The notes under the pieces are model-generated. The model worked only from the letters and a program-made list of their open reading frames with translations, had not been told where the DNA came from and made no database searches. This document shows, piece by piece, positions 1-59,797 of a stretch of DNA of 59,797 bases. Location of the stretch: the NCBI GenBank assembly GCA_902795045.1, contig CADBJU010000009.1:1-59797 (forward strand), in the 5' to 3' direction. A program made the position numbers and the translations under genes. The stretch is from Oscillospiraceae bacterium. GTDB lineage: Bacteria > Bacillota > Clostridia > Oscillospirales > Oscillospiraceae. Position 1 is the first letter of the stretch. Each line of letters opens with the position of its first letter.

Positions 1-48
1 TCGTGCGGTAGGATGAACCACCAATCCACAGCATCCCTTGCAGTGTAG
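1..48 (+). CDS. Possible 3' end of an upstream gene (partial)
   Basis: The first frame is open from the window edge to a TAG at 46-48, while the other two forward frames hit stops within about 15 bases. Only 15 codons are visible, so no family can be recognised. The topoisomerase IV B subunit gene often lies just upstream of parC in this group, which makes parE a guess, but nothing in these codons proves it. Confidence 0.25.
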   Translation, partial: SCGRMNHQSTASLAV

Positions 49-106
49 CACATGACCTTGGAGAGGGTCACTAAAAACTACTACTCTATAATACAAGGAG
101 AGAACC

Positions 107-403
107 ATGAATACTTATATCAACAGCTTCATGCGCGGCAGGGAGCTCTTAAAAAAGCTCCTGATCGGCGACTTTCTCGCCGCGGTGCTCGCGACCTTTA
201 CCAGAAACAATCCGGGCCTGATGTTCTTTTTCTCGGCGGCGACGCTTTTGATGTTCATCGCCATCATCTATATCGCAGCAAAGTACTGCCGCTGCCCCAA
301 CTGCGGCAAGCACATCATCCTCGGCGTCCTCGCGATCGAGACCTGCCCCAGGTGCAAGCACAGCCTCACCACCGGCAAAAAGGTCAAAAAAAGCAAACGA
401 TAA
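107..403 (+). CDS. Small membrane protein with C-terminal zinc ribbon
   Basis: A 98-residue protein of unknown function. Residues about 36-58 form one strongly hydrophobic membrane segment. It is followed by a probable zinc ribbon made of CPNC (63-66) and CPRC (80-83), and a Lys-rich tail. The arrangement suggests a single-pass inner-membrane protein with a cytoplasmic zinc knuckle. The start is supported by an AAGGAG-type ribosome binding site at 95-101. It ends 12 bases before parC, so the two are probably cotranscribed, but no link to topoisomerase function is known. The zinc ribbon is inferred from cysteine spacing only. Confidence 0.7.
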   Translation: MNTYINSFMRGRELLKKLLIGDFLAAVLATFTRNNPGLMFFFSAATLLMFIAIIYIAAKYCRCPNCGKHIILGVLAIETCPRCKHSLTTGKKVKKSKR

Positions 404-415
404 GAGTAGGATAAA

Positions 416-2656
416 ATGGCAAGAAAAAAGCAGGAAGAAAAGAAAAAGTACGATAATCCGAACGTGGTCGGCCTGCGGGCGGAGATTTTGGAGCAGCCCA
501 TCACCGAGACGCTCGAGACAAACTACATGCCCTACGCGATGAGCGTCATCGTCTCCCGCGCCATCCCGGAGATCGACGGCTTCAAGCCCTCGCACCGAAA
601 GCTCCTGTACACGATGCTCAAGATGGGACTTCTGACGGGCGGCAGGACCAAGAGCGCCAACATCGTGGGCCAGACCATGAAGTTAAACCCCCACGGCGAC
701 GCCGCCATCTACGAGACCATGGTGCGCCTTTCGGCGGGCTATCAGGCGCTGCTGACGCCCTTTGTGGACTCCAAGGGCAACTTCGGCAAGGTCTACTCCC
801 GCGACATGTCCTACGCCGCGCCCCGTTATACCGAGGCCAAGCTCTCCGGCATCTGCAACGAGCTTTTCCGCGACATCGACAAGGACACCGTGGACTTTGT
901 GGATAACTACGACGGGAGCCTCAAGGAGCCGACGCTTCTGCCCACCGCCTTCCCGAACGTGCTGGTGTCCTCCAACCTCGGCATCGCCGTCGGCATGGCA
1001 AGCCAGATCTGCGGCTTCAACCTCGCCGAGGTCTGCGACACCACGGTCGCCTGGCTCAAAGACCCGGAGCACGATCTTTTAAGCACCATGCCCGCCCCGG
1101 ACTTCCCCACGGGGGGCGAGATCATCTATGACCGCGCCCAGATGGAGAGCATCTACCGCACGGGCCGCGGCAGCTTCAAGCTGCGCGCGCGCTGGCGCTA
1201 TGTTGAAAAAGAGAATATCATCGAGATCTACGAGATCCCCTATACCACCACCTCCGAGGCCATCATCGACAAGGTGCGCGAGCTGATTCAGGCGAACAAG
1301 ATCCGCGAGATCAACGACATGCGCGACGAGACGGACCTGAGCGGCCTGCGCCTCGCCATCGACTTAAAGCGCGGCACGGACCCCGAAAAGCTCATGCAGA
1401 AGCTTTTTAAGCTCACGCCGCTGATGGATTCCTTCCCCTGCAATTTCAATATCCTGGTTGCCGGCAATCCCCGCGTCATGGGCGTGGGGGAGATCCTGGA
1501 GGAGTGGACCGCCTGGCGTACCGACTGCGTGCGCAGGCGTGTGTTCTTTGACCTCAGTAAAAAGAAGGAAAAGCTCCACTTATTGAAGGGTCTCGAGCAG
1601 ATCCTCCTGGACATCGACCGCGCCATCGAGATCATCCGCGGTACCGAGCTGGAGGCCGACGTGGTGCCGAACCTGATGCTCGGCTTCGGCATCGACCAGG
1701 TGCAGGCGGAGTACGTTGCCGAGATCAAGCTTCGCAACATCAACCGCGAGTATATCTTAAAGCGCACCGCCGAGACCGCCGATCTCGAACGGGACATCGA
1801 GGAGCTCGAGAGCATCGTCAACAACCGCCGGAAACTCCGCGGCATCATCGTCGACGAGCTCAAACAGATCTCCAAAAAATACGGCGAACCGAGAAAAACC
1901 GGCATCGTCTACGCAAACGAGATCGAGGAATACAGCGAGGAGCAGACGGTGGAGGATTACCCCGTCACGGTGTTCCTGTCCAAAGAGGGCTACTTCAAGA
2001 AGATCACCGCCCAGTCCCTGCGCATGAGCGGGGAGCAGAAATACAAGGAGGGCGACGAGCTGAGAGAGAGCTTCGAGACCACGAACCGCGCGGAGCTTCT
2101 CTTCCTCACCGACCGTCAGCAGATGTACAAGGCCAAGGCTGCCGACTTTGAAGACGGCAAGGCCTCCCAGCTCGGCGTCTATCTGCCGACGAAGCTCCAG
2201 ATGGACGAGGGGGAGAACATCCTTGCGATGCTCCTGCCGGGGGATTATACCAAGCACCTGCTGCTGATCTTTGAAAACGGCAAGGCCGCGCGCATCGAGC
2301 TTTCGGCCTACGAGACCAAGACCAACCGCCGCAAGCTTGTAAACGCCTGCTCGGACAAGAGCCCGGTCAAGGCCGTGTTCCAGCTCAACGAGGAGCTCGA
2401 CCTTGTGTGCCATTCCTCCGACGGCCGCGCCCTTATCTTCAACACCGCCCAGCTCCAGCCCAAGACCAGCCGCACGACCCAGGGCGTCAACGTCATGAGC
2501 CTCAAGCCCAAGCGCTTCCTTGACCGGGCCGAGAAGCTGGCCGATTCCGGCATCGTAAACATCACCCGCTTCCGGGTGAAGAGCCTGCCGGGCGCGGGCG
2601 CCATCCTCAGAGGCGAGGATAAAAACGAGCAGCAGATCTCTCTGCTGGATGAATAA
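416..2656 (+). CDS. parC: DNA topoisomerase IV subunit A (ParC/GyrA family)
   Basis: The breakage-and-reunion subunit of a type IIA topoisomerase, which passes one duplex through another and with ParE decatenates replicated chromosomes. The 746-residue protein has the winged-helix/tower region in the first ~480 residues, with the catalytic tyrosine in AAPRYTE at Tyr138. A beta-pinwheel-like C-terminal domain follows. In the quinolone pocket (NPHGDAAIYE, 91-100) the serine equivalent to E. coli GyrA Ser83/ParC Ser80 is Ala96, and the acidic position is Glu100, the ParC-type residue. No clear GyrA box is visible in the C-terminal domain, which favours ParC over GyrA. The gene starts 12 bases after a small membrane protein gene and is followed within 20 bases by a yitT-like gene. 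Confidence 0.9.
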   Translation: MARKKQEEKKKYDNPNVVGLRAEILEQPITETLETNYMPYAMSVIVSRAIPEIDGFKPSHRKLLYTMLKMGLLTGGRTKSANIVGQTMKLNPHGDAAIYETMVRLSAGYQALLTPFVDSKGNFGKVYSRDMSYAAPRYTEAKLSGICNELFRDIDKDTVDFVDNYDGSLKEPTLLPTAFPNVLVSSNLGIAVGMASQICGFNLAEVCDTTVAWLKDPEHDLLSTMPAPDFPTGGEIIYDRAQMESIYRTGRGSFKLRARWRYVEKENIIEIYEIPYTTTSEAIIDKVRELIQANKIREINDMRDETDLSGLRLAIDLKRGTDPEKLMQKLFKLTPLMDSFPCNFNILVAGNPRVMGVGEILEEWTAWRTDCVRRRVFFDLSKKKEKLHLLKGLEQILLDIDRAIEIIRGTELEADVVPNLMLGFGIDQVQAEYVAEIKLRNINREYILKRTAETADLERDIEELESIVNNRRKLRGIIVDELKQISKKYGEPRKTGIVYANEIEEYSEEQTVEDYPVTVFLSKEGYFKKITAQSLRMSGEQKYKEGDELRESFETTNRAELLFLTDRQQMYKAKAADFEDGKASQLGVYLPTKLQMDEGENILAMLLPGDYTKHLLLIFENGKAARIELSAYETKTNRRKLVNACSDKSPVKAVFQLNEELDLVCHSSDGRALIFNTAQLQPKTSRTTQGVNVMSLKPKRFLDRAEKLADSGIVNITRFRVKSLPGAGAILRGEDKNEQQISLLDE

Positions 2657-2674
2657 CAGGGGAGGAGACTTGCC

Positions 2675-3544
2675 TTGAAGGAGAACAGATTGCCGCATCT
2701 TGTGCGCAAATACCTGACCATCGTCCTCGGCTGCGTCTTTTATGCCATCGGCTTCCAATTCTTCCTGTACCCCAACAACATCACCTCCGGCGGCGTCGTC
2801 GGTACGGCCATGATCGTAAACCAGCTCACGGGCTTTCCCGTCGGCGTGATGACCATTCTGCTGAACGTCCCGCTGTTTCTCGTTGCCTGGCGGCACTTTG
2901 GGCTGGACTTCATGGTGGGCTCGCTCTTCGGCATGGGCCTGAGCTCCGTGCTGGTGGACCTGTTCGCGGGCTTCGGCATCATCGCCACCGACGATCCCAT
3001 GCTTGCGGCCGTCATCGGCGGCGTCATCAAGGGCGCGGGCCTCGGCATCATCTACTATGTGGGCGCCACCACCGGCGGCATCGACATCGTGGTCAAGATC
3101 CTGCGCAAGAAGCTCGCCTCCGTCAACTTCGGCACCATCATGCTCTCCCTCGATACCATCATCATCGCGGCCTACGCCATGGTGCTGGGCCGCTACGAGA
3201 GCGCCATGTACTCCCTCATCTGCATGTACGTCACCACCAAGGTGGTGGACCTGGTGCTCTACGGTATCGACAACGCCTGCATCTGCTACATCATCAGCGA
3301 GCGTACCGATGAGATCACGAAGGAGATCGTCTCCGGCACGCTCCATCGCGGCGTGACCCTGCTCGAGGGCAAGGGCGCCTATTCCGGCGCGCACCGGGAG
3401 GTGCTGATGTGCGTCATCAAGCGCCAGCAGATCGGCGAGCTCAAGCGCCTTGTCAAGGCCTACGACGAAAAGGCCTTCTTCATCGTCACAAATGCCAAGA
3501 ACGTCTTTGGCAACGGTTTTGAAAACATATCCGAGGTGCGCTGA
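2675..3544 (+). CDS. YitT family membrane protein
   Basis: A 289-residue member of the YitT/DUF161 family, whose molecular role is unknown. The N-terminal two thirds (about 10-200) contain several hydrophobic segments, including a glycine-rich stretch around GATTGGIDIV that is typical of the family. The last ~80 residues are a soluble DUF2179-like domain ending in a FIVTNAKNVFGNGF-type sequence. The start is a TTG at 2675, chosen because a strong GGGGAGGAG ribosome binding site lies 7-15 bases upstream and the family N-terminus matches. It follows parC by 18 bases and its stop is one base before the lipoprotein gene, so the three are probably one transcript. Confidence 0.85.
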   Translation: MKENRLPHLVRKYLTIVLGCVFYAIGFQFFLYPNNITSGGVVGTAMIVNQLTGFPVGVMTILLNVPLFLVAWRHFGLDFMVGSLFGMGLSSVLVDLFAGFGIIATDDPMLAAVIGGVIKGAGLGIIYYVGATTGGIDIVVKILRKKLASVNFGTIMLSLDTIIIAAYAMVLGRYESAMYSLICMYVTTKVVDLVLYGIDNACICYIISERTDEITKEIVSGTLHRGVTLLEGKGAYSGAHREVLMCVIKRQQIGELKRLVKAYDEKAFFIVTNAKNVFGNGFENISEVR

Positions 3545-3545
3545 A

Positions 3546-4742
3546 ATGAAAAAAAGACTTCTCTGTCTGGTCACGGCGGCAGCGGCGGCTTTCCAGCTGA
3601 GTGCCTGTTCCGTGCTGGACAAGGAATATGTCTCCATCCACGACTACATGCCGTCCGAGCAGGAACAGAACCTCACCGGCGGCAGGCTCACCGTCCACAG
3701 CTTCAATGCGCTCAAGTCGGCCCTTCTGAGCATGGCCTACGAGGGGCGAACGGAGGGCAGCATCGCCTTTGACTCCACCTATGAGGGGGACGCGGCGGAG
3801 GACCTCGAAAACGCCTGCTGGGCCGTGCGCACGGAGGATGCCCTCTGTGCCTACTGCGTGGAGAATATCTCCTACGACTTCAACAAAATCGTCACCATCA
3901 ACGAGGCCGATATCAAGATCAGCTACTCCAAGGTCAGCGTCAGCCCCAAGCAGATCGTGTATCTGGGCTTTTCCTCGGAAGCCGAGGCCGCCATCCTCAG
4001 CGCCATGCAGAAGGGGACGCAGACCCTGACGCTCCTGGTCGGGCGCAGCGGCTTTTCGGCCGAGGACATGGCGGCGCAGGTCACGAAGGCCTACCGCGAC
4101 AATCCCACCGTCGTGCCGAAAAAGCCGGAGGCGATCGTGAACGTCTTCAGCGGCGCGGGCACACAGCGCTTGTACGAGATCCAGATCGACTACGGCATGT
4201 CCAATGTGCAGCTCATCCGCTGCCGCAGACAGCTCGAGGAGTTCAAACCCTTCGCCGATCTCGACCGCCCCGACGCAAGCGAGGTGGAGCGCGCCTATGT
4301 CGCCTGCCGCTACCTCGTGGAAAACTGCCGCATCCTGGCCGACGGCGAAGCCAAAGAAGCGGGCAGCGCCTATTCCGCCCTCATCAAGCGCGAGGCGGAC
4401 AGCGAGGGCCTTGCCTTCGGGTATATGGAGCTCTGCCGCCAGCTCGGGGTCGACTGCCGCATCGTCTACGGCCAGCACGACTGGAAGGAGCACTGCTGGA
4501 ACATCGTCCGCATCGACGACAGCTATTATCATGTGGATATCACCCAGTGCGCCAAGGGCGGCCCGGCCCTCGGCTTCATGCAGAACGACGAGACCTTCTG
4601 GGGCATGTACCGCTGGGATGTGGCGGCATACCCGAAGTGCACGGGGAGCAACACCTTCTTCGACTTCTTCCCGCCGTCCATGATCGATTCCGTGCCCGCG
4701 GCGGCGGACAACACGGAAAAGCAGGAGAAGCCGGAGAAATAA
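3546..4742 (+). CDS. Lipoprotein with transglutaminase-like domain, catalytic Cys replaced by Ser
   Basis: A 398-residue predicted lipoprotein. A Lys-rich signal peptide ends in the lipobox LSAC with lipidation at Cys21. The C-terminal ~130 residues match the transglutaminase-like/protease core. The His motif is EHCWNIV (His316) and the Asp motif is YHVDIT (Asp331). The usual C-E-G of the nucleophile motif reads S-E-G, with Ser286 in place of Cys. The fold is therefore recognised, but classical cysteine catalysis is unlikely and the domain may only bind peptide or sugar. The ATG at 3546 directly follows the yitT stop, consistent with coupled translation; a longer in-frame reading would overlap yitT and lose the signal peptide. 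The tail is Glu/Lys-rich. Confidence 0.8.
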   Translation: MKKRLLCLVTAAAAAFQLSACSVLDKEYVSIHDYMPSEQEQNLTGGRLTVHSFNALKSALLSMAYEGRTEGSIAFDSTYEGDAAEDLENACWAVRTEDALCAYCVENISYDFNKIVTINEADIKISYSKVSVSPKQIVYLGFSSEAEAAILSAMQKGTQTLTLLVGRSGFSAEDMAAQVTKAYRDNPTVVPKKPEAIVNVFSGAGTQRLYEIQIDYGMSNVQLIRCRRQLEEFKPFADLDRPDASEVERAYVACRYLVENCRILADGEAKEAGSAYSALIKREADSEGLAFGYMELCRQLGVDCRIVYGQHDWKEHCWNIVRIDDSYYHVDITQCAKGGPALGFMQNDETFWGMYRWDVAAYPKCTGSNTFFDFFPPSMIDSVPAAADNTEKQEKPEK

Positions 4743-4747
4743 AAATG

Positions 4748-4787
4748 GATCCGCGGCAGGGGACCGCCGTGTGCCCTGCCGCGGATC
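4748..4787 (+). terminator. Strong hairpin after the lipoprotein gene
   Basis: A perfect 14-bp stem (GATCCGCGGCAGGG at 4748-4761 with its complement at 4774-4787) begins just after the lipoprotein stop. No T tract follows; the next bases are GGAGAAAAAA. It is likely a 3' end-stabilising or factor-dependent termination structure rather than a classical intrinsic terminator. Confidence 0.55.
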
Positions 4788-4811
4788 GGAGAAAAAACGA
4801 TCAGAAAAGAC

Positions 4812-4839
4812 TTGACAAATTTTTCTTATGTGCTATAAT
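4812..4839 (+). promoter_or_regulatory. Consensus sigma-A promoter for tRNA-Gly
   Basis: TTGACA at 4812-4817 and TATAAT at 4834-4839 are separated by 16 bases, with an extended TGn element just before the -10. Transcription would start about 10 bases before the tRNA. Confidence 0.9.
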
Positions 4840-4855
4840 CATCAGCGTTGTTGAT

Positions 4856-4931
4856 GCGGCTTTAGCTCATCCGGTAGAGCGCCACCTTGCCAAGGTGGAG
4901 GTAGCGAGTTCGAGCCTCGTAAGCCGCTCCA
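4856..4931 (+). tRNA. tRNA-Gly (anticodon GCC)
   Basis: A full cloverleaf is visible. The acceptor stem GCGGCTT (4856-4862) pairs with AAGCCGC (4921-4927). The anticodon stem CCACC/GGTGG encloses loop TTGCCAA, with anticodon GCC at 4889-4891. A T arm with TTCGAGC is present and CCA is encoded at 4929-4931. Confidence 0.96.
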
Positions 4932-4933
4932 CA

Positions 4934-4967
4934 AAAAAGCCTATTGCAAATGCAATAGGTTTTTTTC
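4934..4967 (+). terminator. Intrinsic terminator after tRNA-Gly
   Basis: CCTATTGC pairs with GCAATAGG across an AAAT loop, preceded by an A run and followed by seven T. It would work on both strands and separates tRNA-Gly from the tRNA-Leu that begins at 4972. Confidence 0.85.
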
Positions 4968-4971
4968 GTAA

Positions 4972-5056
4972 GCGGGTATGATGGAATTGGCAGACATGCG
5001 GGATTTAGGTTCCCGTGCCGCAAGGCGTGCAGGTTCAACCCCTGTTACCCGCACCA
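4972..5056 (+). tRNA. tRNA-Leu (anticodon TAG)
   Basis: A class II tRNA of 85 bases. The acceptor GCGGGTA (4972-4978) pairs with TACCCGC (5046-5052). Anticodon stem CGGGA/TCCCG encloses TTTAGGT, with anticodon TAG at 5006-5008. A long variable arm and encoded CCA (5054-5056) are present. No separate promoter is obvious between the preceding terminator and this gene, so it may depend on read-through. Confidence 0.95.
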
Positions 5057-5177
5057 CGTCAGAAGAACTCAGCTCCGTTCCGTTTCCGCGGTTTGCGTAA
5101 GAGCCGCGAAAACTGCACATCCGCTGAGTCCTTCTTCCTTTCCAAATCGGAGGTCTCACGGGGGACCTCCGATTTGG
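5054..5177 (+). repeat. Repeat D, copy 1, starting at the tRNA-Leu 3' end
   Basis: It starts CCACGTCAGAAGAA, overlapping the CCA of tRNA-Leu, and ends with a dyad in which CCAAATCGGAGG (from 5141) pairs with CCTCCGATTTGG ending at 5177. The same module lies in reverse at 30613-30735 and in part at 30403-30438. A shorter relative at 5299-5388 begins GTTCAACCC then ACGTCAGAA, like a tRNA-Leu T arm with its end deleted. No coding capacity is seen. Confidence 0.7.
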
Positions 5178-5392
5178 CTTAAAGGGAGGGGTGCCCATTT
5201 TGGTGTGGAAAACAAGATAAGGTTGGTTCTGCTCACGCGAAGCGTGATGGCAGCGACGGCACCTGCCCTGGCAGGTGCCTAGTCCCCGAAGGGGAGTTCA
5301 ACCCACGTCAGAATAACTGCACATGGCCCAGGCCACCTTCTCTTGGCCTTCGGCCAATTCACCTTGTCCGCTGAGTCCTTCTTCCTTTGGGG
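5178..5392 (+). other. Non-coding, hairpin-rich stretch with a degraded tRNA-Leu end
   Basis: No gene is supported. Several short perfect hairpins occur, including GGCACCTGCC/GGCAGGTGCC near 5260-5281 and CCCC GAA GGGG near 5284-5294. From about 5297 the sequence imitates the tRNA-Leu T arm followed by the start of repeat D, which suggests a decayed duplication of the tRNA 3' end. Confidence 0.45.
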
Positions 5393-5568
5393 CTGTGAAA
5401 AAAGTCAATTGACAGTGTAGGGGCCGACGCCCCCGGCGGCCCGAGCGGTACAGTCCAAAATTAAAGCAGAAAGTCCCCGGCGAAAACGTACAGTGTTACG
5501 GATTCGCCGGGGGTCAATGTGTTATTCGGGATTCTCTCTGCCGGGCCGCCGGGGGCGTCGGCCCCTAC
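5393..5568. repeat. Repeat A, copy 1 (MITE-like palindrome)
   Basis: It begins with an outer motif, CTGTGAAAAAAGTC, at 5393. The core runs from GTAGGGGCCGACGCC at 5417 to its inverse GGCGTCGGCCCCTAC ending at 5568, with arms of about 27 bases. Inside is a second stem, TCCCCGGCGAA with TTCGCCGGGG. It has no open reading frame of note. Related copies are at 8788-9050, 19861-20011, 52536-52756, and shorter ones at 54925-55005 and 56159-56240. Confidence 0.85.
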
Positions 5569-5609
5569 GGTGTACAGCCCCTTTAAACAGGGATGTTTTT
5601 GCAAATGTA

Positions 5610-5643
5610 TTGACATTGTATTCTGACTGACATATACTATATG
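5610..5643 (+). promoter_or_regulatory. Promoter and candidate operator of the RelB/RelE pair
   Basis: TTGACA (5610-5615) and TATACT (5633-5638) are 17 bases apart. The -10 sits inside CATATA C TATATG (5631-5643), a palindrome with perfect 6-base arms. Antitoxins of this class usually repress their own promoter, so this dyad is the likely operator (inference). Confidence 0.75.
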
Positions 5644-5657
5644 CAGAGGTGATCATC

Positions 5658-5951
5658 ATGGCAAGCATCAATATGAGTATTCGCACAGATTCTGAACTGA
5701 AGGCGCAGGCGGAAGCGGTTCTGTCACAGCTTGGAATGAATATGAACGGCACGATCAATATGTTCCTGCATCAGATCGTCAGGGATAAGGCTGTCCCGCT
5801 GAGCCTGTCTTTGAGCGCTGAGCAGGCTGTTTATGCAGACCTTCTCGCTGCCCAGGCGGATCGGAAGAACGGCTATGTCGGCCGAAATGCGCGCGATGTG
5901 CTGGCAGAAATGGATCAGATCATCACTGATGCAGAAGGAGCAGGAGAATAA
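5658..5951 (+). CDS. RelB/DinJ-family antitoxin
   Basis: A 97-residue antitoxin. The N-terminus (MASINMSIRTDSELKAQAEA) is the typical ribbon-helix-helix segment of RelB/DinJ proteins, which dimerise, bind the operator and neutralise the RelE-like toxin with an acidic C-terminal part (here DVLAEMDQIITDAEGAGE). The ATG at 5658 is preferred over an upstream GTG at 5649 because the AGAGGTG ribosome binding site covers that GTG. The stop overlaps the toxin start by one base, and a promoter with a palindrome lies directly upstream. Confidence 0.88.
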   Translation: MASINMSIRTDSELKAQAEAVLSQLGMNMNGTINMFLHQIVRDKAVPLSLSLSAEQAVYADLLAAQADRKNGYVGRNARDVLAEMDQIITDAEGAGE

Positions 5952-6259
5952 TGGCCCGCTATACCGTTATCGCCGCAAGCCGTGTCGACAGCCAGCTGAT
6001 CCGGCATATCCGCTTTCTGGCCAATGTCAGTTTGCCGGCTGCCAGACGTTTTCGTCAGGAGTATTCCGAGATTCTGGATCGTCTGGAGGAAAACCCTTTT
6101 CAGTTTCCTACAGACACGGACCCGAACCTCCCGGAAGATATGTACCGCAAGGCCCTGTTCGCGCACTGCTATAAAGCGCTGTTTACGGTTGAGAACAGGA
6201 TTGTGTATCTGGATGCCGTAGTGGACTGCCGCCAGAGTACTGCCGCATACGATCTGTAA
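5951..6259 (+). CDS. RelE/ParE-superfamily toxin
   Basis: A 102-residue basic protein encoded immediately after the antitoxin (TAATG overlap). It has the compact RelE/ParE layout: two N-terminal helices with RQEYSEILDRLEENPFQFP, then strands with YRKALFAHCYKALFTVENRIVYLDAVVDCRQ. The FxIE-like strand followed by a v.d.R end is typical of the superfamily. RelE members cleave mRNA on the ribosome, while ParE members poison gyrase. The residues do not allow me to choose between the two, although the DinJ-like partner favours the ribosome-dependent group. Confidence 0.85.
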   Translation: MARYTVIAASRVDSQLIRHIRFLANVSLPAARRFRQEYSEILDRLEENPFQFPTDTDPNLPEDMYRKALFAHCYKALFTVENRIVYLDAVVDCRQSTAAYDL

Positions 6260-6297
6260 ATACGCTGATTCAAAGCAGCGGGAAAAGGAAAACCCAA

Positions 6298-6774
6298 TCA
6301 CGATTCCTTTACAAGCTTGCCGGTCATGTGCTCCGGCGTCAGGGCGAGGAGGAGCGTTCCCGGGCCGGATTTTTCGATCTCATGGGCGATGTAGGCCTCG
6401 TCCTTTGTGAACTTATAGCTGAGCTGACGGGAGATCTCATATACCGTTTCTCTGTCCTCGATCAGCTCTATTCTTCCGAAGACGATCACACTGCGGATGT
6501 GCAGGGCCCAGTCGCCGTCCTCGCGCCAGCCCCGGTCATACACGCAGAAGGAGACCTTGTCGTGCTGCCGGACGGCGTCGATCCTGTGGCCCTTTTTCCC
6601 GCCGTGGAAATAGAGTTTGCCGTCGGCCTCACAGTAATAGTGGTTGATCGGCACGCCGTAGGGGTAGCCGTCGTCCCCGAGCATGCTCAGCACCCCGCGG
6701 GGCTCGTTTTTCAGGATTTCGATGCATTCCGCATCGGTAAGCTGCTGCTTTTTGCGAAGCATTTCACGAAACAT
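6298..6774 (-). CDS. Pyridoxamine 5'-phosphate oxidase-family flavin-binding protein
   Basis: A 158-residue protein of the split-barrel FMN-binding family (NimA/5-nitroimidazole reductase-like). Recognisable pieces are the N-terminal LTDAECIEILKNEPRGVLSM, the YPYGVPINHYY strand, the LYFHGGKKGHRID segment that forms part of the flavin pocket, and VSFCVYD. Such proteins bind FMN as dimers and carry out uncharacterised reductions; nim members reduce nitroimidazole drugs. The second ATG (6774) is preferred because the GAGGT ribosome binding site touches the first ATG at 6780 and lies 6 bases before the second. It is a single gene, convergent with the toxin gene. The substrate is unknown. Confidence 0.8.
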   Translation of the reverse strand: MFREMLRKKQQLTDAECIEILKNEPRGVLSMLGDDGYPYGVPINHYYCEADGKLYFHGGKKGHRIDAVRQHDKVSFCVYDRGWREDGDWALHIRSVIVFGRIELIEDRETVYEISRQLSYKFTKDEAYIAHEIEKSGPGTLLLALTPEHMTGKLVKES

Positions 6775-6889
6775 AAGCATACCTCATTCATCATTGTTGA
6801 TATACCCACATATCCATATTATAATTCACGGCGGCGCAAATGTATATATACAAACCGTACAAAGTATTGCGCGTGTCGGCATAGACAGG

Positions 6890-6918
6890 TTGAAAAAGCC
6901 GGTCTTGTGCTGTATAAT
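6890..6918 (+). promoter_or_regulatory. Sigma-A promoter of the alcohol dehydrogenase gene
   Basis: TTGAAA (6890-6895) and TATAAT (6913-6918) have a 17-base spacer. The ribosome binding site AAAAGGAG follows at 6941-6948. Confidence 0.85.
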
Positions 6919-6957
6919 ATACAACACAAATCCATTTATGAAAAGGAGCAAAAGAAT

Positions 6958-8106
6958 ATGGCAAATCGCATCGTACTCAATCCCGTATCCTACCATGGCG
7001 TCGGCGCCGTCAAGGAGATCGGCGGAGAGCTCTCCCGCCGCGGCTATAAGCGCGCGTTCATCGCCTCCGGCCGCCACGTTGTCAAGTCCGGCGAGATCAA
7101 GAAGATCACCGACGTGCTCGACGAGATCGGCGTTGCCCACACCTTCTACACCGACATCAAGCCCAATCCCACCATCGAGAACGTCCAGAACGGCGTCAAG
7201 GCCTTCAAGGAGTTCAACGCCGACTGCATCATCGCCGTGGGCGGCGGCTCCGTCATGGATACCTCCAAGGCCATCGGCATCATCGTGAATAACCCCGAGT
7301 TTGCCGACGTCCGCTCCCTCGAGGGCGTGGCCCCCACCAAACAGCACGCGGTCTTCACCATCGCCGTTCCCACCACCGCCGGCACCGCCGCCGAGGTCAC
7401 CATCAACTACGTCATCACCGACGTCGAGAAAAAGCGCAAGTTCGTCTGCGTCGACGTAAACGACATCCCCGAGGTCGCCGTCGTCGATCCCGAGATGATG
7501 TACTCCATGCCCAAGCCCCTCACCGCCGCTACCGGCATGGACGCCCTGACCCACGCCATCGAGGGCTATATCACCAAGGGCCACTGCACCATCTCCGACA
7601 TGTTCCACCTCGAGGCCATCCACCTGATCGCAAAGAACCTCCGCGCCGCCGTCGAAAACGACGAGGCGGGCCGCGAGGGTATGGCACTCGGCCAGTATAT
7701 CGCCGGTATGGGCTTTTCCAATGTCGGCCTCGGCATCGTCCACTCCATGGCCCACGGCCTGAGCGCTCTGTACGACACGCCCCACGGCGTCGCCTGCGCG
7801 ATCCTGCTGCCCCTCGGCCTCGAGTACAACATGCCTGTCGCGGGTGAGCGCTACCGCGCCATCGGCCGCGCGATGGAGGTTCCGTATATCGACTCCATGA
7901 ACGATGAGGACGCAGCCAAGGCCACCATCGCCGCCGTCAAGAAGCTCGGCCACGATGTGGGCATCCCCGCCGACCTCAAGGAGATCGTCAAGGATGAGGA
8001 CGTGCAGTTCCTGTCCGAGTCTGCCTTCGCCGACGCCTGCTGCCCCGGCAACCCCCGCGACACCAGCGTCGAAGAGATCGCTGCCCTCTACCGCAGCCTG
8101 ATGTAA
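6958..8106 (+). CDS. fucO: Iron-dependent alcohol dehydrogenase, lactaldehyde reductase (FucO) type
   Basis: A group III, Fe(II)-dependent NAD(P) alcohol dehydrogenase of 382 residues, the same length as E. coli FucO, which reduces L-lactaldehyde to 1,2-propanediol in fucose and rhamnose fermentation. The nucleotide loop is GGGS at 95-98. The metal ligands are Asp195, His199, His262 and His276, in GMDALTHAIEGY and VHSMAHGLSALYDTPHG. The match to FucO is close through PTTAGTAAEVTINYVITD and the NNPEFADVRSLEG segment. No fucose genes are nearby, so the exact substrate could also be another short aldehyde. The gene stands alone between a consensus promoter and an intrinsic terminator. Codon use is strongly C-ending, suggesting high expression. 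Confidence 0.9.
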   Translation: MANRIVLNPVSYHGVGAVKEIGGELSRRGYKRAFIASGRHVVKSGEIKKITDVLDEIGVAHTFYTDIKPNPTIENVQNGVKAFKEFNADCIIAVGGGSVMDTSKAIGIIVNNPEFADVRSLEGVAPTKQHAVFTIAVPTTAGTAAEVTINYVITDVEKKRKFVCVDVNDIPEVAVVDPEMMYSMPKPLTAATGMDALTHAIEGYITKGHCTISDMFHLEAIHLIAKNLRAAVENDEAGREGMALGQYIAGMGFSNVGLGIVHSMAHGLSALYDTPHGVACAILLPLGLEYNMPVAGERYRAIGRAMEVPYIDSMNDEDAAKATIAAVKKLGHDVGIPADLKEIVKDEDVQFLSESAFADACCPGNPRDTSVEEIAALYRSLM

Positions 8107-8118
8107 ACAAAAGCACAA

Positions 8119-8160
8119 GAGCCCGTCGGCCGGCGCTATCCGCAGCCGACGGGCTTTTTC
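8119..8160 (+). terminator. Intrinsic terminator after fucO
   Basis: AGCCCGTCGGC pairs with GCCGACGGGCT and is followed by TTTTTC. Confidence 0.88.
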
Positions 8161-8178
8161 TAAGAGAGGAAAACGACC

Positions 8179-8778
8179 ATGATCGAGAACCTGCAATGGA
8201 CCAGGGAACCGGCGGATTACAGCATCTCGGATGAGCGCATCACGATCACGACCGCGCCGCACACGGACCTCTGGCAGCGCACCTATTATCATTTCCGCAA
8301 CGATAACGCCCCGGTCCTGCAGATGGAGACGGAGGAGAAGTTCTTCTCCTTTGTCGTGAAAACCGATTTCAGCGGCAGTCACCACCGCTTCGACCAGTGC
8401 GGGATCGTGATGTATCTGGACGCCGGGAACTGGATGAAGGGCTCGGTCGAGTATGAAAACGAGAGCTTCCAGCACCTCGGCTCGGTCGTGACCAACCACG
8501 GGTATTCCGACTGGGCGACCACCGCGATCCCGGCAGACGTGAAGGTGATGTGGTATCGCTTCAGCCGCAGGGAGGACGACTACTGCATCGAGTGTTCCCC
8601 GGACGGCGAGCACTTCAGCCAGATGCGTGTCTGCCACATGTGGGAGGGGGCGGGGAAGATCCGCTTCGGCCTCTACGCCTGCAGCCCGGAGGACTCAAGC
8701 TTCACGGCCGTGTTTACCGACATGCGCATCACGGAATGCGCCTGGAAGGCGCACGACGGACAGCAGCCGGACGAATAA
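8179..8778 (+). CDS. DUF1349 family protein
   Basis: A 199-residue soluble protein of the DUF1349 family, which adopts a concanavalin-like beta-sandwich. Typical segments are the N-terminal ITTAPHTDLWQRTYY, the central DQCGIVMYLDAGNWMKGSVEYE, and KIRFGLYACSPEDSSFTAVF near the end. Related proteins are thought to bind carbohydrates, but no activity is established and no signal peptide is present, so it is probably cytoplasmic. An AGAGAGG ribosome binding site precedes the ATG. It begins only 20 bases after the fucO terminator and has no clear promoter of its own. Confidence 0.8.
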   Translation: MIENLQWTREPADYSISDERITITTAPHTDLWQRTYYHFRNDNAPVLQMETEEKFFSFVVKTDFSGSHHRFDQCGIVMYLDAGNWMKGSVEYENESFQHLGSVVTNHGYSDWATTAIPADVKVMWYRFSRREDDYCIECSPDGEHFSQMRVCHMWEGAGKIRFGLYACSPEDSSFTAVFTDMRITECAWKAHDGQQPDE

Positions 8779-8787
8779 AAAAAGACG

Positions 8788-9050
8788 CTGTGAAAGAAGT
8801 CAGTTGACATTGTAGGGGCCGACGCGGCCCAGGCCGGCCTCTCTTGCCCCTTTGGGGCAATTCACCTTCCCCTCGGCGGCCCGTGCGGTACAACCAAAAA
8901 CACGCAGAAATCCCCGGCGAAAACGCACAAATGTGGCGTATTTGCCGGGGATACGTGTAATTATTGAGCTTTCTATGACGGGCCGCCGAGGGAGTCGGCC
9001 CCTACGCTGTTGATATTACTGAGTTCTTGAAGCGGGATACTTTTTCACAG
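8788..9050. repeat. Repeat A, copy 2
   Basis: CTGTGAAAGAAGTC at 8788 and its inverse ACTTTTTCACAG ending at 9050 bracket the element. Inside are GTAGGGGCCGACGC and its inverse near 9005, plus the inner TCCCCGGCGAAAACG/CGTATTTGCCGGGGA stem. Between the arms an extra CTCTTGCCCC TTTGG GGCAATTC hairpin is inserted. The rest of the gap up to 9056 holds no gene. Confidence 0.8.
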
Positions 9051-9056
9051 GCCCGC

Positions 9057-9800
9057 TTACAGTACCTTGGAAAGGAACAGCTTTGTTCGCGGGTTCTGCG
9101 GATGGTCGAAGAGCTCGTTCGGGGTGTTGACCTCCACGATCTTGCCGCTGTCCATGAAGATGACGCGGTCCGCGACCTCGCGGGCAAAGCCCATCTCATG
9201 CGTCACGACCGCCATGGTCATGCCGCTTTTGGCAAGCTCCTTCATCACGTCCAGCACTTCGCCGACCATTTCCGGGTCCAGCGCGGAGGTGGGCTCGTCA
9301 AACAGCATCACCTCGGGCTCCATGGCGAGTGCCCGGACAATGGCGATACGCTGCTTCTGGCCGCCGGAGAGCATCGCGGGATAGGAGCCCGCCTTGTCGG
9401 CAAGCCCGATGCGCTCGAGCAGCTTCATGGCCGTCTCGTCGGCCTCCTTCTGCGTTTTGAGCTTGAGGCGGACGGGCGCCAGCGTGATGTTTTTCTTGAC
9501 CGTCATGTGGGGGAAAAGGTTGAAGTGCTGGAACACCATGCCCATTTTCCGGCGGTGCTGGTCCAGGTTGATCTTCTCGTCGGTGATATCCACGCCGTCC
9601 ACGATCACCTTGCCGGAGGTCGGGATCTCCAGAAGATTCAGGCAGCGCAGCATCGTGGATTTGCCGGAGCCGGAGGGGCCGATGATCGCGACCACTTCGC
9701 CGCGGTTGATTGACAGACTGCAGTCGTCCAGCGCTTTGACGCCGCCCTCAAACTCCTTGACCACATGCTCAACACGGATGATTTCATTGCTTGTCGCCAC
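9057..9800 (-). CDS. Polar amino acid ABC transporter, ATP-binding protein
   Basis: The 247-residue ATPase of a GlnQ/ArtP-type importer. It has Walker A (GPSGSGKST), a Q loop, the signature LSGGQKQR, Walker B ([14 protein letters not shown]) and the switch histidine in VVTHEMGFA. The GTG at 9800 is chosen because AAAGGAGG lies 7 bases upstream; a longer reading from 9827 would ignore that site. The start overlaps the end of the permease gene by 17 bases. Together with the permease and binding protein it would energise uptake of a polar amino acid; the substrate cannot be told from sequence. Confidence 0.92.
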
Positions 9801-10515
9801 GGCGCATCCTCCTTTCAATGGCCTCAATCGCCTTGGAGGCCGGATAGTTGATGCAGAAATAAATCAGGGCTGCCAGGGTATACGGGGCGAGCGTGATATA
9901 GGTGGAGGAGGCGACGGCCTTCGCGCCGAACATCAGCTCCGCCATGCCGAGGATGGAGCAGATGGAGCTCTCCTTGACCATGGTGACGATCTCGTTTGCC
10001 AGGGCGGGCAGAACGTTTTTGATGGCCTGGGGAAGCACCACGAGCTGCATCCCGTCAAACTTGGAAAGCCCCAGGGAGCGCGCGGCCTCCATCTGGCCCG
10101 CGTCCACCGCGAGGATACCGGCGCGGAAAATCTCCGCCACGTAGGCCGAAGAGTTGAGCGCCAGCGCGACGACGCCCGGGATAAAACGGCTCAGATCCAC
10201 AAAGCCGAACAGCGAGTAGCGCGGGATATTGATCACGCCGAACAGACCAAAGTAAATGATCGAAAGCTGCACCAGCAGGGGGGTGGAGCGAAAGACCGCG
10301 ATATACGCCCCGGAAATGCTGCGAATAAGCCTGCTTTTGCTCAGCCGCATCAGGGCCAGCAGCAGCGCGGGCAGCACCGCCAGCAGCACCGACACCACCG
10401 CCAGCAGCAGCGTGTATTCGATGCCCTGGATAAAGAACGCGGCGTATTTCGGCAAAAAGGAAAAATTGAAAAAGCTTGCCGGACTCATGTCCTTAAAGAG
10501 ATTGCTCCACCACAT
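9784..10515 (-). CDS. Polar amino acid ABC transporter, permease
   Basis: A 243-residue HisM/GltK-type membrane subunit with about five hydrophobic segments. It contains the family hallmark [20 protein letters not shown] and the EAA-type coupling sequence [20 protein letters not shown], which contacts the ATPase. The N-terminus ([15 protein letters not shown]) is the usual short periplasmic-side extension. It sits between the binding-protein gene and the ATPase gene on the same strand, with a ribosome binding site (AAAGGATG) before the start. One permease implies a homodimer. Confidence 0.9.
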
Positions 10516-10547
10516 AGGGACAGCATCCTTTCTACGATAACATGAAA

Positions 10548-10575
10548 CTACAAAGCCTCAAATGAGGCTTTGTAG
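10548..10575 (-). promoter_or_regulatory. Perfect 28-base palindrome between binding-protein and permease genes
   Basis: CTACAAAGCCTCA (10548-10560) is followed by its exact inverse, with almost no loop. It lies 31 bases after the binding-protein stop. On the minus strand only three T follow, so it is more likely an mRNA processing or partial-attenuation hairpin that raises binding protein over membrane subunits, as is common in such operons (inference). Confidence 0.6.
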
Positions 10576-10605
10576 ATTTTAATAAATGTATGATTTGAGA
10601 GTTGA

Positions 10606-11400
10606 TTATTCGGCGGTGACTTCCTGCGCAACGTCTGCCAGAGCGTCGGCGGCAGCGACAAACTCGTTGACCTTGTCGTTCTTGATCATGTCGGCGATGG
10701 CCTCATTGATGCCGGGCAGCAGGCCCTTGGGGTCGCCCTTGGCAACGGCCACGCAGTAGGGGGCAGCCTCGCCGAGGTCAACGGAGGCGACGACCAGCGC
10801 GTTATTCGTGGCGGCAAACTGCATGGCGACGGCGCCGTCAAGCACAACCGCGTCGATCTTCTTGTTGACGAGCTGGTTGACCAGGTCATTCACGTTCTGC
10901 AGGGAGACGAGGTTTGCGCCGGTCAGATCGTCGCGGACGATGCCTTCCTTGGTGGTGGCAGTCTGTGCACCGACGGACTTGCCCTTGAAGGAATCGAGAG
11001 CGGTGTAATCCTTGGCTTCATCAGCCCTGACAAGGATCATAGGGGGATAGTCGGTGAAGTAGGGGTCGGAGAAATCGGCGGCTCTCAGACGCTCCTCGCT
11101 GCTCTCCATGGCGGCGATGACCATGTCGAAATCGCCCTTCTGCAGGCTTGCCAGCAGGTAGTCAAAGCCCATGTTCTCGACCTGGAGCTCTTTGCCGGTG
11201 AACTCGGCGATGTACTTGGCCACATCGACGTCGATGCCGCCGTAGACCAGGTTGCCCTTGTCGTCGGGGTACATGAACTCGAAGGGGGCGTAGTCGGCGG
11301 AGGTGCCGAGAACCAGCTTGTCGGCGGCAAAAGCGGAAGCGCTGCCGAAGGCGAGCGTCAGCACCATGACCAGCGCCAGAACAAATGCAAATCTTTTCAT
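10606..11400 (-). CDS. Amino acid ABC transporter, substrate-binding protein
   Basis: A 264-residue family 3 extracellular solute-binding protein. It opens with a Sec signal (MKRFAFVLALVMVLTLAFGS) and then the mature domain with GTSADYAPFEF, GGIDVDVAKYIA, GFDYLLASLQKGDFDMVIAAM and FSDPYF, all typical of Gln/Arg/His-binding proteins. Unusually for a Gram-positive protein there is no lipobox cysteine; the signal appears to end ASAFA-ADK, a signal peptidase I site. Retention at the membrane therefore needs another explanation. It is the first gene of a three-gene operon with a strong promoter and an AAAGGAG site. Confidence 0.9.
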   Translation of the reverse strand: MKRFAFVLALVMVLTLAFGSASAFAADKLVLGTSADYAPFEFMYPDDKGNLVYGGIDVDVAKYIAEFTGKELQVENMGFDYLLASLQKGDFDMVIAAMESSEERLRAADFSDPYFTDYPPMILVRADEAKDYTALDSFKGKSVGAQTATTKEGIVRDDLTGANLVSLQNVNDLVNQLVNKKIDAVVLDGAVAMQFAATNNALVVASVDLGEAAPYCVAVAKGDPKGLLPGINEAIADMIKNDKVNEFVAAADALADVAQEVTAE

Positions 11401-11438
11401 GTTTTGTTAATCTCCTTTAATTTTATCGAGATGAGAAT

Positions 11439-11468
11439 AGTATAACGCCCGGACTATTCAAATGTCAA
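11439..11468 (-). promoter_or_regulatory. Sigma-A promoter of the amino acid ABC operon
   Basis: On the minus strand TTGACA (11463-11468) and TATACT (11439-11444) have an 18-base spacer, about 38 bases before the start codon. Confidence 0.85.
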
Positions 11469-11653
11469 TAGATAATTATGCAAAAAAGCGGAGTGAAGTT
11501 CATCGTGTTTTTCGGCAAAATGAAGCTTGACTGAACCGCGGCCGTGAGCAGCCCGTCAATCGAACCCGACAAATCAGAAGCAAGCCGCTTGCTCTGCCTT
11601 GCGCAGTTCACAAGTAAACATGAGAAAAGCCCGTGCCGTTTTACAGATTCTTC

Positions 11654-11682
11654 TTGCGAAGAAGCGGAAAATGCTTTATAAT
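11654..11682 (+). promoter_or_regulatory. Sigma-A promoter of the alanine racemase gene
   Basis: TTGCGA (11654-11659) and TATAAT (11677-11682) with a 17-base spacer. The rest of the 336-base gap from 11401 holds the divergent ABC promoter and no gene. Confidence 0.75.
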
Positions 11683-11736
11683 TTTATCCGCAGTTTTCCG
11701 GACGCGCAGTCGCCGAGCGAAAGTAGGACAGAGAAA

Positions 11737-12867
11737 ATGAATATTGAAGTGAATATATCCAATTACAATTCTTATCTGCTCATAGACAGGACGCTTCTGC
11801 GCGAAAATGTACGGACCATATTGGCGAGGCTTGGGAGAGACAGCGAGCTCATCCCGGTTTTAAAGGATGACGCCTATGGGCTTGGCCTTGTTCCGGTGGC
11901 GCGGACGCTTTGCGAAAACCCCGCGATCCATACCCTCGCGGTGGCGCATGTGAGCGAGGGCCTGCAATTGCGCGAGGCCGGGATCGACAGAGAGATCCTG
12001 GTCATGGGCGGGGCCCTGCCGTTTCAGCTCCATGCCGCCGTGGAGGCGGAGCTCACGCTTGCCTGCGGACACGCGGGCTTTCTGACGCAGCTTGCCGAAA
12101 CTGCCGCGGGACTCGGAAAGCGGGCAAAAGGGCAGATCAAGATCGACACGGGCCTGCACCGTATCGGCTTTGAACCGAAAGAGCTGGGTGCCCTGGTCGG
12201 GGAGCTGCGCGCGTGTGAAGAGTCGGTGGCGATCACCGGCGCCTTTTCCCATTTCTCCGATGTGTCGGACAAGGCCCTGAACAGAAGGGAATACGATATC
12301 TTTATGGAGGCGCTCGATTTCCTGCGTCTGCACGACATCCCCATCCCCATGTGCCATATGGCCTGCTCGGCCTCGTCGGAAAACTGGCCCCAATATAATA
12401 TGGACGCGGTGCGCTGCGGACGGCGGCTGTACATGGACAGGCCGGAAAACCCGGACGGCTCGATCCGCGAGATCGCAAGCTTCCGCTCCTTCATCACCCA
12501 GGTAAAGAAACGTCCCGCGGGAGAAAAGCTGGGCTACGGCGGCGCGGTAACGCTGGAGCGCGAAACGCTTGTCGCCACTGTCGGCGTCGGCTACGGCGAC
12601 GGGCTGAATCAGAAGCTGTTCGAAATCCACGCCCCGGTGCTGGCCGGCGGGCAGCGCTGCAAGATGCTCTGCTGCTGCATGGACCAGTGCATGATCGACG
12701 TGACGGGGACTGATTGCACGGTGGGGGATGAGGTCACGTTCTTCGGTTATGATGCGCAGGGGAACTTCCTTTCATCCCAGGAGATCGCCGCCATGGTCAA
12801 CCGTGACGAGGGCTGCGGCCTGACCTCGGCGCTGTCGCCGCGTGTCAAACGTATTTATACGGATTAA
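11737..12867 (+). CDS. alr: Alanine racemase (fold type III PLP enzyme)
   Basis: A 376-residue enzyme that interconverts L- and D-alanine for peptidoglycan and spore germination control. The PLP lysine is Lys43 in LKDDAYGLG (most relatives have KANAYGHG). The second catalytic base is Tyr267 in KLGYGGAV. The MDQ motif (315-317) follows a run of three cysteines (312-314). The pocket residues HRIGF and HFSDVSD are present. Variation in the AYG motif and a long insertion-free barrel leave some chance that it acts on another amino acid such as serine. The ATG at 11737 is preferred to upstream in-frame codons because the N-terminal strand fits the family and the promoter lies only 55 bases upstream. 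Confidence 0.85.
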   Translation: MNIEVNISNYNSYLLIDRTLLRENVRTILARLGRDSELIPVLKDDAYGLGLVPVARTLCENPAIHTLAVAHVSEGLQLREAGIDREILVMGGALPFQLHAAVEAELTLACGHAGFLTQLAETAAGLGKRAKGQIKIDTGLHRIGFEPKELGALVGELRACEESVAITGAFSHFSDVSDKALNRREYDIFMEALDFLRLHDIPIPMCHMACSASSENWPQYNMDAVRCGRRLYMDRPENPDGSIREIASFRSFITQVKKRPAGEKLGYGGAVTLERETLVATVGVGYGDGLNQKLFEIHAPVLAGGQRCKMLCCCMDQCMIDVTGTDCTVGDEVTFFGYDAQGNFLSSQEIAAMVNRDEGCGLTSALSPRVKRIYTD

Positions 12868-12871
12868 TATA

Positions 12872-12898
12872 TTAGCACTCTTTTTATGAGAGTGCTAA
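12872..12898 (+). promoter_or_regulatory. CIRCE element (HrcA operator)
   Basis: TTAGCACTC (12872-12880), a 9-base spacer, then GAGTGCTAA (12890-12898). This is a perfect match to the CIRCE consensus bound by the heat-shock repressor HrcA. It lies between alr and the Hsp20 gene and should control the latter. A possible weak promoter with -10 TAATAT at 12865-12870 overlaps the alr stop. Confidence 0.92.
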
Positions 12899-12961
12899 TA
12901 TTCATATTCTGTTCATACTTAATGCTATATTTCTTCATAATTGTGCGGTATCTTATATACA

Positions 12962-12991
12962 GAATCAAACGAAAGAGATAAAGTTTGATTC
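12962..12991 (+). promoter_or_regulatory. Hairpin in the Hsp20 5' leader
   Basis: GAATCAAAC (12962-12970) pairs with GTTTGATTC (12983-12991) over a 12-base loop. It lies 28 bases before the GGAGG ribosome binding site. It could stabilise the mRNA or serve as a second repressor site; base pairing to the ribosome binding site, as in an RNA thermometer, is not evident. Confidence 0.5.
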
Positions 12992-13032
12992 GAAATATAA
13001 ATACGTAATGAAATTTTTGGAGGTATATAGAA

Positions 13033-13467
13033 ATGTTTGAACTGATTCCTTTTGATCGTCATTCCCACGGCATGAGCGCCTTTGACCCCTTCCGCATGTT
13101 CGATGAGATGGACCGCCACTTCATGACCGGCGCGCCCGCCGTCACCGCCTTCCGCACCGATGTGATCGACACCGGCGACGCCTTCAAGCTCGAGTCCGAG
13201 CTGCCCGGCTTCAACAAGGAAGACATCAAGATCGACATTGAAAACGACTGCCTGACCATCAGCGCCGAGCGCAAGGCCGACAACAAGGAAGAGAAGGACA
13301 ACTACATCAAGCGTGAGCGCATCTACGGCTCCTTCTCCCGCAGCTTTGATGTCTCCGGCATCAATGTCGACGGCATCGAGGCCGCCTATAACGACGGCGT
13401 GCTGACCGTGACGCTGCCGAAGAAGGCAGCCGAGATCCCCGCCAGCCGCAGACTGGAAATCAAGTAA
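13033..13467 (+). CDS. Small heat-shock protein (Hsp20/alpha-crystallin family)
   Basis: A 144-residue holdase chaperone that binds unfolding proteins during heat shock. The alpha-crystallin domain spans about 35-135, from FRTDVIDTGDAFKLESELPG through YNDGVLTVTLPK, including the conserved A-x-x-N-D-G-V-L motif. The C-terminal anchor motif that would link dimers reads AEIPASRRLEIK, with IPA rather than the usual I-x-I. A strong GGAGG site precedes the ATG. A perfect CIRCE element about 135 bases upstream indicates HrcA control, and a terminator follows 13 bases after the stop. Confidence 0.92.
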   Translation: MFELIPFDRHSHGMSAFDPFRMFDEMDRHFMTGAPAVTAFRTDVIDTGDAFKLESELPGFNKEDIKIDIENDCLTISAERKADNKEEKDNYIKRERIYGSFSRSFDVSGINVDGIEAAYNDGVLTVTLPKKAAEIPASRRLEIK

Positions 13468-13480
13468 CCCAATAATACCA

Positions 13481-13514
13481 AAAGGACACCGAGGCATCCG
13501 CTTCGGTGTCCTTT
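13481..13514 (+). terminator. Terminator after hsp20 (copy 1 of a duplicated hairpin)
   Basis: AAAGGACACCGAGGC, loop ATCC, then GCTTCGGTGTCCTTT. An identical 34-base hairpin recurs at 13695-13728 beyond a repeat B element, and serves the convergent rnpB there. Confidence 0.85.
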
Positions 13515-13540
13515 AAGACTATAGACAAAGTTGGTATATT

Positions 13541-13666
13541 GTCATTGCGAACCAGTGACCGATGTCACTGGTGTGGCAATCCGTATTCCCCGAAAAGCGT
13601 ACGATATTTGACATTCCACCGGGGAAACGGATTCCCACGCCAGTGTGCGCACTGGCTCGGAATGAC
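13541..13666. repeat. Repeat B, copy 1
   Basis: Opens GTCATTGCGAACCAGTGAC and closes with the inverse CTGGCTCGGAATGAC. Each arm holds its own smaller palindrome (CCAGTGAC cGAT GTCACTGG; CCAGTG TGCG CACTGG). The TAGACAAA/TTTGTCTA pair just outside extends the inverted repeat. Relatives are at 16858-16987, 27197-27331 and 59701-59797. No gene is encoded. Confidence 0.85.
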
Positions 13667-13694
13667 GCTCTATTTGAGGTTTGTCTACACATTG

Positions 13695-13728
13695 AAAGGA
13701 CACCGAGGCATCCGCTTCGGTGTCCTTT
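13695..13728 (-). terminator. Terminator of rnpB (copy 2 of the duplicated hairpin)
   Basis: It is identical over 34 bases to 13481-13514 and lies directly after the 3' end of RNase P RNA on the minus strand. It is bidirectional in form. Confidence 0.75.
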
Positions 13729-13732
13729 TTTG

Positions 13733-14083
13733 GTGTGAGCCGGTCTGTAAGCCGGGTTCTGTCTTAAACGACCATCTATCTAGTCCCGCCGTTGCCGACG
13801 GGATCAAGCCACCTCCTGGGGACGGCCGGGCCGGCCTTCATGTCCCCGTACCACGGTGTTGCTCCGGATAGAGTTTACAGCGTCCACATGTCTCCATGCG
13901 ACGGGTGGGCTCTTACCCCACCTTTCCACCTTGACCGGGATTTATCCCGGCTGACTATTTCTGTTGCACTTGTCCGAGGGTCACCCCTGGCGGGCGTTAC
14001 CCGTTATCCTTGCCCTGCGGAGCCCGGACTTTCCTCACGCACGGGCTTTCGCCCTGTGCCCGCGGTCGTTCGGCCGACTCACG
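13733..14083 (-). ncRNA. rnpB: RNase P RNA, class A
   Basis: Read on the minus strand, the catalytic RNA of RNase P shows the conserved GAGGAAAGTCCGGGCTCC near its 5' end. It also has GGGGTAAGAGCCCACC, GGAGCAACACCG, and the 3' P4/P1 region with ACAGAACCCGGCTTACAG. The length of about 350 bases fits class A. It removes 5' leaders from tRNA precursors, including those in this window. A consensus promoter lies just upstream and a terminator just downstream. Protein-like readings on the plus strand here are chance. Confidence 0.95.
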
Positions 14084-14089
14084 GGGCTT

Positions 14090-14118
14090 ATTTTACTCAG
14101 TTTTGAGGCGCAAGTCAA
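14090..14118 (-). promoter_or_regulatory. Promoter of rnpB
   Basis: On the minus strand TTGACT (14113-14118) and TAAAAT (14090-14095) with a 17-base spacer. Confidence 0.85.
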
Positions 14119-14126
14119 CATTATTC

Positions 14127-14155
14127 TTGTAATAAAAACGAAAAAGCGTTATACT
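14127..14155 (+). promoter_or_regulatory. Promoter of murD
   Basis: TTGTAA (14127-14132) and TATACT (14150-14155) with a 17-base spacer, divergent from the rnpB promoter and only a few bases from it. Confidence 0.75.
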
Positions 14156-14188
14156 AATTTAGTTAGCGTTTGATGTGAGGTGATAGCT

Positions 14189-15571
14189 TTGACCCTGGAC
14201 GAATATGTGGAGAGCATCAAGGAAAAGCGCATCGCGGTGCTCGGCATCGGCGTGAGCAATGTGCCGCTTATCGAGCTTTTGTGCGCCCACGGCTGTGACG
14301 TGACGGCCTGCGATATGCGCACGCGCGAGCAGATGGAGGGCGAGGCGGAGCGTCTCGAAGCCCTCGGCGCGAAGCTCAAGCTGGGGCCGGATTATCTGGA
14401 GGGACTCGATCACGACATCCTGTTCCGGACGCCGGGGCTCATGCCTTTTGAGGCGCATCTGGAGGCGGCCAAGGCGCGCGGCAGCGTGCTCACCTCGGAG
14501 ATGGAGGTGTTCCTCGCCCTCTGCCCCTGTAAAGTGATCGCCATCACCGGCAGCGACGGCAAGACCACGACCTCGACCATCATCTCCGAGTTATTAAAAG
14601 CGTCCGGTTACCGCGTGCACCTCGGCGGCAACATCGGCAATCCTCTCCTGTGCGAGATCCCGGACATGCGGCCCGATGATATCGTCGTCCTCGAACTCAG
14701 CTCCTTCCAGCTTCACAGTATGCACTGCTGCCCGGATATCGCGGTGATCACGAATCTCACACCGAACCACCTGGATAAACATAAGGATTTTCAGGACTAC
14801 ATCGACGCAAAGCGCGAAATCCTCATCAACCAGACACCTGACTGCCGCCTGATCCTGAACGCGGACGACGCGCACACGCCCTATTACGCGAGCTTTGCCA
14901 AAGCGCGCATCACGCACTTTTCCGACAGGCAGAGAGTTTCCGAGGGCGCGTATCTCAGGGAAGGCGTTTTGACAAGAGTCAGCGGGGGAGAGGAACGGCC
15001 CGTTTTGCCGAAATCCGAGATCCGCATTCCCGGCGAACATAACGTGCTCAACTATCTGACAGCCTTTGCCGTGACGGAGGGACTTGTCCCGGACGAGATC
15101 TGCGCAAGGATCGCGCGGGAGTTTGCCGGGGTCGAACACCGGCTTGAGATCGTGCGCACGCTGCACGGTGTGACCTATATCAACGACTCCATCGGCTCAA
15201 GCCCCACGCGCACCATCGCGGGCCTGCGGGCCATGCGGGTAAAGCCCATCGTCATTGCGGGCGGCTACGACAAGCATATCCCCTTTGACGAGCTGGGCGA
15301 CGCCCTGTGCGAGTACGCCAAGGCCGTCTTCCTCACCGGCGACACGGCGGAGAAGATACGCGCCGCGATCGTGTCATCGGAGCGCTATGCCGAAAGCGGT
15401 ATCACCATCGAGATGGACCCGGACTTCAAGACCGCGGTCCTCGCCGCCTCGAACGCGGCGGGGGAAGGGGACACCGTGCTCTTTTCCCCGGCCTGCGCCT
15501 CCTTCGATCATTTCAAAAACTTTGCCGAACGCGGCAGATACTATAAATCCATTATCATGGAGCTGGAATAA
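14189..15571 (+). CDS. murD: UDP-N-acetylmuramoyl-L-alanine:D-glutamate ligase
   Basis: The cytoplasmic ligase that adds D-glutamate to UDP-MurNAc-L-Ala, a committed step of peptidoglycan precursor synthesis. The 460-residue protein has the N-terminal UDP-binding Rossmann domain (VLGIGVSN), the ATP loop GSDGKTT at about 121-127, the Mur ligase signatures LELSSFQL and ITNLTPNHLDKH, and the C-terminal domain with FAGVEHRLEIV and NDSIGSSPT. The TTG at 14189 is chosen since GAGGTGA lies 6-12 bases upstream; a GTG at 14180 falls inside that site. It is followed by the PLP-enzyme gene within 12 bases. Confidence 0.92.
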   Translation: MTLDEYVESIKEKRIAVLGIGVSNVPLIELLCAHGCDVTACDMRTREQMEGEAERLEALGAKLKLGPDYLEGLDHDILFRTPGLMPFEAHLEAAKARGSVLTSEMEVFLALCPCKVIAITGSDGKTTTSTIISELLKASGYRVHLGGNIGNPLLCEIPDMRPDDIVVLELSSFQLHSMHCCPDIAVITNLTPNHLDKHKDFQDYIDAKREILINQTPDCRLILNADDAHTPYYASFAKARITHFSDRQRVSEGAYLREGVLTRVSGGEERPVLPKSEIRIPGEHNVLNYLTAFAVTEGLVPDEICARIAREFAGVEHRLEIVRTLHGVTYINDSIGSSPTRTIAGLRAMRVKPIVIAGGYDKHIPFDELGDALCEYAKAVFLTGDTAEKIRAAIVSSERYAESGITIEMDPDFKTAVLAASNAAGEGDTVLFSPACASFDHFKNFAERGRYYKSIIMELE

Positions 15572-15582
15572 ACGGAGTAAAC

Positions 15583-16830
15583 ATGAAGATTTCAGACATC
15601 AAACCCGAAGTATACGACATGGCGGAACGCGCGGAGGCAAAGCTGAGCGCGCGCTTTCAGGAGATCGACGCGGTCGCGCGGGAGAATACCCGCAAGGTCA
15701 TGGAAGCCTTTCAGGACCACCGCGTCTCGGACGCCTGCTTTGCCGGGACCACCGGCTACGGCTATGACGATCTGGGCCGCGAGACCCTGGATAAAATCTA
15801 TGCCGACGTGTTCGGCACCGAGGCGGCGCTTGTGCGCATCCAGTTTGTCAACGGCACCCACGCTCTGACCGCCGCCATGTTTGCCCTGGCAAAGCCGGGA
15901 CAGAAGATCCTCGCCGTCACCGGCACGCCCTACGACACCCTGCGCACCGCCATCGGCATCTCCGGCGACAGCTTCGGCTCCCTCAAATTCTACGGCATCG
16001 GCTACGGCCAGGTGGAGCTTGCCCCCGACGGCGGGCCCGACTATGCAGCCATCGCCGAGGCCGTCAAGGACGAGAACGTGGCGGGCGTCATGATCCAGCG
16101 CTCCCGCGGCTACGAGGACCGCAAGAGCCTGACGGTGCGGGAGATCGGCAAAATCGTCGAGACCGTCAAAGCCGTGAACCCCGCTGTCTATGTCATGGTC
16201 GATAACTGCTACGGCGAGTTTACCGATACCGTCGAGCCCGGCAACGTGGGCGCGGACCTCATGGTGGGCTCCCTCATCAAAAACCCCGGCGGCGGCATCG
16301 CCCCGACGGGGGCCTATATCGCGGGGAAGGCCGAGCTTGTGGAGCGCGCCGCCATGCGCCTGACCACCCCCGGCATCGGGGGCGAGTGCGGCTCCAGCCT
16401 CGGCAACAACCGCCTGCTGTTCCAGGGCCTGTTCATGGCACCCCATGTGGTGGCACAGGCCCTCAAGACCGCCTGCTTCTGCGCGGCGATGATGGAGGAG
16501 CTGGGGATCGAAAGCTCTCCGTCCGCACTTGAGCCGCGCTCCGATATCATCCAGATGGTGAAGCTCGGTTCCCCCGAGAACATGAAGCGCTTCTGCCTCG
16601 GCATTCAGGCTGGCGCGCCGGTGGACTCCTATGTCACGCCCGAGCCCTGGGCCATGCCCGGCTATGACTGCCCGGTCATCATGGCGGCGGGCTCCTTCAT
16701 CCAGGGCTCGTCTATCGAGCTGTCTGCCGACGGCCCTATCCGTGAGCCGTACATCGTCTACATGCAGGGCGGCCTGACCTATGAATCCGGCAGGCTCGGC
16801 ATCATGATGGCGGTCAGCGCAATGCTTTAA
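15583..16830 (+). CDS. ynbB: Methionine gamma-lyase family PLP protein (YnbB-like)
   Basis: A 415-residue PLP-dependent protein of the methionine gamma-lyase/aluminium-resistance family (YnbB). Recognised segments are GTTGYGYDDLGRETLD, RIQFVNGTHALTAAMFAL, and VDNCYGEFTDTVEPG. The likely PLP lysine lies in GSLIKNPGGGIAPTGAYI. Family members are predicted carbon-sulfur lyases but the physiological reaction is not settled. It follows murD by 12 bases with a weak GGAG site and may be cotranscribed. A repeat B copy lies just downstream, so it is probably the last gene of the transcript. Confidence 0.85.
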   Translation: MKISDIKPEVYDMAERAEAKLSARFQEIDAVARENTRKVMEAFQDHRVSDACFAGTTGYGYDDLGRETLDKIYADVFGTEAALVRIQFVNGTHALTAAMFALAKPGQKILAVTGTPYDTLRTAIGISGDSFGSLKFYGIGYGQVELAPDGGPDYAAIAEAVKDENVAGVMIQRSRGYEDRKSLTVREIGKIVETVKAVNPAVYVMVDNCYGEFTDTVEPGNVGADLMVGSLIKNPGGGIAPTGAYIAGKAELVERAAMRLTTPGIGGECGSSLGNNRLLFQGLFMAPHVVAQALKTACFCAAMMEELGIESSPSALEPRSDIIQMVKLGSPENMKRFCLGIQAGAPVDSYVTPEPWAMPGYDCPVIMAAGSFIQGSSIELSADGPIREPYIVYMQGGLTYESGRLGIMMAVSAML

Positions 16831-16857
16831 TCGTTTGTAACTATTCAGTCCACCCCT

Positions 16858-16987
16858 GTCATTCCGAGCCAGTGTCGCAACACTGGCGTGGGAATCCGTC
16901 TCTCCTTTGTACAAGCGAAACAATAAAACAGCGATAAAGAGATGCGGATTGCCACACCAGTGACATCGGTCACTGGTTCGCAATGAC
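16858..16987. repeat. Repeat B, copy 2
   Basis: GTCATTCCGAGCCAGTGTCG to CACTGGTTCGCAATGAC, inverted arms. Its left flank GTAACTATTCAGTC (from 16837) is the exact inverse of the right flank of copy 3 (GACTGAATAGTTAC), showing the full element is longer. Downstream to 17100 lie two more hairpins (TTTTTCGCC/GGCGAAAAA and AGAGGGG/CCCCTCT) and no gene. Confidence 0.8.
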
Positions 16988-17137
16988 ACAGAACGGATGT
17001 TTTCGCCATTGAATAAGGCCAAGTTGAATTGTTTTTCGCCTTGCGAGGCGAAAAATCAGAGGGGAGGCCCCTCTGAACTCCCCGAAGGCAAGCCGTAAAA
17101 TGGGGCTGCATATACTGGGTGTATGGGGGTGATACCC

Positions 17138-19797
<2,660 letters not shown>

Positions 19798-19860
19798 CAG
19801 GAAAATAAACAAAAAGCAGTGTAAATAATCCCTTCATGGAGATTCTATAATATCAACACC

Positions 19861-20011
19861 GTAGGGGCCGACGCCCACGGCGGCCCGCGCGGTATAGACT
19901 CGAATATTGTAAACAGCCCCGGGCGAAAACGTATGATGCTGCGTGTTCGCCCGGGGCAAATTCATATTTTTGACTTTTCTCTGCCGGGCCGCCGGGGGCG
20001 TCGGCCCCTAC
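19861..20011. repeat. Repeat A, copy 3
   Basis: GTAGGGGCCGACGCC (19861) and its inverse ending at 20011, arms about 27 bases with one mismatch. The inner stem is CCCCGGGCGAAAACG with its complement around GTTCGCCCGGGG. It fills the 288-base gap between the convergent ligA and guaB; nothing else is seen there. Confidence 0.85.
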
Positions 20012-20085
20012 AGTAATACGTAATATTTCGTAAAAAACAGGGCTATAGCGTTATATTGCTACAGTCCCGTTTTTGCATACGCTGT

Positions 20086-21594
20086 TTACTTGATGGACGG
20101 GGAGGTGTCCTTCTGAATGACATCGTGGGCGCCGCCCTCGACGATGGAGGTGGGGGAGACCAGCGTCAGCACGGCCTTCTCCTGCAGTTCGGGGATGCTC
20201 ATGGCGCCGCAGTTGCACATGGCGTGGCGCACCTTGCTGAGCGTGAGGGCCACGTTATCCTTGAGGGAGCCCGCGTAGGGAACATAGGAGTCCACGCCCT
20301 CCTCGAAGCTGAGCTTCTTGTCGCCGCCCATGTCGTAGCGCTGCCAGTTGCGGGCACGGGCCGAGCCTTCGCCCCAGTACTCCTTGTAGTAGGTGCCGCC
20401 GATGTTGACCTTGTTGGTGGGGCTTTCGTCGAAGCGGGCAAAGTAGCGGCCCAGCATCACAAAGTCCGCGCCCATGGCGAGGGCCAGCGTGATATGGTGG
20501 TCATAGACGATGCCGCCGTCGGAGCAGACGGGGATGTAAATGCCGGTTTCCTTGAAGTATCTGTCGCGCTCCTCGCAGACCTCGATGACGGCAGTGGCCT
20601 GTCCGCGGCCGATACCCTTGGTCTCGCGGGTGATGCAGATGGAGCCGCCGCCGATGCCGACCTTGATGAAGTCGGCCCCGCACTCGGCCAGGAAGCGGAA
20701 GCCCGCGGCGTCGACCACGTTGCCCGCGCCGACCTTGACCTTGTCGCCGTAGTGCTCGCGGATCCAGCCGAGGGTGAAGCGCTGCCAGTCGGTGTGGCCC
20801 TCGGAGGAGTCGATGCACAGCACATCCGCGCCCGCCTCCAGCAGAGCGGGGACGCGCTGCTCATAGTCGCGCGTGTTGATGCCCGCGCCGACGATGTAGC
20901 GCTTGTGGGCGTCCAGCAGCTCATTGGGGTTCTGCTTGTGGCTCTCGTAGTCCTTGCGGAAGACAAAGTAGCACAGGCGGCCGTTTTCGTCGATGATGGG
21001 CAGGGAGTTGAGCTTGTGCTCCCAGATGATGTCGTTTGCCTCCTTGAGCGTGGTGCCCTCGCGGGCCCAGACCAGCTTGTCAAAGGGGGTCATGAACTCC
21101 GAGACCTTCGTCTCCGGGCCCATGCGGCTGACGCGGTAATCGCGGCTCGTGACGACGCCGACAAGCTTTCCGTCGGCGGTGCCGTCCTCGGTGACGGCGA
21201 TGGTGGAGTGACCGGTCTCCTCCTTGAGGCACAGCACATCCCGGAGGGTGTGATCAGGGCAGAGGTTTGAATCGCTCTTGACAAAGCCTGCCTTGTAGGT
21301 CTTGGCGCGCTTGACCATGGCGGCCTCATCCTCGATGCTCTGGGAGCCGTAGATGAAGCTCACGCCGCCCTCGACGGCGAGGGCCACCGCCATGCGGTCG
21401 CCGGAGACGGACTGCATGATCGCCGATACCATGGGGATGTTCATGGTGATGGGGGACTCCTCCTGCCCCTTGCGGAACTTGACAAGCGGGGTCTTGAGGG
21501 ACACCTTTTCCGAACGGCAGGTGATGGGCGTGTAGCCGGGGATCAGAAGGTACTCGTTGAAAGTGTGGCAGGGTTCGTTGATGATTCTGGCCAT
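20086..21594 (-). CDS. guaB: IMP dehydrogenase
   Basis: It oxidises IMP to XMP with NAD, the first committed step to GMP. The 502-residue protein has the (beta/alpha)8 core interrupted by two CBS domains (about 108-225). The catalytic cysteine is Cys320 in GGGSICITR, and the IMP-phosphate loop is [20 protein letters not shown]. The flap is unusual ([25 protein letters not shown]) compared with the common GxKxYRGMGS form, and KGIGRGQ follows the catalytic loop, so it belongs to a divergent bacterial subgroup. An AAAGGAT-type site precedes the ATG. It lies 28 bases after the C_GCAxxG_C_C gene, probably in one operon. Confidence 0.92.
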
Positions 21595-21622
21595 GATCTC
21601 TATCCTTTCTTAAATAAAATAC

Positions 21623-22009
21623 TCAGTCAATACCGACGATTTCGCCGTAGGCGCGGATAGCGTTTCGCACGCAGTCGGGGCAGGAGCAGAGCACCGTGCC
21701 GGTGTCGCGGCCCTTGAGGTCCTTGCAGAGAACGGCGCCGCAGCGCTCGCGGAAGTTTTCGGAGATCTGTCTGGTGTAAGGCGTGGAGCTCTTCTGCCTG
21801 AGCTTGAAGCCCGCCGCCATGCCCGCGCCGACCAGCGCGCCGCAGGTGCCCTCCATATTGCCCATGCCGGAGCCGAAGCCGGAGCCGAGCTGCATGAGCT
21901 GCTCTTCGCTTAGACCCGTCTGGTCCGCCAGCGCCAGCAGCGCCGCCTGGCAGCAGTTGCATTTTTTCTTGAGCTCGGCGCCGAGCTCGGCGCGTTCGTC
22001 GATCGTCAT
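21623..22009 (-). CDS. C_GCAxxG_C_C family redox-active protein
   Basis: A 128-residue cysteine-rich protein. The family motif appears as CNCCQAALLALAD at the N-terminus, then EGTCGALVGAGMAAG, and a C-terminal set CGAVLCKDL and CSCPDC. Such proteins are predicted to bind a metal or act as thiol redox factors, often beside oxidoreductases, but have no proven role. The ATG at 22009 is selected because GGAGG lies 8 bases upstream, while the longer reading from 22057 crosses the promoter -10. First gene of the probable guaB operon; the pairing with guaB is unexplained. Confidence 0.82.
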   Translation of the reverse strand: MTIDERAELGAELKKKCNCCQAALLALADQTGLSEEQLMQLGSGFGSGMGNMEGTCGALVGAGMAAGFKLRQKSSTPYTRQISENFRERCGAVLCKDLKGRDTGTVLCSCPDCVRNAIRAYGEIVGID

Positions 22010-22036
22010 GTCCTTACCTCCGAAATTATTTTTCCC

Positions 22037-22064
22037 AGTATACCATGAGAAGGTCAAAAGTCAA
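22037..22064 (-). promoter_or_regulatory. Promoter of the C_GCAxxG_C_C-guaB operon
   Basis: On the minus strand TTGACT (22059-22064) and TATACT (22037-22042) with a 16-base spacer. Confidence 0.8.
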
Positions 22065-22242
22065 GGCGGGAGAACGCGAAAAACTGCAATTTGCGATTTT
22101 TTTAAAGCCGCGACTATATCGTCTGCGGCACATGTGCGCGATTGTCAAATTATTCAAGACGGTTTTTGCGCATATCGGACGCGATCCGGCAAAAGATAAG
22201 GTCGGGCGATGAGTCCCGAAATGAAGAAAAGGAGATGGAAAC

Positions 22243-22443
22243 ATGTCTACCAACACCAGCAATCACCTTGTCAATCCCGCGGCCCGTGAGGCTATGGATA
22301 AGTTCAAGATGGAAGCCGCCGCGGAAGTCGGCGTCAACCTGAAGAACGGTTATAACGGTGAGCTTACCAGCCGTCAGGCCGGTTCTGTCGGCGGCCAGAT
22401 GGTCAAAAAGATGATCGAGGCATACGAAAACGGCATGAAGTAA
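22243..22443 (+). CDS. Small acid-soluble spore protein, alpha/beta type
   Basis: A 66-residue SASP, which coats DNA in the forespore and protects it from UV and heat. Typical segments are AAREAMDKFKMEAAAEVGV, containing the germination protease cleavage region, then GYNGELTSRQAGSVGGQMVKKMIE, the DNA-binding part. It is direct evidence that the host forms spores. An AAAAGGAG site precedes the ATG. GCATAT at 22170-22175 could be a sigma-G -35 box, but the -10 match is poor. An intrinsic terminator follows. Confidence 0.93.
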   Translation: MSTNTSNHLVNPAAREAMDKFKMEAAAEVGVNLKNGYNGELTSRQAGSVGGQMVKKMIEAYENGMK

Positions 22444-22455
22444 TCACCGGCGCAT

Positions 22456-22487
22456 ATACGGAGCAGTGAAAGCTGCTCCGTATTTTT
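22456..22487 (+). terminator. Intrinsic terminator after the spore protein gene
   Basis: ATACGGAGCAG, loop TGAAAG, CTGCTCCGTAT, then TTTTG. Confidence 0.85.
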
Positions 22488-22539
22488 GCATGCTGCGCGG
22501 GTACGGAAAAGGAAGCCGTCTGTTTTCATGACAGTCTTC

Positions 22540-22568
22540 TTGACTTTCCGCGGCTGTACAATTATAAT
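22540..22568 (+). promoter_or_regulatory. Promoter of the cyclic-nucleotide-binding-domain pair
   Basis: TTGACT (22540-22545) and TATAAT (22563-22568) with a 17-base spacer. Confidence 0.88.
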
Positions 22569-22638
22569 ATAAAAAACATCCTGCGCATAACGGCACGCAG
22601 GGAAAAGCGTACAAGTTTGAAAAAACGGAGGGATTTCT

Positions 22639-23127
22639 ATGAATAACACCAAGGCGTATGATCGCGGCGCCATCATATTCCGGGAAGGCGATCCCGGCGA
22701 CTGCATGTACGAGCTGGAATCCGGCAGCGTCGGTGTTTATCATGATTACGGCGGACCGAAGGAAAAGCTGATCACCACCTTGTCCAACAGCGCAAGCGAC
22801 ATCAAGGTGTTCGGCGAGATGGGGCTTCTCGAGAATATGCCGCGCTCGGCGACGGTGGTCGTGATGGAAGACGACACCATTCTGACCTGTGTCTCCGGAG
22901 AGAGCTTTAACGACTATTTTGCGAAAAACCCCGCAAAGGTCCTGGATATTTTGCAGCAGATGTGCAATCGCCTGAGAAAGACCACAAACGATTATGTCGC
23001 TGCCTGCCGCACGGTATATGAAAACGTCGAGGCCGAGAACAAGGGCGAGAAAAAGAGCGAAACGCTGCTGGACAAGCTCAACAAGCTTTGCGAGTTCTAC
23101 ATCGGCTATAATCCGTATTACTTCTGA
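22639..23127 (+). CDS. Cyclic nucleotide-binding domain protein (first of a pair)
   Basis: A 162-residue protein that consists of one CAP/PKA-type cyclic-nucleotide-binding domain (about 8-120), with no helix-turn-helix or kinase attached. The phosphate-binding cassette is FGEMGLLENMPRSATVV, with the Glu and Arg that hold cyclic nucleotides. The N-terminal strand AIIFREGDPGDCMYELESGSVGVY is typical. A Lys/Glu-rich C-terminal helix follows. Such stand-alone domains may regulate partner proteins or act in envelope sensing; the ligand cannot be told. The next gene is a paralogue 18 bases downstream. Confidence 0.85.
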   Translation: MNNTKAYDRGAIIFREGDPGDCMYELESGSVGVYHDYGGPKEKLITTLSNSASDIKVFGEMGLLENMPRSATVVVMEDDTILTCVSGESFNDYFAKNPAKVLDILQQMCNRLRKTTNDYVAACRTVYENVEAENKGEKKSETLLDKLNKLCEFYIGYNPYYF

Positions 23128-23145
23128 GCGGAGGGAATGGAAGCT

Positions 23146-23580
23146 ATGAAAGAGATTACGTTCAACAAGGGTCAGATCGTCTTCTGCCAGGGCGAGAATG
23201 CCTCTGTTATGTATGACATTATCAGCGGCAAAATCGGCATCTATACGGATTATCAGACCGACAAGGAAAACAAGATCGCAGAGCTTGAGGCGGGCGAGGT
23301 GTTCGGTGAGATGGGCCTGATCGAATACTGGCCGCGCTCCGCCACCGCTGTGGCGCTGGAGGATGGGACCGTCCTGACCGAGCTCGGAGAAGAGGATTTG
23401 AAGGAATACCTCAAGGACAAGCCCGAGAAGCTTCTGACTGTCATGCGTCAGCTCAGCCGCCGCATCCGTGAGACGACGCAAAACTATGTGAATGTCTGCC
23501 GCACCGTGAACGAGAACCGGCGCACGCAGGAGGAGCTCGATAAATACGCGGCGCTCTACACCACATATTGGATGAACTGA
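23146..23580 (+). CDS. Cyclic nucleotide-binding domain protein (second of a pair)
   Basis: A 144-residue paralogue of the preceding protein, with the cassette FGEMGLIEYWPRSATAVALE and the N-terminal GQIVFCQGENASVMYDIISGKIGIY. Like its neighbour it has no effector domain. A shared tail region, LRKTTNDYV in the first and RRIRETTQNYVNVCRTV in the second, suggests a tandem duplication and perhaps a heterodimer. The ATG at 23146 is preferred over 23137 because GGAGGG is only one base from the latter and 10 from the former. Confidence 0.83.
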   Translation: MKEITFNKGQIVFCQGENASVMYDIISGKIGIYTDYQTDKENKIAELEAGEVFGEMGLIEYWPRSATAVALEDGTVLTELGEEDLKEYLKDKPEKLLTVMRQLSRRIRETTQNYVNVCRTVNENRRTQEELDKYAALYTTYWMN

Positions 23581-23671
23581 GGCCGTACCGTATTCAATAT
23601 CGACCAAAACGCCGGGGAAGGCCGCAGGCTTGCCTCGGCGTTTGCGCGTACAATGCGGCGGGCGGAGCCGT

Positions 23672-23704
23672 GTGACGGTTTTGTGACGGTTTCCGTGCTA
23701 TAGT
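23672..23704 (+). promoter_or_regulatory. Response-regulator-type promoter, copy 1
   Basis: Two direct repeats GTGAC start at 23672 and 23683, 11 bases apart, and the -10 TATAGT starts at 23699. No -35 consensus is present. The same layout with identical distances occurs at 24336-24368. On the opposite strand it reads CCGTCACAAAACCGTCAC, close to the PhoB-type box CTGTCATAAAACTGTCAC. An OmpR-family activator is inferred. Confidence 0.6.
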
Positions 23705-23756
23705 GAATATGAGCATCCGAAAACCTGTCACGAAGAATGAAAAGGAGAGACATGAT

Positions 23757-24206
23757 ATGAGCGAAAAGAACAAAAAGGGCATGGCGGCGCTGGATGACGA
23801 TGCGCTGCAGTCGGTCGCCGGCGGCGTCGGCGAGGTCATGGTCACCGGCTCCGGCAGCTTTATGTCCAATACCGGCACGAGCCTGAACATCGTTGTCAAC
23901 TGGTACGCGGGTGTCGACAGCTACGGCAACCACGGCCTGATGGTGGTTGTGGGCGCAACCTCCGGCAACCTCATGGCGGGCTCCATTGCCAACAGTGTCG
24001 AGCTGAGCGTCAACGGCATGATGTATGCCTCAACCAACAACGCGGTCAATTACATGGGCGGCGGTATGACGACCAATACTCTCGCGACCTTTACCATCCC
24101 CAATGTATACGGGATGGTATCCATCAACGCCGTCTGGCACTTCAACGGCACCTACGGCGGCGTTCCCATCGGCAGCATCTATGCCAGCGGCACGGCCAGC
24201 GTGTAA
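23757..24206 (+). CDS. Double-glycine-leader secreted protein, bacteriocin-like
   Basis: A 149-residue protein with a leader typical of peptides exported by C39-peptidase ABC transporters: LDDDALQSVAGG at residues 12-23, with cleavage predicted after Gly23. The remaining ~126 residues have no cysteine and are rich in Gly, Ser, Thr, Asn, Val and Met. Alternating beta-type stretches (ASGTASV end, LNIVVNWYAGVDSYGNHGLM) suggest a secreted beta protein rather than a short bacteriocin. No transporter is adjacent; the nearest C39 exporter is in the RiPP cluster at 42.4-44.6 kb. AAAAGGAGAG precedes the ATG. Function unknown. Confidence 0.65.
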   Translation: MSEKNKKGMAALDDDALQSVAGGVGEVMVTGSGSFMSNTGTSLNIVVNWYAGVDSYGNHGLMVVVGATSGNLMAGSIANSVELSVNGMMYASTNNAVNYMGGGMTTNTLATFTIPNVYGMVSINAVWHFNGTYGGVPIGSIYASGTASV

Positions 24207-24230
24207 AAAATAAACAAAACACAGCAGAGA

Positions 24231-24266
24231 AAACAGCGGAAACAGAAATGTTTCCGTTGTTTTTTA
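24231..24266 (+). terminator. Terminator after the double-glycine-leader gene
   Basis: AACAGCGGAAAC, loop AGAAAT, GTTTCCGTTGTT, then TTTT. Confidence 0.82.
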
Positions 24267-24335
24267 CTCTTGACGATCGAGCCTCTGTTGGTATAAAATT
24301 CATTATTGAAATTATATATTACCATAAAAGACCGT

Positions 24336-24368
24336 GTGACAGATATGTGATAGATCAGCTGCTATGAT
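24336..24368 (+). promoter_or_regulatory. Response-regulator-type promoter, copy 2
   Basis: GTGAC at 24336 and GTGAT at 24347, period 11, then TATGAT at 24363-24368. The repeat-to--10 distance is 27 bases, as in copy 1 at 23672. On the opposite strand it reads CTATCACATATCTGTCAC, near a Pho-box sequence. Confidence 0.6.
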
Positions 24369-24407
24369 AGACGTGTTGATTGAAAGAACAACAGGAGGTC
24401 TTGAGAG

Positions 24408-24938
24408 ATGAGCGGCACGGAGGATTTACGGGCACGCCTGGTACCGGCGGTATGCACCCAGTGCGGTGCGGCGCTGGAGGTTGACCCGACGCAGGAGGCG
24501 GCAGTCTGCAAATACTGCAATACCCCCTTTATCGTAGATAAGGCAATCCAGAATTACAACATCAAAAACGCGAAGATCGAGCATGTGGACACCGTGAACA
24601 TCGACATGAAGGGCACCGCGGATTCCTTCTTCGGCTTTGTCGGCCAGCAGATGAGCGAGAGCAGGGAAGCGCGCCGCGAAGATCGCCGGGCGCAGCGGGC
24701 CGAGAGCCATGAGATGAACATGGCCTTTATGAAGATCTTCGGGTATATGATGATCGGCATGTTTGTTTTTGCCGTCATCGCCTTCATCGTGATGCAGTTC
24801 ACGGGAGGACCCCGGGAGGATGCACTGGCAGAGCCCGAGACGCAGATCGTGAGCACCGCAGCGCCGGAGAGCACCGGCTCGGATAACGGGACGGGCGGCT
24901 CCTTTACCTTTGAGTTCCATACAGGCAGCGGCAATTAA
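24408..24938 (+). CDS. Zinc-ribbon membrane protein
   Basis: A 176-residue protein of unknown function. An N-terminal zinc ribbon (CTQCG at 16-20 and CKYC near 34-37) precedes a linker with a charged Arg/Glu helix (ESREARREDRRAQRAESHE). Next is one membrane segment (about 106-128, IFGYMMIGMFVFAVIAFIVM) and a Ser/Thr/Gly-rich external tail. This layout resembles sensors or scaffolds that sit at the membrane. ACAGGAGG precedes the ATG. It shares its promoter architecture with the double-glycine-leader gene, so the two are likely made under the same condition. Confidence 0.7.
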   Translation: MSGTEDLRARLVPAVCTQCGAALEVDPTQEAAVCKYCNTPFIVDKAIQNYNIKNAKIEHVDTVNIDMKGTADSFFGFVGQQMSESREARREDRRAQRAESHEMNMAFMKIFGYMMIGMFVFAVIAFIVMQFTGGPREDALAEPETQIVSTAAPESTGSDNGTGGSFTFEFHTGSGN

Positions 24939-25013
24939 ATCGGTATTCCGGCCGGTTACCGGCTGAATATAAAAAGTTTGGGTTGACCAGACAATAATCG
25001 GAGGAAATAAAAA

Positions 25014-25259
25014 ATGAGCAAAACCATGATGAAGAGAATCATCTCCCTGGTGCTGACTGCGCTGCTGGTGTTCGCACTGGCCGGCTGCAAAGTGACAAGC
25101 TCCAGCTCTTCGACTTCGAGCGTTACCACCAGCACCACTGATGCCAACGGCACAACCACCACCCAGACCACGACCACCGAGGTCGGCTCCGACGGTGTCC
25201 ACACCGAGACCACTACCGAGACCACGAATGCCGACGGCACCGTGACAAAGGCTCCGTGA
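25014..25259 (+). CDS. Small Ser/Thr-rich lipoprotein
   Basis: An 81-residue predicted lipoprotein. The signal peptide ends LAGC, giving a lipidated Cys24. The mature part is almost entirely low complexity, made of Ser, Thr, Asp and Gly with repeated TTTE and DANG/DADG-like units, so it probably forms a flexible cell-surface spacer. GGAGG lies before the ATG. It is followed by an intrinsic terminator. No function can be named. Confidence 0.72.
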   Translation: MSKTMMKRIISLVLTALLVFALAGCKVTSSSSSTSSVTTSTTDANGTTTTQTTTTEVGSDGVHTETTTETTNADGTVTKAP

Positions 25260-25277
25260 TATCGTGAGATCAAGAAG

Positions 25278-25322
25278 CAGCATTACTGCGGCAGAACATT
25301 TTGTCGCAGCAATGCTGTTTTT
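25278..25322 (+). terminator. Terminator after the small lipoprotein gene
   Basis: AGCATT-ACTGCG pairs with CGCAGCAATGCT (two small bulges), followed by GTTTTT. Confidence 0.75.
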
Positions 25323-25346
25323 CATTTATGAAAGGAGGCAGAAAGA

Positions 25347-27098
25347 ATGTACAAGCATTCTATACCCCGCACCCTGGCACTGCTGCTGGCGCTGACGCTG
25401 CTCATGACCTGTGCTTTTCCCGCTTATGCCGAGACCGACGGCAAGCACAGCATCGTATCGAGAAGCTATACCGCCTACGCAGGCACCACCGCCGAGGAGA
25501 AGCTGAACAAGGAGATCACGCTCTACTTCGTGGACGGTGTCGATGATCTGCCCTATATGGAGCTCAACGACTGGGGAGAGCTCATGGTCTTTGTCAATAC
25601 CGACAACGGCGATGAGGACTATGGCCTGAGCATCGAGCACAAGGGCGACGTGGTCACGCTTGAGCGTGAAAACGGCTATACCATGGACTTCGACTTTGCA
25701 AACGACACCCTGCACTATACGGACTACGACGCCTTTGTCCACAGCTCCAATGACTCCACCATCATCGACCTCGTGAGTGAGAAGGGGACCGATGAAAACG
25801 GCAATGCCGAGCTCATCTGGCGCAATCAGAAGGCATCCTTCGACCGCTACGGGGATGAGATGACCGTGGATCTCGGGGCCAACAACATCCGCATGATTGC
25901 CCAGGACGACGGCTATTATGTCCCGCTGCAGACGCTCAACGACTTCACGCTCCTTGACACGCAGTTCGCCTTCGTTTTTAACGGACAGGCCCTCTTCCTT
26001 GCAAACGACGGGATGTTCTACGACTACGGCGAGCAGGCCTATACCGAGATCGCGGATCTCTACTACAGCGCCCCCACCGGCGAGCGCAGCGACGCGCTGG
26101 CCGAATACAGCTATAATGAGCTCTGCCTGCTCCTGGACACCTTCTACGGCCTGAAGGACACCCACGACATCAAGAGCTTCCGCCAGCTTTTCTGGCAGAT
26201 CGGCTTTGACGAGGCCCTCAGCGGCAACAGCGCGGTCGACGCGGATCAGGCCCTCAAGGAACTGATCGACTACTATCTGGACGATCTCCACTCTGTATTT
26301 GACGAGTATTCTTACCTCACCGGCAACTTTGACATAAACGGCAGCCAGGGGTTCGCAAACCGCAAGATGAATGAGAATCGGAGCATCTACGGCGATGCCC
26401 GCGACAAGGCCTACCCGGACGGCTGGCTCGAGTACGAAGAAGTAGGCAACACCGCCTATATCACCTTTGACCACTTCCGTTCCGACTACACCGGCCGATC
26501 CTACTACGAGGCCGCGCTGGGCAGCGATGAGCTTGACGACACGGTCGCGCAGATCATTGCGGCCCACAGGCAGATCACCCGCGAGGGCAGCCCCATTGAG
26601 AACGTGGTGCTGGATCTGAGCAACAACCTCGGCGGCGCCGTGGACGCGGCGGTCGTGGTTTTGAGCTGGTTCTTGGGCGACGCCCCGTTCAGTGTCAAGA
26701 ACATGACCACCGGCGCCATGTCCACCGCGGTCTACCGTGCGGACATCAACCTGGACCACGAGTACGACGAAAAAGATACCGTATCGGATAAGAACCTTTT
26801 CTGCCTCATCTCTCCCGTGAGCTTCTCCTGCGGAAACCTCGTCCCCGCGGCGCTCAAGTCCTCGCAGAAGGTCACGCTCCTCGGCCGCACCTCGGGCGGC
26901 GGCAGCTGCGTCGTGCAGCCCGCGACCACGGCCTACGGCACCGTCTTCCAGTTCTCCGCCGCGCAGCGGATGTCCTTCCTCAAAAACGGCTCCTTCTATG
27001 ACATCGACCAGGGGGTCGAGCCGGACTATTACATTGCCAATGTCGATAACTACTATAACCGCGCGGCCCTGACCGATTTCATCAACGGTCTGTTCTGA
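25347..27098 (+). CDS. S41-like secreted peptidase
   Basis: A 583-residue exported protein. The Sec signal ends near AFPAYA (about 27). The middle part is a copper-amine-oxidase-like or stalk region without a named family. The last ~250 residues match the S41 (C-terminal processing/tail-specific) peptidase core: GNTAYITFDHFRSDY, ENVVLDLSNNLGG, ISPVSFSCGNLVPAALK with the likely nucleophile serine, and LLGRTSGGGSCVVQP. There is no PDZ domain, which separates it from classic CtpA. It probably acts on cell-surface proteins or is a substrate-binding relative. GAAAGGAGG precedes the ATG. Confidence 0.78.
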   Translation: MYKHSIPRTLALLLALTLLMTCAFPAYAETDGKHSIVSRSYTAYAGTTAEEKLNKEITLYFVDGVDDLPYMELNDWGELMVFVNTDNGDEDYGLSIEHKGDVVTLERENGYTMDFDFANDTLHYTDYDAFVHSSNDSTIIDLVSEKGTDENGNAELIWRNQKASFDRYGDEMTVDLGANNIRMIAQDDGYYVPLQTLNDFTLLDTQFAFVFNGQALFLANDGMFYDYGEQAYTEIADLYYSAPTGERSDALAEYSYNELCLLLDTFYGLKDTHDIKSFRQLFWQIGFDEALSGNSAVDADQALKELIDYYLDDLHSVFDEYSYLTGNFDINGSQGFANRKMNENRSIYGDARDKAYPDGWLEYEEVGNTAYITFDHFRSDYTGRSYYEAALGSDELDDTVAQIIAAHRQITREGSPIENVVLDLSNNLGGAVDAAVVVLSWFLGDAPFSVKNMTTGAMSTAVYRADINLDHEYDEKDTVSDKNLFCLISPVSFSCGNLVPAALKSSQKVTLLGRTSGGGSCVVQPATTAYGTVFQFSAAQRMSFLKNGSFYDIDQGVEPDYYIANVDNYYNRAALTDFINGLF

Positions 27099-27116
27099 TA
27101 CGCGGAGCTTGAAAAA

Positions 27117-27144
27117 TACCGGGAGTCACCAACGACTCCCGGTA
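27117..27144 (+). terminator. Hairpin terminator after the S41-like gene
   Basis: TACCGGGAGTC, loop ACCAAC, GACTCCCGGTA, then ATACTTTTAAT; a moderate T tract. Confidence 0.65.
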
Positions 27145-27196
27145 ATACTTTTAATATGCCTATCGGCTTTAGTCAGCAAGAACAAGTTTCCAGCCT

Positions 27197-27331
27197 GTCA
27201 TTGCGAGACCAGTTCTCAAACTGGTCGTGGCAATCCGCCCGCCGGAGGCACTGAAACACTCAGAAATATTAACTGGCCGCTAGGAGTACGGATTGCCACA
27301 CCAGTGACATCGGTCACTGGTTCGCAATGAC
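27197..27331. repeat. Repeat B, copy 3
   Basis: GTCATTGCGAGACCAG to CTGGTTCGCAATGAC. Its right flank, ACACAGAACGGACGTTTTC and on to GACTGAATAGTTAC, matches copy 2. Its left flank (ATGCCTATCGGCTTTAGTCA from about 27157) matches copy 4 at 59672. No gene in 27145-27396. Confidence 0.82.
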
Positions 27332-27396
27332 ACAGAACGGACGTTTTCACCATTGAACAAGCCCAAGACTGAATAGTTACCTGAGCGCTTGCGTAC

Positions 27397-28029
27397 TCAG
27401 AGCGCGCGCAGGAAGGCTGCGACGGCTTCGTCCTTGCAGTTGGGATAGAAGAGCTCCGCAAAATGTGCGCCGCTGACGGTCGCCTTGACAAAGGCCGGAT
27501 CCAGATCTTTGAGGATGTCCAAGAGGGGACGGTAAGTGATGGCCTTCACACCGTCGAGGATCTTCTTGTTGCGCTGCTCGGGGACGACGCGCTCCTTCGG
27601 ATAGCCGTTGCCGTGGCCGAAGCCGAACAGCTGCCGGAAGATCATCTCCAGCTTGAGCTCCGCGCCCCAGCCGAAATCCTTGGCAAACGGCAGCGCAACG
27701 CAGTTGCCGTCGTTGATCTGAGCAAACATGTACCCGTCGGAGGGATCGACGAGATGTCCGCAGAGGACCCCGGGAAAGCTGTTGCAGGCGAGCATGGCGC
27801 CCTCGCCGGTGCCGCAGCCGGTGACGACGTAGTCCGCCGCGCCGGTGTTGAGAAGGATCGCGGAGAGAAGACCGTTTTGCACATAAGTGAGCTGGCAGGC
27901 ATCGTCAGCGCCGTACATGCCGTAGTTGTCCACGGTGTGGCCCATGGGCTCCACGACCTTGCGCAGCGTCTCCTCGATCAGGCCGTTCTTTGCGGCCTGG
28001 CTGTTTTCGTTGATCAGTGCAATTCGCAT
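27397..28029 (-). CDS. RpiB/LacA/LacB family sugar-phosphate isomerase
   Basis: A 210-residue member of the RpiB/LacAB family, which interconverts aldose and ketose phosphates such as ribose 5-phosphate or galactose 6-phosphate. The fold hallmarks are the N-terminal MRIALINENSQAAKN, DYVVTGCGTGEGAMLACN with the catalytic cysteine region, and a C-terminal extension beyond the usual ~150 residues. The extension (GVKAITYRPLLDILKDLDP and onward) is typical of the longer Clostridia forms whose substrate is unknown. The ATG at 28029 is chosen because AAAGGA lies 9 bases upstream. A single gene with a repeat B copy downstream. Confidence 0.82.
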   Translation of the reverse strand: MRIALINENSQAAKNGLIEETLRKVVEPMGHTVDNYGMYGADDACQLTYVQNGLLSAILLNTGAADYVVTGCGTGEGAMLACNSFPGVLCGHLVDPSDGYMFAQINDGNCVALPFAKDFGWGAELKLEMIFRQLFGFGHGNGYPKERVVPEQRNKKILDGVKAITYRPLLDILKDLDPAFVKATVSGAHFAELFYPNCKDEAVAAFLRAL

Positions 28030-28145
28030 GGGAATCATTCCTTTCGTTTTGAGATGGCAACATCATACCATAATTCCGGCAAAAGAACAAGCACGACACG
28101 TGAGGGACTGTCGGAATAAAAACACGCTCAAGCCGGTCAGGCTTC

Positions 28146-28173
28146 TTGACGCGGAGAACTTTTCATGTATAAT
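28146..28173 (+). promoter_or_regulatory. Promoter of the HD-domain and cls genes
   Basis: TTGACG (28146-28151) and TATAAT (28168-28173) with a 16-base spacer. Confidence 0.85.
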
Positions 28174-28211
28174 AAATAGCATAATAAACAAATTGTACTC
28201 AGGAGGCGCGT

Positions 28212-28808
28212 ATGGGGGAAAAACAGAAACGCGGCATGCGCAGGCGTGAGTTGCGCCGGGGGCAGATGCAGGCGGATCTCTCGCGCTACGGCCGCAGGAT
28301 CCTCGATTCCGGGGAAATGCGGCAGGCCTTCAAGCAGACGCACCATACCTTCTCCACGGTGGGGGAGCACACCATGCGCGTCGCCATGACGAGCCTTGCG
28401 ATCTGCTATGCGCTGAAAAAGCTGCACATCAAAACGGATATCCCGGCGGTGGTCACCGGATCGCTCTGCCATGATCTCGGCATCCTGGGCCGCGGCGGGA
28501 AATTCCATTCCTCCAAAGAATGCAGCCGACAGCATCCCGTGGATTCTGTAGAGGTAGCGAGCAGACTGACGGGGGAGCTGTCCGAAAAAGAGGAAGCGAT
28601 CATCACCCGCCATATGTGGCCCGTCGGAAAGGCCAAGCCGCCCAACTCTTTGGAGGCCGCCATCGTTTCCGCCGCGGATAAGGTCGCCGCTGTTGAGGAT
28701 TTTGTAGAGGGTTATGAGGAAAAGAAGCCCGGACTCAGGGGCGTTATCCGCGAGATCAAAAGTCAGAGGAAGGAGAACGTCATATGGAAAACGAAGAAAG
28801 AGTCGTAA
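28212..28808 (+). CDS. HD-domain phosphohydrolase-like protein
   Basis: A 198-residue HD-superfamily protein. Metal-binding residues are in STVGEHTMRVA, the HD pair in GSLCHDLGI, the HP in SRQHPVDSVEVA, and DK in SAADKVAAVEDF. The layout resembles small HD hydrolases that act on nucleotides or phospho-compounds; no specific substrate can be given. The Arg/Lys-rich N-terminus is unusual. AGGAGG precedes the ATG. Its end overlaps the cardiolipin synthase start by 25 bases, so the two are translationally coupled, which hints at a membrane-lipid or head-group role. Confidence 0.82.
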   Translation: MGEKQKRGMRRRELRRGQMQADLSRYGRRILDSGEMRQAFKQTHHTFSTVGEHTMRVAMTSLAICYALKKLHIKTDIPAVVTGSLCHDLGILGRGGKFHSSKECSRQHPVDSVEVASRLTGELSEKEEAIITRHMWPVGKAKPPNSLEAAIVSAADKVAAVEDFVEGYEEKKPGLRGVIREIKSQRKENVIWKTKKES

Positions 28809-30355
28809 GACTGCTTGAAAAGCCGGTGAAGAAGGGGCTTCTGCGTCTGGTATTCAGCCGGATCGGTTTGATTGCCCTGCTGTTCATCATACAGCTTGCG
28901 ATCATGGTTACAGCCTACGGTTTCTTCAGGGAACAGCTGCCGATCCTGACCGTCCTGCAGACCATTTTCACGATCTGCATGATTATCTATCTCTTTAACT
29001 GCAGTATGGATTCCTCGGCCAAGCTGACATGGATGTTTATCATTGCGATCGTGCCGCTGGTCGGTACGGCGTTCCTGCTCTTTACGCAGTCCAATTTCGG
29101 CCACCGCATGGAAAAGAAAATGGTCGATGACCAGATCAACAAGACAAAAAATATCCTGGACCAGCCGGAGAACGTCTCGAAGGAGCTGGAGCACGACGGC
29201 TCCGGCACGGACGATCTCTGCCGCTACCTCAACAGGACCGGCTGCTTCCCGCTGTACGATCACACCGCGGTGACCTACTACTCCCAGGGCGAGGACAAAT
29301 TCGAGGCCATGCTCCGGGAGCTGGAAAAGGCCGAGAAGTTCATCTTCCTGGAATACTTCATCGTGGAAGAGGGCTACATGTGGGGACGCATCCTGGATGT
29401 CCTGACGCGCAAGGCAAAGGAAGGCGTCGAGATCCGCGTCATGTACGACGGCATGTGCGAGATGGCCACGCTGCCGACCGATTACTGGAAGCTGCTGGAG
29501 AAGGAAGGCATCAAGGCCAAGGCCTTTTCCCCGATCAAGCCCTTTATCTCCTCGCACTATAACTACCGTGACCACCGCAAGATCCTGGTGATCGACGGCA
29601 AGGTGGCCTTCAACGGCGGCGTCAATCTCGCCGATGAGTACATCAACCGCCGCGAGCGCTTCGGCCACTGGAAGGACACCGCGATCCTGCTCCGGGGCCC
29701 GGCAGTCAAAAGCTTTACGCTGATGTTCCTGCAGATGTGGTACGTCGGGGCTGAGAACCCGGATTACGAAAGCTTCCTCGTCGAGGCCGAACCCGTGCCG
29801 GAGGCGAAGGGCTACGTCATGCCCTACTGCGACAGCCCGCTGGATAAGGAAAAGGTGGGCGAGACGGTCTATATGGACATTCTCAACCGCGCGACCGACT
29901 ACGTGCACATCATGTCGCCCTACCTGATCCTGGACGGCGAGCTGGAGACCGCGCTGTGCTTTGCGGCCAAGCGCGGCGTTGACGTGAAGCTCATCCTGCC
30001 CGGCATCCCGGACAAGAAGGTGCCGTATGACCTGGCCAAGACCCACTACACGCACCTGACGGAAGCGGGCGTGAAAATCTATGAATACACCCCGGGCTTT
30101 GTGCACGCCAAGGTTTTCGTCAGCGACGGCATCAAGGCCACCGTCGGCACCATCAACCTCGACTACCGCAGCCTGTACCACCACTTCGAGTGCGCCACCT
30201 ATCTGTATAAAACGGACTGCCTCCCGGAGATCGAGGCGGATTTCCAGAATACCCTGGAAAAGTGCCGTGCGGTCACGCCCGAGACCATCAAGGCCGAAAA
30301 GTTCTCCACCAAATTTGTAGGCCAGACGGCAAAATTCCTCTCCCCGCTGATGTAA
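28784..30355 (+). CDS. cls: Cardiolipin synthase (phospholipase D family)
   Basis: A 523-residue membrane enzyme that joins two phosphatidylglycerols into cardiolipin. Two or three N-terminal membrane segments (about 20-85) precede two phospholipase D domains. Their HKD motifs are HRKILVIDGKVAFNGG and HAKVFVSDGIKATVG, each with the His-Lys-Asp triad. The second is preceded by the usual LPGIPDKK segment. Slightly longer than many Cls proteins (~480-510). AAGGAG precedes the ATG, and the gene overlaps the HD-domain gene. Confidence 0.92.
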   Translation: MENEERVVRLLEKPVKKGLLRLVFSRIGLIALLFIIQLAIMVTAYGFFREQLPILTVLQTIFTICMIIYLFNCSMDSSAKLTWMFIIAIVPLVGTAFLLFTQSNFGHRMEKKMVDDQINKTKNILDQPENVSKELEHDGSGTDDLCRYLNRTGCFPLYDHTAVTYYSQGEDKFEAMLRELEKAEKFIFLEYFIVEEGYMWGRILDVLTRKAKEGVEIRVMYDGMCEMATLPTDYWKLLEKEGIKAKAFSPIKPFISSHYNYRDHRKILVIDGKVAFNGGVNLADEYINRRERFGHWKDTAILLRGPAVKSFTLMFLQMWYVGAENPDYESFLVEAEPVPEAKGYVMPYCDSPLDKEKVGETVYMDILNRATDYVHIMSPYLILDGELETALCFAAKRGVDVKLILPGIPDKKVPYDLAKTHYTHLTEAGVKIYEYTPGFVHAKVFVSDGIKATVGTINLDYRSLYHHFECATYLYKTDCLPEIEADFQNTLEKCRAVTPETIKAEKFSTKFVGQTAKFLSPLM

Positions 30356-30367
30356 GCATTATATGAA

Positions 30368-30402
30368 ACAGGGGCTGCTGCCAAATCAGGCAACAGCCCC
30401 TT
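30368..30402 (+). terminator. Terminator after cls
   Basis: GGGGCTGCTGCC pairs with GGCAACAGCCCC (one mismatch), then TTAAAG. The T tract is short. Confidence 0.6.
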
Positions 30403-30438
30403 AAAGCGGAATGCCGCGAGCTTCTTCTGACGTGGTGG
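30403..30438 (-). repeat. Repeat D, partial copy
   Basis: On the minus strand it reads CACCACGTCAGAAGAAGCTC and on, identical over about 30 bases (one mismatch) to the start of copy 2 at 30613-30735. Just before it stands GCGAGTCCC, which resembles the T arm and end of a tRNA. The stretch 30439-30612 has hairpins (CGACCAGTT/AACTGGTCG, GGAGGCCCC/GGGGCCTCC) and no gene. Confidence 0.55.
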
Positions 30439-30612
30439 GACTCGCATGCATTTGCGCCTCGCGGGGGATCGGCGCAAATAGAGGAATCGACCAGTTTTTG
30501 AACTGGTCGATGAAAGCCCCACAGGGGCGTTCGATTATAATTCGAGTCCCTTGCTGAAAGCATGAAACAGGAGGCCCCAACGGGGCCTCCAAATTTGAAC
30601 CCTCGTTTAAAA

Positions 30613-30735
30613 CCAAATCGGAGGATCCCCGTGAATCCTCCGATTTGGAAAGGAAGAAGGAGGGAGCAGAGTGCAGTTTTCCCGGCTTTTCGGAACCGGG
30701 GAAACGGAACGCCGCGAGCTTCTTCTGACGTGGTG
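30613..30735 (-). repeat. Repeat D, copy 2
   Basis: The reverse of 5054-5177: CACCACGTCAGAAGAA at one end and the dyad CCAAATCGGAGG/CCTCCGATTTGG at the other, with TTCCGTTTCC and GAAAACTGCAC between. It directly follows the end of the recombinase remnant. Confidence 0.7.
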
Positions 30736-30910
30736 CACCGGGGCAATCCAAATCCGAACCGGGGATGGAGGCGCGCTGGGTAAGCGCGCACTCCATATCG
30801 CTAAAATTTATAGTTTTAGTGCCGTCCTTGTAATTGCATGAGATTACGATCTTGTCATTGAAAACATACACCGCGTTCAGGAATATACGCTCTTTATTGA
30901 AAAGGGCTTT
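30731..30910 (-). pseudogene. Remnant of a large serine recombinase (C-terminal end)
   Basis: The minus strand encodes FKALFNKERIFLNAVYVFND, KIVISCNYKDGTKTINFSD and, after a short insertion, SDLDCPGAP. This is the characteristic C-terminal end of large serine recombinases of Clostridia mobile elements (VYVFNDKIVI, NYKDGTKTI, SDL..GAP). The catalytic domain and all upstream parts are missing. It shows that an integrative element once ended here, next to the RiPP cluster. Identification is from memory of the family. Confidence 0.6.
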
Positions 30911-31013
30911 GAATGGGGCGGCGATTGGACGAATAGAAAAGATTTCCAGCATTTTGAGCTGCCGTCCGAAGTCACAGGGAAGTATTCTGAAATGTATGCA
31001 AAGTAGTCCAAAG

Positions 31014-31063
31014 GCAAAAAACTCCGGCGTATTCGGTCGATTTGTTCCGAACACGCCGGAATT
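31014..31063 (-). terminator. Terminator of the RiPP operon
   Basis: On the minus strand, TTCCGGCGT-GTTCGG pairs with CCGAAT-ACGCCGGA, and six T follow (31016-31021). It lies 40 bases after the short LanM stop and closes the operon. Confidence 0.88.
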
Positions 31064-31105
31064 TATTGCCCCTTATGGCTTTTTCCCGCTCTTTGCAGTA
31101 CAGGG

Positions 31106-33061
31106 TCAGGACAGCTCGGCGCAGCATAGCATCACGCCCGCGATGCCAACATTTCCACGCAGGAAGGCCGGGAGAAAATACTGCTTGCGCCCCTCTCTGA
31201 AAACCATGTACGCGCCGTTTTTTTTCTTTCGATCATACATCCACTTCAACAGCTGGCGGGCCTTGTTCAACGCGGTGGGATTCCCTCCCAAGCCAGCCGC
31301 CAAGCAGGCTGCCGCACGCCCGGCCAAGCCGCCGGACAGGATATCGGTGTCCGGCCATGATCGGTCTGCTGTCTCAAATACAGTCTCCAGTGTCTTTTCG
31401 CTATGCTCTCCGATGTTCCAGTGCTTGAATGCTTCGAGAATTTGCGCGCTTTCCCTGTCTCCCGCGTCCCGGCAGTATTCCAGCGCCCACAGGAATCCTG
31501 CAAGTCCGTCCTCAAAGCCAAAGTCGCCGTCAAAGCGCCGTGCGATGACCCGTTCCTCAGGCGGGCATGGGTATTCATCCAGCAGATAAGTGCCGAAGGT
31601 CAGCATATCCCGCAGGCAGGCGTCTGCAAGCTCGAGCGCGAGCGCCGTGTCCGTTTCTCTCAGCAGCGAGGATCGAGAGGCCGCGCGGCAGAAAACCCCG
31701 ATGCCGGAAAAACCCCGCGCAAGCCCGAAAAGGCTCCCCGTTTTCCCGTCGATCATCGGTACATGCCACAAGCTGCAGCCACCGGAGAGCGGGATGCGCT
31801 CAGCCCACAATGCATGAAGCGCTTCCGCTGCCTCACCGACAGCGATCTCCTTAGAAAGCGGCTCCGAGAGTGCTTTCGGCTCAATGACAGGAGCGTGCAA
31901 AAACTGCGCTGTGGGGTCTGTCCAGGCGTCGATGTGCCGAAGACTTGCGCGAATATAAGCGCACTGCACGGCAAGATCCCTCTCGTCCATGTTTTGCATA
32001 CGCTCTTTGGCATACTCGATCGGACTGACGCACAAGAAATCGTCGATCAGACAGGCATTCCGCCTGTCCCCGTGAAGGGCACGCTCACCAGCGTAAAACC
32101 AGAAATAGGGAACATCGCCCTCCTTCACGCAGGACGTTTCCCAATCAAGGATCGGCTGCCATTGACGCCGCTGCTCCCTGTCAAGGCCTTTTTCCAGGCG
32201 CTTCAGTACCCGTTTTCTCTCTGCGTCAGATCCGGCGGAGGAATACGCGGCGATGATGGCGTTATATGTCCCTGTGGAGCGCAGGATGTACCGGGCGGCA
32301 AAATATCTGTAACACTCCAGGATGGACGAGACGGCAGCCCGGTTTTCCCGTATTGCCCGATAAGCGCTCCGAAATCCGTCAAGGAAGTTGTTCTCGTATC
32401 CCAGGGGGGTGCAGTTTCCTCCCGGAAGGAGGGGGCTTTTCTGGAGCTGAGCATAAAAACGCGGCAAAACCATACATTCTCCCACCGACATCCGATATTC
32501 CGGAAACACCTCGCCATAGTCCGCGGGAAAGTCCCCGGCACCGCCGAAGCCTGCCGCTTTTGCGCACAGGAGCGTTTCCGTGTCTATGACGCATGGTCTG
32601 TCGCCTGCCGGGATGACATTAAAGCAGTGCATATCGGTGCTTCCCAGGGCGTAAAACACGGCGGTCAGTCTGCCGAGCCATGCATAAAACACTGCCCGTT
32701 CCGCGCCCTCCGCCGGTAGTCTCCGCTCCGTTTCCTTCTGGAAGGCATACTCCCCGCCGCTGATCTGCTCCGGCACCAGCCGCTCACCGAACAGCAGCTC
32801 GTTGAGCTGCCCGAGAAGCTCTGTCCCGGCTCCGTCTCTCGGTTTATAGTAGATCGTTCCCGCCGCCGTATCCAGTTTGAGAACCGCCTCGCCATGCAGG
32901 TGGCGATCGCCGGTCTCCGATATTTTTTTTATTTCAACAGGATCGTCGCCCTGAAAAAAGCGTTGGGCGATCTCCAGTCGGTGATGCTCGAAGCGCTCGC
33001 GCAGGAGGCGGTAAAATTCATTGTCCCGTTCCATCATGCTGTTATCGGTCGATCCTCTCAC
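31106..33061 (-). CDS. Short LanM-like lanthipeptide dehydratase with degenerate cyclase domain
   Basis: A 651-residue LanM relative. LanM enzymes phosphorylate and eliminate Ser/Thr of a precursor, then form thioether rings. The dehydratase domain is present from IYYKPRDG to the kinase-like centre LGSTDMHCFNVIPAGD and CVIDTETLL, which keep Asp, His, Asn, Asp and Glu. About 145 N-terminal residues of a full LanM are missing. The C-terminal LanC part is short: FEDGLAGFLWALEY and ILSGGLAGRAAACL are seen, but the usual Cys-His-Gly reads Ser-Gly-Gly and the WCxG module is absent, so zinc cannot bind normally. The start is GTG 33061 (AGGG 8 bases upstream) or ATG 33037. Last gene of the operon. 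Confidence 0.82.
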   Translation of the reverse strand: MRGSTDNSMMERDNEFYRLLRERFEHHRLEIAQRFFQGDDPVEIKKISETGDRHLHGEAVLKLDTAAGTIYYKPRDGAGTELLGQLNELLFGERLVPEQISGGEYAFQKETERRLPAEGAERAVFYAWLGRLTAVFYALGSTDMHCFNVIPAGDRPCVIDTETLLCAKAAGFGGAGDFPADYGEVFPEYRMSVGECMVLPRFYAQLQKSPLLPGGNCTPLGYENNFLDGFRSAYRAIRENRAAVSSILECYRYFAARYILRSTGTYNAIIAAYSSAGSDAERKRVLKRLEKGLDREQRRQWQPILDWETSCVKEGDVPYFWFYAGERALHGDRRNACLIDDFLCVSPIEYAKERMQNMDERDLAVQCAYIRASLRHIDAWTDPTAQFLHAPVIEPKALSEPLSKEIAVGEAAEALHALWAERIPLSGGCSLWHVPMIDGKTGSLFGLARGFSGIGVFCRAASRSSLLRETDTALALELADACLRDMLTFGTYLLDEYPCPPEERVIARRFDGDFGFEDGLAGFLWALEYCRDAGDRESAQILEAFKHWNIGEHSEKTLETVFETADRSWPDTDILSGGLAGRAAACLAAGLGGNPTALNKARQLLKWMYDRKKKNGAYMVFREGRKQYFLPAFLRGNVGIAGVMLCCAELS

Positions 33062-33797
33062 GGAGCTTTCCCTTTTTCCCCCATCTTCCGATCAAAACGA
33101 ACGCGATGACCGTCAGAACAACAAACACGGCATACGAAACGCCTGAAATAACACGCAGCGGCTGGATGAGCGACAGATAGGGCAGTGCCATGACCTGCTC
33201 CGTCGTCATGCTTCCCATGCGCGGACCGCCTGCGGCTTCGATCAGTGCAAAGTGCCACAGCTCAAAGACCGTGTGCAGGATGATCGGTATCACGAGCGAC
33301 AGGATACGGTCGCCTGCGCTCCCCGCCGCCAGGGAACGGCTGTAAAAGAAACCCATGACCACGGCAAACAGGATATGATAGGGCAGAATCGTCATCATAA
33401 GTCCGTTCGCGCCCAAGAAAAACATCGTGATGATCCCCTCCGTAAGGGTAAAGCCCACAGCGATCAGGCAGGCAGCGATCACCACATCATAGCGGCAGAC
33501 GATCTCCGCTGTGTCCCGCACGGCGAAACGCAGCGCAAAATATTTGGATATCTCCTTCACAAGTGCGTATTCCAGAAAGCCTGTCAAAAAGCCGCACAGC
33601 AGCGGATGCATACCATGGAAATCGGGAACGAGCAGGCCAAACAGGACCGGGAGGATCCCGGTCAGCGCGCCGATCCCCAGCAGGCATCCCAGGGAGCGGC
33701 CCGAAAATTTTGTTCCGGTTTTTTTCCGCATCAACCACCATGTGATCAGCGTATTGACGGCCACAAAGACGAACAGCAGCAAAATGATCCTCAACAT
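33042..33797 (-). CDS. PrsW-like intramembrane metalloprotease
   Basis: A 251-residue protein with about seven hydrophobic segments. It matches PrsW, the protease that cleaves anti-sigma factor RsiW at site 1 to release an ECF sigma factor. Motifs in order are VKEISKYFALRF (PrsW has EExxK; the first Glu is Lys here), GFTLTEG, LPYHILFAVVMGFFYSRS, and IPIILHTVFEL in place of H...D. It follows the ECF sigma gene with a 7-base overlap, supporting a sigma-release role. Alternatives are leader processing or self-immunity. The ATG at 33797 is chosen because GGGAG lies 8 bases upstream. Confidence 0.7.
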   Translation of the reverse strand: MLRIILLLFVFVAVNTLITWWLMRKKTGTKFSGRSLGCLLGIGALTGILPVLFGLLVPDFHGMHPLLCGFLTGFLEYALVKEISKYFALRFAVRDTAEIVCRYDVVIAACLIAVGFTLTEGIITMFFLGANGLMMTILPYHILFAVVMGFFYSRSLAAGSAGDRILSLVIPIILHTVFELWHFALIEAAGGPRMGSMTTEQVMALPYLSLIQPLRVISGVSYAVFVVLTVIAFVLIGRWGKKGKLRERIDR

Positions 33798-34288
33798 GAT
33801 GTTTTCTCCCAAGATAACATAAGATTCAGCGCTTTCAGCGCTTTTTCATGCCGCAGCTTGACCGCACCGTAGCTCAAACGCATCAAACAGGCGATTTCTG
33901 TCAGCGGAAGCTCTTTGTAATAGTGCAGGATGATAATGTCCCTCTGGTCTTTGTCAAGCCGCGCCAGTGCTTCCGCAAGCTCCCGCAGCGCTTCCTCCCG
34001 CAGCAGTTTCTCTTCTATTGTGCCGCTCTCGTCAGACTCCTCCAAAAGCTCCTCCGGCGCGCCTTTGCGGCGAAGATGATCCGTCAGCGTATTGCGGCTG
34101 ATGGTATAGATCCATGTGGACGCAGACGCCTTTTTCTCATCAAAGCCTGAAAGCGCCCGTGTTGCTTTCAAAAAGACCTCGGAGGTCAGATCCTCGGCGT
34201 CCTCCCGGTTATCCAGGCGGGACTGAAAAAAACGCAGCACCCGATCGTGATATCTCCGATACAATTCCTCGGCGGTGATTGTGGTCAT
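33791..34288 (-). CDS. ECF-type RNA polymerase sigma factor
   Basis: A 165-residue sigma-70 family factor of the extracytoplasmic class. Region 2 (about 8-75) includes YHDRVLRFFQSRLDNREDAEDLTSEVFLKA and STWIYTISRNTLTDHLRR. Region 4 (about 105-155) includes LDKDQRDIIILHYYKELPLTEIACLMRLSYGAVKLRHEKALKAL, given here only in outline: it is the helix-turn-helix that reads the -35 box. No membrane-bound anti-sigma gene is adjacent; its start overlaps the stop of a 63-residue gene by ATGA and its end overlaps the PrsW-like gene. It is the obvious candidate to drive the RiPP cluster. Confidence 0.88.
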   Translation of the reverse strand: MTTITAEELYRRYHDRVLRFFQSRLDNREDAEDLTSEVFLKATRALSGFDEKKASASTWIYTISRNTLTDHLRRKGAPEELLEESDESGTIEEKLLREEALRELAEALARLDKDQRDIIILHYYKELPLTEIACLMRLSYGAVKLRHEKALKALNLMLSWEKTSC

Positions 34289-34476
34289 AGGCGCAGATCC
34301 TCGGGGGCCGGCAGACGCCGCCCATCGGTCGGATCACCGGCCGCGGCGAGCCGCGCCGCCTCTTCGTCGGTGATATCTTCGCCCCAGCGGCATTCCGTAT
34401 CGTCGATGAGCGCCTGCAGCGCAGGGTCATGCGCAAATCGCTGCATCGCAAAGAGCTCCTTCAGAAGCTTTTCCAT
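34285..34476 (-). CDS. 63-residue acidic protein coupled to the sigma factor
   Basis: A small soluble protein, MEKLLKELFAMQRFAHDPAL and on, with helical N-terminal half and a second half that reads DITDEEAARLAAAGDPTDGR. There is no membrane segment, cysteine pair or known domain; one Cys lies at about position 28. The DEEAARLAAAGD stretch resembles the end of a RiPP leader, so it could be a precursor or recognition protein for the adjacent radical SAM enzyme. A soluble anti-sigma role is the other idea. GGAGGAG precedes the ATG, it begins 6 bases after the radical SAM gene and overlaps the sigma start by ATGA. Confidence 0.6.
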   Translation of the reverse strand: MEKLLKELFAMQRFAHDPALQALIDDTECRWGEDITDEEAARLAAAGDPTDGRRLPAPEDLRL

Positions 34477-34482
34477 GGCTCT

Positions 34483-35559
34483 TCACTCCTCCACCACATG
34501 CCAGCATTGCGGATCCCGGCCGTAGTAATCGCCGGTCACCGCCGCGGCGATGGCCGGACAACCGCGGCACCAGGGCTCCAGCTTGCAGCGGGCGCAGTCG
34601 GCAAAGCGGTCATACTGCCGGTAGCGTGTTTTTGCCTGCGTCCACATCTCCGTGAGATCGTCGGTGAAGATATTGCCCAGCGTGGAGCTCTCCATACGTC
34701 GGCAGGCCATGACCGTGCCGTCGGCGGAGATCGCCATAGTGGCGTTTGCGCAGTGGCAGCCGGCGGGCATATGATCGCCGGGCCTGTGACAGTACGCGGG
34801 AGGATGGAACTTGCCCTCCTCATAGAGATACAGGGCCAGCAGATGATCCTTGAGCGTAAAATTCGTTAAGCTGCCGCATAGCTTTGCCACCTGCCTTTTT
34901 TGAAAGTAGGTCTCCAGCAGGGCGCGGTATTCCATCGGGGGGATGGCGTTGTGCTTCTCATCGGAGGTCGGGACATAGCGGGCAAAGCCGAAGTGGTCGG
35001 CGCCGGCCCGCTCCACGGCGTCCATCACGTCGGGAAGCTCCCTGTAATTTTTTTCCGAAACGGTCATGCTTACCACCGACTGTATCCCCGCCGCACGCAG
35101 CAGTGGGAAGACCTCCATCGTTTTCCGGAAGCTGCCCGGCATACGGAACCAGTCGTGGGTCTGCTCCATGCCGTCGATAGAGACCTGATAGGCAACACAG
35201 CCGGTATCCTTCAGACGGCGGCAAATCTCCTCATTCAGATGGAAGGGATTGCCCATCAGGAAATAGGGCTGCTTTTTCTCCTTCATGAGCTCCGCGAGCT
35301 TCCAGAAATCCGGACACAGAAGCGGGTCGCCGCCGGTGATATGCCAGTTCGGGCGCATGTCCATCCGGCCCAGGAAGCTCTCGACCTTCCGAATGACCTC
35401 CTGCATCTGCGCGAAATCCATACTCACGAGGGGCTTTTTGTTATCCTCCGCGAAGATATAACAATGGCGGCAGCGCTGGTCACAGTTGTCGGTGATATGC
35501 CACTGGACACCGAAGAGGCCCTCCTCGTTTTCCCGCAGGGGATTGGTTCCTGTGTTCAT
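34483..35559 (-). CDS. Radical SAM/SPASM peptide maturase
   Basis: A 358-residue radical SAM enzyme. The 4Fe-4S/SAM motif CxxxCxxC is CDQRCRHC, preceded by GVQWHITDN; glycine-rich SAM contacts follow in WHITGGDPLL. The C-terminal SPASM domain has CHCANATMAISADGTVMACR and CARCKLEPWCRGCPA, suited to two auxiliary clusters. SPASM enzymes of RiPP clusters make Cys-to-alpha-carbon thioethers, C-C or C-O crosslinks, or epimerise residues. The sequence around the SAM motif recalls enzymes of the ACGX-type class, but no ACG-repeat peptide is here. The ATG at 35559 overlaps the stop of the upstream gene (ATGA) with AAGGTG upstream. Confidence 0.88.
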   Translation of the reverse strand: MNTGTNPLRENEEGLFGVQWHITDNCDQRCRHCYIFAEDNKKPLVSMDFAQMQEVIRKVESFLGRMDMRPNWHITGGDPLLCPDFWKLAELMKEKKQPYFLMGNPFHLNEEICRRLKDTGCVAYQVSIDGMEQTHDWFRMPGSFRKTMEVFPLLRAAGIQSVVSMTVSEKNYRELPDVMDAVERAGADHFGFARYVPTSDEKHNAIPPMEYRALLETYFQKRQVAKLCGSLTNFTLKDHLLALYLYEEGKFHPPAYCHRPGDHMPAGCHCANATMAISADGTVMACRRMESSTLGNIFTDDLTEMWTQAKTRYRQYDRFADCARCKLEPWCRGCPAIAAAVTGDYYGRDPQCWHVVEE

Positions 35560-36314
35560 CGGCGCACCTTCTTCCTCATGCAAAAATCTTCGATGGCCTC
35601 GGTCAGGAGCACATAGCGGTCCAAGCCCGCGTCGTGCACAGCCTGCGCCTCAACGGAGCCAAGGTTGAGCCTGATGGCGCGGCGGGTTATCAGGATACGG
35701 CTGAGAAACACCTTTTGCTGGAAATCCGTGATGGCAATACGGGGATCATACCAGGTCTGCAGAAGCTTTTCGGCGGTCTCGGTGAGGATGGGCTGCATAT
35801 CCTCCTCATAGTTCAGATTCGGATGGCCGGTCTTGTAAAAGGCGCCGATATTGATCACGGAGGAGCAGAAAAAGCGCAGGATGTAATCCAGGTCGTCCGC
35901 GGCGGCCTGGCCGTGGTTGGAGTCGGTCGTCATGAAGAGCAGGGTGGGCTTTCCCAGCAGCTCGAGACGGTGCGACATACCGGTAAGCCTGTCGAGCACG
36001 CATTTGGTAAAGCCGGACATGCGCCCCATATACACGGGGCTGCCGAGAAACAGAATGTCACAGTCGCGCATTTTCTGCTTGAGCATACCCATGTCGTCCA
36101 CGCTGTCCAGAGGACAAATGCCGCTGCGGAAGCAGCTGTGGCAGCTGCGGCAGAAATCGAGGCGCACGTCCGCGGCGGTCAGGCGCTCATAGGAGACGGT
36201 TTCGCCGTCTTCGGCGGCTCTCTGGCGAAAGGCCGCGGCAAAGCGGTCGGAGAGCTGGGCGGTGGTGGAGCGCTCTCCGGCGGCGGAGCCGATCAGTGAG
36301 AATACCTTGATCAT
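35556..36314 (-). CDS. Flavodoxin-fold NAD(P)H-dependent oxidoreductase
   Basis: A 252-residue flavodoxin-like FMN protein. The FMN phosphate loop is IGSAAGERSTTAQL, CRSCHSCFRSGICPLD is the usual cysteine set before the second strand, and DILFLGSPVYMGRMSGFTKCVLDR is the conserved NADPH-dependent FMN reductase segment. The C-terminal ~70 residues form an added helical domain. Its place between LanM and the radical SAM gene, with ATGA overlaps on both sides, suggests it supplies electrons to the Fe-S enzyme or reduces dehydrated residues of the peptide (both inference). Confidence 0.82.
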   Translation of the reverse strand: MIKVFSLIGSAAGERSTTAQLSDRFAAAFRQRAAEDGETVSYERLTAADVRLDFCRSCHSCFRSGICPLDSVDDMGMLKQKMRDCDILFLGSPVYMGRMSGFTKCVLDRLTGMSHRLELLGKPTLLFMTTDSNHGQAAADDLDYILRFFCSSVINIGAFYKTGHPNLNYEEDMQPILTETAEKLLQTWYDPRIAITDFQQKVFLSRILITRRAIRLNLGSVEAQAVHDAGLDRYVLLTEAIEDFCMRKKVRR

Positions 36315-39010
36315 ATATTGTTTCCTCCCAGCTCCGGTGTACGGAGATATTCCGACGCCGCAAGGCCGACGCCAAGGCTGCCGACCCAGAGAGACGGGTC
36401 AAAGAAGCTGCGGATACCGGGATCACTCACGAGGAAGCTGCCCTCCCGGACGGCGCGGGCAAGCATGGCCCCCAGCACCTGACCGGCGCGCGCTGTGCTG
36501 CCGGTGCGCAAAAGGCAGAGGACCGTCAGGGCGTTGCCCTCATACAGGGTATCGAAGCGGCCAAGCTCTTTTTCCTCAAGGAGGCTGGAAAGGGCGGTGT
36601 CCCGCAGGGCCTGAGCCGCGGCCTGCTCCGGAAGGCGCTGCGCGATGTAATCCGCCGCCAGGGCGATGCCCGCCGCCTGACGGCCCCGATCAGCCATCCA
36701 GCGGAGCTTCACGGCGCTGTCCGGCCAGCCGTGCAGATCGTCCCGGTAGTCCCGGCGAAGCTGCGCGAGGATCGCCGAGACCTTTTCGGCGCAGCGGCTG
36801 TCCCCCAGGGCCTTATAGGCCGCTGTCAGGGCCACGGCGAGGCCGGCGGCTCCCTTGAACAGATCCGGGATCTCCGGCACATCGGCGGCCAGAAGCTTCC
36901 CGGCGCACAGGCGCAGGCACGCCTCCCGCTCCGGTGAGGAGAAGGGCAGCTCGGCCAGACCCACTGTCAGACCTGCCAGGCCCTCGCTGAGGGAGGGATC
37001 CTCATGCCAGTAAGGGCTGAATTTTGTGAGGACGGGAAGCAGGCGCTCCGCCGTTTCGCGCGCCTGCGGGACCCCGGCGCGCTCCATGGCGGCAAGCCCC
37101 CAGAGGACACCGCCGTAGCCATTATAGAGACCCATGGGCAGGCGCGGCGCGTTTTTCAGCAGCTCCTCATCGAGCTTTGAAAGGGACGAAAGCGAGTCAG
37201 CGATGGGCCGGACGCATTGCTGCGCGATTTCCAGGGCCTCGGCATGGAGCGAGGAGAGGGCCTGGGTACGCAGGAGGGCGGCACAGAAGGCGCCTGCCTC
37301 AGCGTGGCTCCCCATTGCGCCGAAGGGGCGGAGGCCATGGAGGGTGATGGCGGTGCTGAGCCAGAAGGGCTGCCCGGCCGGCGTGTACATCCTGTCGGTC
37401 AGGAGCGCGCGGAAAAGACTGACAGCCGCGGCACGCGCATCCTCACGCGGCACAGGGGCGCCGGCGATGGGGGCGGGCGGAAGCTCCTTCGGCGCATCCA
37501 GGGGCGCGTGCGCAAAGGCGATGCGGATGATGTCCTCCTCACAGCGAAGCTCCGCTTCCGAGAGCCGGTCAAGGCTCTTCTCTGTCATACCCAGCGGACT
37601 GTCCGAAAAATATCCCTCTTTGAGAAGCTCCTCCGTATCCTCACCGCATAGATCCGTGCTCTCCAGACTGGTGCAGAAGTAGGGAATATCCCCGAGCCGC
37701 AGGCAGGCGGCCTCATGGTCCACCTGTTCCCGGAAGGTCTCCGCGCCGATCTGTTCAAAGGGCAGCGCCAGACGGTGAAGGATCTTTTCCTGCTGCGCCC
37801 TGCTTTGCAGCGTTTCCGGCCGATAGAGACTTTGCTGGATCAGCGCGTAGAACATGGTGTTTCGCATCAGGATGCGCACAGTGGAGCCGCCCCGGGCCCG
37901 CAGGAGGGCCTTGATCTCCTCTCGGTGGGCAAGCACCCGGCCATAGCCATCCCGGAAGCCGGCGGCAAAGCGGCCCTCATAGCCCTGGACCGTGTGAGTC
38001 TTCCCGTCCAGGAGCGGGAGACAGGCCGCGCCCGGGCGCTCACTGTAAAGGGGCGAAAACAGCGGCTTGCCGTACATGCGCACAGGCAGGATCCCGATGC
38101 GGTAGACCGACTGGCCCAGGGCGTGGGCGCTGGGCTCCAACTGCTTGTTCCTTGCCTGCTTTTCAAAGGAGGGGGTAATCAAGGTCTCCAGATCGATCAC
38201 GGCGGGCCTGTCGCCGCAGGCCATGATGTTCTCCAGGTGCATGTCGATGCTGCCGAGCCCATGGAGAAGCGCCGTCAGGACACCGAAATGATAATAATAA
38301 TCCGCGACAGCGCTCTCGGTATCCACGCTCGCGCGGCGCAGCCGGGATACGAAAGCGACATTGTTTATCTGAACGACCTCGGCAGCGACGGTACAGTCCG
38401 AAAACCAGCGTTCCACGATCTCGCGGTACACCATGTCCAGACCACAGTCATGGGGCTTGTAATAGAAGACGCCTCCGTCTGTCCATACGCCCGTTACGGC
38501 CCGTCCATGGCGGTGCTGATCCCCGCCGAAGTCAGAAAAGCGTTCGATTTTTGTAAAGGGTTTTCCCCCGAGAAGCCGTTGGGAGATTTCCTCCCGGCAG
38601 GCGGTCAGAGCATCGAAAAACTCGATCCAGCTCGCACGGAAATTGGGGAGGATATGCGCCGCATATTCTGCCGCCAGCGGATAGCGCTCCTGCAGGAGCG
38701 TCTCCGCGCGCCCGCTTTGGGCAAGCTCCGCGGCAAGCTGCTCTTCGAGAGAGTCGTCCGTGCTGCCCAGCATGGCGCTGACCGGGTCGCGCTCGGCCGC
38801 CCGCTCCCGCAGCTCCTGGGCAAGCGCCTGCGCATACAGCAGCTCCAGGCGCTTTTCACAGTTGCGCCGCAGGCAGTCCCGCGCCTCGTCCGTCAGGAGC
38901 GCGGCGGCTGCCGGGCGTTCCTCTTCGATCTCCCTTAATACACGCGCGGCTGCTGCCTTCGTAAAATCGAGGCAGCCGCTCTGTCTTAAAATTTCAATTC
39001 TGTCTTTCAT
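36311..39010 (-). CDS. LanM-type lanthipeptide synthetase with zinc-free cyclase domain
   Basis: An 899-residue class II lanthipeptide synthetase. The N-terminal dehydratase (DUF4135-like) is complete: VFYYKPHD, LGSIDMHLENIMACGD and AVIDLETLI carry Lys, Asp, His, Asn, Asp and Glu for phosphorylation of Ser/Thr. The C-terminal LanC-like domain keeps its glycine-rich repeats (NGYGGVLWGL, LSEGLAGLTVGL, FKGAAGLAVAL, SLGVGLAASEYLR). The zinc ligands are gone: HG reads KG, WCxG reads RGRQ, and CHG reads YEG. It should dehydrate precursors but not close rings by the usual mechanism. The start has a weak ribosome binding site behind a hairpin. It probably acts on the Nif11-type precursors just upstream. 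Confidence 0.88.
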   Translation of the reverse strand: MKDRIEILRQSGCLDFTKAAAARVLREIEEERPAAAALLTDEARDCLRRNCEKRLELLYAQALAQELRERAAERDPVSAMLGSTDDSLEEQLAAELAQSGRAETLLQERYPLAAEYAAHILPNFRASWIEFFDALTACREEISQRLLGGKPFTKIERFSDFGGDQHRHGRAVTGVWTDGGVFYYKPHDCGLDMVYREIVERWFSDCTVAAEVVQINNVAFVSRLRRASVDTESAVADYYYHFGVLTALLHGLGSIDMHLENIMACGDRPAVIDLETLITPSFEKQARNKQLEPSAHALGQSVYRIGILPVRMYGKPLFSPLYSERPGAACLPLLDGKTHTVQGYEGRFAAGFRDGYGRVLAHREEIKALLRARGGSTVRILMRNTMFYALIQQSLYRPETLQSRAQQEKILHRLALPFEQIGAETFREQVDHEAACLRLGDIPYFCTSLESTDLCGEDTEELLKEGYFSDSPLGMTEKSLDRLSEAELRCEEDIIRIAFAHAPLDAPKELPPAPIAGAPVPREDARAAAVSLFRALLTDRMYTPAGQPFWLSTAITLHGLRPFGAMGSHAEAGAFCAALLRTQALSSLHAEALEIAQQCVRPIADSLSSLSKLDEELLKNAPRLPMGLYNGYGGVLWGLAAMERAGVPQARETAERLLPVLTKFSPYWHEDPSLSEGLAGLTVGLAELPFSSPEREACLRLCAGKLLAADVPEIPDLFKGAAGLAVALTAAYKALGDSRCAEKVSAILAQLRRDYRDDLHGWPDSAVKLRWMADRGRQAAGIALAADYIAQRLPEQAAAQALRDTALSSLLEEKELGRFDTLYEGNALTVLCLLRTGSTARAGQVLGAMLARAVREGSFLVSDPGIRSFFDPSLWVGSLGVGLAASEYLRTPELGGNNI

Positions 39011-39023
39011 ATCCTATTTTTTT

Positions 39024-39052
39024 GCGGTGCGGCCTTCTTGCGGCCACACCGC
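39024..39052 (-). promoter_or_regulatory. Hairpin between precursor genes and LanM
   Basis: GCGGTG-GGCC with matching GGCC-CACCGC (39024-39052). On the minus strand it is followed by A rather than T, so it is probably a stabilising or processing stem that keeps synthetase levels below precursor levels. LanM starts 14 bases later. Confidence 0.55.
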
Positions 39053-39122
39053 ATTTCATACCATAGCCTTTTTCAAATCTCCTGCCTGCTTTATACCGCA
39101 AGCGTGCGGTCTGCAAGCACGA

Positions 39123-39230
39123 TCAGCCAATTTCGCTCATGGTAGCGCCTACGGCTACGCTGGCCGCAGAAGCCCACATAACGGCAGTGGCAATAGCGGC
39201 AGTGCAGGAGGTGCCGCCGGCACACAACCG
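39123..39230 (-). pseudogene. Leaderless third lanthipeptide core (precursor remnant)
   Basis: Read on the minus strand, the frame that ends in TGA at 39123-39125 encodes C-A-GG-TSCTAAIATAVMWAS followed by AASVAVGATMSEIG. This is the GG cleavage site and TSC start seen in both intact precursors, with a new 29-residue core. The 77-residue leader is missing; upstream the frame meets a stop at the end of precursor 1. It is therefore a deleted third precursor or a stored core cassette. A rare start (TTG at about 39225-39227) could only give the bare core. Confidence 0.75.
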
Positions 39231-39256
39231 ACAAGCATGAGCGGTCTTAGTTCTGA

Positions 39257-39589
39257 TTAGTCAAAGGTAGTACCGGCATCTATGCTTACGACTACCATTC
39301 CTCCGGATGCGACAGAGGCCGTAACGGAAACAACAACCGTGAGCGCGATGCAGGAGGTGCCGCCGGCGAGCTTGCCCAGCTCCTCTTCGGAGACATCCTC
39401 GTTGGGCTTGTTGATCTCCCTGACCTGCTCGGGGCTGATCTCATAGCCCAGTTCTTTCGCCGCCTTGCTGACTGCGGCGAACGCATCCTTCTCCCCGGCA
39501 TCAAGCAGGGCCTTGACCTTTTCGTTCATTTGGGCGGCAAAGGCCTTGTCGCCGCGCATTCTCTCGACATACTCTTTTGCTGTTTTCAC
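39257..39589 (-). CDS. Nif11-type lanthipeptide precursor 1
   Basis: A 110-residue RiPP precursor. The leader (1-77) belongs to the Nif11-like group, with MNEKVKALLDAGEKDAFAAV, KELGYEISPEQVREI and the end SEEELGKLAGG. The predicted core (78-110) starts TSC and has a single cysteine, ten Ser/Thr residues and an Asp near each end of its last third. The start codon is GTG with AAAGGAG 10 bases upstream. The leader differs from that of precursor 2 at only 7 of 77 positions while the cores diverge, the usual pattern of leader-guided promiscuous synthetases. Secretion and cleavage after GG would be by the adjacent C39 ABC transporter. Confidence 0.9.
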   Translation of the reverse strand: MKTAKEYVERMRGDKAFAAQMNEKVKALLDAGEKDAFAAVSKAAKELGYEISPEQVREINKPNEDVSEEELGKLAGGTSCIALTVVVSVTASVASGGMVVVSIDAGTTFD

Positions 39590-39614
39590 TTTGTTTTTCT
39601 CCTTTCAAATTCTG

Positions 39615-39679
39615 TTATTCATGCGGCAAATCAATAAGCGTACTGTTGTATATTTTTTAATGAATTGCCGCATGAATAA
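39615..39679. repeat. Inverted repeat upstream of precursor 1
   Basis: TTATTCATGCGGCAA (39615-39629) and its perfect inverse TTGCCGCATGAATAA (39665-39679), 15 bp each, with a 35-base A/T-rich centre. It lies just before the precursor 1 ribosome binding site. Confidence 0.7.
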
Positions 39680-39733
39680 TTGTCATATTTTTCGGTTGCC
39701 GCGTCAGCGGCGAGAAAAATGGCATTTTATAAT

Positions 39734-39793
39734 CTTATTACTCCGGCTGTACGGGTGTATGGTTTGCGGATGTTTAATTGCCGGAGTAATAAG
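39734..39793. repeat. Inverted repeat downstream of precursor 2
   Basis: CTTATTACTCCGGC (39734-39747) and its perfect inverse GCCGGAGTAATAAG (39780-39793), 14 bp each. It lies 39 bases after the precursor 2 stop. Together with 39615-39679 it fills the gap between the two precursors. No T tract follows on the minus strand. Confidence 0.7.
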
Positions 39794-39831
39794 CTTTGTG
39801 CCGCAGGCACGCAGGCGGCAAAATGATGATC

Positions 39832-40143
39832 TTATGCCAACGACGCGGTCACGCCAACAGAGATGGCGGCGGAGGCCGTAAGCGCAGAGACGGCGACCGG
39901 GATGCAGGAGGTGCCGCCGGCAAGCTTGCCCAGCTCTTCCTCGGAGATGTCCTCGTTGGGCTTGTTGATCTCCCTGACCTGCTCAGGGCTGAGTTCATAG
40001 CCCAGCTCCTTCGCCGCCTTGCTGACTGCGGCGAACGCATCCTTCTCCCCGGCAGCAAGCAGGGCCTTGACCTTTTCGTTCATTTGGGCGGCAAAGTCCT
40101 TGTCGCTCTGCATTCTTTCGATGTACTCTTTTGCGGTTTTCAT
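39832..40143 (-). CDS. Nif11-type lanthipeptide precursor 2
   Basis: A 103-residue precursor with the same 77-residue leader type, ending EEELGKLAGG, and a 26-residue core that starts TSCIPVAVSALTASAAISVG. The core has one cysteine at position 3 and six further Ser/Thr. The ATG is preceded by AAAGGAG. A ring, if formed, would have to join Cys3 to a downstream dehydrated residue, the reverse of nisin-type order but known in prochlorosins. It is the first precursor after the transporter genes. Confidence 0.9.
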   Translation of the reverse strand: MKTAKEYIERMQSDKDFAAQMNEKVKALLAAGEKDAFAAVSKAAKELGYELSPEQVREINKPNEDISEEELGKLAGGTSCIPVAVSALTASAAISVGVTASLA

Positions 40144-40237
40144 TTGTGGTTTCTCCTTTCATGAATGGCTCTACCTATTTATACGGATAAAATGCCGATG
40201 TGGCAGCATTTTTTGTGAAAAAGCTAAAAACATTTTG

Positions 40238-42433
40238 TCAGGCTCCCGGCGCGTTGATCTGCTGCCGGGCCACCAGCTCCGCAAAGAAGCCCTTTTTGGC
40301 GATCAGCTCATCGTAGCTGCCGGACTCCACGATCCTCCCCCCGTCGAGTGCGAGGATGCGGTCACAGCTGCGGATGGTGGACAGGCGGTGCGCGATGACG
40401 ATGCGGGTGCAGCCCATGGCGTTGAGCGAATCGGTCACGACCTTCTGGGTGATGTTGTCAAGGGCGCTGGTGGCCTCGTCGAACATAAGGATATTGGCCT
40501 TCATGGCGATGGCGCGGGCAATGATGAGCCGCTGCCGCTGGCCGCCGGATAGCCCGCCTCCGCCCTCTGCAATGAAAGTGTGCATCCCCATGGGAAGGGA
40601 GCGTATAAAGTCTGCGATCCCGGCCTTCTCCGCCGCCTCCCAGGCATCGTCCATACGCAGCCACGGCGCGGAGATCGTGATATTGGCAAAAATATCACCG
40701 GGAAAGAGCTTACCGTCCTGAAGCACGATGCCAATATTTCGGCGCAGGGAGCGCTTGTCGATCCGCCTGAGATCGACACCGTCATAGGTGATCATGCCCT
40801 GCTGGGGCGTCAGGAAGCCCAGCAGCAACTTCATGAGCGTGGACTTGCCGCAGCCGGTCTTTCCCACCACGGCGACATATTCCCCGGGCTGTATGGTCAG
40901 GTTCAGATCGCTCAGGATCGCCGGACCGTCCTCCGAGTAGCGGAAGGTGATGTTGTTCAGCTCGATCTCGCCGTTCAGCGAGGAAATCGTCTTTTGCCCG
41001 CTGCTCTGCTCCGGCGTCTGACGGAGGATTGGCTCACCCATTTCCAGAACCGGCCGCATATAGGAAAAGCTGCTTCCGCACAGAGCCAGCGTATCGACGC
41101 AGGACATCATGAGTCCAAAGGCAGAGGCAAACACGGCGTACTGCGCCACAGACAAGCCGCTGCGGTACGCGACGATAAAGGTCCACAGCGTTCCCAGCAG
41201 ACGGATGAAGGTGAGAAGCTGCGGCCGTATACTGGCCGGGAACTGAACCAGAAAGCTTGTGCCCGCCTTGTCCCGGTACACCTCCAGCCATTTGGCATAG
41301 GCCATATCCTCGCTGCCGGAGAGCTTGATTTTCTGTATGCCATTGATGAAGTCATAGACGACGCTGTTGTTTTTCGATGCGCTCGAAAACACCGCGCGAA
41401 ACCGCTTACGCTCCTGAATGACCGTGAGGGCAAACAGCGCCAGCGACGCGGCCAGCACGGTGAGCGCCGGCACGATCAGCGCTGAGGACGCAGAGAAGAT
41501 CGGGTAGATGTTCACAAGGGAAAGCGCCGCCGTCAGTACGCCGGTCAAAAGGATGTCGCAAAGAAGCGACGGCAGCATATTGAGGCAGTTTGTCTGCTGC
41601 GCAAGGCCGCCGGTGCTCTTGTCCCCGAAAAAGGTTGTGGGCAGATTCATCAGCCGGGAAAACACCGCGTTCTGCGCGACGGTGTCCAGCCGGTTCCGGA
41701 TGCGCTCGGTCAGCGAGCTCTTGGAAGAGCGCATGAGCCACCCGCCGATCGCCGTGCAGAAAAGCATCACGGCAAGTGAGACCAGCATGGCGGTCTGTCC
41801 TGTGGGAATGACACTGGCAAAGGCGATCCTTGTCACCAGCGGTGTCAGGATGCCGACCAGGGATACGCCCAGTCCCGCGAGAATAATCAGGATCAAATCG
41901 CCGGGATGAAGCTCATGCAAAAGGAAGCGGATGTACTCCCGCCCTGTCATCTCCCCTTGCGGGAGAGGCTTGTAAAAGCAGTATGCCTCTTCTTCAAACA
42001 TGTCCTTGTTGTCCCCGGTGATTATGACGGGTTCGCCGGTTTTCGGGTCTATGTAATAATAACCGCCGAACCAGTCCGGCAGCAGGGCCAGCACGCGCCC
42101 TTCTCCCTTCACCGCAGCAAGCAGCGGACCGTCCCCATCCTTCCACCAGCCTTCAGACAGGGAGATGCGGCGCTTCATGGCCCCGGAGGGCTGCGTGACG
42201 GCATCGATCTGCGCAATGATGTTCTCGTATTCCGGCGGATTCTTCGGCACTTCCAGCTTAAAGTATTGCAGGATCAGCTCAATCTGGCGGATCGTCTCCT
42301 GCGCGGCAGTCTCCGCCTCATAGTAACGATCCGTCCGGCCCATGACCCGGTCGCCCAGGCTGCGGAGATTCCGCTCCACCATTTTCCGTACCGATGTGGC
42401 AAAGGTCTGAAGCTGTTCTCCAAATAGACTCAT
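40238..42433 (-). CDS. NHLM-type bacteriocin ABC transporter, second subunit
   Basis: A 731-residue ABC half-transporter of the second NHLM/NHLP export type. A ~150-residue N-terminal soluble domain without protease residues precedes six membrane segments (about 170-430). The ATPase carries Walker A GKTGCGKST, signature LSGGQRQR and Walker B ILMFDEATSALD. It is thought to pair with the peptidase-containing subunit encoded upstream. Its start lies 16 bases after that gene. The next downstream genes are the precursors, 94 bases away. Confidence 0.9.
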   Translation of the reverse strand: MSLFGEQLQTFATSVRKMVERNLRSLGDRVMGRTDRYYEAETAAQETIRQIELILQYFKLEVPKNPPEYENIIAQIDAVTQPSGAMKRRISLSEGWWKDGDGPLLAAVKGEGRVLALLPDWFGGYYYIDPKTGEPVIITGDNKDMFEEEAYCFYKPLPQGEMTGREYIRFLLHELHPGDLILIILAGLGVSLVGILTPLVTRIAFASVIPTGQTAMLVSLAVMLFCTAIGGWLMRSSKSSLTERIRNRLDTVAQNAVFSRLMNLPTTFFGDKSTGGLAQQTNCLNMLPSLLCDILLTGVLTAALSLVNIYPIFSASSALIVPALTVLAASLALFALTVIQERKRFRAVFSSASKNNSVVYDFINGIQKIKLSGSEDMAYAKWLEVYRDKAGTSFLVQFPASIRPQLLTFIRLLGTLWTFIVAYRSGLSVAQYAVFASAFGLMMSCVDTLALCGSSFSYMRPVLEMGEPILRQTPEQSSGQKTISSLNGEIELNNITFRYSEDGPAILSDLNLTIQPGEYVAVVGKTGCGKSTLMKLLLGFLTPQQGMITYDGVDLRRIDKRSLRRNIGIVLQDGKLFPGDIFANITISAPWLRMDDAWEAAEKAGIADFIRSLPMGMHTFIAEGGGGLSGGQRQRLIIARAIAMKANILMFDEATSALDNITQKVVTDSLNAMGCTRIVIAHRLSTIRSCDRILALDGGRIVESGSYDELIAKKGFFAELVARQQINAPGA

Positions 42434-42449
42434 ACTCGCTGCCCTCTTC

Positions 42450-44609
42450 TCATTCTGTCGTGATGAGGGTCTTGTAGAGGCCCTCCTCTTGTATCAGCTC
42501 TTCGTGCGTGCCGCGCTGCACCACCTGTCCATGATCCATCACCAGGATCTCGTCGCAGTCCCGGATGGTGGAAAGCCTATGGGCTACAATGATGCAGGTG
42601 ATGCCGCGGTCATGGATGAAGCGGGATACATCATATTCCGTGCGGGCATCCAGAGCGCTCGTCGCCTCATCCAGAATAATGATGGACGGATCGACCGCCA
42701 GCACGCGGGCAATCTCGATGCGCTGCCGCTGACCGCCTGAAAGATCATGGCCGCCCTCTTGCAGGACTCGCTGATAACCGCCCTTTCGGCAGACGATGTC
42801 CGTATGGATCTCCGCATCCTTGGCCGCGAGGATCATGTCGTAGTCTTCAATGGAGCTGTCCCACATTTTGATGTTATTTTCTATTGTATCGGAAAACAGG
42901 ACCGGCTCCTGATCCACCATGGCCAGCGAGCGCTTGAATACCGGACGCGGGAGCTTGGACATGGGGCTGCCGTCAAACAGGATCTCCCCGCTCCAGGGCT
43001 GATACAGGCCGGAGAGCAGCTTCGCGATGGTGGATTTCCCTGAGCCGGAACCGCCTACGAAGGCCACGCGCTTACCCGGCGTCAGCTCCAGGTTAAAATC
43101 CCGGATCAGCGGTTCGGCGAGCTTGGAATACCCGAAGGTAACATTTTTCATCTCCACATGGCCGGACAGCTTTCTCGCGTCCTTCAGCTCTTCCTGGGAA
43201 ACCCCTCCGCCGAGAGCGCTGTCCTCGGGGTAATCGAGCACATCATTGATCCGGTCAAGCGAGGCGCGCATTTCCTCCAGGCTCTGCCCCGCGGCAATCA
43301 GTTCGTTCACGGGCCGCATAAAGGCGCTCATAAACGACTGGAACGCCAGCAGCAGGCCCGCGGTGAATTTATGCTCCATCATGAGCCATAAGCCCATCGT
43401 CAGGACCGTGATATTTGACAGCTCCTGCAGGAGCATGGGCAGTGTACCCAGAAAACAGTTGACCGTCGCAAATTTTGCCTTTGCCCGGATCACGGATGCC
43501 TGGAAGCCGCTCCAACGCTCAAAGAACCCGCTCTCCGCGCCGGCGGCCTTGATGGTCTCCACCATGCTGATGCCGGAGACGGTCACCGCGTCCAACTTTG
43601 CCTGGTCGCGCATCTGCGCGGCGGAAATTTCCACGCGCTTCTGGCTGATGAGGCGCGCCACGAAGAGATTGATCGCCACGGTGGCGATCCCCACCGCGGT
43701 CAGCAAAGGGCTGTACTCGATCATCACGAACAGATAAAACGCCAGCATCACCAGATTGATAAGCGTCGGCGCAAGCCTCGTGATGAGCGTGGCCGCCACC
43801 GTGTCATTGGCTGCCTGCCGGTTTGCCAGATCACCGCTCATACGCTGCGAAAAGAATTGCATCGGCATGCGAAACAGGTGATGCATAAATCTCGCGTTGG
43901 CTTTGACTGCCAGCTTGCCCGTCGCTCGGATAATGAGCACCTGATTTACGATCGCGGCAATGAGCTGGAACAGGATGACCGCGGCGAAAAAGAGTAAAAA
44001 TCCATAGTACCAGCTCTGCCGACTGCCACTGAGAATATCATCCGTGAAGATCCTCGAAAAGACAGGGATCAGCATGCCCCCCGCCGCCGCAAGAGCGCTG
44101 GTGAGCATGATGAGCCTGACGAGCTGACCGTTGCCGGAAAGCCCCTCGCGGAGGAAATCCGTCGTTGTTTTCTTTTTTCCGTCCGCTATAAAGGCTTCTC
44201 CCGGACACATCTCCAGGCAGATGCCGCTGTAGTATTTCCGAAACTCCTCGACCGGCATACGCACCCGCCCTTTGGCAGGGTCGTTCAGGTACGCATAGTC
44301 CTTTTTGAAACCGTCAAGCACCACAAAGTGGTTCATATTCCAGAAAATGATCGCCGGGCAGCTTGCGGCTTCCCGAAGCCTTTCGACTGTGTAGCGCTTG
44401 GCCTTGCATTCCATCCCGTATCGCCTGGCTGCCTTCAGGATGTTCAGTGCGCTGCTCCCGTCGCGGGAGACGCCGCATTCTACGCGCACCTGATCCAACG
44501 GCACCCATTTATGATAGTATGCCATGACCATTGCGAGCGAAGCCGCGCCGCATTCCAGCGCCTCCATCTGAAGGATCACCGGCACCTTTACCACTTTTTT
44601 GTCTGCCAT
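42450..44609 (-). CDS. NHLM-type bacteriocin ABC transporter with C39 leader peptidase
   Basis: A 719-residue exporter with three parts. The N-terminal C39 cysteine protease has Cys20 in LECGAASLAM, His in NMNHFVVLDG and Asp in YLNDPAKGR, and cuts after double glycine. Six membrane segments follow (about 165-440). The ATPase has GGSGSGKST, LSGGQRQR and IIILDEATSALD. The substrate motif LAGG in both precursors, and perhaps SVAGG in the 23.8-kb protein, fits this enzyme. It is the second gene of the HlyD-ABC-ABC set. Confidence 0.93.
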   Translation of the reverse strand: MADKKVVKVPVILQMEALECGAASLAMVMAYYHKWVPLDQVRVECGVSRDGSSALNILKAARRYGMECKAKRYTVERLREAASCPAIIFWNMNHFVVLDGFKKDYAYLNDPAKGRVRMPVEEFRKYYSGICLEMCPGEAFIADGKKKTTTDFLREGLSGNGQLVRLIMLTSALAAAGGMLIPVFSRIFTDDILSGSRQSWYYGFLLFFAAVILFQLIAAIVNQVLIIRATGKLAVKANARFMHHLFRMPMQFFSQRMSGDLANRQAANDTVAATLITRLAPTLINLVMLAFYLFVMIEYSPLLTAVGIATVAINLFVARLISQKRVEISAAQMRDQAKLDAVTVSGISMVETIKAAGAESGFFERWSGFQASVIRAKAKFATVNCFLGTLPMLLQELSNITVLTMGLWLMMEHKFTAGLLLAFQSFMSAFMRPVNELIAAGQSLEEMRASLDRINDVLDYPEDSALGGGVSQEELKDARKLSGHVEMKNVTFGYSKLAEPLIRDFNLELTPGKRVAFVGGSGSGKSTIAKLLSGLYQPWSGEILFDGSPMSKLPRPVFKRSLAMVDQEPVLFSDTIENNIKMWDSSIEDYDMILAAKDAEIHTDIVCRKGGYQRVLQEGGHDLSGGQRQRIEIARVLAVDPSIIILDEATSALDARTEYDVSRFIHDRGITCIIVAHRLSTIRDCDEILVMDHGQVVQRGTHEELIQEEGLYKTLITTE

Positions 44610-44620
44610 GGCTTTTCCTC

Positions 44621-45238
44621 TTATCGCAGCAGAAAGCTGATGGGATGTACGTTATCCGTCACGATCGTCACATCTACAAGAGCCCAGCTTTCGTTATACT
44701 CGTCACTGTCCAGCTGACCGGCTGCAACCCAGGAATAGTCAGCTTCGACACAGTTGTCCACGACCCACCGGCTTCCAAACTCGCCCAGGATCTCCTCCCG
44801 ACTGTAAGGCACCGGCTCAACAGAGGCCACAACGCCCCGCACGGCTTTTTTCCCGGGACGACTGACGATGATCTCCCTGCCCATGAGATCGTCCCCGGAG
44901 AATTCATAGGCATTGAGGAAAAAGTAGGCATCGCAGCGCTGACGCTCCTCGTCCGGCATATCCGGCTCTGACCCAAAAATATCCCGGCCATAGTATGTAA
45001 GGGCATTCTCCCTCCGATTCTCAATCGAGGTCATCATACCGCTGACACTTTTTGTGACGGGCAGCGTCCCGGTGAAGCCCCATATGATCAATGCAGCGAG
45101 CACCAGCGTCAAAGCAATCACCAGAATCAGCGTGCCGGGCTTGACGATGCGGATATACGTGTCCAGCTCCTCAGGCGAGCGCACACGGTCGCGGTCCCCC
45201 GCGGTGAATATACCGCCTGTTTTCTGTTTCGTGTCCAT
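44621..45238 (-). CDS. NHLM-type HlyD-family secretion accessory protein
   Basis: A 205-residue membrane-fusion-like protein of the NHLM system. A short cytoplasmic stretch with PEELDTYIRIVKPG, one membrane helix (about 35-57) and an external domain follow. It lacks the long coiled coil of classic HlyD, as is usual for this type in Firmicutes. It is first in the export operon and lies 11 bases before the peptidase-ABC gene. An upstream promoter is not clear. Confidence 0.82.
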   Translation of the reverse strand: MDTKQKTGGIFTAGDRDRVRSPEELDTYIRIVKPGTLILVIALTLVLAALIIWGFTGTLPVTKSVSGMMTSIENRRENALTYYGRDIFGSEPDMPDEERQRCDAYFFLNAYEFSGDDLMGREIIVSRPGKKAVRGVVASVEPVPYSREEILGEFGSRWVVDNCVEADYSWVAAGQLDSDEYNESWALVDVTIVTDNVHPISFLLR

Positions 45239-45429
45239 AGTCTGTCCTCATTTCGATTAAAATACGCCGTTTACTAAAATGGATGTAATCATACGATGAA
45301 CTCAACCGGGGCCTTCAGGTTCATCCGTTTTGCAGACCTCCTCTCCGGCCGCGACGGCGGCGAGCGGTTCTAAAATTCCATGTTATTACACCATTTTTGA
45401 AGCATCGTTCAAGTGGAGTTTCCTGAAAG

Positions 45430-45581
45430 TACAGTTTCCTGTAATCCAGTTCCTCAAGCCGGGCGTTGGTCAGCCGTACGGGTGCATCTTCCGGCAACAT
45501 GATTTCGCTGTTCTGTGTAAATACCAGTTGACCATTCCGCTCAACTACGTTACACTGTCCTTGCGTTATTCTTTTCTTCAC
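45430..45581 (-). pseudogene. N-terminal remnant of an IS1182-like transposase
   Basis: The minus strand encodes about 51 residues of a familiar Clostridia transposase start (QCNVVERNGQLVFTQNSEIM, LPEDAPVRLTNARLEELDY, RKLY) from a GTG at 45581. The rest of the transposase is absent and the frame continues into unrelated sequence to a stop at 45321. It marks an old IS insertion beside the RiPP cluster. Family assignment is from memory. Confidence 0.65.
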
Positions 45582-45602
45582 ACCAAAATTCTAACACAAA
45601 CG

Positions 45603-45647
45603 AAAGCACCAGCCAAGTCCTTTTTGGACCTAACTGGTGCTTTTTTT
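45603..45647 (+). terminator. Hairpin with T tract beside the IS remnant
   Basis: AAAGCACCAG pairs with CTGGTGCTTT, the inner AGTCC with GGACC-type bases, then seven T on the plus strand. It lies just outside the transposase start and may be part of the IS end. Confidence 0.65.
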
Positions 45648-45676
45648 CGGCGCTATTTTGCAACGCGCTGTTCTGA

Positions 45677-45934
45677 TTATTCTCTTTCATCCAGCGGCCG
45701 ATAGTCGGTCACATTTCGCAGATACGCCACCACATCGCCGTTGCGGATCAAGTCGGCGTAGCCAAGCGGGTCATGGTTGAGCAGATAGTCCAGTTCTGAC
45801 CGCTCGTACATGTTCCGGGCGGCCTCGTCTTCGACGGCCATGCAGTCTATGTCCATCAATGTCCCGTCGGTGTACAGCAGCTCCACGGTCTGAGAATCTT
45901 CATGATAGGCACAGGAAATCAACTTTCTCATCAT
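45677..45934 (-). CDS. DUF6061-like small protein
   Basis: An 85-residue protein that I recognise as similar to DUF6061 proteins of gut Clostridia (KLISCAYHEDSQTVELLYTD, GTLMDIDCMAVEDEA, RSELDYLLNHDPLGYADLI). They are small, acidic, often near mobile elements, and of unknown function. Start: ATG 45934 or the next ATG 45931, with GGAGG 5 or 8 bases upstream. Longer readings would run into tRNA-Leu. It sits between an IS remnant and a tRNA. Confidence 0.7.
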   Translation of the reverse strand: MMRKLISCAYHEDSQTVELLYTDGTLMDIDCMAVEDEAARNMYERSELDYLLNHDPLGYADLIRNGDVVAYLRNVTDYRPLDERE

Positions 45935-46091
45935 CAACACCTCCAAATCATTTTGCTTTTTTCTTCTTTGGGCCTCTCGGCTTTGAATCGGGGCGGCACG
46001 GCATACCGTTGGGGAAGTACTGTTTCCTGTAGAAAACACAAAATCCGAACCCGTCTTCCATAGGAAAGATCTGGTTCGGATTTTGTTGGGT

Positions 46092-46177
46092 TGGTGCCGG
46101 TGGTGGGACTCGAACCCACACGATGTCGCCATCGGCGGATTTTGAATCCGCTACGTCTACCATTCCATCACACCGGC
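46092..46177 (-). tRNA. tRNA-Leu (anticodon CAA)
   Basis: A class II tRNA on the minus strand. The acceptor GCCGGTG pairs with CACCGGC. Anticodon stem GCGGA/TCCGC encloses TTCAAAA with CAA at 46142-46144. A long variable arm, a GGTTCGAGTCCC T arm and encoded CCA (46092-46094) are present. Confidence 0.95.
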
Positions 46178-46214
46178 ATACTGACAGAAAGTATATAACA
46201 GATTTCAAAAAATA

Positions 46215-47117
46215 TCAAGTCTTTCCTTCAACACTTTCCGCGCTCTGCTCCTGCGGCCTCGGGATGAACCAGAGGTTCATGTCCGCGTAGCCCGTCACGC
46301 CCGGCACCTCCTCGGTAAAGCTGTACTGCCACATGTCGCAGGCGTAGTAGAAATTGGGGAAGGGGCTTAAAGGCAGGGAGAACCAGAACATATAATCCGT
46401 CAGGCGTGTCAGGTCATAGCCGTAATAACCCATGTCGCGGTTAAAGTACACGCAGGGGGTATAGCCCGCGCGACGGATCGTCTCGCAGAAGGCCACGGCA
46501 CAGTCGGTACGCGTCGCGGCGCTCAGCTCCGCCGTGCGCGAGCCCTCCTCCGAGACAAGCTCCCAGTCGTAGACCACCGGGGCCGTCACCGAATAGGGGG
46601 CAACGCGCGACAGGACGAAATTGGCCTCCTCGATGGCCTCCGCCACATTGACCGCCTGGGAGAAAAAGTATACTCCGACCCGGAGCCCGGCGTCGGACGC
46701 GCCCTGCATGTTCTTTTCAAACCAGGGGTCTTCAAACAGGCCGCCCTCGGTATAGCCGCGCCGCCCGAGACGCACACAGGCAAAGTCCAGATCGTAGGCC
46801 GCCTGCTTCCAGTCGATCTCCCGCTGGTGCTCGGACACGTCGATCCCGCGCAGCACGTCAAATTCACCGCCGAGATAGCGCACCGGCCCTTCGCTTGCAA
46901 ACTTCTCCGCCGTCAGGGTGTTCACCGGCACACCCTCCAGCGGCGTCATCCAGATCCAGTCCTTGCCGTCGTAGAGATACACCTGCCCCTCGTGGGGATC
47001 CTTGGGCTTGCGCGGCGAAAGATCCAAGAAGAAGGCGATCATCAGCGCCAGGGCGATGAGCATGACAAGCGCCGCTGCGATGAAGTACAGGAGATTTCGT
47101 CCCCGGCCCAAATCCAT
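46215..47117 (-). CDS. Membrane-anchored GH25 lysozyme
   Basis: A 300-residue protein with an N-terminal membrane anchor (about 9-31) and a GH25 muramidase domain that would cut the MurNAc-GlcNAc bond of peptidoglycan outside the cell. Domain hallmarks are GIDVSEHQREIDW with the catalytic Asp, FACVRLGRRGYTEGG, GVYFFSQAVN, APVVYDWE with the second acidic pair, and YACDMWQYSF. Length is typical for a domain of ~200 residues plus stalk. The ATG at 47117 (or 47120) follows an AGAGAG-type site. Single gene with its own promoter. Confidence 0.88.
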   Translation of the reverse strand: MDLGRGRNLLYFIAAALVMLIALALMIAFFLDLSPRKPKDPHEGQVYLYDGKDWIWMTPLEGVPVNTLTAEKFASEGPVRYLGGEFDVLRGIDVSEHQREIDWKQAAYDLDFACVRLGRRGYTEGGLFEDPWFEKNMQGASDAGLRVGVYFFSQAVNVAEAIEEANFVLSRVAPYSVTAPVVYDWELVSEEGSRTAELSAATRTDCAVAFCETIRRAGYTPCVYFNRDMGYYGYDLTRLTDYMFWFSLPLSPFPNFYYACDMWQYSFTEEVPGVTGYADMNLWFIPRPQEQSAESVEGKT

Positions 47118-47146
47118 CATCTCTCTTTCTATTGTTTACTAATGGT

Positions 47147-47175
47147 ATTATATACAGTTTTTTCCGACTTATCAA
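47147..47175 (-). promoter_or_regulatory. Promoter of the GH25 gene
   Basis: On the minus strand TTGATA (47170-47175) and TATAAT (47147-47152) with a 17-base spacer. Confidence 0.8.
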
Positions 47176-47341
47176 GCCATACGAAATAGATTATGTCAAC
47201 ATAATTTTGAGCCTATTAAGAAATCTGCGAAGATAAAACGAAAATGAAAAGAGCACGCAAAACTCGCAAAATTTGTGAAAGCATACAAAAATAAGCCTGT
47301 TCATTTAGAGAACTTGAACAAAACTTTGGGCAAATCGGCTC

Positions 47342-47370
47342 TTGAAACCGGGCGCGGAAAAGGCTATAAT
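47342..47370 (+). promoter_or_regulatory. Promoter of the 37-residue peptide gene
   Basis: TTGAAA (47342-47347) and TATAAT (47365-47370) with a 17-base spacer. AAAGGAGG follows at 47388-47395. Confidence 0.82.
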
Positions 47371-47406
47371 CCACCGCGAACTCAAGGAAAGGAGGCGACA
47401 GAAAAC

Positions 47407-47520
47407 ATGTATAACAACGTGAATGTTTTCGAGCCTGAGCATGCGTCCCAGTTTCCCAACCTGCTTGAGGATAAGGATTTTGCCTATTACTACTGGACGC
47501 TGCCCATCTGCAATCTCTGA
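47407..47520 (+). CDS. 37-residue peptide of unknown function
   Basis: A very small gene supported by a consensus promoter and an AAAGGAGG site 11 bases before ATG 47407. The peptide starts MYNNVNVFEPEHASQFPNLL and ends in FAYYYWTLPICNL, an aromatic cluster with one cysteine. There is no signal sequence, membrane helix or known motif. It could be a signalling peptide, a RiPP precursor or a small regulator. A longer in-frame reading from 47275 would cross the promoter and is not favoured. Confidence 0.6.
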   Translation: MYNNVNVFEPEHASQFPNLLEDKDFAYYYWTLPICNL

Positions 47521-47635
47521 TTGCTGAGTGTGCGCTGATGATCGGCGCAAGGGTACGAAAGAAAAAGCCGGCTTGACCGGCTGTCATACGGGCGGGCTGT
47601 GAAAGCACAGGAAACAAACCCCGCCGAAACAGAAC

Positions 47636-47774
47636 GAGCGCGTTGCAAAATGCGTGTCATCCTGAGCGTAAGCGAAGGATCTTTCCAAAAAGTTTGCAAA
47701 AACCTTCAAAAGAAAGATCCTTCGTCACTTCGTTCCTCAGGATGACAAAACGGTAACCATTTTGCAACGCGCTC
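47636..47774. repeat. Repeat C: nested palindrome
   Basis: The outer arms GAGCGCGTTGCAAAATG (47636-47652) and its exact inverse (47758-47774), 17 bp each, enclose GTCATCCTGAGCG...GAAGGATCTTTC and its inverse GAAAGATCCTTCG...CAGGATGAC. The inner unit is a widely seen bacterial intergenic repeat. Fifteen bases of the outer arm (ATTTTGCAACGCGCT) also occur at 45655-45669 beside the IS remnant. The stretch 47521-47875 has no gene. Confidence 0.8.
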
Positions 47775-47799
47775 TTTTGCTATAGCATGTAAATTGCAG

Positions 47800-47828
47800 T
47801 TCACATATACAAGAAAGTGTGTTATACT
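47800..47828 (+). promoter_or_regulatory. Promoter of the MntA/HepT pair
   Basis: TTCACA (47800-47805) and TATACT (47823-47828) with a 17-base spacer, 26 bases after repeat C. Confidence 0.75.
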
Positions 47829-47875
47829 GTTATTAAAGAACAAACAACGAAAACTGCAAGTGGGGGGGAGAGAAC

Positions 47876-48193
47876 ATGATTTACACAACGAAGGAAATCC
47901 GGGATCGGGTCAAGCCGATTGCGGAAAAATATGATCTTCGCGCGGTCTATCTGTTCGGCTCCTATGCGAGAAAAGAAGCGACCGAGAAAAGCGACATTGA
48001 TCTGCTGATCGACCGTACGGGTTCCAAGATTCACAGCATGTTTGACATGGGCGGATTGTATGAGGAGCTGTGCCATGCGATGAGCAAGGAAGTAGACCTG
48101 GTCACGACACAAACGCTTGAGCAGCAGAGCACCAGAGAACGCAATCCGCAGTTTATCAAAAGCATCCAGGAGGAAAGGATTCGACTCACATGA
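47876..48193 (+). CDS. mntA: MNT-domain nucleotidyltransferase antitoxin (MntA type)
   Basis: A 105-residue minimal nucleotidyltransferase. The active site is GSYARKEATEKSDIDLLID, with the GS pair and the DxD metal-binding Asp residues. In HEPN/MNT modules MntA adds AMP units to a tyrosine of the HepT toxin and so inactivates it. The gene overlaps hepT by ATGA, has a GGGGGGGAGAG site and a clear promoter. The pair is likely a complete toxin-antitoxin operon. Confidence 0.88.
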   Translation: MIYTTKEIRDRVKPIAEKYDLRAVYLFGSYARKEATEKSDIDLLIDRTGSKIHSMFDMGGLYEELCHAMSKEVDLVTTQTLEQQSTRERNPQFIKSIQEERIRLT

Positions 48194-48543
48194 ACAGAGG
48201 TGACTGGCAGCGGCTTCTCCACATGCGCACTTACTGTGAAGACATTGCGAAGTTTATTGACCGATTTGGCGATGATTTTCAAATTTTCACCGCGGACAGG
48301 GCATATTTTAACGCAGTTTCCATGTGCATACTCCAAATCGGTGAACTGGCCAACGGCCTCTCGGATGAGTTCCGGGAAGAAACTAAAAGTGAAATGCCGT
48401 GGGGAATGATCCGCGGTATGAGAAATTGGCTTGCACATTCCTATGCAGAAACAGACGAGAAAATCCTGTGGGAGACTGCGCGTAATGACATTCCCAAGGT
48501 GCGGGCGTTTTGCGAAAGAAAATGTGCTGAGTACAGAGGGTAA
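48190..48543 (+). CDS. hepT: HEPN-domain RNase toxin (HepT/DUF86)
   Basis: A 117-residue all-helical HEPN protein. The catalytic RX4-6H motif is RNWLAHSY, where His and the following Tyr (two residues on) form the RNase centre and the AMPylation site of HepT. IGELANGLSDEFRE and the VPWGMIRGMR-like stretch (MPWGMIRGMR) are typical of DUF86. It would cleave RNA when not modified by MntA. It overlaps mntA by four bases and is followed by a terminator. Confidence 0.9.
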   Translation: MNRGDWQRLLHMRTYCEDIAKFIDRFGDDFQIFTADRAYFNAVSMCILQIGELANGLSDEFREETKSEMPWGMIRGMRNWLAHSYAETDEKILWETARNDIPKVRAFCERKCAEYRG

Positions 48544-48568
48544 AGCGGATATATGATTATAGATACAA

Positions 48569-48597
48569 AACATCCCGCGGCAACGCCGCGGGATGTT
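48569..48597. terminator. Bidirectional terminator between hepT and hypA
   Basis: AACATCCCGCGGC, loop AAC, GCCGCGGGATGTT. It lies between two convergent genes; short T runs on either side. Confidence 0.75.
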
Positions 48598-48615
48598 TGC
48601 TTTGCTGGAGCAAGG

Positions 48616-48960
48616 CTACATGGCCTCGATCTCCTTGATGTTGTATTCGTTGCCGGTGACAAGGAAGGTGTTGCCACTGTGGCAGTAGGGGCACTCCTTG
48701 CCGTACTGCATGGTGGGGTAGGTCTTTTTGCAGTCCTGGCAGTAGGTGACGGCTTTGAGCTCCTCGATCTTGAGCTCGGTGTCCTGGAAATGATCCGTCT
48801 TGGCGCGGGCCCACTCCCAGAAATCGGTCAAATAAGCGGGGATGATGCCACTGACCTCGCCGACCTCCAGCGTGATGGAGCCGACCTTTTTGAGGTCATT
48901 TTCCACCATCAGCTTTTCCACCGTTTCGATAACGTAATAGATCGTGCTTAATTCGTGCAT
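48616..48960 (-). CDS. hypA: Hydrogenase nickel incorporation protein HypA
   Basis: A 114-residue nickel chaperone. The Ni-binding start Met-His-Glu is intact (MHELSTIYYVIETV), and the zinc site has CQDC and CPYC. HypA with HypB loads nickel into NiFe hydrogenases, and in some species urease. No hydrogenase, hypB or other hyp gene is in the window. It starts 14 bases after the large oxidoreductase gene, so it may have been recruited as a zinc/nickel or redox accessory to that enzyme (inference). The ATG at 48960 is fixed by the MHE start. Confidence 0.88.
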   Translation of the reverse strand: MHELSTIYYVIETVEKLMVENDLKKVGSITLEVGEVSGIIPAYLTDFWEWARAKTDHFQDTELKIEELKAVTYCQDCKKTYPTMQYGKECPYCHSGNTFLVTGNEYNIKEIEAM

Positions 48961-48974
48961 GATTCCAGCTTGCC

Positions 48975-51674
48975 TTACTTGCGGATGATACGGATCTGCT
49001 TGGCCGCGTGCTTGAGCATCGGGACGACCTTGTCCTCGGCCCGCACCATGTTGGAGGCCTCGGGCACGTCGCGCTGCAGGTGGATGGCGTCGAACATGCA
49101 CCGGGTGGTGCACAGGCCGCAGCCGATGCAGCGGTTCGGGTCGACGACGCTCACGCCGCAGCCGAGGCAGCGGCTGGTCTCAGCCTTGATCTGCTCCTCG
49201 GTGAAGGTGAGGCGGTCATGCTCGAAGGAGCGGGCCTTGGTCTCGTCGTGCAGGATGGGCTGACGGGCCGGGCGGTCGAAGCTGTCCGCGCCGAGGACGA
49301 CGTCGTCCTTGTTGAGCTCGTAGAACTCGCGCAGGTTGCGGCCGCGGGTCAGGCTCTGGCCGTCGTTGACGAAGCGGTGCAGGGACTCGGCACCCTCGCG
49401 GCCGGCGGCAATGGCGTCGATGGCAAACTTCGGGCCGGTGTAAACGTCGCCGCCGACGAAGATGTCCTTCTGCTCGGTCTGGTAGGTGACGGCGTCGGCG
49501 AGGGCGTTGCCCTTCTTGCCGGTCTTGAGCGCGCCCACATCCAGGCCGCCCCAGTCGATGACCTGACCGACGGCGGAGAGGACGGAGTCGACCTCGATGG
49601 TCTCAAACTTGCCGGTGCCGACGGGGGAGCGGCGGCCCTTCTCGTCAGGCTCGCCGAGCTCCATGAGCTCGACCTTGAGACCGCAGACCTTGCCGTCCTT
49701 GCCGATGATCTCGGCGGGGGCGTTGAGGAAGCAGAACTTCACGCCCTCGGCCTTTGCTTCGGCGATCTCTTCCTTGTCGGCGGGCATCTCGGCCTCGCTG
49801 CGGCGGTAGATGACATAGGTCTCGGCACCGAGACGCACAGCCGTGCGGCACACGTCCATAGCGACATTGCCGCCGCCGATGACGGCGCACTTCTTGCCGA
49901 CAGCGGGTTTGCTGCCGAGGTTTACCTCACGCAGGAAGTCCACGCCGCCGTACACGCCTTCGAGCTCTTCACCGGGGATACCCAGCTTGGAGCTCTTCTG
50001 CGCGCCGATGGCGACATAGAAGCCCTTGTAGCCCTCGTCACGCAGCTTCTGGATGGTGATGTCCTTGCCGATCTCGGTGTTCATCCGGAACTTGACGCCC
50101 ATCTTCTCGAGCACTGCGATCTCGCCCTGGAGGGCCTTGCGGTCGAGACGGTAGGAGGGGATGCCCATGACGAGCATGCCGCCGGGGGCGGGGTTGCGGT
50201 CAAAGACGGTGACGTTTTCGTAACCCATGCGTGCAAGGTAGTAGGCGCAGCTCAGGCCGGCAGGACCGGCACCGATGATGGCGACCTTCTGGTCGTAGCC
50301 CTTGTCGATGGGGCGGCGGTAGAGATGTTCGGGGACGTAGGGCGTGTCGCTCTTGAAATCCTGCTCGGCGATGAACTTTTTGATCTCGTCGATGGCGACG
50401 GCCTTGTCGAACTTGCCGCGGGTGCAGGCGTCCTCGCAGCGGCGGTTGCAGACGTGACCGCAGACGGAGGGGAAGGGATTGTCCTGCTTGATGAGCTTGA
50501 GGGCGTCGAGATAGCGGCCCTCCTTGGCAAGCTTGATGTAGCCCTGGATGGCGATGTGAGCCGGGCACGCGGTCTTGCAGGGCGCGGTGCCGGATTCGTG
50601 GCAGTTCTTGCGGTTGTCGAAGACATAGTTGGGGTTCCACTTGTCCTCGCCCCACTTGAGACCGTGGGGAAGCTCCTGCTTCGGGTACTGGACCTCGCCG
50701 TTTTTGGTGCAGAGCTTCTGGCCCAGCTTCACGGCGCCGGCGGGACATACCTCCACGCACTTGCCGCAGGCCACGCAGTTGTCCTTGTCCACGTGGGCGC
50801 GGTAGGCGGAGGCGGAGAGGTTCGGGGTGTTGAAGTACTGGCTGGTGCGCAGGGCAAAGCAGACGCCGAGGTCGCAGTTACAGAGACCGAAGATCTTGTC
50901 CTGGCCGTCGATGTTCGTGACCTGGTGGACATAGCCGTTGTCTTCTGCGCGTTTGCAGATGTCCAGAGCCTCCTGCTTGGTGATGGGGCGGCCTTTGCCG
51001 GTCTCGATCAGATAGTTGGCAAAATCGCCCAGACCGATGCAGCAGTCGTCCTGGATCTCGCCGGAGCCCTCGCCGTACAGGCGGCGGGCGTTGCGGCAGG
51101 AGCAGTAACCGACGGAGAGCTTGCCGTCATACTTGTCCAGCCAGTGGGAAATATGCTCGATGGAGGCGGAAACGCTCTTGGCGGGGATGGCGTTTTCCAC
51201 GGGGATGACATGCATGCCGATGCCGTCGCCGCCGGGAGGGATCAGATGGGTCTTGCCGGCCAGGGGCAGGAAGGTCATCTTGTCGAAGGAGTCGGCAAGC
51301 TCGGGGTATTTCTCGACCTGCCAGAGAACCATGTTGGTCATCTCGGCGATGCCGGGGACAAAGAGCTGGACGTACCACTGCTTCTCGTGCTGGGGATTTT
51401 CCCAGTGGTATTCCACGATGCCGTGGTTGGCGGCGTCGGTCAGCAGCTCCTCGATCCTGGACTCGGGCTTGCCGGTGAGCTTTGCGATCTCGGCGGTGGT
51501 CTTGGGCTTGCGAAGGCCCATCTTCAGCATGACCTCCGCGATCTCATCGCTGGAACATGCGCGGTCAAGGATGATGTACTCGGGGTCGTTTTCGGTCAGG
51601 CGCTTGAGACCGAACTTATAGGGGAGGCGGTCGGTGATCATTTTGCCGAGGTCAAATAAAATCTCTCTTGCCAT
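48975..51674 (-). CDS. Large FAD-dependent pyridine nucleotide oxidoreductase with Fe-S clusters
   Basis: An 899-residue cytoplasmic enzyme. Residues 1-~280 form a winged-helix-like and cysteine-containing region, then a ferredoxin motif (CVACGKCVEVCPAG) appears near 290. A GltD-like adrenodoxin-reductase module follows, with CGHVCNRRCEDACTRG, the FAD site VAIIGAGPAGLSCAYYLA and the NAD(P) site CAVIGGGNVAMDVCRTA. The C-terminus has CLGCGVSVVDPNRCIGCGLCTTRC for further clusters. It resembles glutamate synthase small chain and Nfn-like enzymes, so it likely moves electrons between NAD(P)H and ferredoxin or a partner. AAAGGAG fixes ATG 51674. Followed by hypA. Confidence 0.82.
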   Translation of the reverse strand: MAREILFDLGKMITDRLPYKFGLKRLTENDPEYIILDRACSSDEIAEVMLKMGLRKPKTTAEIAKLTGKPESRIEELLTDAANHGIVEYHWENPQHEKQWYVQLFVPGIAEMTNMVLWQVEKYPELADSFDKMTFLPLAGKTHLIPPGGDGIGMHVIPVENAIPAKSVSASIEHISHWLDKYDGKLSVGYCSCRNARRLYGEGSGEIQDDCCIGLGDFANYLIETGKGRPITKQEALDICKRAEDNGYVHQVTNIDGQDKIFGLCNCDLGVCFALRTSQYFNTPNLSASAYRAHVDKDNCVACGKCVEVCPAGAVKLGQKLCTKNGEVQYPKQELPHGLKWGEDKWNPNYVFDNRKNCHESGTAPCKTACPAHIAIQGYIKLAKEGRYLDALKLIKQDNPFPSVCGHVCNRRCEDACTRGKFDKAVAIDEIKKFIAEQDFKSDTPYVPEHLYRRPIDKGYDQKVAIIGAGPAGLSCAYYLARMGYENVTVFDRNPAPGGMLVMGIPSYRLDRKALQGEIAVLEKMGVKFRMNTEIGKDITIQKLRDEGYKGFYVAIGAQKSSKLGIPGEELEGVYGGVDFLREVNLGSKPAVGKKCAVIGGGNVAMDVCRTAVRLGAETYVIYRRSEAEMPADKEEIAEAKAEGVKFCFLNAPAEIIGKDGKVCGLKVELMELGEPDEKGRRSPVGTGKFETIEVDSVLSAVGQVIDWGGLDVGALKTGKKGNALADAVTYQTEQKDIFVGGDVYTGPKFAIDAIAAGREGAESLHRFVNDGQSLTRGRNLREFYELNKDDVVLGADSFDRPARQPILHDETKARSFEHDRLTFTEEQIKAETSRCLGCGVSVVDPNRCIGCGLCTTRCMFDAIHLQRDVPEASNMVRAEDKVVPMLKHAAKQIRIIRK

Positions 51675-51848
51675 AGGAAGTCTCCTTTCGGTTTGTATGT
51701 TGAAAAATCGACAGAAAGCCATAATACTGCTTTCTATCACATTAACATAAAATTAACACAATTTCAACCGTATTTCTTGCGCATTTATACAAATCTACAA
51801 AACTGTCCGAAAAGGAAAAACACACTTGTCTTTTTCACGCGGACGGGT

Positions 51849-51924
51849 TAAAATGTCAAATGCGAACTATGTTCGCATTTGAGAACTCGCGCTTATCGCA
51901 CACGGCGGACTGTAACACGCCGTG
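51849..51924 (+). promoter_or_regulatory. Structured 5' leader of the ACT-domain gene
   Basis: It begins at the -10 (TAAAAT 51849-51854; TTGTCT at 51826-51831, 17-base spacer). Two strong stems follow: CAAATGCGAAC/GTTCGCATTTG (51857-51881, 11 bp, three-base loop) and CACGGCG/CGCCGTG (51901-51924). The start codon is at 52081, leaving a leader of about 220 bases. No T-box or known riboswitch signature was found. 51925-52080 contains no gene. The facing gene at 51674 probably has its own promoter in 51675-51780. Confidence 0.55.
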
Positions 51925-52080
51925 TTTGGTCGGCGCGAGGCCTCGTGCCACTCGGCTCAAGGTGTTTTTGAAGAAGCAAAGCTCCCTCAAAAACAAATTG
52001 AAATACCTTCGGGCCGCAGACTTCCACAGGAACAGTTTTAATAGTCCCTTTTTGAAATTTAAGGCTAAGGAGGGGAGCGA

Positions 52081-52518
52081 ATGCTTGATCAATACCTCAT
52101 CATCCACAAGAGCATCCTGCCCGAATACTATGAGAAGGTCATCGAGGCGCGCAGACTCATCGAGACCGGCAAGATCCGGGACGTGAGCCAGGCCGTGCGC
52201 GAGGTGGGCATTTCCCGCAGCACTTATTATAAATATAAAGATTTCATCCTCGAGCCCACGGAGATCTCCGGCGGGCGCAAGGCGGTATTGTCCATGATGC
52301 TCAACCACGAGCAGGGCATCCTGAGCGCGCTATTGCAGCAGATCTGCGAGGCGCGGGCGAATGTCCTCACCATCACGCAGAGCCTTCCGATCCGTGACCG
52401 GGCCAGCGTCACCATCTCCCTCGATGTCAGCGAGGTGGACGGCAGCATGGAGGACTTTGTCGCAAAGCTTTCGCAGGTCCCCGGCGTGGAGCAGGTCCGC
52501 GTTTTGGCAGTGGAATAA
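52081..52518 (+). CDS. pheB: ACT-domain protein of the UPF0735/PheB family
   Basis: A 145-residue protein. The N-terminal ~65 residues carry a helix-turn-helix-like stretch (DVSQAVREVGISRSTYYKYKD), and the C-terminal ACT domain (about 75-145) ends VPGVEQVRVLAVE. ACT domains bind amino acids. PheB-like proteins are linked by annotation to aromatic or branched-chain amino acid metabolism, but the role is not proven. AAGGAGGGGAG precedes the ATG. The long structured leader suggests regulation by attenuation. Confidence 0.82.
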   Translation: MLDQYLIIHKSILPEYYEKVIEARRLIETGKIRDVSQAVREVGISRSTYYKYKDFILEPTEISGGRKAVLSMMLNHEQGILSALLQQICEARANVLTITQSLPIRDRASVTISLDVSEVDGSMEDFVAKLSQVPGVEQVRVLAVE

Positions 52519-52535
52519 GAATGACGGAAAGAAGA

Positions 52536-52756
52536 CTGTGAAAAAAGTCCCCCTCATCAGGAACACAGTAGTATCAATACCGTAGGGGCCGACGCCCCCG
52601 GCGGCCCGGCAGAGAGTCCCGATTCTTGCATTTACCCCCGGCGAATTCATAACACGATACGTTTTCGCCGAGGGCTTTCTGTTTTGGTTTAGGGCTGTAC
52701 CGCTCGGACCGCGTGATAAGCGTCGGCCCCTACATTGTCAATCGACTTTTTCACAG
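52536..52756. repeat. Repeat A, copy 4 (longest form)
   Basis: Terminal inverted repeats CTGTGAAAAAAGTC (52536) and GACTTTTTCACAG (ending 52756). Inside them is GTAGGGGCCGACGCC and GCGTCGGCCCCTAC, then an inner CCCCGGCGAA-type stem. It fills the gap between pheB and the helicase. Confidence 0.85.
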
Positions 52757-52772
52757 GCTTTAGGAGCAAAGC

Positions 52773-54920
52773 ATGGCTTTCAAACGCGACAAACAGCAGA
52801 TACAGGACATCATGACGCTCATCGAGGAGTACGACGAGGCCCTGGCCGAGATCGCGTCCCTGCCGCAGAGCCAGCAGGAGAGCGCAGCCGGAGCCATCGG
52901 GCGCCTTTCGGAGAAGGAGCTTTCGAACATCCTGCGCGGCATGGACGTGGAGAACATCAACCGCGAGAAGCTCGGCATCCGGGTGGCGAGCCTCCGCGCC
53001 GCCGGGATCGAGAACATGGAGCAGCTTTGCGCCCTGACGGCGGATCAGATCAACGCCGTCAAGGGCATCGGCGATGAGGCCGCCATGCTCATCTATACCC
53101 TCGCGGGCCGTATCCGGCAGGAGACGGCGGCGGGCCTCAAGGTGCGCGTGAGCCTGGACGACAGAAACGAGGACGCATCACTGCTCCTGCTCGCGGCCCG
53201 CGCCTCCATGCAGACATCGGACGCCGCCCGAAAGGCACAGGCGCTGTGGGACGAATATCACGACGCGGTGCAGGCAGCCTACCTCGACGCAAAGCCCGCC
53301 GTGAGCAGCTTGCGCTGGCTCGTCACACCGCCGGAAAAGAAAAAACGCGCCCTCGACGCGGCGCTGTATCTCTATGGCCTGCTGGAAGGCGAATACGGCG
53401 ACGGCGTCCGCGCCGTCCTGGACGCCTATGATGCCTGGGAGCTGCTGGACGCCGACACGGTATGGGAGGATTTTCAAAAGCACAGCGCCGCCTATTACGC
53501 GGAGTTCGACAGGCTCGACCGGGTGGAAGGTACGCTTGTGGACAACAGCTACAGCGGCTTGCCGGAGGAGCTTGTACTTCAGGTTGAAATGCAGCCAATC
53601 TATACAGACGGCCTGCACGCCTCTCTGCGCGCCTATCAGGAATTCGGCGTGCGCTACATCCTGCGGCAGGGGAAGGTCCTGCTCGGCGACGAGATGGGCC
53701 TCGGCAAAACCGTCCAGGCCATCGCCGCCATGGCCTCGCTCAAAGCGCTGGGGGCCACGCACTTCATGGTGGTGTGCCCCGCAAGCGTGCTGGTCAACTG
53801 GTGCCGGGAGATCAAACAGTTCAGTGATTTGAGCGTCACCCCTATCCGCGGCGGCGACCAGATGGCTGCGCGCAGATGGCGGGAGCAGGGCGGCGTCGCT
53901 GTCACGACCTACGAGTCCGTCAGCCGCTTTGCCCTGCCGGAGAGCTTTTCCTTTTCGATGCTCATAGCCGATGAGGCCCACTATGTCAAAAACCCGGCGG
54001 CAAAGCGCACCCAGGCCCTGATGCTCTTGCGGAGAAAGGCGGAAAGGGTCCTGTTTATGACGGGCACGCCGCTTGAAAACCGGGTGGACGAGATGTGCTT
54101 TCTCGTCTCCTGCCTGAGAAGCGATATCGCGGGCGAGCTCAAGGACATGAAATACATCTCCTCCGCCCCGCAGTTTCGGGAGAAGCTGGCCCCGGTCTAC
54201 CTGCGCCGCACGCGGGAGGATGTGCTCTCGGAGCTGCCGGAGCTGATCGAAAAGGAAGAGTGGTGCGAGATGGGCCCCGCCGAGTGGAAGGCCTACACCC
54301 TCTCGGTGGCGGCGGAAAACTTCATGGCCATGCGCCAGGTATCATGGGACGTGGACCTCAAGCACTCCTCCAAGGCAAAGCGCCTGCTGGAGCTTTGCGA
54401 TGAGGCGAAGGAGGACGGACGGAAGATCATCGTCTTCTCCTATTTCCGCGAGACCATCCGCGCGGTACAGAAGCTTCTGGGCGAGCGGGCGCTGGAGCCC
54501 ATCACCGGCAGCGTCTCATCCGCCGGACGGCAGGAGCTTGTGGACGCCTTTACCCGGGCAGAGGACGGCACGGTGCTCATCTGTCAGGTGCAGGCTGGCG
54601 GCACGGGCCTCAATATCCAGGCCGCCAGCGTCATCATTTTCTGCGAGCCGCAGATCAAGCCCTCCATCGAAAATCAGGCTGTCTCCCGCGCCTACCGCAT
54701 GGGCCAGCTCAGGAGCGTGATGGTGCACCGCCTGCTCTGCGACAACACGGTGGACGAGCGTATCCTGGAGCTTTTGCGGGAAAAGCAGGATATCTTCGAT
54801 TCCTTTGCCGAGGAATCCACCGTCGGCAGCGAATATCTCCGCGCGGAAAAGAGCATCAGCGCCGCCATCATTCAGATGGAAAAGGAGCGCCTTGCCGCGG
54901 AGGAAGCGCCCACGGAATAA
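52773..54920 (+). CDS. SNF2-family DNA/RNA helicase-like ATPase
   Basis: A 715-residue SWI2/SNF2 ATPase that would translocate on DNA. Walker A is GDEMGLGKT, Walker B DEAH (ADEAHYVKN), and later motifs include FMTGTPLENRVDEM, QAGGTGLNIQAA and NQAVSRAYRMGQ. The N-terminal ~270 residues contain a helix-hairpin-helix-like piece (LTADQINAVKGIGDEAAMLI) and have no named domain. Such stand-alone SNF2 proteins in Firmicutes have unknown roles, possibly in repair or transcription recycling. GGAG precedes the ATG. Confidence 0.88.
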   Translation: MAFKRDKQQIQDIMTLIEEYDEALAEIASLPQSQQESAAGAIGRLSEKELSNILRGMDVENINREKLGIRVASLRAAGIENMEQLCALTADQINAVKGIGDEAAMLIYTLAGRIRQETAAGLKVRVSLDDRNEDASLLLLAARASMQTSDAARKAQALWDEYHDAVQAAYLDAKPAVSSLRWLVTPPEKKKRALDAALYLYGLLEGEYGDGVRAVLDAYDAWELLDADTVWEDFQKHSAAYYAEFDRLDRVEGTLVDNSYSGLPEELVLQVEMQPIYTDGLHASLRAYQEFGVRYILRQGKVLLGDEMGLGKTVQAIAAMASLKALGATHFMVVCPASVLVNWCREIKQFSDLSVTPIRGGDQMAARRWREQGGVAVTTYESVSRFALPESFSFSMLIADEAHYVKNPAAKRTQALMLLRRKAERVLFMTGTPLENRVDEMCFLVSCLRSDIAGELKDMKYISSAPQFREKLAPVYLRRTREDVLSELPELIEKEEWCEMGPAEWKAYTLSVAAENFMAMRQVSWDVDLKHSSKAKRLLELCDEAKEDGRKIIVFSYFRETIRAVQKLLGERALEPITGSVSSAGRQELVDAFTRAEDGTVLICQVQAGGTGLNIQAASVIIFCEPQIKPSIENQAVSRAYRMGQLRSVMVHRLLCDNTVDERILELLREKQDIFDSFAEESTVGSEYLRAEKSISAAIIQMEKERLAAEEAPTE

Positions 54921-54924
54921 AACC

Positions 54925-55005
54925 GTAGGGGTCGATCCCTGATCGACCCGCCTTACAACGTACACTGTTGCATAATGGCGGGCCGATGAAGGCATCGGCC
55001 CCTAC
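54925..55005. repeat. Repeat A-like short hybrid, copy 5
   Basis: The left arm GTAGGGGTCGATCCC TGATCGACCC and the right arm GGGCCGATGAAGGCATCGGCCCCTAC are only partly complementary; the ends match the repeat A family. Length 81. Confidence 0.75.
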
Positions 55006-55009
55006 AAAA

Positions 55010-55357
55010 CTATATCGCCTTTTCCCAGGTCTTTTCGTTAAAGCCCGGGATCACGGCCTTTTCACTCACGAGCAGCGGACGCTTGACCAGCATGCCGTCG
55101 CCCGCCAGAAGTTTAAGCAGCTCGTCCTCGCTCATGGTGTCGATTTTGTCCTTGAGCTTGAGCTCCCGGTACATCACACCGGTGGTGTTGAAAAAGCGCC
55201 GGATCGGCAGCCCGCTCTTTTTCAGCCAGTCGTGAAGCTCCTCATAACTCGGGTGCTCCTCCTTAATGGGCCGTACCGTATATTCCACACCCCTGTCATC
55301 CAGCCATTTGCGCGCTCTGCGGCAGGTGGTACAGGTTTCAAGACAGAGTATCGTCAT
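55010..55357 (-). CDS. Spx/ArsC-family thioredoxin-fold protein
   Basis: A 115-residue ArsC/Spx-like protein. The N-terminal CxxC is CTTC (LETCTTCRRARKWL), followed by the family stretches YTVRPIKEEHPSYEEL, GLPIRRFFNTTG and LAGDGMLVKRPLLV. Members are arsenate reductases, YffB-like enzymes or the RNA polymerase-binding regulator Spx. The RRFFNTTG form and KRPLLV fit the YffB/ArsC branch; Spx-type contact residues cannot be judged. ATG 55357 is chosen because AAAGGAGG touches the earlier ATG and lies 9 bases from this one. Confidence 0.82.
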   Translation of the reverse strand: MTILCLETCTTCRRARKWLDDRGVEYTVRPIKEEHPSYEELHDWLKKSGLPIRRFFNTTGVMYRELKLKDKIDTMSEDELLKLLAGDGMLVKRPLLVSEKAVIPGFNEKTWEKAI

Positions 55358-55380
55358 GATTTTCATCCTCCTTTTATTGT

Positions 55381-55409
55381 ATTTTACCACAAACGGTCGG
55401 GATGTACAA
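55381..55409 (-). promoter_or_regulatory. Promoter of the Spx/ArsC-like gene
   Basis: On the minus strand TTGTAC (55404-55409) and TAAAAT (55381-55386) with a 17-base spacer. Confidence 0.75.
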
Positions 55410-55454
55410 TATGAAAATATGTATTTACACAATCTCAAAAATGTGAAAAAAGTG

Positions 55455-55483
55455 TTCCAATTCAAAATGTCTTATGCTATAAT
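55455..55483 (+). promoter_or_regulatory. Promoter of the TetR-family gene
   Basis: TTCCAA (55455-55460) and TATAAT (55478-55483) with a 17-base spacer, divergent from the Spx/ArsC-like gene. Confidence 0.75.
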
Positions 55484-55518
55484 GACTATATTAATCCCAA
55501 AGCTCCGGAGGAATCACC

Positions 55519-56076
55519 ATGGCGACATCAACAAAAAAGGCGCTTGCGGATGCGCTGAAAAAAATGATGGTCATCAAGCCCATCGACCGCATCACCGTCA
55601 ACGACCTTGTGGAGACCTGCGGGGTCAGCCGCCAGACCTTCTATTATCATTTCGACGATGTGTACGATCTGCTCGAGTGGGTCTTTGAGGAGGATGCAAA
55701 CGCAAACCTCCCCAGCGAGGTGGTCTATGACAACTGGAAGCACGACGTGACGCTGTGGTTCAAGTACCTGTACGACAACTCCACCTTCGCGCTGAATGTC
55801 TATAACTCCAACAGCCGCCTGTATATGCTGCGCTATATCAAGGGCAGGCTCCGCGAGTGCATCCGCAGCTTCTCGGAGATCGTGGCGGAGAACCGCTCCA
55901 TCGACCGGCAGGATTTCGAGTTTATCGTGGAGTTTTATTCCAACATCGTGGTGGGCCTCATCTCCCAGTGGATGGACCAGGGGATGCAGCTTCCCAAGGA
56001 GATCGCGACCGACAAGGTGCTCAGGGTGCTCGACAACAGCATTGAGAACATCATGGCGCGATTCGAGAAAAAATAG
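55519..56076 (+). CDS. TetR/AcrR-family transcriptional regulator
   Basis: A 185-residue regulator. The N-terminal helix-turn-helix is ITVNDLVETCGVSRQTFYYHF, preceded by TKKALADALKKMM, the usual TetR first helix. The C-terminal ligand domain resembles the DhaS-like TetR_C_8 group (FKYLYDNSTFALNVYNSN, VGLISQWMDQGMQLP). A GGAGG site precedes the ATG. The divergent neighbour is the Spx/ArsC-like gene; control of it is possible but no palindrome was pinned down. Confidence 0.88.
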   Translation: MATSTKKALADALKKMMVIKPIDRITVNDLVETCGVSRQTFYYHFDDVYDLLEWVFEEDANANLPSEVVYDNWKHDVTLWFKYLYDNSTFALNVYNSNSRLYMLRYIKGRLRECIRSFSEIVAENRSIDRQDFEFIVEFYSNIVVGLISQWMDQGMQLPKEIATDKVLRVLDNSIENIMARFEKK

Positions 56077-56158
56077 AACAATACAGAAAGAGCGGGAGAC
56101 CGCAATGTGCACGGGCTGCCTCAAAGCTGAGACAGGCCATGCATGAAAAGTGTATGTC

Positions 56159-56240
56159 GTAAGGGCCGATGCCCTCATCGGCCCGTCGTATATCAACAAG
56201 CTACGTTGTCCGGCGGGTCGATCTGGGGATCGACCCCTAC
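56159..56240. repeat. Repeat A-like short hybrid, copy 6
   Basis: Starts GTAAGGGCCGATGCCCTCATCGGCCC (hairpin) and ends GGGTCGATCTGGGGATCGACCCCTAC (hairpin). Each arm is now its own stem. It is close to the mirror image of copy 5. Confidence 0.75.
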
Positions 56241-56281
56241 GGCTTTTAAAAAGATTTTACAGGATACAGCGCGCCGAAAAC

Positions 56282-56310
56282 TTGAAACAAGGGAAAAAAT
56301 GCGTTATACT
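56282..56310 (+). promoter_or_regulatory. Promoter of ybaK
   Basis: TTGAAA (56282-56287) and TATACT (56305-56310) with a 17-base spacer. Confidence 0.8.
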
Positions 56311-56348
56311 ATACCAGTTACGAAAATTACGGCAAAGGGGGCGCACTG

Positions 56349-56825
56349 ATGGCGGAACAGAAAACCAATGTCATGCGGGTGCTCGAACAGAAAAAGATCC
56401 CCTATGCCGCCCACAGCTATCCCCACGGGGACGAGGCGGTGGACGGCGTCACGGTGGCAAGGCTCACGGGCCTTGACCCGGCGCAGGTCTTCAAGACCCT
56501 GGTGACCGTCGGGGCGAGCAAGAGAAACTATGTGTTTGTGATTCCCGTCGCGGAAGAGCTCGACCTGAAAAAAGCCGCGAAGGCGGCGGGGGAGAAGTCC
56601 ATTGCCATGATCCATGTCAGCGAGATCAATGCCCTCACCGGCTATGTGCGCGGCGGCTGCTCACCCATCGGGATGAAAAAGCAGTTTGAGACCTTCTATC
56701 ATGAAAGCTGCCTTGACCGGAAAACCATCGCCGTCAGCGCCGGGAAGATCGGCGCGCAGGTGGAGCTTGCACCGGAGGCCCTTATCAAAATCACACGCGG
56801 CAGGACCGCCGACCTCATTGTTTAG
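56349..56825 (+). CDS. ybaK: Cys-tRNA(Pro)/Cys-tRNA(Cys) deacylase YbaK
   Basis: A 158-residue trans-editing enzyme that removes cysteine mischarged on tRNA(Pro). Features are [19 protein letters not shown], the catalytic lysine in VFKTLV, and [14 protein letters not shown], the tRNA/substrate loop typical of YbaK and not of ProX. Length matches the family. Probably cotranscribed with uvrA, whose start lies 11 bases downstream. Its own promoter is upstream, but no strong ribosome binding site besides AAAGGGG. Confidence 0.9.
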
Positions 56826-56836
56826 GAGATACATCT

Positions 56837-59665
<2,829 letters not shown>

Positions 59666-59700
59666 CATTTTATGCGTATCGGCTTTAATCAGCTAATTCC

Positions 59701-59797
59701 GTCATTGCGAGCCAGTGCGCACACTGGCGTGGCAATCCGCCCGCCGGAGGCCCTTAACAACTCAGAAATCAAACCTGGCCGCTGGGAGTACGGATTG
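59701..59797. repeat. Repeat B, copy 4 (cut by the window edge)
   Basis: GTCATTGCGAGCCAGTGCGCACACTGG at the left, and CGGCTTTAATCAGC upstream as in copy 3. The right arm begins GTACGGATTG and runs off the end of the window. No gene is seen after uvrA. Confidence 0.8.

Follow-up and report, generated by a model that had tools for sequence, protein, structure and literature searches.

A RiPP gene cluster combining two LanM enzymes, a flavoprotein and an ACGX-family radical SAM enzyme in an Oscillospiraceae bacterium

What kind of peptide can be expected from a locus in which two LanM-type enzymes, a flavoprotein and a radical SAM enzyme adjoin Nif11-type precursors and their exporter? The question is raised by the window, a stretch of 59,797 nucleotides from an Oscillospiraceae bacterium that is probably an inhabitant of the ruminant gut. 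Open reading frames and family-profile searches place all the named genes on the minus strand, and gene calls and family matches agree with a preliminary description of the locus as a one-strand composite RiPP cluster that pairs LanM with export of the NHLM type. The features are as follows.

45238 to 31106, minus: RiPP cluster, with a terminator beyond LanM2
44621 to 45238, minus: short HlyD-like membrane-fusion protein, 205 aa (partial match to TIGR03794)
42450 to 44609, minus: NHLM ABC1, exporter with C39 peptidase, permease and ATPase (TIGR03796, PF03412)
40238 to 42433, minus: NHLM ABC2, permease/ATPase (TIGR03797)
40174 to 40185, minus: promoter-like CGTATAAATAGG box ahead of precursor 1 (sequence likeness)
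39832 to 40143, minus: precursor 1, Nif11-type leader, core ..AGG-TSCIPVAVSALTASAAISVGVTASLA (TIGR03798, 33.3 bits)
39731 to 39796, minus: hairpin between precursors 1 and 2 (17-nt arms, -21.7 kcal/mol, z -7.0)
39615 to 39679, minus: hairpin just upstream of precursor 2 (23-nt arms, -25.6 kcal/mol, z -5.8)
39257 to 39589, minus: precursor 2, Nif11-type leader, core ..AGG-TSCIALTVVVSVTASVASGGMVVVSIDAGTTFD (TIGR03798, 32.7 bits)
39123 to 39221, minus: leaderless core relic AGG-TSCTAAIATAVMWASAASVAVGATMSEIG (sequence)
39023 to 39053, minus: hairpin upstream of LanM1 (-26 kcal/mol, z -6.1)
36311 to 39010, minus: LanM1, 899 aa (TIGR03897, alignment to LicM2 6st5)
35556 to 36314, minus: putative LanJB-like FMN reductase with a CxxCxxCx5C motif (PF03358, LanM-linked relatives)
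34483 to 35559, minus: ACGX-family radical SAM/SPASM enzyme, 358 aa when started at ATG (TIGR04340, tree)
34285 to 34476, minus: 63-aa protein, ECF partner, non-core (relatives precede ECF genes)
33791 to 34288, minus: ECF sigma factor, non-core (TIGR02937, 113 bits)
33042 to 33812, minus: PrsW-like membrane protein, probably starting at ATG 33797 (PF13367)
31106 to 33061, minus: LanM2, listed with 651 aa, probably starting at ATG 33037 (PF13575, LicM2 alignment)
31012 to 31071, minus: intrinsic terminator (-39.7 kcal/mol, z -9.5, reached by 0 of 200 shuffles)

Judging from these sequences, the reading we favour, with moderate confidence, is that the cluster would make D-amino-acid-rich hydrophobic peptides by dehydration, reduction and a radical change at or near a cysteine, followed by export. 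The gene cluster brings known parts together in a new combination, and the matches listed from the open-access literature include no paper that describes such a set, in keeping with the preliminary description, which knew of no cluster with exactly this set.

Gene order, export and recurrence in related genomes

The genes from LanM1 onwards had been described as overlapping mostly by ATGA. This is true of three of the six junctions (LanM1/flavoprotein, 63-aa/ECF and, provided that the radical SAM enzyme starts at ATG 35559, flavoprotein/radical SAM), but the other three differ: a 6-nt gap lies between the radical SAM and 63-aa genes, ECF and PrsW overlap by 7 nt when PrsW is counted from ATG 33797, and 4 nt separate PrsW from LanM2 when the latter is counted from ATG 33037. 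The strong terminator proposed for the end of the cluster was recovered.

The enzyme block was found again in two other MAGs (goat, sheep). The order HlyD-ABC1-ABC2-LanM1-flavoprotein-radical SAM-(PrsW)-LanM2 is common to the window, G843/L116 and G481/L048-L049, whose cluster proteins are 69-89% and 57-82% identical, respectively, to those of the window. The G843 cluster comprises all parts except the 63-aa/ECF pair, with its precursors on other contigs. The G481 cluster is without the 63-aa, ECF and PrsW genes, and its flavoprotein and radical enzyme form one ORF, which is known from a single MAG and might have arisen in the assembly. Since two further genomes repeat this order, the arrangement is more than chance, and the earlier view that the two LanM types, the flavoprotein and the radical SAM enzyme belong together is upheld. 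Precursors occur with them as well, matching Nif11-GG-(T/S)SC precursors being present in all three genomes and the block not being precursor-free elsewhere. An island at the tRNA-Leu gene (46092-46177) was considered and rejected, as the two flanks compared have no 14-mer in common. LanM2 as a query against the genome contigs gave no match, nor did four proteins searched against a defence-system library.

With a GG-bearing Nif11-type leader and NHLM ABC exporters (TIGR03798 and TIGR03796 over cut-off), the locus belongs to the Nif11/NHLM RiPP systems. ABC1 reaches 918 bits with TIGR03796 (cut-off 853), also matches PF03412, and likely cleaves the leader after GG; ABC2 scores 651 bits with TIGR03797, under the cut-off of 709. 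The HlyD gene noted earlier is present, but only as the short form, which matches TIGR03794 over residues 18-70 alone (29.7 bits, cut-off 156). Its counterparts are 57% identical in G481 and 76% in G843. Since forms of 174-211 aa adjoin the exporters of related clusters, the short form is the rule there, and a truncation specific to the window was rejected.

Precursors, LanM enzymes and the flavoprotein

Both precursors exceed the TIGR03798 cut-off of 32.3 bits and share a 272-nt block that is 90% identical. The third core of the preliminary description, at 39221-39123, has a core sequence, with a GGCGGCACCTCCTGC repeat at 39204-39218, but it is leaderless and shows no ribosome-binding site by eye; a third precursor gene was therefore rejected in favour of a relic. 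In G481 the opposite kind of relic is found, the start of a leader that lacks a core. Each of the six cores of the radical SAM-type clusters (five intact, one relic) contains a single Cys, always at position 3 after GG, and in each of them T/S-S-C lies within a hydrophobic stretch carrying Ser/Thr.

An alternating D/L pattern was sought in the Ser/Thr spacing of these six cores, the first three residues of each being left out, and was rejected, distance-2 pairs being at expectation (12 observed vs 11.9 expected). Adjacent pairs are depleted (5 vs 12.4 expected, reached in about 1 in 700 shuffles) and distance-6 pairs weakly enriched (16 vs 9.9), both figures being uncorrected for the six distances.

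LanM1 scores 318 bits with TIGR03897 (cut-off 304), and LanM2 178 bits, under this cut-off, together with 147 bits for PF13575. The PF13575/DUF4135 dehydratase domain was found in both, and all 11 dehydratase residues checked, whose roles we assume from CylM work, are kept in LanM1 and in LanM2, which places both among the enzymes whose dehydratase domain has its catalytic residues. Neither belongs to the zinc cyclases: none of the three residues that we take to be the cyclase zinc ligands is present in LanM1 or LanM2. The full zinc set occurs in 0 of 15 cluster LanMs (four keep one ligand), a count that omits the frame-split LanM of G449:C101, vs 4 of 4 controls, and the LanM2 cyclase domain is shortened, its middle part missing. 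Because the ligands are missing in both LanMs, lanthionine is not expected to be the main product. The class II lanthipeptide arrangement recognised earlier stands as to LanM and NHLM export, subject to this caveat. The Nif11-type leaders would deliver the precursors to two LanM-type dehydratases, which would convert Ser/Thr to Dha/Dhb.

An ordinary class II lanthipeptide, in which LanM1 and LanM2 dehydrate and at least one of them also closes a thioether ring at the single Cys, with the flavoprotein reducing leftover Dha/Dhb and the radical SAM enzyme as a minor tailor, seems rather unlikely. In its favour, LanM1 does exceed the LanM model cut-off, Thr/Ser neighbours the Cys in every core, and lactocin S, with a related flavoprotein on a plasmid, reportedly contains rings together with D-Ala. 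Zinc-less domains can also work, as in the class III LanKC, which have no zinc ligands according to a passage in PMC7268733. Against it stand the incomplete zinc set of all 15 cluster LanMs, complete in all four controls, and the lost middle part of the LanM2 cyclase domain; moreover, each core could accommodate one ring at most.

Dehydration followed by reduction, the reading preferred here, draws on the flavoprotein (PF03358, 58 bits), whose CxxCxxCx5C motif is kept in 8 of 8 members of alignment A1. LanM is present in nine of its ten best loci, the tenth ending at a contig edge, and in 0 of the other 70, some of them short contigs, among the 80 loci kept (of 271 relatives). All three plasmid matches opened (of 23) lie within lanM clusters, that of lactocin S included. 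Similarity alone gives no separation of LanJB from other flavoproteins: the P. sordellii protein has the best score (101 bits), those of M. canis (68) and L. sakei (61) do no better than LanM-unlinked flavoproteins (57-64), and the Cys motif is absent in the L. sakei and M. canis proteins and present in the LanM-unlinked ones. Because its nearest relatives adjoin LanM genes, the flavoprotein may be regarded as LanJB-like, in a distant kinship, and would reduce Dha/Dhb to D-Ala/D-Abu. The expected mass shift should then be -18 followed by +2 per residue, net -16, which corrects the earlier prediction of losses in multiples of 18 and 2 Da.

A LanM with an FMN-reductase-family enzyme beside the precursor is also found for carnolysin, bicereucin (LanJB) and lactocin S. 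Passages in PMC5808125 describe D-residues derived from Ser/Thr, with D-Ala in lactocin S. The present cluster departs from these systems in several respects: neither of its two LanMs retains the cyclase zinc ligands, its Nif11 leaders are paired with NHLM export, each core contains one Cys, and the reductase is coupled with a radical SAM enzyme.

The conserved leader and variable cores recall the prochlorosins, as does the location of the G843 precursors on contigs apart from the enzymes. ProcM is a zinc cyclase that makes rings, whereas here the zinc ligands are gone. Prochlorosin precursors of the Nif11 type far from their LanM are mentioned in part of PMC7268733.

The radical SAM enzyme and the core cysteine

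The radical SAM/SPASM enzyme scores 435 bits with TIGR04340 (cut-off 400) and retains the CxxxCxxC and SPASM cysteines, which makes it a member of the ACGX enzymes. Unlike the ACGX system (TIGR04340/TIGR04341), the window holds no ACGX-repeat peptide. TIGR04341 is over cut-off in none of the three genomes (window, G481, G843), and no window ORF below 160 aa has two [AG]CG, a filter that is positive at 10 of 11 canonical loci. Of the canonical ACGX loci that were opened, 10 of 11, from 9 of 10 genomes, have ACG-repeat peptides nearby, as have four of nine loci of the genus. Of the remaining five, L106 and L107 show GG-C-rich precursors, and L110, which the tree places closest, has a short ORF whose sole Cys lies in GGAQC; one row of 161 aa was left out of this tree as short, and rows above 400 aa were reduced to their last 360 residues. 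At L105 and L111 the Cys/GG filters yielded no candidate. Such filters favour Cys-bearing candidates, and additional short ORFs exist outside them near L110, L105, L111 and L074.

Because no ACGX-repeat peptide occurs in the window, nor any above the family cut-off in the three genomes, the enzyme is predicted to have some other peptide as its target, the Nif11 precursors being the simplest candidates. The enzyme, close to the reductase and in one relative part of the same ORF, would modify the core at or near the single Cys, and one Cys per core would be compatible with a Cys-to-carbon thioether of the sactipeptide or ranthipeptide type. No paper describing a product of an ACGX radical enzyme was among the matches listed from the open-access literature. 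TSC also adjoins a lone LanM2 in G449, with no radical SAM relative in the fetched stretch, and for this reason the core Cys may belong to LanM2 rather than to the radical SAM enzyme. The NHLM C39 transporter would finally cleave after Gly-Gly and export the peptides, which would probably serve as a bacteriocin, perhaps a multi-component one.

The polytheonamide core is said to be hydrophobic, as are the cores here. Polytheonamide, with the LanM-type dehydratase PoyF and radical SAM enzymes, and phospeptin, with a Nif11 leader and EmbM, a LanM without cyclase, appear in part of PMC9505594 and offer an analogy for a LanM-type enzyme that may work without lanthionine formation. Polytheonamide has an NHLP leader and the phospeptin enzyme is kinase-only, whereas the LanMs here retain the elimination residues and are accompanied by a reductase. 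Carnazolamide, a dehydrazole, shares a LanM dehydratase whose cyclase domain is without zinc ligands and a radical SAM enzyme, the zinc-independent LanM-type CcaM and a radical SAM epimerase in the account given in part of PMC10676384. Unlike it, the present cluster has no YcaO among its listed genes, a LanJB-like reductase and a radical enzyme of the ACGX family.

These systems bear on a landornamide- or polytheonamide-like product, with few residues dehydrated and the radical SAM enzyme acting along the core, not on Cys, as an epimerase or cross-linker; we regard it as improbable. LanM-type and radical SAM enzymes cooperate in carnazolamide and polytheonamide (parts of PMC10676384 and PMC9505594), and a radical SAM C-methyltransferase of the B12 type (TIGR03975, 498 bits in the one copy scanned) is encoded in sister LanM/flavoprotein clusters, one of which lies in the same genome. 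However, ACGX-family loci mostly bear Cys-containing repeats, and the model that the present enzyme matches next best, at 186 bits, is that of SbtM and not one for an epimerase.

More tentatively, the favoured pathway may represent a lanthionine-free class II RiPP branch in gut bacteria, in which a LanM and LanJB "dehydrate and reduce" module with varied radical SAM partners yields hypermodified hydrophobic D-amino-acid peptides. The partners would be the ACGX type (sharing an ORF with the reductase), the B12 C-methyltransferase, a PqqE-like enzyme or none, and the window type would have a single radical-modified Cys. If this is true, evolution can turn a lantibiotic synthetase into a mere dehydratase supplying D-amino-acid formation, and the module mixes with several radical SAM enzymes. 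ACGX radical enzymes would gain a short, easily assayed single-Cys candidate substrate, and the pairing of reductase and radical SAM enzyme lends itself to direct testing.

The 63-aa protein, the sigma factor and the PrsW-like protein

The 63-aa protein has no family match up to E 1. Its relatives lie directly 5' of ECF genes in four of the five other genomes matched, and a role as precursor or leader-binding partner was rejected on this ground; the fifth match (G463) is antisense to a 404-aa ORF and has no ECF match. In the four genomes the 63-aa/ECF pair lies away from this cluster type, in one of them at another NHLM locus. The preliminary description had given the cluster its own sigma switch, a claim that fails as to the core: the pair is missing from two of three syntenic clusters, and the promoter-like CGTATAAATA box also precedes the G481 precursor and G843 precursor A, thus lying ahead of precursors whether or not the genome has the pair. 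The sigma factor "switch" looks like a local add-on, with the pair as a strain-specific insertion.

A dedicated envelope switch formed by the trio, in which the peptide is sensed, an anti-sigma factor is broken down by PrsW and ECF then activates the cluster, is very improbable. The ECF, 63-aa and PrsW-like genes do adjoin one another, and the NHLM locus L065 of G013 has the pair by ABC2 and a GG-type short ORF. Yet no membrane anti-sigma gene was recognised within the cluster, PrsW is absent from one syntenic cluster and the pair from two, the promoter-like box is present with and without ECF, and the PrsW motif reads KE, not EE, in both cluster copies.

The PrsW-like protein scores 26.5 bits with PF13367 (cut-off 23.5) and 47 bits with NF033739 (cut-off 225). 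EExxK, which we take to be the PrsW motif, is KExxK in the window and G843 copies and EE in two PrsWs from elsewhere, so that the protein departs from the motif. With a relative of 73% identity in the G843 cluster, it probably acts at the membrane, in immunity or in an accessory role.

Gene content of the cluster and its recurrence

The genome spans 2.75 Mb over 56 contigs, of which C9 is the window, and its bacterium most likely comes from a ruminant gut. The preliminary description had proposed a composite RiPP cluster on a single strand with a strong terminator at its end. This observation is confirmed with corrections: the named genes all lie on one strand, and the terminator closing the cluster after LanM2 reaches -39.7 kcal/mol (z -9.5).

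Gene order of the window cluster
45238 to 31106, minus strand: short HlyD, NHLM ABC1 (C39), ABC2, two Nif11-leader precursors, leaderless core relic, LanM1, flavoprotein, radical SAM/SPASM enzyme, 63-aa protein, ECF sigma factor, PrsW-like protein, LanM2

Both precursor genes contain a 272-nt block with 90% identity, while their cores are unlike, which implies a duplicated leader with variable cores. The third core described previously is there in sequence, but as a relic without a leader. Three strong hairpins (z -5.8 to -7.0) occur at 39023-39796: a pair lies in the interval separating the two precursors, and the third immediately precedes LanM1. They are possible attenuators or processing sites that set the precursor/enzyme ratio.

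Genome contigs were scanned with the flavoprotein alignment as query, and the best 80 of 271 relatives were kept. The best match, locus L116 in the goat jejunum MAG G843, has an unchanged gene order, with identities of 76% (HlyD), 85% (ABC1), 79% (ABC2), 69% (LanM1), 76% (flavoprotein), 89% (radical SAM), 73% (PrsW) and 78% (LanM2), and lacks the 63-aa/ECF pair. No precursor was found between its ABC2 and LanM1 genes; the two precursors of G843 are on two other contigs, both contain GGTSC, and they share 66% and 63% identity with precursor 1. At L205 (G843:C32, 6093-7922), an orphan precursor directly precedes a SAM synthetase-like gene (recognised by eye), the enzymes being on a different contig. 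The sheep MAG G481, from the same genus as the window, has a related set: HlyD (57%), ABC1 (78-82% over two pieces), ABC2 (73%), LanM1 (61%), LanM2 (68%), one precursor (58%), and the flavoprotein (62%) and radical SAM enzyme (81%) in a single 618-aa ORF. The 63-aa protein, ECF and PrsW are missing there. Since the gene order recurs in G843 and a related set in G481, the window cluster can be regarded as a unit, and the suggested co-occurrence of both LanM types with this radical SAM enzyme holds in these two genomes. The Lachnospiraceae MAG G844 carries HlyD, ABC1, ABC2, LanM1 (41%), four Nif11-like precursors, flavoprotein (47%) and LanM2 (44%); its fetched stretch gave no radical SAM match.

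Among 102 genomes of the genus, LanM2 is matched in eight (E <= 1e-10), with at least 50% identity in the window's genome, G481 and G449, and the radical SAM enzyme in nine (E <= 1e-30), with more than 50% identity only in G481, the window's own aside. The flavoprotein was found at E <= 1e-25, a strict limit, only in the window's own genome among 400 family genomes, few of which belong to this genus. LanM2 as query gave no match in the genome-contig collection.

LanM enzymes and the flavoprotein

LanM1 and LanM2 both align to LicM2 (6st5) and CylM (5dzt), and each keeps 11/11 checked dehydratase positions, which we take to be catalytic. The zinc ligands of the cyclase are gone from both: the first motif of LanM1 reads RGRQAAG and the second LYEGN, and LanM2 also lacks the middle of the cyclase domain. 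Of 15 LanMs whose loci carry a flavoprotein or LanM2, none has the full zinc set; four of them, from B12-type clusters, keep one Cys ligand. All four controls retain their ligands, namely a LanM of the genus from G432, with C and CC, and three LanMs from plasmids, with WCxG and CHG (first Cys read by eye, the alignment placing the residue off column). These plasmid LanMs stand beside flavoproteins and, unlike the window's branch, keep the cyclase site. Ring closure by the window LanMs appears unlikely, though class III does have zinc-free cyclases (PMC7268733). A precedent is CcaM of carnazolamide, a zinc-less LanM-type dehydratase paired with a radical SAM enzyme (PMC10676384).

Judged from sequence, the window cluster combines known parts in a new way, with the lanthionine-forming site consistently lost. 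No published description of this gene set was found among the matches listed from the open-access literature. The earlier interpretation of a lanthipeptide pathway with added radical chemistry is upheld in part.

Two further LanM loci were observed. At L056 (G432:C58, 242-4694), a LanM with complete zinc ligands lies beside a radical SAM/SPASM gene, together with a GG precursor rich in Cys, its core ESILTQTVQCPDTNECSNTCIRDCC following GGT; this is another LanM/radical SAM hybrid. At L050 (G449:C152, 2287-4820), a lone LanM2-type gene lies beside a precursor-like ORF in which GGTSC precedes a stretch resembling a zinc ribbon (CxxC...H..C), and no exporter relative is present in the fetched 14 kb.

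The window flavoprotein is LanJB-like. LanM is present in nine of the ten best flavoprotein loci, the contig of the tenth (L119) breaking off right behind the gene, and in 0/70 of the remaining kept loci, some of which are short contigs. A plasmid search matched 23 records, and the three opened all adjoin lanM: P. sordellii (top, 30.5% over 74% of the query), the L. sakei lactocin S plasmid and M. canis. The three D-Ala of lactocin S are encoded as Ser, and both D-Ala and D-Abu are products of CrnJ (PMC5808125). In score, the P. sordellii protein is the only one set apart, at 101 bits; the L. sakei and M. canis proteins, at 61 and 68, do no better than flavoproteins unlinked to LanM, of which six of the seven tried score 57-64 and one 42. 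C55, C58, C61 and C67 are kept in all eight flavoproteins of alignment A1, in the P. sordellii protein and in the seven unlinked ones, and are absent from the L. sakei and M. canis proteins. The motif is therefore an ancestral trait and has no diagnostic value.

A second cluster in the window's genome (L052, G000:C6:3000-22999) combines a flavoprotein and a LanM that has 1/3 zinc ligands with a radical SAM protein, NHLM exporters and a Nif11 precursor, whose core is TTPTVATIVPAAGVTISVSSLATC; similar loci occur in G473, G453, G470 and G449. Five such loci carry this radical SAM protein (74-78% identical); in the one copy scanned, a B12-binding domain is present and the score for TIGR03975 (RiPP radical SAM C-methyltransferase) is 498 bits. 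At locus L121 (370-8786), a precursor-like ORF that ends in ..AGGLTPIIAYTLSTTATIIYFAVKKKW is followed by genes for a LanM, a LanJB-like flavoprotein, a carbamoyltransferase, a GDSL lipase and a radical SAM protein of PqqE-like type (100 bits, below cut-off). A LanM dehydratase with LanJB thus appears to form a basic module to which different radical enzymes are added.

The radical SAM enzyme and its proposed target

The window's radical SAM enzyme scores 435 bits for TIGR04340, above cut-off, the next model being SbtM (186). At E <= 1e-60, 27 of the 394 genomes searched in the order, counting the window's own, have a member of this ACGX family. ACG-repeat peptides adjoin 10 of the 11 canonical loci opened (9/10 genomes; none at L074), and no LanM or flavoprotein relatives were found among the ORFs of these 11. 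Such peptides also adjoin four of nine genus loci; in the genomes of the window, G481 and G843, no ACGX target peptide exceeds the family cut-off.

The enzymes of the window, G843 and G481 group as one clade (100/100) in a tree of 39 rows. The enzyme of L110 joins this clade (97/98, with a long-branch warning from the tree tool); its neighbours are NHLM exporters and an ORF of 78 aa whose only Cys sits in AGGAQC. L105-L107 form a separate branch with an N-terminal extension, which at L106 (3910-6547) and L107 (752-2921) measures about 250-350 aa and matches no Pfam family. Nif11-like precursors with very Cys-rich cores, such as CCSRCGCYCGCG, adjoin the enzyme at L106 and L107; at L107, precursor (TIGR03798, 29.5 bits) and enzyme (375 bits) each fall below cut-off. 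Candidate targets were selected by Cys or GG filters, a choice leaning towards Cys, and none came up at L105 or L111.

Each of the six cores of window-type clusters, the relic among them, has a single Cys, which is always the third residue after GG, in the context TSC five times and SSC once. From this we infer that the enzyme acts at or near the core Cys. Against this, the precursor beside the lone LanM2 of G449 has GGTSC, with further Cys, and no relative of the enzyme lies in the fetched stretch.

Regulatory elements

The gene previously assigned to a PrsW-like protease is indeed PrsW-like, but protease action is doubtful because the first motif reads KE in the window and also in G843, as against EE in two copies from elsewhere. 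A CGTATAAATA box lies upstream of precursor 1, the G481 precursor and one G843 precursor; GTGACA-N17-TATAAT precedes the second G843 precursor (by eye), and precursor 2 lacks a box of this kind.

The idea that the cluster has its own sigma switch is not supported, the 63-aa/ECF pair belonging to neither the G481 nor the G843 cluster and being found in other genomes. Relatives of the 63-aa protein stand directly upstream of ECF genes in four of five other genomes matched. In one of these four, G013 (L065, G013:C84, 2660-3736), the pair is flanked by an NHLM ABC2 gene on one side and a short ORF of GG type on the other, a second link of the pair to NHLM loci.
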